A stretch of 45,632 nt of DNA from the NCBI GenBank assembly GCA_021204625.1, contig JAJPZA010000040.1, forward strand, positions 1 through 45,632. Reading direction: 5' to 3'. This document shows, in pieces, positions 1 through 45,632 of this stretch. Every line of letters begins with the position of its first letter. Position 1 is the stretch's first letter. A program made the position numbers and the translations under genes. The notes beneath the pieces are model-generated. The model made no database searches. It saw only the letters and a list, made by a program, of their open reading frames with translations, and was not told the origin of the DNA. Source of the DNA: Clostridia bacterium. Lineage in GTDB: Bacteria; Bacillota; Clostridia; Christensenellales; Borkfalkiaceae.

Positions 1-75
1 CTTAAGCTGTATCCTTCCCGCTACCAGGTGGATTCGGGACTTTCACCCGTTAGAATGTGCGCCCGCCGGGCACAC
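1..75 (-). mobile_element. Group II intron (class C-like), 5' end of domain I, cut by the window edge
   Basis: Read on the minus strand from position 75, the sequence begins GTGTGCCCGGC, the GUGYG start typical of group II introns. It continues into the domain I signature GGGTGAAAGTCCCG followed by a further stem. The start motif and the 'gtgaaagtcccg' block are what I recall of class C bacterial group II introns. The intron runs leftward out of the window, so the reverse transcriptase ORF and domains V/VI cannot be seen. It lies 8 nt past the stem of an intrinsic terminator on the same strand, which is the known insertion preference of class C introns. No protein is encoded in the visible part. 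Confidence 0.75.
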
Positions 76-83
76 CTTAAAAT

Positions 84-110
84 AAAAACGGCGGGCAAAC
101 CGCCGTTTTT
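84..110 (-). terminator. Intrinsic terminator of the 799-aa surface protein gene
   Basis: AAAAACGGCGG (84-94) pairs perfectly with CCGCCGTTTTT (100-110) around a 5-nt loop. On the minus strand the stem is followed by a T-run. It lies about 30 nt beyond the stop codon at 141 and directly before the group II intron boundary at 75. Confidence 0.85.
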
Positions 111-140
111 GTATGAATTGAAATATCCCTGTTAAGGCAC

Positions 141-2540
141 TCAGTTGCTTATCTGGGTAAGCGTGACTGATCCGTTGCAACTGCTGATAGTTACACTTCC
201 AGAAACTCCAAGTGCATCTAAAAGACAATATCCGTAATATCCTGCAGTATCTCCGGTTGCTGCATTTATATTGCTTGTACCGTAATACTTTACTGTAACA
301 CTTGAAATGGTCACATGTTCAACGGAAACTCCATAGTATGATACTCCAAATATTGCACCTGCATAGGAATCCGTAATTGCAGTCAGAAGTATTGTGCAAT
401 TTGAAATGCTGTTACCGCTTCCCTCTTTTGTTGCATCTGCGGAAGAAATTGAATAAGAAGCTGAAATATAAGAATCAAGTATCAATCCAACAAATCCGCC
501 AACATAATAGGAAGATGATATTGTCAAGCCGCTTACAGACACATCATATATATGTGATTGACTGGCTGTGACAGTTCCACTGGATGTCGCATCTGTTGCT
601 ATGCTGCCTGCGATGCCGCCAGCCAAGCCCATTTCTCCAGAAGAATTAATATATCCGCCGTCAGCTGTTGCTTCAACTGAGCAGGATTCAATGACGGTTT
701 TGTTTGCCTCACCTATAATTCCGCCAGCGGCTTCAGATCCGGAAATCTTAATGTCTCCGCTTACATTGCAGCCTGATATAGTTGAATAGATATTATTTGA
801 AGTAGAACCATCATCAGCTTCTCCGACAATTGCTCCTGCGTAATGCACTTCTGTAATTGATACGTTATATACGTTCACATCTTTAATTGTGGATTGCAAA
901 ATATATCCGAATAATCCGCCCTCATCACTTTCAGTGCTTACATTTACATTGTAGACAGTGTGGCCCTGTCCTTCAAAAGTTCCGCTGAACGGAGTTTCTG
1001 ATGAACTCCTCAGAAGGTCGGTGCCAATCGGAGTCCATTCAGAATCCTCACCAAGGTCGATGTTGACAGTAAGCTTTACTGTGCAACCTGAAAGATCATT
1101 CCCTTCGTTGACATATTCGGCCAGTCCGGCAAACTGGGCGGCATTGCTTATTTCATATGTCGGATTCTCATCACTGTCTTTTTCAAGCCAGCTTGTTGTA
1201 TCTACGGTGGTTCCATCCCACTCACTTACCTTATAGCCGTCTATTCCGGTCTTTTCAGTGTATGTGCCTCCGCACCAGGAGCATGTATATTCTGTCGTTG
1301 TAATACCATCTACAGTAGTTGAAGAACCGGCAACCCACTGATGGCCAAGAGCAGGATTACTTTCATCTTCTTCTGTGTATGTATCGCCGCATCTTGAGCA
1401 TACATATGTGGTATATCCTGCTTCAGAGCATGTAGCTTCCGTGTATGTCTCTACATACTTGTGCCCGAGAGCATCTATTCTAGGGCTAAGATTATCTGAA
1501 CCAGAAGCGTCATTGGTGGAAAGACCGCACCTGGAGCACTCATAATGAACTATACCTCTCGTAGTGCAGGTCGGTTCTTTTGTAATGGTCTCCGTCCAAT
1601 CATGTCCAAGTGCCTCAGACTCAACTTCATAAGTTTCGTCGCATCTGGAACACTTATAGACTATTTTACCGGCCTCAGTGCAGGATACCGTTGTATCTTC
1701 TTCATCCTCTGCCCAGTCATGACCAAGCTTATCTATTGTCTCGGTATATGTTTCACCGCATCCGTCCCTGGTGCAGGTGTAGGTCTTCACCCCATCTGTT
1801 GTGCAAGTGGCAGCAGTTGTAATCTCGCCTGAATCCCAGCTGTGGCCAAGTTTGGGTACTATAACCGTGTCTGTAGCATCGCACCCGCTGTTGGTGCAGC
1901 GATATGTGACTTCCCCGTCTTCTGTACATGTAGCAGTTGTGCTTGTTATCTCATAATTATGGCCGGTGGCGGCGATGGTTTCCGTCTTGGTTTCATTACA
2001 TCCGTTCCTGGTGCAGGTGTAGGTCTTCACTCCATCTGTTGTGCAAGTGGCAGCAGTTGTAATCTCGCCTGAATCCCAGCTGTGGCCTAGAGCATCTGTT
2101 GTCTCTTCCTTGGTTGCGCCGCATGCTTCACATGTGTAGGTCATTACGCCGGCTTCTGTGCATGTGGCTTCAGTGGTAACTGTTCCTTCATCCCAGCTGT
2201 GGCCGGTGGCCTCAATTATGCTAACGCCTGTTGATTCCAGTGCATTGCACTTGGAGCAAATGCTTGCAGTATATCCTGAAGTCGTGCATGTTGCGGGCAC
2301 TTCTGTTTCCTGGTAATCATGACCGGTTGCTGGAATGGTCTCCGTTTCTGTTTCCCCGCATTCTGTACATGTGCGTGTTTTAAGTCCGTCTGACGTGCAG
2401 GTGGCCTCACAGGTTGTTTCCCAATCCCCCCAAGCATGCTCATGCACTACATTCTCTACTGTGCATGCCGTAAAGCTGACCCCAAGACAAAGGGCCACCG
2501 CTACAGCAAATACACAGACTGCTATTCTTCTTTTAGTCAT
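141..2540 (-). CDS. Secreted Cys/His-repeat plus GLUG-motif surface protein, 799 aa
   Basis: I chose the ATG at 2540 because AAGGAGG lies 8 nt upstream; a TTG directly before it is a worse start. The N-terminus is a signal peptide (KRR, then a hydrophobic core) ending in FTAC, a weak lipobox at about Cys26, so it may be a lipoprotein. Residues ~30-450 hold about ten repeats of ~40 residues with the pattern ATCT..G...Y.C..CG......ALGH.W, giving three Cys and one His per unit; the tenth lacks the first Cys. Residues ~460-799 are Ser/Thr/Gly-rich with GLUG-type motifs (GGLFGYI, AGAIVGEA, GGIAGSI), resembling the C-terminal part of the upstream gene's product. That gene ends only 37 nt before this start, so the two are probably co-transcribed. 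The role is likely adhesion or cell-surface display; no enzymatic domain is seen. The GLUG and secretion calls are firm, the function is open. Confidence 0.85.
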   Translation of the reverse strand: MTKRRIAVCVFAVAVALCLGVSFTACTVENVVHEHAWGDWETTCEATCTSDGLKTRTCTECGETETETIPATGHDYQETEVPATCTTSGYTASICSKCNALESTGVSIIEATGHSWDEGTVTTEATCTEAGVMTYTCEACGATKEETTDALGHSWDSGEITTAATCTTDGVKTYTCTRNGCNETKTETIAATGHNYEITSTTATCTEDGEVTYRCTNSGCDATDTVIVPKLGHSWDSGEITTAATCTTDGVKTYTCTRDGCGETYTETIDKLGHDWAEDEEDTTVSCTEAGKIVYKCSRCDETYEVESEALGHDWTETITKEPTCTTRGIVHYECSRCGLSTNDASGSDNLSPRIDALGHKYVETYTEATCSEAGYTTYVCSRCGDTYTEEDESNPALGHQWVAGSSTTVDGITTTEYTCSWCGGTYTEKTGIDGYKVSEWDGTTVDTTSWLEKDSDENPTYEISNAAQFAGLAEYVNEGNDLSGCTVKLTVNIDLGEDSEWTPIGTDLLRSSSETPFSGTFEGQGHTVYNVNVSTESDEGGLFGYILQSTIKDVNVYNVSITEVHYAGAIVGEADDGSTSNNIYSTISGCNVSGDIKISGSEAAGGIIGEANKTVIESCSVEATADGGYINSSGEMGLAGGIAGSIATDATSSGTVTASQSHIYDVSVSGLTISSSYYVGGFVGLILDSYISASYSISSADATKEGSGNSISNCTILLTAITDSYAGAIFGVSYYGVSVEHVTISSVTVKYYGTSNINAATGDTAGYYGYCLLDALGVSGSVTISSCNGSVTLTQISN
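1759..2087 (-). repeat. Near-identical 89-bp internal duplication (1759-1847 and 1999-2087)
   Basis: The two 89-bp blocks, 240 bp apart inside the Cys/His repeat region of the 799-aa protein, differ at two positions by eye. Other repeat units of the same gene are far more diverged, so this pair points to recent duplication or gene conversion between units. Confidence 0.8.
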
Positions 2541-2577
2541 CAATTATTCCTCCTTGAATTCCATCTGTCCTGTCCTG

Positions 2578-3717
2578 TTAAACTTTGTATAAATCAGCGG
2601 AACCAGTGCAGTTAGTAAGTGTAATGGTAGCGTTTTCATCCGTGTTCTTGTTTATGCCACCATAATAGCCGACATTCTCAAGTTCACCTAAATCATTCTC
2701 CCAGCCCGCATAGACGCAATCCAAGTCATACCAGCCGAGATCTACCTCGTCTATTGCGCAATTCTCTATGGTCATGCTGTAATAAGTTGCCCCAAGAACA
2801 GCTCCAATGTATGTTTTGTAAAGCCCCATAAGCAGGCCAGTTTTGATGTATATATTGCAATTGGTAACAGTGTTAATATATGACCCTGTTGTGGAAATCT
2901 TGAAAGGATTTCCCGTTGTTCCCATAACATCCGTATATCCCAGAATTCCGCCGACTTTATAGCCGCCGTATATATCCAGATTGCTAACTGAAACGTTATA
3001 AATATGGGAAATCAAATCGGTGTTCTGCGTGACTCCTATAAAGCCTGCAATTCCTCCGACATCCTCGCCAAGTACAAGAGCGTTTCTTGCATAAATAACG
3101 CTGCCGCTGTCTTCTGTCGCTTCGACAACGCAATCCTCAATCACAGTCTTCTCCCCGCAACCCAGTATTCCGCCGACTCCATATGTGCCAGAAATCTGTA
3201 TCGAGCCTTTGACTGTGCAGCCTTTTATAACAGAATAATGCTCTAGTGATTCGCTCGCAAGATCTGCCCATCCGACAACTGCGCCAACACCCTCAGCTCC
3301 TGTCAGTATAACATTCTCAATAGTGACATTCTCTATTACAGCTGTGTTGATGTATCCGAACAACCCAACATAATCCTGGGATGAACTTGAATATTTAAGA
3401 TTGCTTATAGTATATCCATTCCCGTCGAATGTACCGCTGAAAGGAGCATCTGTTGTGCCAATTGGAGTCCAAGTCTTGCTGAGAACAATATCACCCCCAA
3501 GTTTAAAGGTAAGTCCTTCGCATGACTGCCCGCCATTAACAGCTGTTGCAAGTGTAGAAAACTCATCTTCATCATCGATTATGTAAGTCGTTGAGTCAGT
3601 ATCATCATCAGCCCAGGCAGATGTGACAGACCCGGCAAGTGCTGCTACAGTACCTGCGCAAACACAAAGAGCCATGCCTAAAGAAACGGCACATGCTGCT
3701 ATACTAATTCTCTTCAT
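2578..3717 (-). CDS. Secreted GLUG-motif protein, 379 aa
   Basis: The ATG at 3717 is preferred because GGAGG lies 9 nt upstream; the ATG at 3723 is only 3 nt from it. The protein starts with a Sec signal peptide (MKRISIAACAVSLG..., probable cleavage after SAWA), then a DDDTDSTT linker. The body carries GLUG-family features: WTPIGT...PFSGTFDGNGYTISNL near residues 85-110 and repeated (V)GLFGYI / VGAVVGWAD / VGGILGCGE / VGGIAGFIG motifs to about residue 270. It resembles the C-terminal half of the 799-aa protein just downstream but lacks that protein's Cys/His repeats. It is likely an extracellular beta-solenoid-like surface or adhesion protein. No sorting motif or C-terminal anchor is visible, so retention at the surface is unexplained. 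Confidence 0.85.
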   Translation of the reverse strand: MKRISIAACAVSLGMALCVCAGTVAALAGSVTSAWADDDTDSTTYIIDDEDEFSTLATAVNGGQSCEGLTFKLGGDIVLSKTWTPIGTTDAPFSGTFDGNGYTISNLKYSSSSQDYVGLFGYINTAVIENVTIENVILTGAEGVGAVVGWADLASESLEHYSVIKGCTVKGSIQISGTYGVGGILGCGEKTVIEDCVVEATEDSGSVIYARNALVLGEDVGGIAGFIGVTQNTDLISHIYNVSVSNLDIYGGYKVGGILGYTDVMGTTGNPFKISTTGSYINTVTNCNIYIKTGLLMGLYKTYIGAVLGATYYSMTIENCAIDEVDLGWYDLDCVYAGWENDLGELENVGYYGGINKNTDENATITLTNCTGSADLYKV

Positions 3718-3723
3718 TCGCAT

Positions 3724-4016
3724 AAACCTCCGAAGTGAATAAAATAAGTAATTTTAGTCAAAATATAAATAGTGGCAGTATATCTTTTCAATTGTTAATT
3801 TTGTTATTTTTTTTTTTTTGTTTTGTGAATTATTAACATATTTTGATTTTTTATAACACAAAGTGGCTTCAGCATAGATGTAATACAACTGGTAACATAC
3901 AGCATATAGATATAAGATTGTGCATTACAGCCACATGACAAGACAAGAGCCTGCGTGACCAAGCGCAGGCTCTTGCTTGCCTTATTTCGGCAGACCGTGT
4001 GGGTTGTTAGCTGTAA
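3724..4016. other. AT-rich intergenic region upstream of the GLUG operon
   Basis: No gene is seen. The region holds a run of about 14 T (3807-3819), AT-rich stretches expected of a promoter for the leftward GLUG genes, and the minus-strand terminator of the giant protein gene at 3944-3975. The 12-mer ATGTTAATAATT (minus strand, 3828-3839) resembles half of the palindrome at 13941-13957 upstream of the giant gene. I could not assign a confident -35/-10 pair. Confidence 0.5.
3944..3975 (-). terminator. Terminator-like hairpin after the 3251-aa gene
   Basis: CAAGAGCCTGCG (3944-3955) is perfectly complementary to CGCAGGCTCTTG (3964-3975), with an 8-nt loop. It lies 42 nt past the stop codon at 4017. 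The following sequence on the minus strand (TCTTGTCATG) is only moderately T-rich. Confidence 0.7.
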
Positions 4017-7000
4017 TTACTTTTTGCCGGCTTCTTTGTCCTTCAGCTTTTTGCCAAGGACAGCGTTCACTATTATGAGCACGATTGCGCAAACCACAGC
4101 GGCGCACGCAAGTGTTATGAACGCTATGGCATTTCCCTTGTATTTGTCTGAACTGCTTGTTCCGGAGGGCTCTTCAGGAACGGGTACAGGCTCAGGAGAA
4201 GGCTCGTCCGGCTCTGTGGGCTCGTCCGGCTCTGTGGGCTCTGTGGGCTCATCGGGCTCCGTGGGCTCGTCCGGCTCTGTCGGCTCGGCCGGCTCTGTCG
4301 GCTCGGCCGGCTCGTCGGGTTCAGGCTCCGCAGGAGTCTCGGGCTCTATGGCGGTTATGTCAACTGTTCCGATCTCTGTTCTGTCGGATCCGGCCACGGA
4401 GATGCTTGCGGGATAAGTTACTGAAGAGTAATCCGCAATTCCGTTCACGAACGCTATGGTATGCTCTTCCCCGTAATAATCCGTCACGATGATGCAGCAC
4501 TCGTCTATGAAATCCTCCCCGCATCCGGTGCAGATGTATGAAGCGGAAATTGTCATCGCATCCTCATCCACTTCAATTATCTCAAGCACTCCGGTGTGGA
4601 TTCCTGTGGCTGATACGGTTGCAATCATGAAGTCTGCATGACGCCCGTAGTAAGCTGTCATAAGAACGGTTCCTTCCGTGGTGCAGGTCGCTGCAACCTG
4701 CACTTCATAACTTATAGTTGCCTGGTATTGAGCCGTGTGCTCGCTCGTTCCTTCCGTCACGCAGGCGAATACGGCGTATACGGTATACGTCCCGTCATCT
4801 CCGGAAACCCAGAGCCATTCTATAGTATCCTCATCTATCTCATGCTCTCCGGTTGCAGGATCCCCTTCCTCTGTATACATGTCTCCGCACAGGCGGCAGC
4901 TGTAGAGGATGTAGCCGTCATCCACGCATGTGGGCTCGTGTACTATCTTTTCATAGCTGTGCCCGTGGGCATCAAGAGTTATGGTTATAACATCCGCATA
5001 TGTCGTGCCGTCTTTGGTATATGTGGCTTCGCATGTGGTGTATCCGTCTGCCTCGCATCCTGCCGCCTCATGGGCAATCTGCTCAACAGCTGCGCTGTAT
5101 GTACTGGTATCGTCTCCGTCCACGCATGTGAATGTTATGCTTGCACTGCTGTAATCCTCTGCCCATGTCCAGGTTATGGAGTACAGATGGTCATGCTCTG
5201 ATGTGTCTGTATAAGTCTCTCCGTCCGGACCGGTTACTGTGGCTGTATAGATGACTGTGCCGTCCTTTTCTTCAGAGGTTACGGCTGCATCCATCTGGAT
5301 TTCATAATCCCCTGCATTGCAGACAAAGATTGCCGATGCACTGTATGTGCCGTCTTCAGCTTTGCTCCAGCTCCAGACCGGAGATCCGTATGCATGGCCT
5401 GTTGCCGGGATTGCAACGGACACCGTGGAAACAGCCACGCCTTTATATGTGGCCGTGTAAACCGTCTCGCCGTCTTCCGTGCAGGAAGGATCTGCGGTCT
5501 TGGAAGAGACTTCAGCAGAATCCGTCTTGGAATCATCGCAGGCCTCTCCAACGCATGTGAGGGTTACCGTGCAGGATGTGTGATCTTCGCTCCACTCCAC
5601 ATCCGTTACCTCATAAACGTGGATGTGCTTTGTGCTTGTATATGTCTCACCTTCAAAGGTTACGGTAGCCGTATAAGTGGTGCCGTTGTCTCCGAGGATT
5701 ACCTCTGCCTCCGCCGTCTCTGTATTGTTGCAGGCGCTGCAGGTGAAGGTGGCAGTTGCAGTATATCCGCCGTTCTTTTCATCTTCTGTCCAGGTCCAGG
5801 CAGGCTCTCCGTATGTATGGCCTGTTGCCGGAATGGCTTCAGTTGTGGTGGATGAGATGGACTTCCCGTTCCCTTCTGCATCCTCGTACTCATATGTTAC
5901 GGTAAAGGTCTTCTCGCCCTCTGCTGTGCAGGCGGGGTCTTTTGTGATTTCATCTGTGGAGGAGATTATCTGGATTAAGTATGTATCTCCGCAGGTGTCA
6001 CAGGTTATAATGAGCTCCGCTCCGCTGGTGCCGTACCATATCCACTGTATGCTGCTTTCCGTATATGCATGGCCTTTTGCGGGATCTTCTGTATTCTCTG
6101 CTTTGTGAGCCTCATGGCAGTTGGAGCAGATGTATACGAAATATCCGGCCTCCGTGCATGTTGCGCTGTATGTCTCCGTTGTCCAGCTGTGGCCTGTCTT
6201 CTCCAGGGCTTCCTTCCGGACATCCGCATAATCCCCGTACACAGCCTCATATACTATATATCCGTCTTCTTCGCAGGTTGCTTCCACATTGGCGGTTACC
6301 TCAGAGAATACTGTATAAGTAAGCACTTCATTGCCGGTGAGGCATGTGAGTGTGAGGGTTGCGGAGCTGCAGTCCTCTGCCCAGGTCCAAACCACATTGT
6401 ATAAATGAGGATGGTTCTCTGTGTCCGTGTATTCTTTTCCGTTAAAGGTGACGCTTGCGGTATATCCGCCTTTGTCCGTATCATATACGGCGTCCTCGGC
6501 ATCAACTTCCTGGATGTCATCCCCGTCCTTGCAGACGAAGTATGCCGTGGCCGTCATGCGGTCTTCCGTGATGTTCCAGCTCCAGTACGGCTCGCCGTAT
6601 GTGTGGCCCGTTGCCGTGCCCTCTGAGACTATGATGACAGTTGCTATAATCTCTCCGTCATATGTCGCCGTGTAGGTTGTGTATCCGTCCTGCAGGCATG
6701 TGGGAGCCGTGTATGCGCCGGATACTTTGGCAGACTCTGTATAGGTGCCGTTTTCGCCGCAGTTTTCGCTGCCGTTCCCTGCGCATGTGTAGGTTATGGT
6801 GTATGCGCTGTAATCCTCGTTCCAGGCTGCTGCGGACGTGTATACATGGATATGGACGCTGGCACTGTACATTGCGCCGCTGAAGGAAACGACGGCCGTG
6901 TATGTGGTTCCGTTGTCTCTTAAGAATACCTGCGCGTTTTCAATCTGCTCGTGGCCGCAGATGCCGCATTTGAATGCAAGGGTCGCGGAGCTGTAATCCT

Positions 7001-10000
7001 CTGCCCATGCCCATACGGTTTCTTCATTGTATGAATGCCCTGTGGCCGGTATCTCTTCCTCTATATAAGCTGAGATTGTCTTGCCGTCTTCGCCGTTTTT
7101 GAATGTTGCGGTGTATCTTCCAAGGCCTGCCGTCTCGCATGCTGCTTCAGTTATAACGGAATACACGCTCTCCATATATCCGGAGCTCAAAGGCTCTCCG
7201 CAGACGGTGCAGGATACGGTGACTTCAGCATATGTGCCGTTCCATGTCCATACAGCCCCGGAGTAATCATAATGGTGCCCGGTGGCTGCGCCGTATTCTT
7301 CTGTTATGACGTCCCCGCATCTTGCGCAGGTGTATGTGACGTATCCGTCCTCCGTGCATGTGGCCTCTGTTATCACGGCCCTGTACTCATGACCGAGAGC
7401 TTCCTCGATGTCCGCATAAAGGTTTGTATACTCCACAGCCTCATCCTCTTCGCCGTGCACATATATAGCCTCGTACAGAGTAAAACCGGTCTGCTCGCAG
7501 CTTGCGTCCCTGTGGTTCATCTCGGTTACAATCGCGTCATACGTGAAGGACCTTCCGCAGATCTGGCATGTGAGGGTGACGGATGCCGTGTGATCTTCAT
7601 CCACCCAGGTCCACTCCACGTTGAACACATGGGCCACGCTTCTCTCTTTGGAGTATGCCTCTCCGTCCGGACCTGTAACCGTGGCCGTGTACAGTGTGGC
7701 GAACGGATTGGGGGTGGGCGTGATCTCTGCGTCTATTATGATCTCATCATCCCATGCCGTGCACTGGAATGTAGCCGTGGCCGTAATGTTTCCGTCCTCA
7801 TCCCTGTCCCAGCTCCATGTGGGCTCTCCGTACGTGTGGCCTGTCGCCTCAAGGACTGTTACGGCCCTTGCAACGAAGGTTCCGTCATATCTTGCTATGT
7901 ATACTATGCTGCCGTCTTCCGTGCAGGTGGGGTCTGTCTTTGTTGAGGTTACTTCAGCATCTCTTGTATATGAATCATTGCAGCCTTCGCCTTTGCATGT
8001 GAAGGTTATCTCGCATAACTCATTGTCCTCACTCCACTCCGTGCCCGTTATCTCGTACGCATGCACATGATATGAATCTGAATACAGTATGCCGTCATAC
8101 ACATAAGATGCGTAATATGTGGTGCCGTTGTCTCCGAGGACAACTGTTGCGGACACTGTTTCTACCGTGCTGTTGCATACTGTGCAGGTGAGGGTCAATG
8201 TGGCCGCATATCCGCCTTCATCCGACTCTGTCCAGGCGAACTCCCCGGCGAGCGTATGGCCGGTGGCCGGAATGGATTTCGTGATGCTGTTGGAAACAGC
8301 ATCATTCTCTGTCCCGCCGTACTGGTATGTTACGGTGTATGTGAGCGTTCCTTCCTCTGTGCAGGTGGCCGCTTGGGTTAACGCGGATGTGCTCTGGATA
8401 TATCCGGTGCGGTATTCGTACTGGCATGTGGAGCATGTTATAACGGCCTCCGCACTGTCTGTGCCTGCCCAGTTCCAGACAGCATTGTCATAATTGTATG
8501 AATGGCCCAGGGCGTCTGTGTAAGTGTCTGTATAAGAGTTGCCGCACCTGCTGCACGTATGGGTTGTATATCCGCCCTCCGTGCAGGTTGGATCTGTTAC
8601 AGCTGCAGTATAATCATGCCCTAAGGCCGCTACCGTGTCTATCTTTATATCCGTATACGTAACGGCGTCTTCCTCTGTTCCGCTTTCCGCAGTGTATATG
8701 TATGCGGCCTCATATCTGGTGTAGCCCATGACCTCGCAGTCAGCATCCCTCTGGCCAAGAATTGAAACGGTTATATCACCAGCTGAATCTTCCGCAGTTG
8801 ATCCGGAATGGGTGAATACCGTGCTGCAGATCTGGCAGGTAAGGGTGAGCTGTACGGTATATCCGGTCACATTTCCGTCCGCATCTTTGGTCTCAGTCCA
8901 GGTCCAGTCCACGCTGAATATGTGAGGCACGTTTGTATCTATGGTGTATGTGTTTCCGTTGGGATCCTGTGTCGCTGCATGGTATACAGATTCGGATTCA
9001 GATGTTTCTTTTGTAACATCTGCATCTATGGTCTGCGTGTCTCCGCAGTTGTCGCAGGTGAAGGTGGCTGTTACCGTGTAGTTGGTCATGTTGCCGTTAT
9101 CATCTTTTACTTCAGTCCAGTTCCAGCTGGGTTCGCTGTAGCTGTGGCCGATGGCTGCAATGACTGCTGTTTCGGTATCTACGGTCTCTCCGTCATATGC
9201 GGCAGTATACAGGATATATCCGGCCTCTGTGCATGTGGGATCTTTAGTATAGGATGTCACAACGGCCTCTGCTGTGTATGAATCACCGCACCCGGAGCCG
9301 ACGCACGTGAAAGTTACGGTGCAGGATGTATTCTCCCCGTCCATGGTCCATTCCGTGCCGGACATCGCATATACGTGCACGTGCTTGGAATCTCTGTATA
9401 TCTCGCCTTCAAACACAGCCCTGGCCACATATGTGGTGGGATCGTCCTCGCGGACTATTATAGTGGCCTCTGCTGTCTGCTCATCCTGGCAGACGCTGCA
9501 GATGAAGGCAAGCGTTGCGGCGGAATAGCCTGTTACGTTCCAGTCTTTGTCCGTTATCTCAGTCCAGGTCCAGCCGGACTCTTCATTTGCCGCATATGAA
9601 TGGCCTGCGGCCGGAATGGCCTCGGTTGTGCTGGCCGATATGAAATCCGTTTCTCCTTCGCCATACACATATGTTACGGTGTATGTTAGAAGTCCGTCCT
9701 CCTCACAAGTGGCCGCTGTTGTTACGGAAGACTCGCTGTCTATGTATCCCGTACGGAGGACGTCTCCGCAGGTATCGCAGGTTATGACGGCCTGCGCGCT
9801 GCCGGTGCCGGCCCAGGTCCAGACTGCTTCCGCATAATTGTAGCTGTGGCCAAGGGCGGCTGTGTAATCATCCGTGTAGGTGTCTCCGCAGAGCGAGCAG
9901 GTGTATGTGGTATATCCTTCTGCCGTGCATGTGGGAGCGGTCGCTTCGGCCTTGTAATCATGCTCCAGCGCCTCCGCCGTGTCCGTCCTGGTTTCCGTGT

Positions 10001-13000
10001 AAGTTATGGCCTCATCCCCTTCTCCGTGGGTGTATGAAGCTTCATATCTCGTATATCCTTCCACTTCGCAGGCGGCATCCCTGTGGGCCACCTGGGTGAC
10101 CGCTGCGTCATATGTGAATGACCTTCCGCAGATCTGGCAGGTTAGGGTGATCTGAGCCGTATAGCCACCTTCTGCCACAGGGGACCATTCCCAGGAGATG
10201 TTGAACAGATGCGCCACGCTCTCCTCTGAAGTGTACTCCGTCTCGCCGTCCGGGCCTGTAATGGTTGCAGTATATATTGTGGCGAACGGTGTGGGAGTTG
10301 TGGTAATTTCTGCATCTATTATGAGCTCATAGTCCCACTCGGAGCAGTAGAATGTGGCAACCGCCGTGAGTATGTTGTCCTCGCCCATTGTCCAGTTCCA
10401 GATGGGCTCGCCGTATGAATGTCCGGCAGCCGGGATTGTGACGGTTACGGTATCCACCGTCTCCCCGTCTATTGCCGCCGTATATACGGTGTATCCGTCC
10501 TCTGTGCAGGAGGCGTTCTTCGTTACGGAGGACACGTCCGCGTCTTTAGTGTAAGAATCTTCGCAGGCCTCGCCCTTGCATGTCCAGGTTATTTCGCAGG
10601 ACCCGAAATCTTCGCTCCAGTCCTTGGCCGTTATCTCGTATGCATGCACATGCCGGGAGTCCGTATATGACTGGTCTTCAAATATTACGGTTGCATAATA
10701 TGTGGTGCCGTTGTTCCCGAGAACCACGTCCGCGGATATCTCCTGCACGTCCCCGCAGCTGGAACATGTGAAGGACAATGAAGCTCCCGTATAACCTGTT
10801 ATATTGTTATCTGCATCCAGAACGGATGTCCAGACAAAGGCTTCCGCACTTGTGTATGAGTGGCCGGTTGCCGGGATGTCCTCGGGGACGCTGTCCGTTA
10901 TGACTTCCTCTTCCGTCTCCCCGTACTGGTATGTCACGGTATATATTCCATGGCCGTCCTCCTCGCAGGATGCCTCTGTCTCAATTATATATGAGGACTG
11001 TATGGATTCCGTAACAATCTGGTCCCCGCAGTTGGAGCAGGTTATGATCCCGACGGCGGACCCTGTGCCTGCCCAGATCCAGACGGCTCCGTCATAATCA
11101 TAGTCATGACCGTATGCCGCGGTTTCATCCGTTTTGAAGGTGTCCCCGCAAAGACTGCACACATGGAGCGTATAGCCTTCCGTTGTGCATGAAGGGTTTG
11201 TTACTGTTATAACGTAATCATGCTCCAGGGCGGGCTCTGTGTCCGTGCGGACATCCCTGTAATCCCCGTATGAAGCTTCATATGTGGTGTATCCCCCCGT
11301 TTCGCAGGCTGCGTCCACATGAGCCGTTATAACGGCATCCAGGATATGCGTGAGGACTTCGTCCCCCTGCTGGCATGTGAGGGTAAGCGTTACGGAATAC
11401 CCGTCTTCCGTGGCCGTCCATTCCCAGGATACGTTGTACACGTGGGCATGGTCATGGGTATCCGTGTATGTCTTTCCGTCCGGGCCTGTCACGGATGCGC
11501 TGTACCGCTGGTTCTCTTGATCATATGTGGGGTTGCTGTCCGTTACGGTCCGGACGTCATCCCCCTCGGTGCACACGAAGGTGGCCGTTGCGGAATACAC
11601 GCCTCCGTCATTGGACCAGCTCCAGGAAGGCTCTCCGTATGAGTGCCCCGTGGCGGAAAGGGTCACGGTGTAGACGTCCAGGGTCATTCCGTTGTATGTG
11701 GCCGTGTATGTGATTTTGCCTGCATCCTCACATGTGGGGTTGTCCGTTATGATTGAGACCGCGGCGGCCTCTTCTATTGTCTTCGCCGTGCAGGCATCCC
11801 CGGAGGCGCCTGCGCATGTGAGCGTTACGGTGCAGGTTGTGTGATTGTTGTACCAGTCATATGTTGTGTATGTGTATGAATGGACGTGGTATGTGTCCGT
11901 GTAGAGGGTGCCTCCGAAAGACACCGTGCCGGTGTAAGTGGTGCCGTTGTCCGAAACGGACGCGATGACCGTCTCAGTCTCGGTGTGATCCCCCTCCAGG
12001 CAGGCAAAGGAAACTTTTGCTGTGTAATTGGAGCCTCTTGCCGACCAGGTCCATACGGGCGTGGTGCTGTATGTGTGGCCGGTGGCCGGAAGGACTATGC
12101 TGCAGGGGTCCATCTCTGTGGTCTCATCATTAACGGTGTATGAGACGAGATACTGCTCCAGGCCTTCTTCGGTGCAGGTTGCAGGTGTGGTTATGGCATC
12201 CTGGATGTGGATGAAGTATGTGAGGGTCTCGGAGGCGTCCGAGCTGGCCATTGTTATGGCATACTCTCCGGGCTCAGTGATGCCCTGGCCGTTGGCATAG
12301 CTTCCGGAAACGGCAGCGCCGCCGAGAGTTGTGCCGGATATTGTGGCCGTCCATTCATAACGCTCGTACCACCAGAGGGACACACTGAAGTCCTCGATTG
12401 TTGAGGTCTCGTCCACAAAGCCCCTCAAAACTTCCGCGGTGTAAGCGGCATATGAATATGTATTTCTGCCGCTGCCGCCGTAATTGTCTGCAAAAACGGA
12501 TGCTGCCGCTTCATCCGGATCGAGAATCACTCGGTCTTTCTCGGTATACCAGTCATACGGATTTTCCAGGACAAACGTATCTTCCGAAATATTGGTGTCT
12601 TTAAAAGCGCTGCCCCCGATTTCTGTGACGCTGGCCGGTATCGTTATCGCGGAGAATCCGGAGTATATAAAAGCCTCTGCCGCGATTGTCTTAAGCCGGC
12701 TGCCTTCCTCAAAAGCAATGGTGTCGTTTCCCGTTGAAGAATTTATGGAGGCCAATACACTTCCGTTTATGACCTGGACATTCCTGCCGATATGCACATG
12801 AATTCCGTTCCCGTTTGTGCCGGCTGAGCTGAATGGATTTCCCGTTCCGGAGCAGTTTTTCGCGTTAAAATAGATGTTTTCAAGGCTGCCGCATTCCTTA
12901 AAAGCATAAATCCCGATGCTTGTGACATTCTCATGGATGGATACAGTCTTAATGTTGTTTTCACCCTCGAAAATGTAGCTGTTCACGGAAGTGATACTTT

Positions 13001-13772
13001 CCGGGATGACCACATCCGTAAGCACTTCATTGTTTACATACAAGCTTCCGCATTCGGCAACAGGATTTGAGCCTTCACCGGCGAATGTTGTCTTGTACCA
13101 GGCATCCAGGTTGGTGATGTACACGCCGCCGAAAATATCAGTGCCCCCAGATTTAAACGCCTCCTTCCCAAAATAATTGAAATTGGTGTTGTCTTCAAAC
13201 ACAACATCCGATATCTTCATATTTGATGATGTATTATTCTTGAAAAGGCCGTCGGGGATGCCGTAGGCATCCGCTGAAACAGTGATTTTCATGCCGTTCT
13301 CAGTGTTCTGCCCTGCATGAATGAACGGGTAATCGGAAACAGATCCTGTATTTGAGCTGCTGAATTCAACTGTACAGTTATAATACAGGTACTCCAGATT
13401 GGTAAGCGAGCCAAAGCAGTACGCTCCGTATGTTTTAACGTTCGCGCCGATAGTGATGCTGGTTATGTCTGTCTGGTCGTTAAACGCCTTTTCCACGACC
13501 TCAGTCACCGGTATGTCCCCTATGGCATCCGCTATCACAACGGTGTTCTTGTCTGCAGACGTTACGCCGCTTGCAAAGCCGTTCACAATGTAATACAGCC
13601 CGTCATCGGACAAAGTGTACAAGAGATTGTCCTGCACAACCGTTGCCTCCGCAGCATGCGCCTCCGTCACAGCCCCTTCCGTTCTGTTTTGCAACAGCAG
13701 AACAAGCCCCGTGACTGTGCACGCCACAAGGATCATCAGAAGAAAAATCTTCCACACTAAACTTTTAATCAT
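4017..13772 (-). CDS. Giant membrane-anchored surface protein with LRR head and repeats, 3251 aa
   Basis: The start at 13772 has AGGGAG about 5 nt upstream. Residues 1-40 form a signal/membrane segment (KIFLLMILVACTVTGLVLLL) followed by AHA-AEA, a plausible signal-peptidase site. Residues ~50-430 resemble BspA-like leucine-rich repeats: ITSITIGANV, LTNLEYLYY, LENIYFNA, FSAITIPASVTEIGGSAF. From ~520 to ~3060 there are about six super-repeats of ~410-440 residues. These are built from modules of the type P.CTE.GY..Y, ATGHSYGEP.W.W, TCQICGRSFTYDA, HVHAYEI..W.ED and ALGH.Y. The tail has a Pro/Glu-rich spacer of EPTEPDEP type, one transmembrane helix (NAIAFITLACAAVVCAIVLIIV) and a Lys-rich end. 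No LPXTG is seen, so anchoring is by the helix. The likely role is host or matrix adhesion. The gene stands alone between terminators. Confidence 0.85.
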   Translation of the reverse strand: MIKSLVWKIFLLMILVACTVTGLVLLLQNRTEGAVTEAHAAEATVVQDNLLYTLSDDGLYYIVNGFASGVTSADKNTVVIADAIGDIPVTEVVEKAFNDQTDITSITIGANVKTYGAYCFGSLTNLEYLYYNCTVEFSSSNTGSVSDYPFIHAGQNTENGMKITVSADAYGIPDGLFKNNTSSNMKISDVVFEDNTNFNYFGKEAFKSGGTDIFGGVYITNLDAWYKTTFAGEGSNPVAECGSLYVNNEVLTDVVIPESITSVNSYIFEGENNIKTVSIHENVTSIGIYAFKECGSLENIYFNAKNCSGTGNPFSSAGTNGNGIHVHIGRNVQVINGSVLASINSSTGNDTIAFEEGSRLKTIAAEAFIYSGFSAITIPASVTEIGGSAFKDTNISEDTFVLENPYDWYTEKDRVILDPDEAAASVFADNYGGSGRNTYSYAAYTAEVLRGFVDETSTIEDFSVSLWWYERYEWTATISGTTLGGAAVSGSYANGQGITEPGEYAITMASSDASETLTYFIHIQDAITTPATCTEEGLEQYLVSYTVNDETTEMDPCSIVLPATGHTYSTTPVWTWSARGSNYTAKVSFACLEGDHTETETVIASVSDNGTTYTGTVSFGGTLYTDTYHVHSYTYTTYDWYNNHTTCTVTLTCAGASGDACTAKTIEEAAAVSIITDNPTCEDAGKITYTATYNGMTLDVYTVTLSATGHSYGEPSWSWSNDGGVYSATATFVCTEGDDVRTVTDSNPTYDQENQRYSASVTGPDGKTYTDTHDHAHVYNVSWEWTATEDGYSVTLTLTCQQGDEVLTHILDAVITAHVDAACETGGYTTYEASYGDYRDVRTDTEPALEHDYVITVTNPSCTTEGYTLHVCSLCGDTFKTDETAAYGHDYDYDGAVWIWAGTGSAVGIITCSNCGDQIVTESIQSSYIIETEASCEEDGHGIYTVTYQYGETEEEVITDSVPEDIPATGHSYTSAEAFVWTSVLDADNNITGYTGASLSFTCSSCGDVQEISADVVLGNNGTTYYATVIFEDQSYTDSRHVHAYEITAKDWSEDFGSCEITWTCKGEACEDSYTKDADVSSVTKNASCTEDGYTVYTAAIDGETVDTVTVTIPAAGHSYGEPIWNWTMGEDNILTAVATFYCSEWDYELIIDAEITTTPTPFATIYTATITGPDGETEYTSEESVAHLFNISWEWSPVAEGGYTAQITLTCQICGRSFTYDAAVTQVAHRDAACEVEGYTRYEASYTHGEGDEAITYTETRTDTAEALEHDYKAEATAPTCTAEGYTTYTCSLCGDTYTDDYTAALGHSYNYAEAVWTWAGTGSAQAVITCDTCGDVLRTGYIDSESSVTTAATCEEDGLLTYTVTYVYGEGETDFISASTTEAIPAAGHSYAANEESGWTWTEITDKDWNVTGYSAATLAFICSVCQDEQTAEATIIVREDDPTTYVARAVFEGEIYRDSKHVHVYAMSGTEWTMDGENTSCTVTFTCVGSGCGDSYTAEAVVTSYTKDPTCTEAGYILYTAAYDGETVDTETAVIAAIGHSYSEPSWNWTEVKDDNGNMTNYTVTATFTCDNCGDTQTIDADVTKETSESESVYHAATQDPNGNTYTIDTNVPHIFSVDWTWTETKDADGNVTGYTVQLTLTCQICSTVFTHSGSTAEDSAGDITVSILGQRDADCEVMGYTRYEAAYIYTAESGTEEDAVTYTDIKIDTVAALGHDYTAAVTDPTCTEGGYTTHTCSRCGNSYTDTYTDALGHSYNYDNAVWNWAGTDSAEAVITCSTCQYEYRTGYIQSTSALTQAATCTEEGTLTYTVTYQYGGTENDAVSNSITKSIPATGHTLAGEFAWTESDEGGYAATLTLTCTVCNSTVETVSATVVLGDNGTTYYASYVYDGILYSDSYHVHAYEITGTEWSEDNELCEITFTCKGEGCNDSYTRDAEVTSTKTDPTCTEDGSIVYIARYDGTFVARAVTVLEATGHTYGEPTWSWDRDEDGNITATATFQCTAWDDEIIIDAEITPTPNPFATLYTATVTGPDGEAYSKERSVAHVFNVEWTWVDEDHTASVTLTCQICGRSFTYDAIVTEMNHRDASCEQTGFTLYEAIYVHGEEDEAVEYTNLYADIEEALGHEYRAVITEATCTEDGYVTYTCARCGDVITEEYGAATGHHYDYSGAVWTWNGTYAEVTVSCTVCGEPLSSGYMESVYSVITEAACETAGLGRYTATFKNGEDGKTISAYIEEEIPATGHSYNEETVWAWAEDYSSATLAFKCGICGHEQIENAQVFLRDNGTTYTAVVSFSGAMYSASVHIHVYTSAAAWNEDYSAYTITYTCAGNGSENCGENGTYTESAKVSGAYTAPTCLQDGYTTYTATYDGEIIATVIIVSEGTATGHTYGEPYWSWNITEDRMTATAYFVCKDGDDIQEVDAEDAVYDTDKGGYTASVTFNGKEYTDTENHPHLYNVVWTWAEDCSSATLTLTCLTGNEVLTYTVFSEVTANVEATCEEDGYIVYEAVYGDYADVRKEALEKTGHSWTTETYSATCTEAGYFVYICSNCHEAHKAENTEDPAKGHAYTESSIQWIWYGTSGAELIITCDTCGDTYLIQIISSTDEITKDPACTAEGEKTFTVTYEYEDAEGNGKSISSTTTEAIPATGHTYGEPAWTWTEDEKNGGYTATATFTCSACNNTETAEAEVILGDNGTTYTATVTFEGETYTSTKHIHVYEVTDVEWSEDHTSCTVTLTCVGEACDDSKTDSAEVSSKTADPSCTEDGETVYTATYKGVAVSTVSVAIPATGHAYGSPVWSWSKAEDGTYSASAIFVCNAGDYEIQMDAAVTSEEKDGTVIYTATVTGPDGETYTDTSEHDHLYSITWTWAEDYSSASITFTCVDGDDTSTYSAAVEQIAHEAAGCEADGYTTCEATYTKDGTTYADVITITLDAHGHSYEKIVHEPTCVDDGYILYSCRLCGDMYTEEGDPATGEHEIDEDTIEWLWVSGDDGTYTVYAVFACVTEGTSEHTAQYQATISYEVQVAATCTTEGTVLMTAYYGRHADFMIATVSATGIHTGVLEIIEVDEDAMTISASYICTGCGEDFIDECCIIVTDYYGEEHTIAFVNGIADYSSVTYPASISVAGSDRTEIGTVDITAIEPETPAEPEPDEPAEPTEPAEPTEPDEPTEPDEPTEPTEPDEPTEPDEPSPEPVPVPEEPSGTSSSDKYKGNAIAFITLACAAVVCAIVLIIVNAVLGKKLKDKEAGKK
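4195..4332 (-). repeat. Low-complexity tandem repeat encoding the EPTEPDEP spacer
   Basis: On the plus strand, units such as GGCTCGTCCGGCTCTGTG recur with small variations. They encode alternating Glu-Pro-Thr/Asp-Glu-Pro just before the C-terminal membrane helix. Such tracts can expand or contract and probably serve as a wall-spanning stalk. Confidence 0.85.
4700..12160 (-). repeat. About six ~1.25-kb super-repeats inside the giant gene
   Basis: Using the HVH/HIH-Y module as a marker, copies lie near 5615, 6845, 8060, 9375, 10640 and 11885, a spacing of roughly 1215-1315 bp. Between markers the same order of modules recurs (GEP.W.W, C.ICG, GHDY, W.WAGT, C..CG, ATGHSY). Copies are diverged at DNA level, so the array is not a recent amplification. 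Confidence 0.75.
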
Positions 13773-13940
13773 ATTCTCCCTGCCTGCCGCCCCGCCTGTG
13801 GCAGCCTCCCCTTTGGTCTTTCATAGATCCCACACGGATTTGCATTCATGCTCTCCGGGCCGGCGGAAACCCGGACATTGCTTTTTATACGGCACTTTGC
13901 CTGTTTTTGTGCAAAGAGTACATAATTCTAACATTTTGCC

Positions 13941-13957
13941 ATGTTAATAATTAACAT
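13941..13957. promoter_or_regulatory. Perfect 17-bp palindrome upstream of the giant gene, candidate operator
   Basis: ATGTTAATAATTAACAT is a perfect inverted repeat around one central base, about 170 bp upstream of the start of the 3251-aa protein. A related TGTTAA...TTAACA repeat with a longer spacer sits at 36861-36878. The regulatory role is inferred; AT-rich palindromes also occur by chance. Confidence 0.35.
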
Positions 13958-14111
13958 ATTAACAAAATCTGCTGCATATGTCAATAGCAGACATTTTAGA
14001 ATCACGCATGCGCGCGGGAGCTGAAATCAAGACCGGGCGCAGCATTAAACAAATATATTCTTTGCGGTTTTGTGCGAGTATAATGCGAATTTGGCCACAG
14101 AAGATAATGAA

Positions 14112-14141
14112 AAAGACCTGCGCTCCTGGGTGCAGGCCTTT
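14112..14141 (-). terminator. Intrinsic terminator after the 447-aa dehydratase-like gene
   Basis: On the minus strand AAAGGCCTGC (14141-14132) pairs with GCAGGTCTTT (14121-14112), with one G-U pair and a 10-nt loop. The stem runs into a T-rich tract (TCTTTTTC). It lies about 55 nt past the stop codon at 14197. Confidence 0.8.
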
Positions 14142-14196
14142 GCTGTCATTATGATAATTTTTAACAAAAATTTTTTTGCGGGCGAACCGGGGACCG

Positions 14197-15540
14197 TTAC
14201 TTTGCGGCCTTGGAAGCGTCTTCCCGGACGGCTTCCCCGGCCTGCTCGCGGGCGAAGTTCTCGCGGGCCGTGGCGAGCATGAGCTTTATGCGGTTCTCCT
14301 GGTTGACACGTGTGGCCGAAGGGTCATAGTCCACGGCCACGATGTTCTCATCCTGGTACATGTTCTTGAGCGTGCGGATGGCTCCCTTGCCGGCTATATG
14401 GTTCGGAAGGCACCCGAAGGGCTGGGCGCAGACTATGTTGGGAACGCCCGTCTCGGCGCAGGCAGCCATTTCGGCCGGAATGAGCCAGCCCTCGCCCATC
14501 TTTACGCCCTGGTTTATGACCTTGTCCGCGCAGGCGCGGATATGGTCGAAATCATGAAGCGGAGCGTAGCGGCTCTTTTTGAACTGCTTTATGATGTTCT
14601 TCTGCATGTGATGGACAAACTTGTAGATGAGATTGTACAGGATGGCCTTGCCGCGGCTGTGGCCGTACAGCTTGTGGTCGTTGACGGTGTTCACAATGCA
14701 GTACAGCACGAAATCCATCAGGGCGGGCACCACGGGCTCACATCCTTCGGAGAGAAGGAACTTCTCGAGGTTGTTGTTGCCGAGGTATGAGTATTTCACG
14801 TATATCTCGCCCACTATGCCGACTTTTATCTTCTTCTCACCGGTGATCTTCACGGCTGAGAAGATGTCTATGATCTTCTGGTTGATCTTCTTGTACTTAG
14901 AATAGCCCTTGTGGGACTTGTACACGTCCGTGACGTACTTCACGGCCTCGTCGCGGGCTTTGTCCGTGGCGCCTTCCTCGACCTCGTACGGCTTGGTCTG
15001 GTTGTAGCACCACATGACGGAATCGCCGTACATTATGGCATACGCAACCTTTAAAAGGAGCCCTATGGTGAACTCGAACGAACTGTCGCTCTCAAGCCCT
15101 GAGAAGTTTATGGACACGACGGGCACGTTGGGGAACTCGTTCTTTATGGCCTTGCGGATGAGCGGCACATAGTTGGATGCGCGGCATCCGCCGCCCGTCT
15201 GGGTTATCATAAGAGCGGTGTGGTCCAGATCGTACTTGCCGCTGTGAAGGGCGTCTATGAACTGACCAACCACGCACAGGCAGGGATAGCATGTGTCGTT
15301 GTGGACGTGCTTCAGTCCCTCGTCCACCACCTGGCGGCCGTCATTGCGCAGTATCTCAAGATCGTACCCCTCCGCCTTTATGACTCCTTCAATTATCATG
15401 AAGTGCCACGGGAGCATGTCCGGGGCCAGGATCTTGTACGTGTGCTTCATGGTCTTGTTGTCCCACCTGGGATAATCATCCTTGTAGTCTGTGACCTTCT
15501 GCTCTTCTTCAGCTGCTTTCTTGTTCTTCTTCTCTTTCAT
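14197..15540 (-). CDS. 2-hydroxyacyl-CoA dehydratase (HgdB-like) domain protein, 447 aa
   Basis: The sequence resembles the C-terminal part of the long 'acyl-CoA dehydratase activase-related' proteins, which is related to the D-component of 2-hydroxyglutaryl-CoA dehydratase. Visible features are a Lys/Glu-rich N-terminus (MKEKKNKKAAEEEQK), the Cys pair in NDTCYPCLCVVGQF near residues 98-112, MITQTGGGCRASNY near 127-140 and a C-terminal NIVCAQPFGCLPNHIAGKG block. These conserved Cys residues are candidate iron-sulfur ligands. The upstream activase gene (1002 aa) ends 184 nt before this start, so in this genome the usual ~1400-aa protein appears split in two. The ribosome binding site is weak. 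The exact acyl-CoA substrate, if any, cannot be told; many members of this family are uncharacterised. Confidence 0.8.
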   Translation of the reverse strand: MKEKKNKKAAEEEQKVTDYKDDYPRWDNKTMKHTYKILAPDMLPWHFMIIEGVIKAEGYDLEILRNDGRQVVDEGLKHVHNDTCYPCLCVVGQFIDALHSGKYDLDHTALMITQTGGGCRASNYVPLIRKAIKNEFPNVPVVSINFSGLESDSSFEFTIGLLLKVAYAIMYGDSVMWCYNQTKPYEVEEGATDKARDEAVKYVTDVYKSHKGYSKYKKINQKIIDIFSAVKITGEKKIKVGIVGEIYVKYSYLGNNNLEKFLLSEGCEPVVPALMDFVLYCIVNTVNDHKLYGHSRGKAILYNLIYKFVHHMQKNIIKQFKKSRYAPLHDFDHIRACADKVINQGVKMGEGWLIPAEMAACAETGVPNIVCAQPFGCLPNHIAGKGAIRTLKNMYQDENIVAVDYDPSATRVNQENRIKLMLATARENFAREQAGEAVREDASKAAK

Positions 15541-15647
15541 ATGTATCGCTTTCGCTTGTGTAATGCGCTCTCTCAGGCGCCCGGGAAGATGCTTTTGCGT
15601 GCGGTGTTCTGCCGTTGGGTTAAGGATATGTGCCGTTATGCCATGAA

Positions 15648-15694
15648 TGGCTGTATATGAGGGCCTGTATGAGGGCCTGTATGAGGGCTTGCGG
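15648..15694. repeat. Short 12-bp tandem repeat between the two activase-related genes
   Basis: GGGCCTGTATGA occurs twice in tandem (15661-15672 and 15673-15684). It is flanked by degenerate copies on both sides (GGCTGTATATGA before, GGGCTTGCGG after), all inside the 184-bp gap. Confidence 0.7.
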
Positions 15695-15724
15695 ACCGGC
15701 CCGGATTATGCGGATTTTGCGAAG

Positions 15725-18700
15725 TCATGCCTGGGTCTGCGAAGAGGCTTCGCCGGAAGCGGCAAGATCTGCCGCGCGGGCGGCTTCCCTGGCTGCGCGG
15801 GCCTCCTTGGCCTTGTTCTCCTCAATGGCGGCAAGCATGCTGCGGAGACGGATTTTGACCACGCCGAGGTTGTTTATCTCGTCTATCTTGATCTGCGTGT
15901 ACAGCTTGCCGTTCTGCTCCATGATGTGACGCACTTCGTCCGTGGTTATGGCGTCCAGCCCGCAGCCGAAGGACACGAGCTGCACGAGGTTGACGTTGGG
16001 GGTGCGGCAGACGAAGTCCGCGGCCCTGTACAGCCTGGCATGATACGTCCACTGGTTGAGGACGTTGACGGTGACGAGGTCTCCCTTATTGAAGACGGAA
16101 TCCTCTGAAAGGACTGCGAGGCCCAGGGACGTGAGGAGCTTGTTCACTCCGTGGTTTATCTCCGCGTCCAGATGGTACGGGCGGCCCACAAGCACTATGG
16201 TCTGCTTGCCTTCCTGCGCGGCCTTTTGAAGGATCTCGTCTGCCTTGGCGCGCACGTCCGCATGGTATGAATCCAGGCGGGCGAAACCTGCGTCCAGGGC
16301 CTTGTCTATCTGCCCTTTGGAGAACTTGTACCCGTGCGCCTTCAATGTCTCATGAAGGGTGTGGACCGTACTTTTGCGCATGTTGAGGTCCAGATACGGC
16401 ATCATGAAGTTCTTTTCGGTGAGGCGCTCGTTGTTGGCCTTCAGAAGCTCCGGATAGTACGCCACAACAGGGCAGTTGTAATGGTTCGTGGAATCATGCT
16501 CGTCCAGATTGTAGCTCTCGCAGGGCAGGAAGATGAAATCCACGTCCTTGTCCAAAAGGGACTCTATGTGACCGTGCATGAGCTTTGCGGGATAGCATGC
16601 GGTGTCCGAAGGGATGGTGTGCTGGCCCTTGAAATACAGCTCTCTGGATGACTTGTCCGAAAGGACTATCTCAAATCCGAGAGTCTCGAAAAAGCCTGCC
16701 CAGACGGGAAGCTGCTCGTACATTCCGAGCTGGAACGGGATGCCTACTTTCCCCATAGTCCCCTTCGTTCCGGCCACGCACTGCTGGATGCGCTCCTGCT
16801 TGTACGCGTATATGTCCAGCTCCGTGGAGGCCGGCTTCATGCCGGCTCCCCTCTCGCACTTGTTGCCGGAAACGAACCTGCGGCCGTCTCCGAAACGGAT
16901 TATGTTGATGTTGCAGTTGGACGTGCATCCGTGGCAGTTCGTGGACGTGGACTTGTATGAGAAGTTCTGCAAATCTTCCCGCGAGATTGTCGTGGTTGTC
17001 TCGTTCTGGTTCTCCATGGCGTGAAGGGCCGCTCCGAAAGCGCCCATGAGGCCTGCGACTCCCGGACGGATGACCTTCTTTCCTGTCTCCATCTCAAAGG
17101 CACGGAGAACCGCGTCATTTAAGAAGGTCCCTCCCTGCACCACTATGTTGTCCCCGAGGTCATCCGCGGAATTGACACGTATGACCTTGTAAAGGGCGTT
17201 CTTCACTATGCTGGAGGAAAGGCCGGCGGATATGTCCTCCACGCTGGCTCCCTCTTTCTGCGCCTGCTTTACGGAGCTGTTCATGAAGACGGTGCACCGG
17301 GAGCCGAGCTCCACAGGCTTCTTTGCATAAAGGCCCTTTTCCGCGAACTTGTCTATCTCCATGCCCATGGCCTTTGCGAACGTCTGAATAAATGAGCCGC
17401 AGCCCGAGGAGCAGGCCTCGTTGAGCATTATGGAGTCTATGGCCCCGTTCTTTATCTTGAAGCACTTTATGTCCTGCCCGCCGATGTCTATTATGAAGTC
17501 CACCTTGGGGTTGAAGTGCATTGCGGCCTTGAAATGGGCCACCGTCTCCACGATGCCGAAATCCGCCTTGATGGCGGCCTTTATAAGGTCCTCGCCGTAT
17601 CCCGTTGTGGCGCTGGCGCGGATACGGACCCTGTCCCCGACGATGGAGTAGAATTCCTTGAGCTTGTCTATGACTATGTCCAGCGGCTGCCCGTTGTTGG
17701 ACTGGTAATGGGACCACAGTATCCTGCAGTCCGGGGTTATCATGATGAGCTTCGTGGTGGTGGACCCTGAGTCCACGCCGAGATACACGTCACCCTCGTA
17801 TGTCGCGATGTCCGCGAACTTGAGGTCCGTTGCCCTGTGGCGCTTCACGAACTCCGCATACTCTTCCTTGCTCTCAAAAAGAGGCTTGCCGACTATGATG
17901 TCATCCGCGCCCTTGGCGTTCTCTATTCTCTCTATTATCCTGTCTATGCTCTCCGGCTGGACGCCCACGGAGTGGAGGGCGGCGCCCACGGACATGAGGT
18001 ACGGGGCAAGATCCGGGAAGACGGCGTTCTCGTCCGAAAGCTTGAGCGTTTCCTTGAAAGCCTTGCGAAGGCCCTTGAGGAAATACAGCGGCCCGCCCAA
18101 AAAGAGCACTTTGCCCTTTATCCTTCTGCCCTGCGCAAGGCCGGACACCGTCTGATCCACGACGGCCTGGAATATGGAAGCCGAGATGTCCTCTTTTGCA
18201 GCGCCCTGGTTCAAGAGGGGCTGGATGTCCGATTTTGCAAACACGCCGCATCTGGAAGCTATTGGATACACCTTCTTGGCCTTCAAAGCGTACTCGTCCA
18301 TCTCCTGCACGGTGATGTCCAGAAGGGTGGCCATCTGGTCTATGAAGGCTCCTGTGCCTCCGGCGCAGCTGCCGTTCATCCTCTGCTCCGTTCCGCCGGT
18401 GACGAAGATGATCTTCGCGTCCTCGCCGCCGAGCTCTATGGCCACGTCCGTGTCCGGAAAGAACTGGCGTATGGCGATAAAGGCGGCCTGCACTTCCTGT
18501 ACGAAATTCACCCCGCTTCTCTGCGAAAGGCCAAGCCCCGCGCTGCCGGCTATGGAAGCCCTGTACTCCTCTTCGCCGAACTGCTCCCTCACATTGCGCA
18601 GCTCCGAAAGGACGGTCTCCTTGACCTTGGCGTAATGCCTTACATAGGACTTGTACAAAATGTTGTTCTGGTCGTCCACAACCGAGACCTTGACGGTTGT

Positions 18701-18733
18701 CGATCCGACATCTATACCCATCAACTTGGACAT
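15725..18733 (-). CDS. Acyl-CoA dehydratase activase: two BcrA/BadF ATPase domains plus DUF2229-like region, 1002 aa
   Basis: Two ASKHA-fold ATPase domains are in tandem. The first has GIDVGSTTVK at residues 6-15, IELGGEDAKI, CAGGTGAFIDQM and SRCGVFAKSDIQ. The second, from ~318, has GVDSGSTTTKLIMI, DIGGQDIKCF, NEACSSGCGSFIQTF and SRCTVFMNSSVKQ. The Cys residues in the last two motifs are those that bridge a [4Fe-4S] cluster in the dehydratase activator HgdC. From ~560 there is a DUF2229-like region with a Cys cluster CHGCTSNC at ~598-605 and GNKCERGAG. The family transfers electrons, driven by ATP, to 2-hydroxyacyl-CoA dehydratases. The partner domain is the next gene downstream (447 aa). A good promoter sits 34 nt upstream. 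The C-terminus ends in an Ala-rich low-complexity tail. Confidence 0.88.
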   Translation of the reverse strand: MSKLMGIDVGSTTVKVSVVDDQNNILYKSYVRHYAKVKETVLSELRNVREQFGEEEYRASIAGSAGLGLSQRSGVNFVQEVQAAFIAIRQFFPDTDVAIELGGEDAKIIFVTGGTEQRMNGSCAGGTGAFIDQMATLLDITVQEMDEYALKAKKVYPIASRCGVFAKSDIQPLLNQGAAKEDISASIFQAVVDQTVSGLAQGRRIKGKVLFLGGPLYFLKGLRKAFKETLKLSDENAVFPDLAPYLMSVGAALHSVGVQPESIDRIIERIENAKGADDIIVGKPLFESKEEYAEFVKRHRATDLKFADIATYEGDVYLGVDSGSTTTKLIMITPDCRILWSHYQSNNGQPLDIVIDKLKEFYSIVGDRVRIRASATTGYGEDLIKAAIKADFGIVETVAHFKAAMHFNPKVDFIIDIGGQDIKCFKIKNGAIDSIMLNEACSSGCGSFIQTFAKAMGMEIDKFAEKGLYAKKPVELGSRCTVFMNSSVKQAQKEGASVEDISAGLSSSIVKNALYKVIRVNSADDLGDNIVVQGGTFLNDAVLRAFEMETGKKVIRPGVAGLMGAFGAALHAMENQNETTTTISREDLQNFSYKSTSTNCHGCTSNCNINIIRFGDGRRFVSGNKCERGAGMKPASTELDIYAYKQERIQQCVAGTKGTMGKVGIPFQLGMYEQLPVWAGFFETLGFEIVLSDKSSRELYFKGQHTIPSDTACYPAKLMHGHIESLLDKDVDFIFLPCESYNLDEHDSTNHYNCPVVAYYPELLKANNERLTEKNFMMPYLDLNMRKSTVHTLHETLKAHGYKFSKGQIDKALDAGFARLDSYHADVRAKADEILQKAAQEGKQTIVLVGRPYHLDAEINHGVNKLLTSLGLAVLSEDSVFNKGDLVTVNVLNQWTYHARLYRAADFVCRTPNVNLVQLVSFGCGLDAITTDEVRHIMEQNGKLYTQIKIDEINNLGVVKIRLRSMLAAIEENKAKEARAAREAARAADLAASGEASSQTQA

Positions 18734-18766
18734 GACATACTCTTGCGCGAAATTTTCTTACCGGAC

Positions 18767-18794
18767 ATTATAACATAAACCGGACGGATTGCAA
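18767..18794 (-). promoter_or_regulatory. Promoter of the activase gene
   Basis: On the minus strand TTGCAA (18794-18789) and TATAAT (18772-18767) are separated by 16 nt. The start codon at 18733 follows, giving a leader of about 27 nt. Confidence 0.65.
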
Positions 18795-18976
18795 AACCAT
18801 ATGCCCGTCATTTGCCGCAATTTTCCCTCAATTTTCATACACGGCGCTTCCCGTCTCCGACACCGCGCGGGCGGATGTCTGTTTTTTCGGCCTTCCCGTC
18901 CGGACTGAACGGTCCTGCTTACAAACATTTGTTTCTGCTTTATCACATTAGTGCGCTAAAGCGAGCAAAACCATTG

Positions 18977-19011
18977 CAAAGGCCGGCCGCCCCGGAAGGC
19001 CCCGGCCTTTG
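18977..19011 (-). terminator. Hairpin after the AlwI-type endonuclease gene
   Basis: CAAAGGCCGG (18977-18986) pairs perfectly with CCGGCCTTTG (19002-19011). It lies 26 nt past the stop codon at 19037. The T-tract is short, so termination may be partial. The rest of the 18734-19036 gap holds the activase promoter and leader and no further gene. Confidence 0.6.
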
Positions 19012-19036
19012 CTGCACTCACTTCAATGCTATGGAA

Positions 19037-20743
19037 TCAATGAGTCTGCTCATCCTTCAGCCAGTTCCTGACAGCCTCGTCTATGTGCGTTGCCCATTCC
19101 TTCTCATCTTTGGAACACGGCAGAAAATTTATGATATCCGTAAGCAATGCGTGGATATCGCTGGACACAACCTCGCGGCGGCATTTTGCGGATCTGCCCA
19201 CCATTAATTCGAACTGGTCAAGGGTCAATGGTATTATTCGCGCATATCCGCCATAGTATGCGATGTTGATCTGATTGCATCCATAGAAATAAGCAATGCA
19301 GGATTCGCTGATTTTGGGAGCGATGAACAGGCAGAAAAGTTCCTTCGGATGCTTTTCCTTGTATTCCCCGAAATGTCTTGAAACAGAATCTGTTTCATTC
19401 TGGAACTGGGTCTTTCCGGATTGCAGCGTCACCTCAACGATTAAATTGAAATCCTTGTACTCGCATTCTATGTCAGGCCTGTTGCCCAAAGCGGTATAAA
19501 CCGGATTCCCGTAATCGTCCGTCTGGTAATTGCCTGTTATATACCCGCCATCGATTATCTTCATAGCGCGCCAGGTGTTGTATTCCATCAAAGTCGGAGC
19601 GTCAAAACATGTCTTCTCCCTGATGCTGACATATGCATTCCTGATGTCAGTCAGCGCGCTCTTGTCCTTGAGCTTTGCCTCCTCGCTTTCTCTTATGGAC
19701 TGTATCACCTCTGACGTGATGGCGGACTGTATGTCTTTCAGCTCGCTGTCAGTGTTCTGAGACAAATCTTCTTCTGTATAATTGCTTGTTTTTACTATAG
19801 AGCGTATGAGATTATTTCTGTCATCATTGTACAGGACAGGGATGGAAGCATCGAAAAGATATGCCTTGTAATCATCCGTGCTGTCCACATGCACGGGATC
19901 CCGCTGAACTGTTGAAAGAATGTAATCAACCTCGTCGGCTTTCTCCTTCACAACAGAAAGACGGCGCCCCATGCTGGATATGGCTATCAGGCCCGTATAC
20001 CTGAGATACCTGAAACAGGCATCCGTATAATCTCTGGCATTTCTTTTCTTAGTGTCGAGAAATTTTTTGAGACTGGTCACCTTGGATTCCCGGGTCTTAA
20101 TCTTTCCCCCCTGGATATCCTCTAAATAACTTTCCTTGATGATTTCGCTCCACTTTGAATCCAAACATTTTTTATAGCCGCCCCTGTCTTTGAATGTCTC
20201 CTTTTCATTTCTGAAATCAATTATCTCCTGCTTGACTTTCTCGTAGTCCCGGTAATCGGTCATGGTCATGCCAAAAACCATCAGCTCATCAAAGGACAGT
20301 GTCTTCAGGTCACGGACCAGCCTGATGATTTCCAGATAAGGCTTTATCCAGAAGGTGCCTTTAATGTCCTTATTTTCAATATGATATGGAGACGGCAGCT
20401 GGAACTTGAGCAACTGCCTAGTGAATACATCCTGCGGATGCTTTTCGCTTGTAAAGACCTCCCCTGCTGCTGTCAGTTTGACGCATGGGGACAGGTCTAC
20501 GAAACCGAGCGCCTTAGGCGCGCGGTTGATTCTGTCCCTGGCGCTGAACTCCATATTTTGCAGGGATCCTTCGCCATGATAAAAATCAGACTGCGCAAGA
20601 CAGTCTGTAAATTTTGCCTGTGTGGCTCTGTCCCAAACGCATCCCGTAAAATTCTCTGCAAGAAGCTTGATTTCCGGAATCATCTTGTCAGGCGTGCGGG
20701 GTGAAGTTGTAAAGAACAGCATTTTGCTGCGCAGTTTCGCCAT
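19037..20743 (-). CDS. AlwI-family type IIS restriction endonuclease, 568 aa
   Basis: The match to the AlwI endonuclease family (prototype site GGATC, cut 4/5 nt downstream) rests on several blocks: an N-terminal FFTTSPRTPDKM, the APTLMEYNTWRAMKII block (~390), GNYQTDDYGNPV, and GNRPDIECEYKDFNLIVEVT at ~418-437. The last block carries the PD...(E)xE-type catalytic site, followed by SRHFGEYKEKHPKELFCLFIAP. Its length is normal for the family and the frame is intact. The gene is 13 nt downstream of the methyltransferase gene and would be made from the same transcript, so methylase is translated first. The cognate site in this genome is not proven and is inferred from the family only. Confidence 0.88.
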   Translation of the reverse strand: MAKLRSKMLFFTTSPRTPDKMIPEIKLLAENFTGCVWDRATQAKFTDCLAQSDFYHGEGSLQNMEFSARDRINRAPKALGFVDLSPCVKLTAAGEVFTSEKHPQDVFTRQLLKFQLPSPYHIENKDIKGTFWIKPYLEIIRLVRDLKTLSFDELMVFGMTMTDYRDYEKVKQEIIDFRNEKETFKDRGGYKKCLDSKWSEIIKESYLEDIQGGKIKTRESKVTSLKKFLDTKKRNARDYTDACFRYLRYTGLIAISSMGRRLSVVKEKADEVDYILSTVQRDPVHVDSTDDYKAYLFDASIPVLYNDDRNNLIRSIVKTSNYTEEDLSQNTDSELKDIQSAITSEVIQSIRESEEAKLKDKSALTDIRNAYVSIREKTCFDAPTLMEYNTWRAMKIIDGGYITGNYQTDDYGNPVYTALGNRPDIECEYKDFNLIVEVTLQSGKTQFQNETDSVSRHFGEYKEKHPKELFCLFIAPKISESCIAYFYGCNQINIAYYGGYARIIPLTLDQFELMVGRSAKCRREVVSSDIHALLTDIINFLPCSKDEKEWATHIDEAVRNWLKDEQTH

Positions 20744-20756
20744 GCAATCTTATTCC

Positions 20757-21605
20757 TCAAAAATTTTTAACCACAATATGCATCTTCCCGTTGTTGAAGC
20801 GGTTCTTGATATTGACAGCGTAATTCTTGTAGTATTCATCAACTACATACTTGCCGTACAGTTCCATTGTCAGGTCTGTCTTGCCTATGACCATCAAGGC
20901 GCGGCATGACAGATTTCTGAAAGCCTCAGCAAGGCGCCTGTGTTCTCTTTCATTGAAGCCATCCTCAGTCTCAGTATTGCCGTAATCATTGAATATGCAG
21001 TCATACGGAGGGTCCAGGAACATGAAATCATCTTCCTTTGCCATGCTGAAAACCTCACTGTAATCCTTGCAGTATATCTCTGCGTTCTGGAGAAGCCGGC
21101 TGTGGGCATCGGTTATGAGATGCGTGTTGAAATGAGCATACCGTCCGTATGGAACGTTATACTCTCCCTTGCTGTTATATCTGATCATGCCCGAATATGA
21201 GGTCTTGTTGATAAAGAAGTATGAGACGCCTTCCAGCATAGAGCTGTCAGGATGATTGAAACGGTCCCTCACCTGGTAGTAGAGCTCTTCGTTCCTGTTT
21301 ATGACATAGCCGTCAGGATTATTGAGTTTCGCCGCCAGATACTCCGCCTGATTGGCTTCATACAATGCTTCCAGGTCATCCAGCTGCTTCCTCATCAAAG
21401 GATAGCTGTCCCGCAGCTGCATGTAAAATGTCATCAGCTTGCTGTTGAGATCATTTATTACAGCATTCTTTGGCTCAAGATAAAAATATACGGCGCCGCC
21501 GCCCAAGAAAGGTTCAATGTATCTTGAGTAATCTGCAGGAAAATATTTCTGGAACTGGGGTATTTCCTTGGACTTTCCGCCCCTGTATTTTATAACCGGA
21601 TTCAT
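20757..21605 (-). CDS. D12-class (Dam-like) DNA adenine N6-methyltransferase, 282 aa
   Basis: Motifs in order: KYRGGKSKE at residues 6-14, the AdoMet loop EPFLGGGAVYF at 31-41, NKTSYSGMIRYNSKGEYN at 133-150 and the catalytic DPPY at 198-201. This order (motif X, I, then IV) is that of the Dam/DpnM class, whose members usually methylate adenine in GATC. It is the modification partner of the AlwI-type nuclease directly downstream. Because GGATC/GATCC contains GATC on both strands, one enzyme of this class could protect both strands, which fits there being only one methylase gene. A strong promoter lies 42 nt upstream. The ribosome binding site is modest (AGGTAG). Confidence 0.9.
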   Translation of the reverse strand: MNPVIKYRGGKSKEIPQFQKYFPADYSRYIEPFLGGGAVYFYLEPKNAVINDLNSKLMTFYMQLRDSYPLMRKQLDDLEALYEANQAEYLAAKLNNPDGYVINRNEELYYQVRDRFNHPDSSMLEGVSYFFINKTSYSGMIRYNSKGEYNVPYGRYAHFNTHLITDAHSRLLQNAEIYCKDYSEVFSMAKEDDFMFLDPPYDCIFNDYGNTETEDGFNEREHRRLAEAFRNLSCRALMVIGKTDLTMELYGKYVVDEYYKNYAVNIKNRFNNGKMHIVVKNF

Positions 21606-21646
21606 GTTGCTACCTGATATCTGCAGCTGCTTCTGCCGCTTCTTTG

Positions 21647-21675
21647 ATTATAACATGGCTCAATATTGAAATCAA
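21647..21675 (-). promoter_or_regulatory. Promoter of the AlwI-type restriction-modification operon
   Basis: On the minus strand TTGATT (21675-21670) and a perfect TATAAT (21652-21647) are 17 nt apart, upstream of the methyltransferase start at 21605. The spacer includes the palindrome CAATATTG, which could serve as an operator. Confidence 0.7.
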
Positions 21676-21718
21676 ATTATAAGCGCAAAATATCGCATGC
21701 AATTTTTTCTACCAATTT

Positions 21719-22987
21719 TCACTTGTTCTCGTCCATCATGTACTGGATTTTCCTGGCTCTTTCCAGAGCCTTCTCATGGCCTTGGTTGGCTGCCTGGATG
21801 TAGAAATGCATGGCAGTGTCAAGGTCTTCCTCCACGCCGTCTCCGGTCTCGTAGCAAAGGCCCAGATAGTACTGCCCTTCAGCGCTTCCCCTGCGGGCGG
21901 CCTCCTTGAACCACTTCACACCCTCCTCCGGATTGCGCGGCATAAGCCTTCCCTGCATGAAATAGAAGCCGTACTCCGCCATGGCGTCCGGGATGCCGGC
22001 CTTGGCGGCCTTTTCAAACCATCTGAAGGCCACGGGCTCGCTCTTTTTTACTCCTATGCCGCTCATATAGCAAAGGCCAAGGGAATACTCGGCCGGCGGG
22101 AAACCTTGTTTTGCGGACATCTCAAAGTAGCGGACGGCCTCCTTTTCGTTTATCTCGCATCCGTTGCCGGTCATAAGGCACGTGCCGGCCCTGTACTGAG
22201 ACTGGGCCAGTCCGAGGTCTGCGGATTTTTTGCTGTACTCAAAGGCTTTGGAAAGGTCTTTTTCAACTCCGTATCCGCTGCCGTAACATGTCGCAAGGCA
22301 GTACATTGCCACTGCGTTTCCCTGCTCCGCGGAAAGGGTGTACCACTTCACGGATTCCTCATAGTCCTGCACTGTTCCCTGTCCGGTGCTGAGGCAGTAT
22401 CCCAGCTCGTTCTGCGCCCTCTGGTCTCCGCTCAAAGCAGCCTGGCGGAAAAGGTCCACGGCCTTCTCCTGGTCTTTCTCAACTCCCTTTCCGTTGAAAT
22501 ACAGCTGCGCGAGGTTGTACTGCGCGTCCGGATACCCCTGCTCCGCGGATTTGGCATACCACCGTGCGGCTGCGGCGCAGTCTTGCCTGCATCCCAGCCC
22601 GTTCTCATACATTAAGCCAAGCATGTCCTGCGCAGGAGGCTCTCCTCCCTCCACAGACATGGAAAGCCACCTGAAGGCCTCGTCATAATTCCTTTGCAGA
22701 TAGTTCCCGTCTATGTACATGCCGGCAAGGCTGTACTGGGCGGCATGGCTGCCGGCCTCCGCGGCCTTTTTTAGCCACTTGCATCCTTCCCTGTTGTTGA
22801 CGCCTGTTCCTACTCCGTACAGATGGCATTCCGCAAGGAAGCACATCTTGTCCGGGTCCCCGTCATTTGCGCCCTTCAGCGCGTCCTCATATGCATCCTC
22901 CGGAGATGCATATCCCTTGCATAATGACTCCCTTATGCCCTTGAACATCTCTTCCTGGCTGCTGTAGCTCTCGTAATCTCCGTCCAT
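21719..22987 (-). CDS. Sel1-repeat protein, 422 aa
   Basis: The protein is built of about ten Sel1-like repeats of ~36 residues, for example AAEAGSHAAQYSLAGMYIDG and SAEQGYPDAQYNLAQLYFNG. These form paired helices that usually act as protein-interaction scaffolds. The start is well defined by AAAGGAG 6 nt upstream. There is no signal peptide, in contrast to secreted Sel1 proteins such as Legionella EnhC, so it is probably cytosolic. It is a close paralogue of the 422-aa protein at 26884-28152: same length, collinear repeats and a near-identical FEMSAKQGFPPAE block. It lies 16 nt behind the small-family gene at 23004 and was probably co-transcribed with it from the promoter at 23470-23498. Its partner is unknown. 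Confidence 0.88.
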   Translation of the reverse strand: MDGDYESYSSQEEMFKGIRESLCKGYASPEDAYEDALKGANDGDPDKMCFLAECHLYGVGTGVNNREGCKWLKKAAEAGSHAAQYSLAGMYIDGNYLQRNYDEAFRWLSMSVEGGEPPAQDMLGLMYENGLGCRQDCAAAARWYAKSAEQGYPDAQYNLAQLYFNGKGVEKDQEKAVDLFRQAALSGDQRAQNELGYCLSTGQGTVQDYEESVKWYTLSAEQGNAVAMYCLATCYGSGYGVEKDLSKAFEYSKKSADLGLAQSQYRAGTCLMTGNGCEINEKEAVRYFEMSAKQGFPPAEYSLGLCYMSGIGVKKSEPVAFRWFEKAAKAGIPDAMAEYGFYFMQGRLMPRNPEEGVKWFKEAARRGSAEGQYYLGLCYETGDGVEEDLDTAMHFYIQAANQGHEKALERARKIQYMMDENK

Positions 22988-23003
22988 AAATCACTCCTTT
23001 GCA

Positions 23004-23435
23004 TCATGCCCCTGTGCCGCCGTCTGCGGACTGGTTTTTCCGGCTGAGCTCAAATATCTTTTTCATGCAAACATTGCGGAATGGGTCTTCATCATCCAGG
23101 CTTAAAAACAGATGGAACCAGTCCCCCGAGCTAAGCTCTCCTCTCTCCTTAAGCTTGATCTGGTATTTCGCCTCTTCCCTAAGATCCAAATTCAGAACCT
23201 GGTCGTAGTGCCTGTACACAAACTTCCAGTCTTCCAGAGACATCCTGCCGCAGATGTCATATATCTCGGCCATGCATTCCGCCGTCTCTTTCTCCGTGGT
23301 CTCAAAGGCGTCCACATACAGCTTGAGCACCAGGAACCACCTGGACAGATCCGTAGGCGCATCCTTGTACCAGCACTCCCAGGCAGTGTCGTGAAAGTCC
23401 TGCCACACATCGTCCGTTATCTTCTGCCGGTCCAT
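23004..23435 (-). CDS. Unnamed small acidic protein, 143 aa, paralogue of the gene at 33626
   Basis: I do not recognise a named family. The ATG at 23435 is chosen because AAGGAG lies 6 nt upstream and a good promoter covers the sequence around a longer upstream reading frame. It shares clear blocks with the product of 33626-34087: EKE.AEC.AE.YD...RMS..DW near the middle, L.E.GELS..DW, and DPFR.VC..K..ELS at the end. Both copies are coupled to a Sel1-repeat gene, here 16 nt upstream of one and at 33626 directly downstream of one. The family may therefore be a partner of Sel1 proteins. It is Trp/Tyr/Asp-rich, soluble and probably helical. No catalytic motif is visible. Confidence 0.75.
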   Translation of the reverse strand: MDRQKITDDVWQDFHDTAWECWYKDAPTDLSRWFLVLKLYVDAFETTEKETAECMAEIYDICGRMSLEDWKFVYRHYDQVLNLDLREEAKYQIKLKERGELSSGDWFHLFLSLDDEDPFRNVCMKKIFELSRKNQSADGGTGA

Positions 23436-23469
23436 ACATTCTCCTTTTCCCTTTCTCTCTTGCGCCAAT

Positions 23470-23498
23470 ATTATACAGCCTGTTTGGCGCCCGCGCAA
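23470..23498 (-). promoter_or_regulatory. Promoter of the 143-aa / 422-aa Sel1 operon
   Basis: On the minus strand TTGCGC (23498-23493) and TATAAT (23475-23470) are separated by 17 nt. The 143-aa start is at 23435. This supports the shorter start for that gene. Confidence 0.65.
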
Positions 23499-23592
23499 GG
23501 TGCCCGGAATCGGATGTAAATCTTCTTTAACACCCCGGAAATCCCGCTCATCCGTGAGAGTCTGTTCATGCCCGGCAGGGCAAAATAGAAAG

Positions 23593-23618
23593 ACGCCGGA
23601 GCCCGGCTGCTCTGGCGC
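23593..23618 (-). terminator. Terminator after the 148-aa gene
   Basis: On the minus strand GCGCCAGAGC pairs with GCTCCGGCGT (one mismatch, one G-U) across a 6-nt loop and is followed by TTTCTATTTTG. It is about 55 nt past the stop codon at 23673. Confidence 0.6.
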
Positions 23619-23672
23619 ATTCTTTATGTCTGTGTTTGTATTCTGTGTTTGTATTATGATGCACGGGATGCA

Positions 23673-24119
23673 TCACTGTCTGGAGGCAAGCTCCTTGGCA
23701 AACCGCTTGAGATATTTGCGGCCTCCCATGGAGAATTTGTACTGGCCATAGATTACGGAGACGGCCAGCATGAGTGTCTTCTTCCCGGACTGTTCGTCCA
23801 GGGCCTCAAGAATGTCTCCCATGACACGGAAGACCTTGCGCAGGCCATCTTTGCCCTCCTTGCGGAGCTTGTCCTTAACTGCGTTGTAGTCGTTGCCCTC
23901 GCCGAAGATACGCTCCAGCATGGGACGCATTACAAGGTAGTCCATCTCCCTCGTGAGGCAGGAGCCGATAAGAAACTCGCAGAATACATACGGCGCACTG
24001 TACCCTGCGGGAAGCTCATTTATCTTCTCCATCACATCGTCCGCCGTGTCCAGGATATCGGCCCTTGCGTACTTGTCCAGCCTGTCATATTCCGCTGTCA
24101 CATCATTGAGATTTATCAT
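23673..24119 (-). CDS. Hypothetical protein, 148 aa
   Basis: I do not recognise this family. The start at 24119 has AAGGGGG 5-6 nt upstream, which is a good ribosome binding site. The protein is soluble, alpha-helical in character and mixed in charge, with a Lys/Arg-rich end (GGRKYLKRFAKELASRQ). A middle section (RPMLERIFGEGNDYNAVKDKL) gives no catalytic pattern. It is followed by its own terminator and so appears to be a single-gene unit within the Sel1 cluster. Confidence 0.65.
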   Translation of the reverse strand: MINLNDVTAEYDRLDKYARADILDTADDVMEKINELPAGYSAPYVFCEFLIGSCLTREMDYLVMRPMLERIFGEGNDYNAVKDKLRKEGKDGLRKVFRVMGDILEALDEQSGKKTLMLAVSVIYGQYKFSMGGRKYLKRFAKELASRQ

Positions 24120-24310
24120 GTTGCCCCCTTTGTATGGCTGTTTTGTATGCCTTTCTCATATGTCCGCGCACAGCCCTTGTGCGGCCGTTGGAGGCCATGA
24201 GGGAATGTTGCGGGAACAGGTCTGCCTGCGTCTGTGTGATTCTGCATGAGTTTGCATAGGCCTGTATGAAGTCCGCAGGAAACTGCTGCCGGATCACATC
24301 CTTGTCCGTG

Positions 24311-25039
24311 TCAGAGCGGAAGGTCTTTTTTTACGAAGCGCACGGAGCCTGCTATATAGCCTATTATACCAATGATTAGAAGAATTGTCATCTTCCAGAT
24401 GAAAGTTGTTGCCAAATCTATGATGGAAACCGCATCAAAAAGGGATATGACAGACACGTAGTTGAAGAAGTTCAGAGATGTGAGCCGGATTATGGACGGG
24501 ATCACAGGCGAGCCGAACAGTCCCAGCATGGCGGCCACGAGTGCGAAGATGCTAAGCCCTCCGCCAACAGCCATAGAGCGTTTGGAGCGGTCAAAGAAGC
24601 ATGAGGTCGCAAAGCACAGGCCGGAAAGGGTGAACAGAACCAGGAAGGCTCCGAGGTTCAAAAGGAGCAGCTGGCCGTATGTGAGTTCCACGTCTATGCA
24701 TGCCAGGCATATGAGGCCCGTTATGGTTGTGCAAAGAAACATGGCGAACAGGGAGCCAATGAGGAATACTGCCTGCGTGAGGGCAACTTACCCGGGGATG
24801 TATCCCACACGGGAAAGAATCTCGTCATATCTTGCGAACGTCGGCTTGCCGAATATGCACGTCTGCCCGCTCCCCGGCCTGGAGAATCCCAGAAGATGCT
24901 GGATAGTTGTGGATTTTCCCGCGCCGTTGGGGCCTAAGAATCCGAAGACCTCTCCTTCGTCCACGTGGAAACAGACGTCAAAGACTCCGCGCCCGGAGCC
25001 GTAATCCTTTGTGAGATGATCCACTTTAATAACTTCCAT
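24311..25039 (-). pseudogene. Decayed ABC exporter: ATPase N-terminus joined to permease C-terminus
   Basis: From the ATG at 25039 (SD AAGGAG) the frame encodes the first ~83 residues of an ABC ATPase. It has Walker A GPNGAGKST and continues to RVGYIPG, where intact relatives go on to the Q-loop, signature and Walker B regions. A TAA at 24788-24790 follows. The same frame then continues without a break (VALTQAVFLIGSLFAMFLC...) into the last ~155 residues of an ABC-2 type permease with about four hydrophobic helices, ending KKDLPL at 24311. Thus one internal deletion seems to have removed the rest of the ATPase gene and the permease N-terminus. Neither piece can form a transporter. Downstream, 24120-24310 holds no gene I can support. 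Confidence 0.85.
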
Positions 25040-25076
25040 ACTCAATCTCACTCCTTTTGCGAATTTTTTCTAAACA

Positions 25077-25095
25077 CTGTTGACTTTTCAACACT
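25077..25095. promoter_or_regulatory. TetR-type operator 1, overlapping a promoter
   Basis: CTGTTGACTTTTCAACACT contains the inverted repeat GTTGA-cttt-TCAAC. The same 19-mer with one change recurs at 25145. On the plus strand TTGACT inside it (25080-25085) is the -35 box of a promoter whose -10 is TATAAT at 25103-25108, 17 nt away. Binding here would block that promoter. Confidence 0.7.
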
Positions 25096-25108
25096 GTTCA
25101 ATTATAAT
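25080..25108 (+). promoter_or_regulatory. Promoter of the TetR-family regulator
   Basis: TTGACT (25080-25085), a 17-nt spacer and a perfect TATAAT (25103-25108) face the regulator gene at 25246. The long ~130-nt leader contains the second operator. ATTATAAT is self-complementary, so a -10 for the divergent ABC gene may overlap. Confidence 0.7.
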
Positions 25109-25144
25109 GAATCCGCTCCCAAAGAAAAGGAAATGAACGCACGG

Positions 25145-25163
25145 CTGTTGACTTATCAACACT
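25145..25163. promoter_or_regulatory. TetR-type operator 2
   Basis: CTGTTGACTTATCAACACT differs from operator 1 at one of 19 positions and keeps the GTTGA...TCAAC dyad. Both operators are followed within 20 bp by CGCTCCCAAA, so the repeat unit is larger than the dyad. The centres are 68 bp apart. Confidence 0.7.
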
Positions 25164-25245
25164 CGCTCCCAAATTGGGGAAACTTATACAAAAAGCCCGC
25201 AGCGTCTTTTAGCTGCAGGGCAAAACATACATACAGAGGCATAAT

Positions 25246-25818
25246 ATGAAAGCACGTAATCTCAACGTCTCATCCTATAAGACGCGCCAGCTTATCCGCA
25301 AGACATTCGCCGAGATGCTCTGCGAAAAGGGCGAGATAAGCAAGATAACGGTCACGGAGCTCGTGAAAAGGGCCAACATAAACAGGGGCACCTTCTATTC
25401 CCATTATGATGACATCTATGCCGTTCTGACCGATTACGAGGACGAGCTCGTTGAGAAGTTCTTCTCCGGTTTTGAGCTCATCACCACGGACTTTGAGCAG
25501 TTCGCGGACGCCATCTTCGCATTCATGGAACGGAATGACAAATTGTACAAGCTGCTCTGCTCCTCCAACGAATCCGTCTCCTTTGCAACCAAGCTCACGG
25601 CCATGGCAGAAGACAAGCTCCTTGAGATCTGCTACACAACGCCGGAGCTCACGGACAAGACTTTCCTGGACCTTGAGATAAACATCTTCTGCGAAGGCCT
25701 CATCTACGAATACTTCAAATACTGCCGGGGAGCATCCTCCGTCACCTTAAAGGACCTGCGCGAATACATAAGCGTCTGGTACAGGGACTTCATGCGCCGC
25801 CGCACCAAGGCCGCTTAA
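25246..25818 (+). CDS. TetR/AcrR-family transcriptional regulator, 190 aa
   Basis: The N-terminal ~60 residues form a TetR-type helix-turn-helix: RKTFAEMLCEKGEISKITVTELVKRANINRGTFYSHYDD, with the recognition helix around INRGTFYSHY. The rest is an all-helical ligand/dimer domain (~65-190) that resembles TetR regulators of the kind seen next to ABC-2 exporters. It is intact and divergent from the ABC transporter, whose genes have decayed. Two near-identical palindromes in the shared upstream region are its probable operators, implying autorepression. The start has an AGAGG site about 7 nt upstream. It is the only complete plus-strand gene between 1 and 41 kb that I support. Confidence 0.88.
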   Translation: MKARNLNVSSYKTRQLIRKTFAEMLCEKGEISKITVTELVKRANINRGTFYSHYDDIYAVLTDYEDELVEKFFSGFELITTDFEQFADAIFAFMERNDKLYKLLCSSNESVSFATKLTAMAEDKLLEICYTTPELTDKTFLDLEINIFCEGLIYEYFKYCRGASSVTLKDLREYISVWYRDFMRRRTKAA

Positions 25819-25849
25819 GCGCAAAATACTCATAACTATCCAAAAAACA

Positions 25850-25886
25850 AACGCCTCTGTGCCTGTCCGCACGGAAGCGTTTTTTG
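25850..25886 (+). terminator. Terminator after the TetR gene, possibly bidirectional
   Basis: AACGC-CTCTGTGC pairs with GCACGGAA-GCGTT (one mismatch, one G-U) around a short loop and is followed by T6. On the other strand the stem is followed by TTTGTTTTTTGG, so it could also end transcripts from the convergent gene at 25929. Confidence 0.75.
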
Positions 25887-25928
25887 TATGAAAGTTATGC
25901 TGCACCATGTCAGATATACTTCATAGCT

Positions 25929-26840
25929 TTACCTTTCATCATCGGTGAACTCAAGCAGATCACGGAGTTCATCCATGTTGTACGGCTCATCATTGGTGCC
26001 GCCGGAGACAAAAGGCTGGACAGGGTCTTTGCGGCTGTCTTCCTCGTCAAAGATTCCCAGATACTGAATGTCGTTCCTGTAGTCCACCTTGAGTGACCAG
26101 CTTAAGACCCCGTGCATGCTGAATGAATCAAAGTGGTCGAATGTGTCATCCAGTTCCGGGCTTGGTTTGGCTGAATATGACTTTTTCCACCTGCCAATTG
26201 CCATATCGGACATGCCTTCCAGTGTGGTCTCTCTCTGATACCTCTCATCGTAATACTTAGTTCCGCCTATAACTCTGGCTTTCCTTGTTTCGAGCATTTT
26301 TTTCCGGAGCGTCTTCAGATTCTCCAGCTGCACATCTGCCGGCATAGTTGACACTTTGTCCTGCAGTGCCTGGTATGAATGGAAGAGCTCATCATCCAGC
26401 GTCACTTCCCCGGCGTTTCTCTCGAACCGGAATGTAACCAAAGGATTAACAGAGAAATCCGCCGTATATTCGCAGGACTTCAAAACCCCGTCTTTCCGGT
26501 ATTCCTTCGTGTAGGTAATCCGCATGATCCTGCTTATATTGGACACAAACTGCATATCACGGCAATCCGATCTGGTGTACACCTTCCGTCTGTGTTCCTC
26601 GTCATCTCCAAACCGTCTCAGATATTCCTGGATTGACGCTTCAAGATACTCCCATGAGCAACTCAATTGCGTTTCGAGACTCGGGTGCGTCTGCTTCAAT
26701 ATTCCTGTACCGTCGCCATGCTTTATGACATGCTTAAGTCTGGATATTTGACTGCGGAGGTTTTTAATAGCCTTGAGAACGCCCTCTTCATCTTTGCTGT
26801 CAATAAAGCACTCTACATACTGATCAGATGTAATCATCAT
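25929..26840 (-). CDS. Hypothetical protein, 303 aa
   Basis: I do not recognise a family. The gene begins with two adjacent ATGs (26840 and 26837), with GGAG roughly 12-15 nt upstream. It lies 43 nt downstream of the Sel1 gene at 26884, on the same strand and probably in the same transcript. Residues ~20-85 look coiled-coil or helical (ISRLKHVIKHGDG, YLEASIQEYLRRF). The centre has an EYTADFSVNPLVTFRFERN strand-like block. The C-terminal third is acidic with many aromatic residues (DDTFDHFDSFSMHG, YLGIFDEEDS). No signal peptide, membrane helix or catalytic motif is visible. Confidence 0.7.
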   Translation of the reverse strand: MMITSDQYVECFIDSKDEEGVLKAIKNLRSQISRLKHVIKHGDGTGILKQTHPSLETQLSCSWEYLEASIQEYLRRFGDDEEHRRKVYTRSDCRDMQFVSNISRIMRITYTKEYRKDGVLKSCEYTADFSVNPLVTFRFERNAGEVTLDDELFHSYQALQDKVSTMPADVQLENLKTLRKKMLETRKARVIGGTKYYDERYQRETTLEGMSDMAIGRWKKSYSAKPSPELDDTFDHFDSFSMHGVLSWSLKVDYRNDIQYLGIFDEEDSRKDPVQPFVSGGTNDEPYNMDELRDLLEFTDDER

Positions 26841-26883
26841 AACAGCTTAACGCTCCGTTAATATGAGTGAAGCAACAGCCGTT

Positions 26884-28152
26884 TCACTTGTTTCCGCTCA
26901 TCCACTGCTGGAGCATCTTTGCTCTCTTCTGGGCATTTGCATGGCCCTGCTGCGCGGCCCGCATGTAGTACTGCAGTGCGGCATTGAGGTCCTGCTCCAC
27001 ACCGTCACCCGACTCATAGCACATGCCGAGGTAGTACTGGCCTTCGGCGTTGCCTTTGCCGGCGGCGCGGCTGAACCACTTCACCCCTTCCTGCGGGTTG
27101 CGTGGCACTATCTGTCCCTGCATGAAATAGAAGCCGTACTCTGCCATGGCATCCGGAATGCCTGCCTGGGCGGCTCTTTCAAACCATTTGAAAGCTATGC
27201 GCTCATCGGCCTGTACGCCAATTCCGCTCATATAGCAGAAGGCAAGGGAGTTCTCGGCGGGAGGGAAACCCTGTTTTGCGGACATCTCAAAGTAGCGTAC
27301 TGCCTCACCGGGGTTCCTTTCGCATCCGGCGCCTCTGAGATAGCTTAGGCCGGCGCTGTACTGCGCGGGAGGATATCCAAGGTCAGCGGACCTCGTGCAG
27401 CACTCAATGGCCTTGGCAGGATCCCGTTCCACTCCGAGTCCGCCGCTGTAACAGGAAGCAAGGCTGTACAAGGCTACAGCATTGCCCTGCTCCGCGGACA
27501 TGCTGAACCATTTGAAAGCTTCGCCGTAATCCTGCGCAGTGCCCTGTCCGGAGCCATAACAGTACCCTACCTCATTCTGGGCCCTGCTGTCCCCGCTCTC
27601 CGCAGCTTTTCTGTACAGTTCAAAAGCTTTCTTTTGGTCTTTTGCAACACCGCTGCCGTTGAAGTACATCTGGCCTAAGCTGAACTCCGCATCCGGATAG
27701 CCCTGCTCAGCGGCTTTGGCATACAGATCCGCAGCTTTGGCAAGATCCTGCTTGCATCCAATGCCGTTCTCATACATGGTGCCAAGAGTGTAATACGCCG
27801 GAGGGGCTCCGCCCTCCACAGACTTCGTGAGCCATTTGAAGGCTTCGTCATAGTCTCTTTCAATGCATATGCCGTCTATGTACATGCTGGCAAGACTGTA
27901 CTGCGCTGCATTGCTGCCTGCTTCCGCAGCCTTTCTAAGCCACCTGACCCCTTCATCATTGTCTATGTCCGTGCCTATGCCGTACAGATAGCATTCCGCG
28001 AGGAAACAAATCTTGTCCGGTATACCGGCATTGGCGCCTTCCAAAGCATTGGCGTATGCCGCCTCAGGGGAGTCAAATCCTTTGCACAATTCTTTCCTGA
28101 CTCCCTTAAGCATCTCTTCACGGCCAGTGAAACGCATATTCTTGCCTTCCAT
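26884..28152 (-). CDS. Sel1-repeat protein, 422 aa, paralogue of the gene at 21719
   Basis: The ATG at 28152 is chosen over one 10 codons upstream because AAAGGAG lies 7 nt before it; this also gives exactly the 422-aa length of its paralogue. About ten Sel1 repeats fill the protein, e.g. AAEAGSNAAQYSLASMYIDG, AAEQGYPDAEFSLGQMYFNG and CYMSGIGVQADERIAFKWF. Similarity to the other copy is collinear throughout, indicating duplication of a whole gene. It is cytosolic by lack of a signal. It follows the HIRAN-like gene after a 144-nt gap with a hairpin, and precedes the 303-aa hypothetical gene. Confidence 0.88.
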   Translation of the reverse strand: MEGKNMRFTGREEMLKGVRKELCKGFDSPEAAYANALEGANAGIPDKICFLAECYLYGIGTDIDNDEGVRWLRKAAEAGSNAAQYSLASMYIDGICIERDYDEAFKWLTKSVEGGAPPAYYTLGTMYENGIGCKQDLAKAADLYAKAAEQGYPDAEFSLGQMYFNGSGVAKDQKKAFELYRKAAESGDSRAQNEVGYCYGSGQGTAQDYGEAFKWFSMSAEQGNAVALYSLASCYSGGLGVERDPAKAIECCTRSADLGYPPAQYSAGLSYLRGAGCERNPGEAVRYFEMSAKQGFPPAENSLAFCYMSGIGVQADERIAFKWFERAAQAGIPDAMAEYGFYFMQGQIVPRNPQEGVKWFSRAAGKGNAEGQYYLGMCYESGDGVEQDLNAALQYYMRAAQQGHANAQKRAKMLQQWMSGNK

Positions 28153-28188
28153 ATCAAATCTCCTTTGCCTATCATGATACAAGCGTTT

Positions 28189-28223
28189 AAAGGGGCCGGA
28201 TTAAGCCATAGTGCGGCCTCTTT
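28189..28223 (-). terminator. Weak hairpin between the HIRAN-like and Sel1 genes
   Basis: AAAGGGGCCG (28189-28198) and CGGCCTCTTT (28214-28223) form a 10-bp stem with one mismatch on the minus strand. It falls in the 144-nt gap and may attenuate rather than stop transcription. Confidence 0.4.
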
Positions 28224-28296
28224 CTGTTCTGTGGCTTGCTATTTGCGCAGTGCCTGCATGTCCGTCATGACACCCGGCGGCCACGGAATAATTGAA

Positions 28297-28692
28297 TCAG
28301 TAATCCTTCATTGTCACGGAAATGCGGACAAAAGGCTCGTCATGGGCCATGCCCTTGCGGACAACTTTGCAGTACAGTTCCTTTCCGGCGTCCAGGATGC
28401 GGGAGAAAATCTCCTCATCGAATTCGCCGACTTCTCCCAGTGGAAGTCCGGAATTTGTGCAGCAGATGGTCATGAACTCGTCATAAAGAGCCTTTTCATG
28501 ACGGAGGGAAACCTCGTCTCCCTCCCTGAGGGATGCGAGGGCTGCTGCGTCCGCTCGCTTGCCGACATTGTACAGGTACAGGTCCTTGAGATACACATCC
28601 TTTTTGAGGGGCTTCAGAAGATCCACATCCTTGCCCTTGGCTGTTGCAATCTCTATTGTTCCGGCCGGTACAGGTATGATATCGCTTGACAT
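28297..28692 (-). CDS. HIRAN-domain-like protein, 131 aa
   Basis: Residues ~35-130 fit the HIRAN pattern: a start strand (LKDLYLYNVGKRADAAALASL), LREGDEVSLRHE, a G-LPLGEVGEFDEEIFSRILDAGKELYCKVVRKG block and a final strand PFVRISVTMKDY. HIRAN domains bind DNA ends (as in HLTF) and in bacteria often occur alone or with helicases. This assignment is from pattern, not from a search. The start is 1 nt beyond the stop of the J-domain gene, with its ribosome binding site (GGAGG) inside that gene, so the two are translationally linked. It is the third gene of the tight 30804-28297 unit. Confidence 0.55.
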   Translation of the reverse strand: MSSDIIPVPAGTIEIATAKGKDVDLLKPLKKDVYLKDLYLYNVGKRADAAALASLREGDEVSLRHEKALYDEFMTICCTNSGLPLGEVGEFDEEIFSRILDAGKELYCKVVRKGMAHDEPFVRISVTMKDY

Positions 28693-28693
28693 T

Positions 28694-29497
28694 TCAGTTC
28701 AAAACCTCCGTGATTTCAAATTCTGCGAACCTGGCCTTGAGGGTCTCAAGATATGTCTTAAGGTCCTCTATCTCTTCCTTGAACTCCTCCGTGGCGTCCT
28801 CTATGGCCTCATCGCTGTCCAGGACGTCCTTGTAACGGTACGGGTTGCTGGTTATGATTGAGTCTATCTCTTCCTTCAGGGCCTTGATCTTGCCTGCAAG
28901 ATACTGCTCGTCTATGTCCTTGTCCTTTGTGGGCTCCTCCTTGAGAAGGTCCAGAACGAGGACCTTGGTCTCCATGATATCGTCCAGGTCATTTCTCTCG
29001 TATGCGTCCTTGGCGCGCTCCCACAAATCTTTCATGGCCCTGGAGAACTCCTGCCCGGGATGCATGTCCGGATGTATCATGAGGGCTATCTCCTTGTATA
29101 TGCGCTTCACCTTGAGCCTGTCCGCTTCAGGAATGGTGTCCGTCTTCATCTCCGAGACAGCCTTTATGTTCTCCAGCTGCTCATAGTATCCGTTAATCTC
29201 TTCCTCTATGCTTGCCGCGAGCTGGTCCGCATATATGGGCTCATTCCTGTTGAGACAGGCCTGGCAGTAGCTTATGGATTTCTTATACTTCACGCACTCT
29301 ATCCTTAGTGCGAAGCGCTCCTGTATAAGCTCTCCGAACTTCCGTATGTAGGCAAGCTGTATCTGCTCCTCTTCCTTTCTAAGACGGTCTCTCTTCAGAA
29401 CCAGCGTGCGGAACTGGTCCGTTGCGGACTCCTGCAAAGCGCCGTCTTCCTCCGGCACTATCTCATCATTGTAGACTATGTCCAATTCTCTTTTCAT
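28694..29497 (-). CDS. J-domain-like coiled-coil protein, 267 aa
   Basis: The centre (about residues 125-175) looks like a J domain: LKVKRIYKEIALMIHPD with HPD at 142-144, then a helix LWERAKDAYERNDLDDI. In DnaJ proteins HPD stimulates the ATPase of Hsp70. The flanks are long charged helices typical of coiled coils: residues ~30-70 (KRDRLRKEEEQIQ) and ~195-260 (KIKALKEEID, EEFKEEIEDLKTYLETLKARF). No Gly/Phe or zinc-finger region is present, so it is a specialised J protein. Its ATG overlaps the stop of the 436-aa gene by 4 nt, and the HIRAN-like gene follows after 1 nt. No Hsp70 gene is in the window. Confidence 0.75.
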   Translation of the reverse strand: MKRELDIVYNDEIVPEEDGALQESATDQFRTLVLKRDRLRKEEEQIQLAYIRKFGELIQERFALRIECVKYKKSISYCQACLNRNEPIYADQLAASIEEEINGYYEQLENIKAVSEMKTDTIPEADRLKVKRIYKEIALMIHPDMHPGQEFSRAMKDLWERAKDAYERNDLDDIMETKVLVLDLLKEEPTKDKDIDEQYLAGKIKALKEEIDSIITSNPYRYKDVLDSDEAIEDATEEFKEEIEDLKTYLETLKARFAEFEITEVLN

Positions 29498-30804
29498 GAT
29501 GCTGCATCCTCCATATGTATGTGTTTTATATCGTTTGCATAAACCCTCATGGGCTTCCCGTCTATTTCCGCCCTGTTCATGAAATCCGCAGGGTCCCTGT
29601 AATACTGCCCTTCATATGCCACTATAATCTCTCCGTCTCTTTCCACAGTCTCCGCCGTGTGCTTCTTTCCTTGAACCGTGAAAGAAACTTTTCCGGGTTT
29701 CTGCAGAATGAGCAGCAGGTCCGCGAGCCGCCTTTTGGACTTTGCGAAGGGTTTCAAGGCATACATCTGCTCCACGCATTTTATGTCTGTCTCCGTAACT
29801 GTTGCCCCGTGAGCCCATACATGCTCCAGACCGTCCACGATAATTGAGACGGCTTTCAGGGCGTCCTTTGTGTTGCCGCTGGCCTGTCCGGCTCTGGAGA
29901 GTTCCAGAAGGGCTTCGGCTATGGTTGGCAGATAGTAATCACTCACATCCGTTACTGCGTAATAATCCTGCAGAAGGAGCCGCTTGCATTCCTCATAATC
30001 CTTCTCCACATAGCGTCCGTCCCTGTACATGAAAGCAAGCTTGTACATAGCCAGGACATGTCCTCTGTATGCCGCAAAACGGTAATACTCATATGCCTTT
30101 TCATAATCCGGCTCTCCGAGGTAGCCGTCGTTCATAATGTCCCCGGCATAATCCGCATACACGGGATTGGAAGGGTTGTCCCGGAAAAGACTGAGAATAT
30201 CCTCATACTTTTTCTGTGAATCCAGAATATTTGCAATAAGCATATTCATGCCGTATGCACTGGTGTTTGCATATGTGCTCATCATTACAGACCAGTATTC
30301 CGGGAACTTCTCATCCCCCGGCATGAGATGCATGTTGTCCAGGACAAATCTCCCGGCCTTTTTCATCTCCTCCGTCTCCTCATATTCAGCGGCATCGGAG
30401 AAGAACTCCTCGGTTATGTCTTTCCATGCATCCAGATTTCCGGGCAGCCTGTCTTCCCCGCAAACCAAGGAAAGGGTTTCCAGCATCTCCTCATGGCTCA
30501 TGGTTTTGAGGAAGGCCTTGCCGTCCTCAAAGGGATTATCCGATTCAGTGGCCACTATAACATCATACCTGTACATGTCCTCAAAGTTGAGGCAGGGGGC
30601 AGTGCAGACGCACAATATGCCTCTTTCGCTCTCCTCTATGTTCACGTAAATTTTGTATCCGTCATAACCCACCACTCTGGCTGCCTCGCGCATAATCTCT
30701 GCAAGGGTTGAATCATGCCTTATTTTGTTAAAGGCCGGAGATGATACGGCCTGCAGTGTGTAATATCTCTCTTCATCAACAAGGACGATGCTTGCAAGTT
30801 TCAT
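29494..30804 (-). CDS. Sel1-like repeat protein with unnamed C-terminal domain, paralogue A, 436 aa
   Basis: This is one of three tandem paralogues (with 30928 and 32271). The N-terminal ~110 residues form a conserved unknown domain (VLVDEERYYTLQAVSSPAFN, KIYVNIEESERGILCVCTAP). Residues ~160-330 are helical, with Sel1-type repeats such as DYEKAYEYYRFAAYRGHVLAMYK. Residues ~370-425 form a compact domain with the pattern GK.H.AE.V...G.I.VAYEGQYY.DP..FMNRAEIDGKP. A good ribosome binding site (AAGGGG) supports the start. The stop overlaps the start of the J-domain gene (ATGA), so the two are coupled. No signal peptide. The function is unknown; a scaffold or adaptor role is inferred from the repeats. 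Confidence 0.8.
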   Translation of the reverse strand: MKLASIVLVDEERYYTLQAVSSPAFNKIRHDSTLAEIMREAARVVGYDGYKIYVNIEESERGILCVCTAPCLNFEDMYRYDVIVATESDNPFEDGKAFLKTMSHEEMLETLSLVCGEDRLPGNLDAWKDITEEFFSDAAEYEETEEMKKAGRFVLDNMHLMPGDEKFPEYWSVMMSTYANTSAYGMNMLIANILDSQKKYEDILSLFRDNPSNPVYADYAGDIMNDGYLGEPDYEKAYEYYRFAAYRGHVLAMYKLAFMYRDGRYVEKDYEECKRLLLQDYYAVTDVSDYYLPTIAEALLELSRAGQASGNTKDALKAVSIIVDGLEHVWAHGATVTETDIKCVEQMYALKPFAKSKRRLADLLLILQKPGKVSFTVQGKKHTAETVERDGEIIVAYEGQYYRDPADFMNRAEIDGKPMRVYANDIKHIHMEDAAS

Positions 30805-30927
30805 TATGTTACCCCTTTGTCATCCAGCAATACTTCTCAGACTCACGGACAGGTCTGCCCTCTTCCGTGGCCGCACTGGATCTGCAACTCTTTCCCTTCG
30901 CATATTATTTCAGGATCCATCTTCAGA

Positions 30928-32247
30928 TTATACAACAACTTCCATACGCTGCAGCTCTTTCACGTATGATTTTACAGGCTTTTCATCTATCTCCGCCCTG
31001 TTAATGAACTGGACGGGGTCTTTGTAATACTGCCCTTCATACGCCACTATGACTTCTCCGCCGCTCTCCAAGGCCTCTGCCGTGTGCTTCTTGCCGCGGA
31101 TGGTGAACCGGACCTTGCAGGGCTTTTGCAGGATGTACAGGAAATCCGCAAGCCTTCTCTTCGATTTGGCAAAGGGCTTCAAGCTGTACATCTGCTCCAT
31201 GCATTTCACATCCGTCTTTGAGACGCCGGCCCCGTGGATCCATGCGTTTTCATTGCTGTCCGCAATGAGTGAGATGGCCTTCAGTGCGTCCTTTGCGTTG
31301 CCGCAGGCCTGCCCGGCTCTGGAAAGCTCCAGCATGGTATCCGCAATAACAGGCAGATACTGCTTGCCGCACTCCAGGACTTTGTTGTATCCCTCCAGGA
31401 GAAGCCGCTTGTATTCATTGTAATCCTTCTTCACGCCAAGACCGTCCCGGTACATAATGGCCAGTCTGCAATAGGCGCGCACTTCACCCCTGTATACGGC
31501 AAAACGGTAATACTCAAAGGCCTTTGCATAGTCCGGCTCACCGGTGAATCCGTTGAAAAGGACTTCTGCCGCATAGTATGCATACACCGGGTCTGCCTGG
31601 TACTGCCGGAATATGCGCAGGATTGTCTCATACCGGCCATGGGACCACAGCGGATCCATTATGGAATTGCTGATTGTAATTGAATATGTGTCCATGTACT
31701 TATCCCGCGCCAAGGACCAGTATGCCGGGAAAAAATCCTCCTCTGTATATGCAAACCCTTTGTGCCTTATAATCCTTGAGGCCCTCTTCTCTTCTTCCGT
31801 CTTCTTATCTTCATCGTCATCGTCATCGCCGCTGAAGTACACATCCGAAAAGTCCCTCCATGCATCCAGGTCTTCCGGCAGCCTGTCTTCATTGCAGACC
31901 AGGGAAAAGGTCTCCTGCATCTTTTCACGGCTCATTGTTGTGATGTACGCTTTGCTGTCCTCATACGGGTCATCCGGTTCTGTGACCACCACAACGTCAT
32001 ACATGTACATTTTTGAAAATTTATCGGAAAGAGCTGTGCATATGCAGCCTATTCCTGTCTCGCTCTCCTCTATATTCACACGAATGACATACAGGTCATA
32101 TGCAGCCATGCCGGCTGCCTCATTCATAATCTTCGCAAAGACAGCATCATGCTTTTTCCTGTTAAAGGCCGGGGATGACACCGCCTGCAGTTTGTAACAT
32201 GACTCATCCCCCACTATGACCGTGCTGTTCAGCCTTATGCCCTTCAT
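30928..32247 (-). CDS. Sel1-like repeat protein with unnamed C-terminal domain, paralogue B, 439 aa
   Basis: It is the closest relative of the 436-aa protein along the whole length: LQAVSSPAFNRKKHDAVFAK, VNIEESETGIGCICTA, LVCNEDRLPEDLDAW and SLKPFAKSKRRLADFLYIL all have direct counterparts. The difference is an acidic insert (DDDDDEDKKTEEEK) near residues 133-147. The C-terminal domain is the same (GKKHTAEALESGGEVIVAYE, YKDPVQFINRAEI). GGGAGG lies 10 nt upstream of the start, and the gene follows paralogue C after 23 nt. The 123-nt gap to paralogue A has no obvious terminator. A recent tandem duplication produced A and B. Confidence 0.8.
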   Translation of the reverse strand: MKGIRLNSTVIVGDESCYKLQAVSSPAFNRKKHDAVFAKIMNEAAGMAAYDLYVIRVNIEESETGIGCICTALSDKFSKMYMYDVVVVTEPDDPYEDSKAYITTMSREKMQETFSLVCNEDRLPEDLDAWRDFSDVYFSGDDDDDEDKKTEEEKRASRIIRHKGFAYTEEDFFPAYWSLARDKYMDTYSITISNSIMDPLWSHGRYETILRIFRQYQADPVYAYYAAEVLFNGFTGEPDYAKAFEYYRFAVYRGEVRAYCRLAIMYRDGLGVKKDYNEYKRLLLEGYNKVLECGKQYLPVIADTMLELSRAGQACGNAKDALKAISLIADSNENAWIHGAGVSKTDVKCMEQMYSLKPFAKSKRRLADFLYILQKPCKVRFTIRGKKHTAEALESGGEVIVAYEGQYYKDPVQFINRAEIDEKPVKSYVKELQRMEVVV

Positions 32248-32270
32248 GCCTCACATGCCTCCCGCATGCA

Positions 32271-33554
32271 TCATTCCTTAAGCACTTTCATGCTCTCCAT
32301 ATCAAGCTCACGGATGAGCTTGTTCCCGGCCACAGCCGTGTTCATGAAGCTTACGGGGTCCCGGAAATACTTGCCGTCATACTTCACAAGAATATCCTTC
32401 CCGTCCTGCACGGCCTCTATCCCGTATTCCTTTCCGTCTGCGGTGAGCAGGACACTGCACGGAGATTTAAGCAGCACGAGAAGGTCTGCAATCTCATGCT
32501 TGTCCTCCGGCATGACGTACACCTTGTACAGCATGTCCGCAAGCTTAGCATCCGTACCGTTCACAGGAATTCCGTACGGCCAAAGGCTCATGGAAGAGCT
32601 GAGGCCTTGTATAAGCGCCTCGCCGGCTTTTTCCGGCTCACCGTCCTCAAGATACACCTTGGCTATCTCCGGGATGGCATAGTTTATGCATACCATGGCG
32701 CAGGCCCCGCCGGCAGAGATAAACTCCTCGTATATGCTGAGCACCAGGGATCTGTACGTGTCAAAATCCTTTTCCACGCACATCCCGTCCCGGTACATTT
32801 CCGCCAGGGCAAGGCGTGCGGCGAGATATCCGCGCTCGCTTGCGAACTTGTAATATTCATATGCCTTCTTCCTGTTTCTGCGTCCGATGTACCCGTTCAG
32901 CTCTATATCACCAGCCGCTTTGGCGAAGACTGGGTCATACGGATACCTTTCCGCGAACTCCAGGATCTTTGCGAAATCCTTCTCCCACAGCTCCCCGACT
33001 ATCTCTTTGCTGTATCCGGGATTGGGGTCATAATCCATTATGGCCCCTAAAGCCTGCCAGTACTCCGGGAACAGGGAGCTGTTCCCTACATTGCCGTTCA
33101 TATAATGGGAAATGATACCTGAAAGCCTCCGTTTCTCTTCGTCATCCTTTATAATGCCGTATTCCGAGTCCACAGACTCCTTGCTGGGACATTTCGCCAG
33201 ATTCCAAGGCAAACCGCCAACATCCAGAAAATTCCTTATCATGCAGAAAGTTTCATATCTGTCTCCAGCATACACATATGCCATTGAGGAACCATCCTTC
33301 TGCCGTATATGCAACTCCATATGGAAGAGATCTGTTTTCCCTAAACGCCTGTCATTGTATACACGAACGGAGCAGACTTTCCCAGCAGGAACATCCCCCA
33401 TTCGAAGGACCATCTCGTCCCCGTCATATGCCGTCATGTGCTTTATACCATCATATGCTTGACACATGAATTCCTCATAAGCTTCATCACTGTAGATCTC
33501 CGGCTTACTGTACTCTTTCTGCTCTCCCAAAAGAATGTCATCCGCAAATATCAT
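32271..33554 (-). CDS. Sel1-like repeat protein with unnamed C-terminal domain, paralogue C, 427 aa
   Basis: This is the most diverged of the three paralogues. The N-terminal ~130 residues differ in sequence (VLRMGDVPAGKVCSVRVYND, FHMELHIRQKDGSS). The centre keeps the Sel1-type block (RRNRKKAYEYYKFASERGYL), and the end keeps the shared domain (GKEYGIEAVQDGKDILVKYD, YFRDPVSFMNTA). AGGAGG 7 nt upstream fixes the start. It follows the 153-aa small-family gene after 71 nt and heads the row C-B-A-J-HIRAN. It is soluble, with no catalytic motif. Confidence 0.78.
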   Translation of the reverse strand: MIFADDILLGEQKEYSKPEIYSDEAYEEFMCQAYDGIKHMTAYDGDEMVLRMGDVPAGKVCSVRVYNDRRLGKTDLFHMELHIRQKDGSSMAYVYAGDRYETFCMIRNFLDVGGLPWNLAKCPSKESVDSEYGIIKDDEEKRRLSGIISHYMNGNVGNSSLFPEYWQALGAIMDYDPNPGYSKEIVGELWEKDFAKILEFAERYPYDPVFAKAAGDIELNGYIGRRNRKKAYEYYKFASERGYLAARLALAEMYRDGMCVEKDFDTYRSLVLSIYEEFISAGGACAMVCINYAIPEIAKVYLEDGEPEKAGEALIQGLSSSMSLWPYGIPVNGTDAKLADMLYKVYVMPEDKHEIADLLVLLKSPCSVLLTADGKEYGIEAVQDGKDILVKYDGKYFRDPVSFMNTAVAGNKLIRELDMESMKVLKE

Positions 33555-33625
33555 TTCATGTCCTCCTGTGCGTATCCCGGTTCTGGCGGCATCCTGCCGT
33601 TAAATTCATTATATTGTCATGCGGA

Positions 33626-34087
33626 TTACTGTCCGTCTTCCGGCTGGACAGCATTGGAATCCTCTTGACTGGAGCTTCCCTCCTGCTGGCCGCTGAGTTC
33701 TTTGACCTTCTGCAGGCAGACTTCGCGGAAGGGATCCTTAATGCCTACGTAGTGAGTAAGCCATTCCCAGTCCCACAAGCTCAGCTCTCCGGTCTCAGCC
33801 AGCTTTTTGCGCCGGCTGGATATAGCTTTCAGCGGATTATTGGCGCAATACTTGTTTATGTGCTCCCAGTCTTTCCCGGACATCCTGTCCTGTACATCAT
33901 AAAACTCCGCAAGACATTCCGCTTCCTTTTCTATTTCCGTTTCTATAAATAAGGAATACCAAGACAAGTAAAACGAGAGCGCCCAGTATCTTTTGGACAG
34001 AGTCGATGGAGCTGTTGCATACACATGGCACCAGCATGAATTCCCGCAGAAATACTTTACTGCATGCTGTATCTTCGCTTCATCCAT
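33626..34087 (-). CDS. Unnamed small protein, 153 aa, paralogue of the gene at 23004
   Basis: The ATG at 34087 begins 1 nt after the TGA of the 895-aa Sel1 gene (34089-34091), implying translational coupling; a longer frame reading back into that gene is less likely. It shares EKEAECLAEFYDVQDRMSGKDW, AETGELSLWDW and DPFREVCLQKVKELS-type blocks with the 143-aa protein at 23004. It has an extra Gln/Ser-rich tail (GQQEGSSSQEDSNAVQPEDGQ). The N-terminus is rich in Cys and Trp (YFCGNSCWCHVYATAP). The family is unnamed as far as I know. Its repeated pairing with Sel1 genes is the main clue to its role. Confidence 0.75.
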   Translation of the reverse strand: MDEAKIQHAVKYFCGNSCWCHVYATAPSTLSKRYWALSFYLSWYSLFIETEIEKEAECLAEFYDVQDRMSGKDWEHINKYCANNPLKAISSRRKKLAETGELSLWDWEWLTHYVGIKDPFREVCLQKVKELSGQQEGSSSQEDSNAVQPEDGQ

Positions 34088-34088
34088 A

Positions 34089-36776
34089 TCATTTCTTTCC
34101 CCCAGCCTTGGCTGCCTTTGCAAGAGTCTTCAATTTCTCTTTGGAGTCCATATATCCATCGCTAGCGGCAATCTCCATGTACTTGATTGCCTGCTTCGTG
34201 TTCTTCCTTGTACCGACGCCTTCCATGTAGCATTTGGCAAGATTGTATGCGCCAATTATGCTGCCGTCATCCGCAGCCTTGTGCAGCCATTTGAATGCCT
34301 CATCCGGATTTGCATCCATTCCGGTGCCGTCTATAAGCAGCACGCCCATCACAGCCTCTGCGTTAGGATACCCCTGCCTGGCGGACTGCGAAATCCAGAA
34401 CGCCCCCTGGGTCTCATTCCTTATTTTGCTGTCTCCGTAAAGGAAATTCATTCCAATCTCATACTGGCATCCGGGCTCCCTCAGCTTCAAACCGTTCATG
34501 AACCACTTTTTGGCCTCATCCTGGTTATTCTGCGCGCTCTTGGGATTGCTGTATATCACTCCGAGATGGTAATTTGCTTCCGGAACATCATCCGCAGACT
34601 GCGTGTAATATTCTATAGCCTTGGCTATGTTCTTTCTTGTCCCAATCCCGTTCTCATAGCAAAGTCCAAGCGCATACGCTGCCGGCTTGAAGCCTTTTTT
34701 GGCGGCAAGCTTGTACAGGCGGACGGCCTCCTGCTTGTTCTCCTCAACGCCCTCACCTTTTTCATACAATTGACCCATGTAGAAGACGGCAGGATCAAAT
34801 CCTTTGTCCGCAGCCTGCTTGAATAACTTGAATGCCTTCTTCAGGTTCTTCTTGACACCGGTCCCGCCATAATAGCACTGGGCCAGCCTTGTCATGCATC
34901 CCGGGCTTCCGGCGTCCGCACCCTTTTCAAAGCACCTGAATGCCTCATCGTAATCCTGCTTAATGCCTCTTCCCTGTATAAAGATCATGCCTGCTTCCGC
35001 ATACGCATCCGCAAGGCCGGCCTCAGCAGCCCACATAAAAAGCATCAGGGCATCCGCATCTTTATTCTCGGATTCAAGCATTCCTTCACGGTAGCAGTTG
35101 GCAAGGTACATGCAGGCCTGGGGGTGTCTCTTGTTTGCTGCATCATGAAGCCAGACCATCCCCTGCATGGTCTTGTCCATATCCTTCTCCACTCCGTCTC
35201 CGTCATAATAACGCATGTAACGGATGCCCATTTCATACTGCATATCCGTATCTCCTGCATCCGCAGCGCGCACGTAATACTCCTCCGCCTTGTCCGGATC
35301 TTTTTCTACAAAGTTGCTGTCTTCATCTTCATAAAGAGTGCCAAGCACCCTGAGACCCCAGGCGCTCCCGCCGTCCGCAGCCTTTTCTATCCATTCCAGC
35401 CCCTTCTGCGTATCCGGCTCCACTCCGCTTTCCCCGAACAGGTAATACAGGCCGTAACGGACCATTGCCTTCAGATTTCCGGCCATGGCATACTGCTCAC
35501 AGACTGCAAAATCATCCAGTTCGTCATCATCCGGGTCTTCGTCTTCGCCGTCTTCCTCCTCATCTTCGTTGGCTACATCATCTTCATCGTCTTCTACGCC
35601 TTCGGCATCTTCGGCTTCCTTATCTTCGTCTCCGGAATCTTCATCTTCGACGTCTTCGTATTCGGAATCCTCAACTTCTTCTTTGTCTTCGTCGTCAGAA
35701 TCCCCGTCTTCGACGTCTTCTGCATTTGTATCAAAAAGCATGGGCAACAGCTTTTTCATCTGCAAGGCCTGCGGATTTCCCTGTTCGAGCGCCATTGAGA
35801 TATACTCCATGGCCTTTTTACGGTCACGTTCAGTTCCCGTGCCATTCAGGAAGTAAAGGCCGGCCAAAAGCTGTGCATCCGAGTCTCCGTCTGCCGCTGC
35901 ATCCACGTAATACTCAAGCGCTTTCGCTTCATCCATCTCAACCCCTATGCCTCTGGAATAGAAGGTGCCGGCCTTCACCTTGGCAAGGGTGTTTCCCATG
36001 AATGCCGCCCTTTTGTAAAGGTCCAAAACCTGCTTGGGATCGACTTCACCTTCGTCCATCCCGCTTTCAAGCACCAGTCCAAGATTGTACAAGGCTATGG
36101 GACTCATTTTATCTGCGCCTTGTGTAAGCCAATTAAAAGCTTCTTCCGGGTTCTGTTCGGTTCCGTCCCCGTTCATAAGACATGCGCCAAGCATACCCAT
36201 TGCCTCGCCGTACCCCTTCTCTGCGGCCTTCCTGTACAGCTCCACGGCCTTTGCATGGTCTTCCTCAAAGCCTGTGCCGTTGTAATAGCAATCCGCGAGG
36301 AAATACATGGACTCCTCATCCCCCTGGTCCGCAGCCTTTGTGAACCATTCTATTGCCTTCTCCATGTCCTGCTCCACGCCGTCTCCGTCTTTGTAGCAGA
36401 TTGCAATCTGGTTCTGCGCAGAGACATCCCCGGCTTCCGCACATCTCATCATCCACTTGAATCCCTTCTGAGGATCCTTCTCACAGTTGGTTCCGCGCTG
36501 GTATCCGTACGCCAGTTTTCTCATTGCCTCAACATATCCGGACTCCGCCGTCTCTGTGAGAATCTTCATGCCTTGCACTTCGTCCTTGTCCGTTCCCACG
36601 CCATAAAAATAGCAGTCCGCCAACAGAAGCTTTTTATCCGGGTCTCCTGCGGCAGCACCTTCCCGGGCTGCCTTGAAAGCCTCACCATATGAGGCATACC
36701 CCTGCGCCACCTTGTCCTTGATCTTCTTATTGATAAGATCCACATCTATGAAATCCTTGAAATCATCGAGATTCAT
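34089..36776 (-). CDS. Large two-block Sel1-repeat protein with acidic linker, 895 aa
   Basis: I prefer the ATG at 36776 (AAAGG 9 nt upstream) over the one at 36785, which sits on the ribosome binding site. Residues ~30-335 hold a first block of Sel1 repeats (ADCYFYGVGTDKDEVQGMKI, ADQGDEESMYFLADCYYNG). Residues ~345-425 form a very acidic low-complexity linker of Asp/Glu with few other residues. Residues ~430-890 hold a second, longer Sel1 block (AADKGFDPAVFYMGQLYEKG, SADDVPEANYHLGVIYS). There is no signal peptide or membrane helix. The gene heads the Sel1 cluster, with a promoter and palindrome just upstream, and is coupled to the 153-aa gene. It is probably a cytosolic scaffold. The acidic linker could mimic nucleic acid or bind basic partners, which is speculation. 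Confidence 0.87.
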   Translation of the reverse strand: MNLDDFKDFIDVDLINKKIKDKVAQGYASYGEAFKAAREGAAAGDPDKKLLLADCYFYGVGTDKDEVQGMKILTETAESGYVEAMRKLAYGYQRGTNCEKDPQKGFKWMMRCAEAGDVSAQNQIAICYKDGDGVEQDMEKAIEWFTKAADQGDEESMYFLADCYYNGTGFEEDHAKAVELYRKAAEKGYGEAMGMLGACLMNGDGTEQNPEEAFNWLTQGADKMSPIALYNLGLVLESGMDEGEVDPKQVLDLYKRAAFMGNTLAKVKAGTFYSRGIGVEMDEAKALEYYVDAAADGDSDAQLLAGLYFLNGTGTERDRKKAMEYISMALEQGNPQALQMKKLLPMLFDTNAEDVEDGDSDDEDKEEVEDSEYEDVEDEDSGDEDKEAEDAEGVEDDEDDVANEDEEEDGEDEDPDDDELDDFAVCEQYAMAGNLKAMVRYGLYYLFGESGVEPDTQKGLEWIEKAADGGSAWGLRVLGTLYEDEDSNFVEKDPDKAEEYYVRAADAGDTDMQYEMGIRYMRYYDGDGVEKDMDKTMQGMVWLHDAANKRHPQACMYLANCYREGMLESENKDADALMLFMWAAEAGLADAYAEAGMIFIQGRGIKQDYDEAFRCFEKGADAGSPGCMTRLAQCYYGGTGVKKNLKKAFKLFKQAADKGFDPAVFYMGQLYEKGEGVEENKQEAVRLYKLAAKKGFKPAAYALGLCYENGIGTRKNIAKAIEYYTQSADDVPEANYHLGVIYSNPKSAQNNQDEAKKWFMNGLKLREPGCQYEIGMNFLYGDSKIRNETQGAFWISQSARQGYPNAEAVMGVLLIDGTGMDANPDEAFKWLHKAADDGSIIGAYNLAKCYMEGVGTRKNTKQAIKYMEIAASDGYMDSKEKLKTLAKAAKAGGKK

Positions 36777-36823
36777 AATCTCCATCCTTTGCTCTTGTGA
36801 GGTTAAATTTCCTTTACGCCAAT

Positions 36824-36852
36824 AGTGTAAAGTAAAATCATAAATCCTGCAA
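36824..36852 (-). promoter_or_regulatory. Probable promoter of the Sel1 cluster
   Basis: On the minus strand TTGCAG (36852-36847) and TACACT (36829-36824) are 17 nt apart, upstream of the 895-aa gene. Both boxes are imperfect. Confidence 0.45.
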
Positions 36853-36860
36853 TGAAGGTA

Positions 36861-36878
36861 TGTTAAATATACTTAACA
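36861..36878. promoter_or_regulatory. Palindrome next to the Sel1 cluster promoter
   Basis: TGTTAAATATACTTAACA has perfect 6-bp arms (TGTTAA/TTAACA) and ends 8-9 bp from the putative -35 box. It is a candidate activator or repressor site. The half-site matches that of the palindrome at 13941, though the spacing differs. Confidence 0.4.
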
Positions 36879-37233
36879 GTCTACAGGTTTCTGTCTTATA
36901 ACCCAAAATATCTGCGCTATAACACGGGCCTTGGACAGGATGATAATCCAATGTTAGCGGCCCGCTTGAAAGTTCACCTCCCAAGACTTTAGTTAGTACA
37001 AGTACAACAACACAAAGCAGAAACACACGGCAGTATCATGAAAACAAAATCCTCCGTACATCCATGCGGAAGCGTTTGCATTTATTCACAACAGCAAAAT
37101 CCCGGCACAAACAAAAGGCCCGGAGACGGTCCGGGCCTGGATTACATATGCAGTTTTTGCTGGGTGGTTAATTTTACTGTCTGCAGCGGCGGAAACATCC
37201 TCTGTCTCCATATAACAGCTAGGCTGGAACGGA
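36877..37233. other. Gene-free gap between the Sel1 cluster and the 132-aa gene
   Basis: No convincing gene. A 62-codon frame (36838-37026) overlaps the promoter region and lacks a ribosome binding site. The gap contains the terminator at 37112-37137. Confidence 0.6.
37112..37137 (-). terminator. Intrinsic terminator after the 132-aa gene
   Basis: GGCCCGGA (37117-37124) pairs perfectly with TCCGGGCC (37130-37137) around a 5-nt loop. On the minus strand it is followed by TTTTGTTTG. It is about 100 nt past the stop codon at 37234. Confidence 0.8.
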
Positions 37234-37632
37234 TTAACCCGTGAAATTATCGCTGTTTCCGGAGGGAATCCAGGCCTTGTAAAACGTAACGCTCAAAGAT
37301 ATCTGCCCGTCTTCACAGGTTGATATCTCAACCGTATCAGCAAGAGCCAAAGAGTCGCAGAATTCTTTCACCGAACTGATCTTGATGATGCTTGTCTTAA
37401 TCTTCAGATTGAAAGCCGTTCCAAGCAGCTGATCAACGCCGACTGCAACCTCAGCATATGGATCCTGCTCTTTAATGAGATTGGCTATTTTCAATACAGC
37501 CTTTTTGATTGCAGGAAACCTGTCCGGGTTTTCCATCAGGCAATGATTATCCGGCATGCACTTTGAAACCAGATCAATCATGCTCTCAATTGGATCTTTC
37601 CCTCTCCAGTTTTCGAAATCCTTTCTGTTCAT
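37234..37632 (-). CDS. Hypothetical protein, 132 aa
   Basis: I do not recognise a family. The start at 37632 is backed by GAGGGAG 3 nt upstream. The N-terminal half is helical (DPIESMIDLVSKCM, FPAIKKAVLKIANLIKEQD). The C-terminal half alternates strands (VAVGVDQLLGTAFNLKIKTS, GQISLSVTFYKAW). It is soluble. It has its own terminator and lies between the Sel1 cluster and the TOTE-type gene without being tightly linked to either. Confidence 0.6.
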   Translation of the reverse strand: MNRKDFENWRGKDPIESMIDLVSKCMPDNHCLMENPDRFPAIKKAVLKIANLIKEQDPYAEVAVGVDQLLGTAFNLKIKTSIIKISSVKEFCDSLALADTVEISTCEDGQISLSVTFYKAWIPSGNSDNFTG

Positions 37633-38041
37633 TTACTCCCTCTTTGCTGCGGCAAACAGACACAACAGCTCTTTATAGCATTTTCTACTAAGGCATCCGG
37701 ACACCTGATGTAAAAACTCAAAAGAAAAGTAGCGGAAACCAACCAATTCTAATTTCCAGACATGGAAGATATCCGCGAGTCACGCATACAGGCTTTCGAG
37801 ACTTACGACAAGCCTATAATGAAGCCCATCCCCAATGATAACTTCACATTATGTGACTGCAAGCGTATCTCCAGTGTGCCGGAAATTGCCATATCAGATA
37901 TGATAACCACTACTATTCCATAGTATATACGCCTTGTATTATACTCACCCTCCGGGCAATCCGCAATACTCGATGGAACAATGTCTGCAACTTTTCACAT
38001 TCCCGGAATCTGGGCCATTTGATTTCCACAGCAAAGAATTA
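37633..38041. other. Intergenic stretch with a possible short gene fragment
   Basis: About 400 bp without a confident gene. On the plus strand a 53-codon frame from ATG 37762 to TAG 37923 (MEDIRESRIQAFETYD...) reads like coding sequence. It has no ribosome binding site, no recognisable family and an abrupt end, so it may be the remnant of a lost gene. Confidence 0.35.
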
Positions 38042-41000
38042 TTACAAGCCAACCATTCCAAGGAGCTCTTCGGCTGTGGACGTGTCATAGAAACGGAGTG
38101 TGGACTCTTCTGCCGTAGTGTATGAAAGGAAGCCTATGCTCCCGTACCAGATGAGGCCGTCATCTATTACGGCGAACTTGGATGTGAGGCCGGGAAGGAA
38201 GGCTACCTGTACTCCGACGGCCTTCAATGTCTCGGTCATGTAGTCCTCGTATGATCCGTTGCCCTCAAGGGCTTCTTCCGGGGCTCTGGCCACTATGGTT
38301 ATGGAAATCTCTTTCCGGAGCTTGCCCACAAGGGTTATGAAGTCTCCCACGGCGCGGTCCTTTAAAACGGGGCAGACTATAACCACGCTCTTCTGCGCGG
38401 AAATGATGTCCTCGTCGAAGACGGGGCCGTATTCGAACTTGTCAAAGAGGACACCGGACTTTTTGCCATCTTTCACGAAGGATATCTCATATCCTATGTA
38501 CCGGTATGCGGCCACGCGCCTCTGGTACATGCGGTCAAAGACTCCTACGTTCACATCCACGTAGTCATACACTATGACGCTCTCCTTCCCCTCGTATTTG
38601 CGGTGCAGGCGTCCGGTGTACTGCGTTATCTTCCCGCTGTAGGATACGGGCATGGCAAGGAACAGGGTATCCAGGCGGGCTTCGTCAAAGCCCTCGCCCA
38701 CATATTTGCCCGTGGCAACTATAACGAACCTGCGCTCCGGAGGAGAGTTCCTTATACTGTCCAGCTTCTCCTTTTTAACCTTGGCTGAATCAGAGCCCAG
38801 AAGCAGAACGACGTCTATCCCGCAGTCTGATATAAGCCCCTGCAGAAGCTGCGCATGTGTCCGGCGTTCGGTAAGGACTATGACATGCCTTCCGTCCTTC
38901 ACAGCCTGCTCCACATCTGTGACTATCTGCCTGTTCCTCGTTTCGCTGGCACAGAGCTTCTCATATGCCTCCGTTATGGACTCCTTGGAATCTGCAGTAA
39001 GAGGCAGACGGAATGTAGTGAACCGTGGCATGACTATATGGTCAAAGCCGTGCTTTGCAGCCTGCTCCTTGGGGCTCACACTGTAGCTCACATCCCCGCA
39101 CTGCATGAATATGATCTTCTGGTGCCCGTCCTGGCGGATGGGCGTGGCCGTTAGCCCGTACACGTACTTTGCGCATGCGGTCTTCATCACCCTTTCAAAA
39201 CTGTCTGCGGGAACATGGTGGCACTCATCCACTATGACCATGCCGTAATCCTTCACCAGGTCCTTCACGCTCTCTGCATCCGCAAGGGACTGCATGAGGG
39301 CTATGTCCAGATATCCGTTCAATGTGTTCCTGGATGCTCCCAGCTGGCCTATGGGAGACAGCGCCTTCTTGCGCCCTCTCTTTTTGGGCTGGTCTATGTT
39401 CTCTTCCGGCTCCGGTATGCGGATATCCAGGAAGTTCATGAGGGAGTCCTTCCATTGGCTTAAAAGGGCGGATGTATGCACCAGTATGAGGGTGTTTCTC
39501 TTCTTCTCTGCAATAAGCCTTGCGGCTATTACTGTCTTGCCAAAACCCGTTGTTGCGGAAAGGACACCCATGTCCTTTGCAGCCAAAGCCTCAAGGGCCG
39601 GGACCTGCTCCTCACGGAGCTCTCCTAAGAATGTGACGTCCAGAGGCTTGCCGCAATTGCGCTCATCCAGTACGGTGTACTGGATATTGTTCTCATTCAA
39701 AAGAGCTGTAATATCCTTGAAACACCCTCTGGGAAGCATGATGTATTTCCCGTTCTCCTCGTGGGTGTCTATAATCCGTGGGATGTTGTATACCGGGAGC
39801 CTCATCTTCTGCTTCTTGTAGAACTCCGGATTGGGAAAGGCAGCGAATCTCTTTATGACGTTGAGAGCATATTCCGAGAATCCATCCTTTTCTATGTACA
39901 CCATATTGGCCCGGACCATGTTCACATGCTCCGGGAAATCCTGGACAATGAGCGTCCTCTTTTTAGCCCACGGCCTGTCCTCATCCTCGCTGCCGAATGT
40001 CCCTACGTCTTCCCTGCCTGCGGAATGCAGAATGGATTCCAGATTCTCCGGAGATATCTTTTCCACTCCGGAAAGGAACGCCCACTGGTCTTCATACGGA
40101 TTGAAGTTTTCATCTATGAACATGCTGTTGCCCTGCTTCACGGCCCTGCCCTGCAGGGGAAGAGCAACAAGGTTGCCTATGCTTCCGTTTGGAAGAAAGT
40201 CCTGGACAGGAATGAATCTGTCATATGACGCAAGGCTTATCTCATGCCTTAGAGACATGGCTCCCGTCATCATGAAGCTTGCCAGCCTTCTTGCAGCCGA
40301 TGCCTTCACCGGCTCCGTGAAGAAGAACCATCCGTGCCCTCCGTCCCCGGACCTGGATCTCTCAACCGGAATATTGAGCCCGTAATTGGCGCATGTCTGC
40401 CTGAAGGCTTTCACGTCCTTCTGCCAGCCATCATCGTCAAAGTCTGCCACCAGCAGGCTGCACATATCATCATCCAGCATGGGATATATCCCGACCACAT
40501 CTCTGCAGTCTTCCCTGGCTCCCTTGAAATGAGCCACAAGGTCCTTGTCCTCCAATGGCACCCATTCCCTGAACTTGCAGTCCTTGCATTTGACATTGCG
40601 TTTGTCACAGACCTGGCTCCACTCATTGGCGCACACCGGACTGTATCCGGATTTTCCGGCCTTGCTTTGCCAACGCTTAGCAAATACATCCGGCCTGCCC
40701 TTGAAGAGGGATCTGAACAGCTCCAGCTTATCCTCCATAGGGCTGGCCGCAGTGACCTGCTTCCTTTCCAAAGGCTCCGGCGCAGGCTGCGCTTTCTCTT
40801 CCTCTTTTTCCTCTTCCGCTATATACGCAAGCTCCTCCGTTATCTCCGTGAGATCCTCATACCCATCTTCCGCATCATCCGCGCTGAAAAGCTCATCCGG
40901 GACCAAAGACAGCTGTTCCCCTTCATCCGGAGCAAAGGGAATCTCCTCATGCGGCTCATTATCCGAGTCCGTATCCGTAAACCAAGGATATTCCTGCATC

Positions 41001-41179
41001 AAGAACGGCTCTTCCTCCTTTGGCCTTTCCATGACCGGACTGGCGGTAAAGGAGATGCCGGCGTTTTCGAGAACCTTCAAAAGCTCCGCAACCTGCTGTT
41101 CCAGCTTCTCCACACGCTCCTTAAGCTCTCTGTTCTCTTTCTCCAGATCCTTTCTGTCTTTATCCGTCCCGGCCTGCAT
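38042..41179 (-). CDS. TOTE-type protein: AEP primase, SF2 helicase and PLD-like domain, 1045 aa
   Basis: A coiled coil (residues ~5-40, KENRELKERVEKLEQQVAEL) and an acidic linker lead to the primase-like domain of TOTE conflict systems at ~155-400. Its features are LFRSLFKGRPDVFAKRW, GYSPVCANEW, a Cys cluster CDKRNVKCKDC, the AEP metal site VADFDDDGW (~245), ERSRSGDGGHGWFFF (~270) and SYDRFIPVQDFLPNG. A superfamily 2 helicase follows, with Walker A TTGFGKTV at ~543, DECHH at ~650, GLTATP and a GRLHRKYEG motif VI. Residues ~905-1045 are a PLD-like domain (SKFAVIDDGLIWYGSIGFL), but the His of the HxK motif is replaced (Thr999-Ser-Lys1001). The protein probably acts on foreign nucleic acid. It has its own promoter and stands between the Sel1 cluster and the Dcm-type system. 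Confidence 0.85.
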   Translation of the reverse strand: MQAGTDKDRKDLEKENRELKERVEKLEQQVAELLKVLENAGISFTASPVMERPKEEEPFLMQEYPWFTDTDSDNEPHEEIPFAPDEGEQLSLVPDELFSADDAEDGYEDLTEITEELAYIAEEEKEEEKAQPAPEPLERKQVTAASPMEDKLELFRSLFKGRPDVFAKRWQSKAGKSGYSPVCANEWSQVCDKRNVKCKDCKFREWVPLEDKDLVAHFKGAREDCRDVVGIYPMLDDDMCSLLVADFDDDGWQKDVKAFRQTCANYGLNIPVERSRSGDGGHGWFFFTEPVKASAARRLASFMMTGAMSLRHEISLASYDRFIPVQDFLPNGSIGNLVALPLQGRAVKQGNSMFIDENFNPYEDQWAFLSGVEKISPENLESILHSAGREDVGTFGSEDEDRPWAKKRTLIVQDFPEHVNMVRANMVYIEKDGFSEYALNVIKRFAAFPNPEFYKKQKMRLPVYNIPRIIDTHEENGKYIMLPRGCFKDITALLNENNIQYTVLDERNCGKPLDVTFLGELREEQVPALEALAAKDMGVLSATTGFGKTVIAARLIAEKKRNTLILVHTSALLSQWKDSLMNFLDIRIPEPEENIDQPKKRGRKKALSPIGQLGASRNTLNGYLDIALMQSLADAESVKDLVKDYGMVIVDECHHVPADSFERVMKTACAKYVYGLTATPIRQDGHQKIIFMQCGDVSYSVSPKEQAAKHGFDHIVMPRFTTFRLPLTADSKESITEAYEKLCASETRNRQIVTDVEQAVKDGRHVIVLTERRTHAQLLQGLISDCGIDVVLLLGSDSAKVKKEKLDSIRNSPPERRFVIVATGKYVGEGFDEARLDTLFLAMPVSYSGKITQYTGRLHRKYEGKESVIVYDYVDVNVGVFDRMYQRRVAAYRYIGYEISFVKDGKKSGVLFDKFEYGPVFDEDIISAQKSVVIVCPVLKDRAVGDFITLVGKLRKEISITIVARAPEEALEGNGSYEDYMTETLKAVGVQVAFLPGLTSKFAVIDDGLIWYGSIGFLSYTTAEESTLRFYDTSTAEELLGMVGL

Positions 41180-41214
41180 TCTTCCACCCCTGCTTTTGTA
41201 CGTGTTATATGAGC

Positions 41215-41243
41215 ATTATACGGCATCCAACGGCTGTTTACAA
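41215..41243 (-). promoter_or_regulatory. Promoter of the TOTE-type gene
   Basis: On the minus strand TTGTAA (41243-41238) and a perfect TATAAT (41220-41215) are 17 nt apart. The start at 41179 has AGGGGTGG just upstream. Confidence 0.65.
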
Positions 41244-41323
41244 CCACCAGTTTTGGCACGATAGTTTTGCCCAATGTAAAATTTTGCTTACTGCGGCGAG
41301 TAAAAAATCCTTACCAAAGAGTG

Positions 41324-41382
41324 TAAAATATTGGCTAATATTTTATATATCTCTTGATTTATGCAACAGGATATGATATGCT
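41324..41382 (+). promoter_or_regulatory. Promoter and palindrome of the C5 methyltransferase operon
   Basis: A perfect inverted repeat has arms TAAAATATT (41324-41332) and AATATTTTA (41337-41345) with a GGCT spacer. Nine bases on is TTGATT (41354-41359), 17 nt and TATGCT (41377-41382). Restriction-modification operons are often autoregulated, and the palindrome is a candidate operator for that. Confidence 0.5.
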
Positions 41383-41455
41383 TTCATAGATTAGCGCGGA
41401 TTGGATATTTGACTTCAGACACTACATCAAATAATTTCATTCCATGGAGACATAT

Positions 41456-42664
41456 ATGAATCCAAATGCCTGGGATAAGGATATCCCTGTTGAAAAAAGT
41501 TCATATCTGTGCAATGATAGTGTAACTTTTTACAATATGGACAACTTTGAACATGACTCAACTAAACTTGCTATGATTGATCTTTTCTGCGGTGCTGGCG
41601 GGTTTGCTGTAGGTTGTTCATGGGCTGGATTTGAATCTGTGTTTGGTATAGATCATCTTGAGCCGGCGATGGAAACATGGATTCATAATCATCCTCATGC
41701 TATTGGATGTCTTGGGGATATCAATAAGGTTACACCAAAACAAGTTAAAGAAATACTTAATAGCAAAGGCATAGACAAAATAGATCTCATAACAGGTGGT
41801 GTTCCTTGCCAAGGATTTTCAATTGCTAATAGGAAGCATAACGACAATGATGAACGCAATTTTCTTTTCCTCAAATATATGGATTATGTCGAGGAATTTG
41901 AGCCTGATTATATCATCCTAGAAAATGTTTCTGGCATGAGAAGTACTGCTGGCGGTCAGTTCGAGAAAAATATAGTGGACTACATGAATTCTCTTGGCTA
42001 TACACCGTCAGTAAAGATGTTAAATGCTGCAGATTTTGGAGTACCTCAGATAAGGCAACGACTTATCTTTGTTGGTGTCAAGCGCGACAGGGGCCTTGTC
42101 GAAAAATATATATTTCCACAGGGACAGTTCATTGGAAAATATCGAACAGTTAAAGATGCAATATCTGATTTACCTAAGCTCGGCAATAATGAATGTGCTA
42201 TATCATATGATTGCTTGCCATTAAATGATTATCAAAAGCTTATGCGAGGATATGGTGACATCTCCGGAATCGTTCCTCCTGACAAATTATATAACCATAC
42301 AGCACCCAACCATCCACAGGAAACAATAGACAAAATTGCATCAACACCGCAAGGATATCCAATGTATCCCAAATTTAAGCAGAGAATCAGACTTCGTGAG
42401 GACGCACCAAGCCCTACTCAGTTGGCTGGAGGTATTCGTCCACAGTTTCAGTTTGGACATCCAACTCAGGACAGAGGACTCACTATCCGCGAAAGAGCCA
42501 GAATACAAAGTTTCCCTGACTGTTATGAGTTCTTAGGAGGCATTGTGCAAGAACGTGTCCAAACAGGCAATGCCGTGCCCCCTATGTTGATTTATAATGT
42601 AGCTCTTCCAATAGCAAGCGATATCAGAAAAAAGGATAACAGCCATGTACAGAATATGGTATAG
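41456..42664 (+). CDS. DNA (cytosine-5) methyltransferase, 402 aa
   Basis: The ATG at 41456 has GGAG 6 nt upstream and is preferred over the in-frame ATG at 41444. The motifs of C5 methyltransferases appear in order (numbered from 41444): I DLFCGAGGFAVGC at ~46-58, IV GGVPCQGFS with the catalytic Cys at ~121, VI ILENVSGM at ~158, VIII QIRQRLIFVG at ~202, and IX/X with RERARIQSFPDCYEF and QTGNAVPPML near the end. The target-recognition region between VIII and IX is short. The next gene starts inside its last codons (20-nt overlap), forming an operon with two nuclease-like genes. A Vsr gene lies nearby, as for Dcm-type enzymes. The region is AT-rich relative to upstream genes, suggesting transfer. 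The target sequence cannot be told. Confidence 0.92.
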   Translation: MNPNAWDKDIPVEKSSYLCNDSVTFYNMDNFEHDSTKLAMIDLFCGAGGFAVGCSWAGFESVFGIDHLEPAMETWIHNHPHAIGCLGDINKVTPKQVKEILNSKGIDKIDLITGGVPCQGFSIANRKHNDNDERNFLFLKYMDYVEEFEPDYIILENVSGMRSTAGGQFEKNIVDYMNSLGYTPSVKMLNAADFGVPQIRQRLIFVGVKRDRGLVEKYIFPQGQFIGKYRTVKDAISDLPKLGNNECAISYDCLPLNDYQKLMRGYGDISGIVPPDKLYNHTAPNHPQETIDKIASTPQGYPMYPKFKQRIRLREDAPSPTQLAGGIRPQFQFGHPTQDRGLTIRERARIQSFPDCYEFLGGIVQERVQTGNAVPPMLIYNVALPIASDIRKKDNSHVQNMV

Positions 42665-43949
42665 CACAGAAAGCTTTGCTGATTACATAATAGATCACAC
42701 TTTTTTACGTAAAATCACCAACGTAAAAAAATGCAAAATCTCGGAAAGTGATGCTAACAATCCGTTAGATTTCTATACAATACCTGACCATATTAGAAAA
42801 ATTCTATACCTGGATGCTCCTGATTTAATAATTGAGCTTAACGATGAGCCCATCCTTTCCATAGAGATTACGACTGAAGCAGGAACAGGCCATAATGTTT
42901 TTCAGAGATTTGCCAGAATAGCAGCTGCAGCGGAAAATAATGTACCCGTCATTTATATATACCCCGAAGGAAAACTTGTTCACCGCAAAAGTAAGGAACC
43001 TCTTGAGGCTTTTGATAGATGGGACAGTATCAACCCTCTTATATTCCTAGCGCTTGACGATGTTAAAACAATATTTGACATTCCTGCATTATTGTTTTAC
43101 TTCCCTTCAGATATGACATCTAACATTTTTAATTCCGAAAGCCAATACATTCTACGGAATGGATTACACTATGACTCAGATGAATCAACTTTCCCAGGGT
43201 GTCCCGATTCAACTGATAGTCAGATGTTGGATATGTTTAATACTATAAATGAAATCTGCTACACCATTGAAAAAAGAGGGATTTCAATGGCAAAACCTGA
43301 TTTACTAAAAGGAATGTATGTGAGAGATAGGACTGTTGCGATGTTATTTGAATACGGATTCAAAGCGAAAGATCAAATAAAATTTTCGCAAAAAGATTAT
43401 CTCAAGCCATCCTACAGTATGAGGAACAAGATGTCACCGCTATCCTCTGTTACAATTATAGAAACCGAATACTTGCTTAATTATTTATCACAGTATGAAA
43501 TAAATCACTATCATATTGGTGAACTGCTCAAAAGTCGTAAACAGACGGCAATTTATCAAGCCAATGCATCTTTCCGTGGCGACCCATATCCAGGATGCCT
43601 TGCAGCTATAGACTATCTGATATGCCGTACTGGGAAGACCCTTGAGGATCGCAACAAAAACCTTGTCATGGTATGGGGCAAAGTTGAAGTAGATGATGCT
43701 AATAAGACAATTACGATTAGCAATGAAAAGGGTTCAACCATCAACGATTTTTTCCGAGATGTAAAAAAATCTTCAAAACATAACCTTTTGGTTAAAAATT
43801 ATTCCGAGCTTAAACCTGAGGAGATTCCAAGATATTTCATGCAAATTCGATATGGATCAACCTACTCAAAGTTGAAACATATACGCGTTTATTCATATTT
43901 TGCTGATGCAATTCTTTTCCCTGACGGCTCACTGTGGAGGGACGCATGA
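42645..43949 (+). CDS. Putative restriction endonuclease subunit, PD-(D/E)XK-like, 434 aa
   Basis: Residues 58-78 read APDLIIELN...LSIEITTE, i.e. a PD motif, a strand and E74, followed by a helix FQRFARIAAAAENN and a strand VPVIYIYPEGK. This is the layout of a PD-(D/E)XK nuclease core, but the Lys of (D/E)XK is replaced (E74-I-T76), so activity may be altered. The remaining ~320 residues (to LWRDA) are unrecognised and may carry DNA recognition. Its start lies inside the methyltransferase gene and its stop overlaps the next start (ATGA), so three genes are coupled. From context it is probably the restriction partner of the C5 methyltransferase; I do not recognise a specific enzyme family. Confidence 0.65.
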   Translation: MYRIWYSTESFADYIIDHTFLRKITNVKKCKISESDANNPLDFYTIPDHIRKILYLDAPDLIIELNDEPILSIEITTEAGTGHNVFQRFARIAAAAENNVPVIYIYPEGKLVHRKSKEPLEAFDRWDSINPLIFLALDDVKTIFDIPALLFYFPSDMTSNIFNSESQYILRNGLHYDSDESTFPGCPDSTDSQMLDMFNTINEICYTIEKRGISMAKPDLLKGMYVRDRTVAMLFEYGFKAKDQIKFSQKDYLKPSYSMRNKMSPLSSVTIIETEYLLNYLSQYEINHYHIGELLKSRKQTAIYQANASFRGDPYPGCLAAIDYLICRTGKTLEDRNKNLVMVWGKVEVDDANKTITISNEKGSTINDFFRDVKKSSKHNLLVKNYSELKPEEIPRYFMQIRYGSTYSKLKHIRVYSYFADAILFPDGSLWRDA

Positions 43950-44395
43950 TATCAGAAGAGAATATCACCAAAAAAATATTATCATGGCTTATTCAAAGCA
44001 AATGGACAATATTAAGTAGTGATTATCCGCAAAGTGGAACAGGAATAGTTTTTCATCAGGACAACACAATTTCAAAGAATAAAGGTATATTAAAGCCCGA
44101 TATTGTTGCGGTTAAAGATGATGTCTGCCTTTTCTTTGAAAACAAGAATAGATTCTATTATCCAGATTATGTGAAAGTAAACAATCTAATTGTTAACAAC
44201 AATTACAGCAAGGATATTGCAACCCTACTATCCGGACGTAACATAAATTCGATATATTATGGGATAGGATTCCCTTCAGAGTTTCACAAACAGAAATCAA
44301 TTGAATCTGCTCATCTTGTGGACTTTATTATAGGGGTAAGTGACGAAAATACTATAGAAGAATTATATAATCCATCCCATATTGCATTTACGTAA
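43946..44395 (+). CDS. Small PD-(D/E)XK nuclease-like protein, 149 aa
   Basis: The ATG at 43946 follows GGAGG by 5 nt and overlaps the preceding stop (ATGA); a GTG 12 nt upstream sits before that binding site and is rejected. The nuclease core is clear: KPDIVAVKDDVCLFFENKNR with P51-D52, then E65-N-K67. It is preceded by GTGIVFHQDN and followed by LIVNNNYSKDIATLL and a strand. The length is that of a minimal nuclease domain. Being coupled to the 434-aa protein whose own (D/E)XK is imperfect, it may supply the active site in a two-subunit restriction enzyme, or act on its own. A terminator follows. Confidence 0.7.
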   Translation: MISEENITKKILSWLIQSKWTILSSDYPQSGTGIVFHQDNTISKNKGILKPDIVAVKDDVCLFFENKNRFYYPDYVKVNNLIVNNNYSKDIATLLSGRNINSIYYGIGFPSEFHKQKSIESAHLVDFIIGVSDENTIEELYNPSHIAFT

Positions 44396-44475
44396 TTATT
44401 GTTGCTTCGCCACTACTTACATATTACATATGTTCTATTATAAATGTGTCAAATAAATTGTACATTTGAAATTAC

Positions 44476-44508
44476 AAAACGCCAGGCAAAACAATTGCCG
44501 GCGTTTTT
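44476..44508 (+). terminator. Terminator of the C5 methyltransferase operon
   Basis: AAAACGCC-a-GGCAA pairs with TTGCC-GGCGTTTTT with a single bulged A and a 5-nt loop, ending in T5. It is about 80 nt past the stop codon of the 149-aa gene. Confidence 0.75.
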
Positions 44509-44597
44509 ATACCTTTGATAATTTTCAATTGTAGAGAACTCAATTATAAAGGGTATAGTTAAAAAAGAGTTGATTTGACCAGACATATTTCTGGTCG

Positions 44598-44860
44598 CTA
44601 GACTACAGTCAGGAACCGGTGGCGCAAATTGTGTATTGAAACGAACCTGTAGTCCCTCCGGATGATACATGAGTGAGCCTTCTGGATGCTGTTTGTAGCG
44701 TTCCCTGCATATGCGGCGCTAAGGATGGCATTGTACCTGTTCAGATACTTGGTTGCCGCACCGTGAGCCAGCTTGTTCACACGGAACTTCATGAAATTGT
44801 GCAATCCATTAACAATAACACTGCGGCAGTTAAACTGCAACAAAGGGTATACTGCGTGTG
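44598..44860 (-). pseudogene. IS1595/ISXO2-type transposase remnant (C-terminal end)
   Basis: The minus-strand frame encodes VNGLHNFMKFRVNKLAHG and ATKYLNRYNAIL. This matches the end of ISXO2/IS1595-type DDE transposases, whose usual pattern is VN.LHS..K.......GVATKYLNRYN. No start codon, N-terminal part or DDE residues precede it, so it is a fragment of under 90 residues. It marks past insertion between the C5 methyltransferase operon and the Vsr gene. Assignment is by memory of the family pattern. The rest of 44509-45001 holds only the Vsr terminator. Confidence 0.5.
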
Positions 44861-44904
44861 AGGAATAATATGTGTAATTTGATTTGTTTATAGACTAAGA
44901 AAAA

Positions 44905-44926
44905 GGTCTGGGGTATAATCCAGACC
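44905..44926 (-). terminator. Terminator of the Vsr gene
   Basis: GGTCTGG (44905-44911) pairs with CCAGACC (44920-44926). On the minus strand the stem is followed by TTTTTCTT. It lies about 75 nt past the stop codon at 45002. Confidence 0.75.
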
Positions 44927-45001
44927 ACTATTTTATACTTTTAATTGTGATTGTTGCTTTGACTGTTGTGCAGCTGTACAACACAAACAACTCAATCAGC
45001 G

Positions 45002-45436
45002 TCAGCTTTTAGAATGCATATCATGTTGATGTAGACTCTGCACAAGATTTTCAAGTGTTTCGCTGCGCTTGTTTGTCTTTAACTCGCATTCCCACACAAC
45101 AATGACATTCCAGCCAAGATTCTTAAGCTCCTGAATCTCTTTCTCATCCCGCTCTTTGTTGCGTGTGAGCTTATCAAACCAGTAATCATGATTGTCTTCC
45201 GGCATTCTAAAATATTTGCATCCGTCATGCATATGCCAGAAGCAACCGTTCACGAATACAACAGTCTTGTACTTTTTGAGTACAATATCCGGTTTGCCCT
45301 GCATTTTGCTCACGTTTCGTCTGTACCTGAACCCCTTGGAAAAGAGATACTTAGCAACCACATCTTCCGGTTTTGTGTTTTTGCTATGTATGCTGGACAT
45401 GCAACGGCTTCTTGTCTCTACATCAAAAACATCCAT
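45002..45436 (-). CDS. vsr: Very short patch repair endonuclease Vsr, 144 aa
   Basis: Length and motifs fit Vsr: an N-terminal TRSRCMSSIHSKNTKPE, YRRNV..M.GKPDIVL with the active-site Asp, and the block FVNGCFWHMHDGC that carries the zinc/active-site His and Cys residues. These are followed by WFDKLTRNKERDEKE and GWNVIVVWECEL. Vsr nicks 5' of T in T:G mismatches that arise when 5-methylcytosine deaminates, so it normally accompanies a C5 methyltransferase. Here that enzyme is on the opposite strand about 2.3 kb away, the two convergent units being separated by a transposase remnant. The start has only a weak ribosome binding site. Confidence 0.93.
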   Translation of the reverse strand: MDVFDVETRSRCMSSIHSKNTKPEDVVAKYLFSKGFRYRRNVSKMQGKPDIVLKKYKTVVFVNGCFWHMHDGCKYFRMPEDNHDYWFDKLTRNKERDEKEIQELKNLGWNVIVVWECELKTNKRSETLENLVQSLHQHDMHSKS

Positions 45437-45458
45437 GCCTACCCCGCCCCGATTGGAC

Positions 45459-45623
45459 CTATATATTAAACTCGTTCTTTAGGATGGCTATCAAAGCTAT
45501 TGCACTATCCCTGTCAATCTGAAACATCTGGCTTACCTTGCCCTTAATCTTGCGGTCAACACTGCCATATGTATCAATTGTGCGCGGTAAGATGATTTTG
45601 CCACCACATGGTAAGGAGATTTT
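45459..45623 (-). pseudogene. Truncated reading frame at the window edge, 54 codons
   Basis: On the minus strand an open frame encodes LPCGGKIILPRTIDTYGSVD and a helix SAIALIAILKNEF before a TAG at 45459. It looks like the C-terminal part of a real protein, but it is preceded in frame by a TGA (45624-45626) and has no usable start. It may be a frameshifted or degraded gene whose main part lies outside the window. It is just upstream of vsr on the same strand. I do not recognise the family. Confidence 0.35.
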
Positions 45624-45632
45624 TCATACCGC

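Follow-up and report, generated by a model that had tools for sequence, protein, structure and literature searches.

Why would a run of Sel1-repeat proteins, a J-domain protein and a HIRAN-like protein be encoded together in one tightly packed cluster? The question arises at positions 21,719 to 37,632 of the window, the whole stretch of 45,632 nucleotides of Clostridia bacterium DNA analyzed here. An earlier note, made from the letters and their translations, took the cluster for a multi-protein unit inside a defence-like island. The features are listed in Table 1.

Table 1. Features of the cluster and of the stretch next to it, with window coordinates.
Feature	Positions	Strand	Remarks
Neighbour stretch outside the unit	18843..21718	-	AlwI endonuclease 19037-20743, D12 methylase 20757-21605
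Sel1 protein, 3' end of cluster	21719..22987	-	Pfam Sel1 E 3.9e-93
Small unnamed family, copy 1	23004..23498	-	Relative in L042; Pfam: no match
Unnamed 148-aa protein	23673..24119	-	Relative in L042; Pfam: no match
TetR-like regulator, weak	25246..25818	+, divergent	TetR_N E 3.4e-5, 24 bits vs cut-off 24
Unnamed 303-aa protein	25929..26840	-	Pfam: no match; relatives adjoin the triad in L042, L043, L044
Sel1 protein downstream of HIRAN	26884..28182	-	Pfam Sel1 E 3e-96; relative at same position in L042
HIRAN-fold protein	28297..28692	-	Predicted fold matches HIRAN; signature loop lost in the window's clade
J-domain protein, helical flanks	28694..29497	-	HPD present
SelA	29494..30804	-	Pfam Sel1 E 1.4e-7, just over Pfam cut-off
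SelB, tandem paralogue of SelA	30928..32247	-	Pfam Sel1 E 6.1e-7, under cut-off; 55% identical to SelA
SelC, tandem paralogue, more distant	32271..33554	-	Pfam Sel1 E 0.0014, under cut-off; 26% identical to SelA
Small unnamed family, copy 2	33626..34123	-	TTG start as listed; Pfam: no match
Long Sel1 protein, 898 aa	34089..36785	-	Pfam Sel1 E 3.4e-132; 35 nt overlap with small-family gene as listed

The inventory given in the earlier note was borne out. All six Sel1-type proteins are encoded on the minus strand; three of them have strong Pfam matches. The three tandem paralogues are recovered at the identities given in Table 1; in the nearest relative, locus L042, a single gene aligns to SelA and SelB alike. 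The Sel1 proteins at 26884-28182 and 21719-22987 share 65% identity. The reading frames are tightly packed: those of SelA and J overlap by 4 nt, and 1 nt separates J from HIRAN. The small unnamed family is present twice, each copy adjoining a Sel1 gene, with 34% identity between the copies; the true start of copy 2 is probably a downstream ATG. Judged by eye from their N-termini only, the Sel1 proteins would be cytosolic. Sel1 repeats are scaffolds for protein binding. The model of SelA suggests an N-terminal alpha/beta domain (about residues 1-120), a Sel1/TPR solenoid (about 140-360) and a C-terminal beta domain (about 370-432), with the borders taken from the model; the fold search was run against the PDB, with coverage mainly of residues 140-409.

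The flanking genes that the note had named were confirmed: the AlwI system on one side, a TOTE-type AEP-helicase with a C5 methylase on the opposite flank, and also a Vsr protein among the neighbours. L042 has 221 bp in place of the 2.9 kb AlwI stretch; its contig begins inside SelC, and the comparison of flanks with L042 concerns the AlwI side, not the TOTE/C5 side. Because this closest relative is without it, the AlwI system is not part of the unit. A defence island as the reason for the layout of the window was rejected on the AlwI side.

The coupled J-domain and HIRAN-like proteins were upheld through their relatives. The window J protein matches DnaJ (PF00226) under the cut-off (E 0.0026, 18.3 vs 27.8 bits). 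At E 0.01 the match is present in 21 of the 24 members of the J alignment, and all 24 contain the HPD motif, including L067, which resembles an ordinary DnaJ-like protein. The Pfam search with the window HIRAN copy gave no match; PF08797 is matched at E 0.01 by 18 of 23 aligned HIRAN members, the window member not among them. The N-K-F-D-x-N-A-I-type loop of HIRAN is important for DNA contact. A loose pattern for this loop, written after the alignment had been inspected, occurs in 0/10 members of the window's family group and in 13/13 of the others. The three proteins are on the whole acidic, with median pI values of 5.5, 4.9, and 4.9. Since HIRAN is mostly acidic and the loop is absent in the window's family group, DNA binding is less likely there.

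The window triad contains no nuclease, NTPase, kinase, toxin or other effector domain over the Pfam cut-off; the only kinase-named match among the proteins of the cluster, CotH on J, lies under it (E 0.049). This counts against a toxin-antitoxin-like module, in which one protein would be toxic and another would neutralize it, as has been proposed for the HipA kinases described with HIRAN partners. The genes are small and overlapping, as such a module would have them, and the matches in its favor are very weak: YafO_toxin on SelA 9-42 (E 0.073, 13.6 vs 25 bits) and, in a single relative of J, HEPN_AbiU2 (E 0.0069). We regard it as very improbable.

The multi-protein unit proposed in the note gained from the comparison of loci. 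The genes clearly do occur together elsewhere, and in the same order: SelA-J-HIRAN is complete in 45 of 49 loci, counting L099 and L209, whose SelA are fragments of 89 and 120 aa, and the near-identical L043 and L044. HIRAN adjoins J in 42 of 46 loci and in 41 of 50 loci, two sets that share genomes; the nine of the 50 loci without an adjacent HIRAN are L090-L095 (six J relatives from one genus), L096, L197, and L076. Locus L076 ends near a contig edge, and L105 is its longer copy. SelA, J and HIRAN co-vary in their pairwise distances, with Mantel r of 0.56, 0.66, and 0.82 and 0 of 2000 permutations as high; shared ancestry alone would produce such a correlation too. The carriers of SelA-J-HIRAN are gut-type bacteria with Clostridia, Erysipelotrichaceae, Bacilli and Mollicutes labels (several Bacillota classes), and the two-gene J-HIRAN form extends to Bacteroidales. 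Of 7998 candidates scored against the J of the two-gene form, at least 1427 are relatives at E 1e-20, counted on J by itself. The window genome has an enlarged cassette, with SelA, SelB, SelC and three further Sel1 proteins.

Presence is patchy: within one genus, 25 of the 78 genomes carry J. On housekeeping contexts, which the note had named as evidence against its reading, the outcome is divided: SelA-J-HIRAN is an accessory cassette, not core, and its contexts are often ordinary. In the concatenated tree (FastTree), the genus label needs 4 changes, compared to a mean of 14.9 and a minimum of 10 in shuffles, and the 20 members of the genus fall in a clade of 31. The tree points to a measure of transfer, or to ancient paralogy, but not to rampant movement of the cassette. 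Within one genus, just 9 of 231 locus pairs have at least two neighbour genes in common. Mobility as a conclusion from this missing synteny was dropped; the order upstream of a core gene likewise varies between species of the window's genus. A GGDEF protein, one of the flank genes, occurs in 17 of 78 genomes.

The reading we prefer, tentatively and at somewhat less than even probability, is that SelA-J-HIRAN is an accessory cassette encoding a dedicated co-chaperone module for Hsp70, as predicted from the genes and the predicted folds of SelA and HIRAN. The J protein, via its HPD motif, would recruit the cell's DnaK to a target. The HIRAN-fold protein would be the aiming subunit; fold and motif suggest DNA ends or single-stranded DNA as its ancestral target. 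The Sel1/TPR protein may act as a scaffold, either keeping hold of the client or bringing the complex together. Whatever nucleoprotein or protein complex is present at the target site would then be dismantled or refolded by DnaK. The window genome has one Hsp70 match, on C179 (another contig), and none on C96. An Hsp70 match at E 1e-20 is found in 41 of 42 genomes; the exception, G239, carries J-HIRAN, and its assembly is possibly incomplete. Because the scaffold has multiplied and the HIRAN loop has been lost in the window lineage, the target has probably changed there.

The cassette could also be an anti-phage or mobile-element conflict system, which we consider possible but not probable. 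HIRAN would sense phage DNA ends or replication intermediates, and J/DnaK and the Sel1 proteins would either act on a complex formed by the phage or stand guard over some process of the host. The patchy accessory distribution fits this, as do the viral contigs L118 (look-alike L119) and L120, in which J-HIRAN adjoins restriction genes. Three methyltransferase families, picked after restriction genes had been seen beside these viral copies, were counted around the loci with matches at E 1e-20 or better, merging places at most 6 kb apart; the split by Sel1 was equally informed. Within 20 kb of J-HIRAN without Sel1, 5 were seen and 1.07 expected (p 0.004), and in all 49 genomes 7 and 1.75 (p 0.002), the expected values ignoring contig ends and therefore being too high. 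This enrichment near pairs without Sel1 points rather to conflict functions. In contrast, the Sel1 type, which includes g76 genomes with unread flanks (19 g76 loci were read, 18 with SelA and HIRAN) as well as G528 (J-HIRAN present, SelA not found), is not enriched: 1 was seen and 0.58 expected with the window excluded (p 0.44), and 0 and 0.34 at up to 10 kb with the window included.

The PADLOC scan likewise gave no enrichment, with 63 families for 134 Sel1-type neighbour proteins vs 116 for 124 control proteins that lie beside one core gene in the window's genus; the comparison is coarse, as the 134 of 213 eligible neighbours were chosen mostly by nearness and size and the families listed are the first 25 of each set. 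BREX-, AbiE- and ThsB-family matches were among those listed for the 134 neighbours (BREX placed by eye at L099, AbiE at L050), and L043 has a WYL regulator upstream; these favor a conflict system. Also in its favor, bNACHT25 needs host DnaJ (PMC12169576), and HIRAN occurs in predicted HipIN antitoxins (PMC8262856). Against it, a scan of J, SelA, HIRAN and the 303-aa protein with PADLOC-DB 2.0.0 gave no family at E 0.001, two J queries had no match in phage and plasmid collections, and the window triad is without an effector domain over the cut-off. The defence-like island of the earlier note stands in part, for J-HIRAN without Sel1 near methyltransferases and for some BREX, AbiE and ThsB neighbours of the Sel1 type; it does not stand for the methyltransferase surroundings of the window's Sel1 type or for the AlwI insertion, absent from the nearest relative.

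The sampled neighbours of the Sel1 type, judged partly by eye from N-termini, are largely metabolic or housekeeping genes: thiolase and LPG synthase by Pfam, and ProRS-, PTS- and lipoprotein-like proteins by eye. Such ordinary chromosomal neighbours would suit a general accessory protein-quality-control operon, where a specialized J and its partners would handle misfolded or stress-damaged proteins and the HIRAN fold would contact protein, not nucleic acid. The acidic proteins, the loop lost in the window clade and the protein-binding nature of Sel1 repeats agree with this. However, where J-HIRAN lacks Sel1, the HIRAN signature is strongly kept, at 69% mean column identity over 12 proteins, and this same group shows the methyltransferase enrichment; we find the quality-control explanation rather doubtful.

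It is unlikely, in our estimate, that J-HIRAN is a widespread bacterial device for delivering Hsp70 to nucleic-acid ends, where J would load DnaK, the bound complex would be dismantled and the Sel1 scaffold would pick the client. HIRAN would then read broken, stalled or foreign DNA ends, and the complexes taken apart might be phage replisome, packaging or recombination complexes. The Sel1 scaffold would be a fast-evolving part found in some lineages only, and the window may represent an arms-race-like expansion of it.

In the J-HIRAN-Sel1 unit, a protein that recruits a chaperone is paired with a fold of the DNA-end type. With it, one could test whether bacteria use a dedicated subunit to direct Hsp70 to nucleoprotein complexes; should the unit prove active against phages, it would count as a defence unit that itself lacks any nuclease or killing domain. 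We found no description of the SelA-J-HIRAN set in the openly licensed literature searched, nor, in agreement with the note, a known defence system with this gene set.

Among known systems, HipIN/HipL and diDNase-HipA-HIRAN are bacterial operons whose HIRAN is proposed to bind DNA ends, and which their authors link to possible phage defence (PMC8262856, PMC11706625). These operons carry a HipA-type kinase, whereas the proteins of the window cluster have no HipA-type match, and the term DnaJ is absent from both main texts. The main text of the CoCoNuT paper contains HIRAN-like OB folds and Hsp70, and neither DnaJ nor Sel1 (PMC11090510). E. coli bNACHT25 requires host DnaJ for the detection of phage coat protein (PMC12169576); it likewise involves a J protein in a bacterial context, there an immune one, but uses the host's DnaJ, and its abstract gives no HIRAN or Sel1 partner. 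Jumbo phages have extra J-domain co-chaperones, predicted by the authors to recruit host HSP70 (PMC7824862); the passage on them mentions no HIRAN partner, and these J proteins are phage-borne and serve folding and assembly. Among the closest known proteins to the cassette is lp_0118 of Lactobacillus plantarum (3k2y), listed as uncharacterised. The HIRAN domain of HLTF and Rad5 is part of large helicase proteins; in contrast, the HIRAN of the cassette is a free small protein.

The genes of the cluster are tightly packed on the minus strand, from 36785 down to 21719, and are listed below in transcription order. The inventory in the earlier note was correct, judged by Pfam matches and paralogue identities. 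The Pfam Sel1 matches are strong for three proteins and weak for the tandem paralogues; the two Sel1 proteins of 420-430 aa are 65% identical, and the two small-family copies 34%. The segment at 24146-25234, which holds the permease-like fragment, is ~0.8 kb longer than its counterpart in L042, the nearest relative of the window (J 76%), and is perhaps the remnant of an insertion.

Genes of the cluster in transcription order
Feature	Position	Strand	Remark
Long Sel1 protein	34089-36785	-	first transcribed
Small unnamed protein (small family copy)	33626-34123	-	after long Sel1 gene
SelC	32271-33554	-	weak Pfam Sel1
SelB	30928-32247	-	weak Pfam Sel1
SelA	29494-30804	-	weak Pfam Sel1
J protein	28694-29497	-	after SelA
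HIRAN-like protein	28297-28692	-	after J
Sel1 protein	26884-28182	-	after HIRAN; one of two of 420-430 aa
Unnamed 303-aa protein	25929-26840	-	after preceding Sel1 protein
TetR-like gene (weak)	25246-25818	+	divergent; between 303-aa and 148-aa genes
ABC-2 permease-like fragment	24311-24742		weak match; between 303-aa and 148-aa genes
Unnamed 148-aa protein	23673-24119	-	past TetR-like gene and permease-like fragment
Small unnamed family, second copy	23004-23498	-	after 148-aa gene
Last Sel1 protein	21719-22987	-	3' end of cluster

The search in other genomes that the earlier note had suggested found the SelA-J-HIRAN part of the set again. SelA-J-HIRAN was complete in 45 of 49 loci chosen as candidates for the Sel1 type (the form with SelA), including two with SelA pieces of merely 89 aa (L099) and 120 aa (L209), and incomplete in L062, L100, L207 and L219. 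HIRAN was immediately next to J in 42 of 46 loci, and SelA in 26; the loci lacking HIRAN were L067 (apparently ordinary), L105 (which ends near a contig edge), and the distant L116 and L117. The J protein occurs in seven of the 201 genomes of the family, counting that of the window, and a SelA relative adjoins it in all seven. Class-wide, 29 of 391 genomes had a strong J match (E < 1e-19), the window genome among them; in the 28 others, HIRAN adjoins J in 20, and SelA does too in five. Scanning named genome contigs yielded 26 loci. Apart from one in a Desulfovibrio (L067), they come from MAGs with the labels Clostridia, Clostridiales, Lachnospiraceae, Erysipelotrichaceae, Bacillota, Bacilli, Mollicutes and Bacteroidales. 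Co-variation of the three proteins (Mantel r 0.56, 0.66, and 0.82) is what joint inheritance as a unit would give.

Within the window's genus, L043:102-7878 carries a WYL regulator, SelA, J, HIRAN, a 303-aa relative, an ADP-ribosylglycohydrolase, an AAA ATPase and a Sel1 protein in a row. One genus with 4.4-4.9 Mb genomes (L090-L095, L116, L117) has a J relative with no adjacent HIRAN gene; in L116 and L117, the two loci read further, two related proteins of 573-607 aa lie beside it.

In the no-Sel1 group (J-HIRAN only), HIRAN is strongly conserved, with a consensus of the kind REPDN-x-YDP-x-AI and GYVP; the loop is looser in the Sel1 type and lost in the window's family group. A loose loop pattern, written after the alignment had been inspected, matched 0/10 sequences of the window's family group versus 13/13 others. 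The SelA N-terminal domain is present in this family group and absent from shorter relatives of ~300 aa. L042 has a single gene that aligns to both SelA and SelB, and, as a separate gene, part of SelC; by sequence, the putative scaffold is multiplied in the window lineage. Elsewhere in the window genome, L121:4763-19448 (contig C135) holds a second Sel1-bearing cluster: two more Sel1 genes (products of 391 and 441 aa) precede, on one strand, genes for an unknown protein of 772 aa, a 1073-aa SNF2-like helicase and further unknown products; pieces of a C5 methylase lie elsewhere on that contig. L122:7811-12109 (contig C161) encodes four tandem Sel1 proteins of ~320 aa, for one of which the SelA profile was the best match.

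In IMG/VR, J-HIRAN was found on three contigs, the two similar L118 and L119, and L120. Pfam matches place restriction genes beside the pair in L118 and L120, and L119 has the same layout. In L118:7945-15502, a UmuC-like polymerase gene lies on the opposite strand; genes for J, HIRAN, an M78 peptidase, an Mrr endonuclease and an R subunit of type I-like kind follow. One further IMG/VR contig carries the Sel1 type, its SelA cut by the contig end. Two J queries against phage and plasmid collections gave no match.

Proximity to methyltransferases was tested within 49 genomes holding 88 such systems. Within 20 kb of J we observed seven systems versus 1.75 expected (p 0.0018), or six versus 1.65 with the window genome left out (p 0.006); the methyltransferase families and the Sel1/no-Sel1 split were picked after restriction genes had been seen beside the viral copies. 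The enrichment near methyltransferases was retained for the no-Sel1 pair (five versus 1.07, p 0.004) but not for the window's own type (one versus 0.58, p 0.44, window excluded). Together with the viral copies beside restriction genes, the enrichment in the no-Sel1 group makes a link to conflict genes plausible for the J-HIRAN pair; for the window's own type these results do not support one.

The AlwI system, which the earlier note had counted as one side of a defence-like island, cannot be kept as part of that setting: it lies within a 2.9 kb stretch missing in L042, which has 221 bp at that place. Beyond it is a DUF2229 gene that is core in the genus (40/41 genomes) and whose upstream side varies between species. 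Sampled neighbours of the Sel1 type were largely ordinary, judged partly by Pfam and partly by eye; BREX-, AbiE-, ThsB-family and WYL matches occur among 134 neighbour proteins, and a PADLOC scan matched fewer families near the Sel1 type than in the control (63 for these 134 versus 116 for 124 control proteins).

The region at 41444-45436 encodes a C5 methylase, a protein of 434 aa that weakly matches a PADLOC endonuclease, a 153-aa protein and, on the opposite strand, a Vsr nuclease; GC falls to 0.38 at 42-44 kb. The gene at 4017-13772 (-), whose product of 3251 aa is probably a surface protein, encodes BspA-type leucine-rich repeats and is internally repetitive at the level of DNA (7326-8144 versus 9897-10727).

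The simplest reading of SelA-J-HIRAN, which we offer tentatively and with some doubt, is a co-chaperone module. One subunit would aim it at a target, the J protein would recruit DnaK, and the third would be the scaffold of a putative complex, acting on a putative client. A single Hsp70 match occurs in the window genome, on a different contig, so the J protein would depend on the general DnaK.

No description of this gene set was found in the portions of openly licensed literature searched; its parts are familiar families, and as far as could be seen they have not been described in combination. Published work already covers operons that pair HIRAN with HipA kinases or with diDNases (PMC8262856, PMC11706625). 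Recruitment of host HSP70 is predicted for extra J proteins of jumbo phages (PMC7824862), and phage sensing by bNACHT25 involves host DnaJ (PMC12169576).
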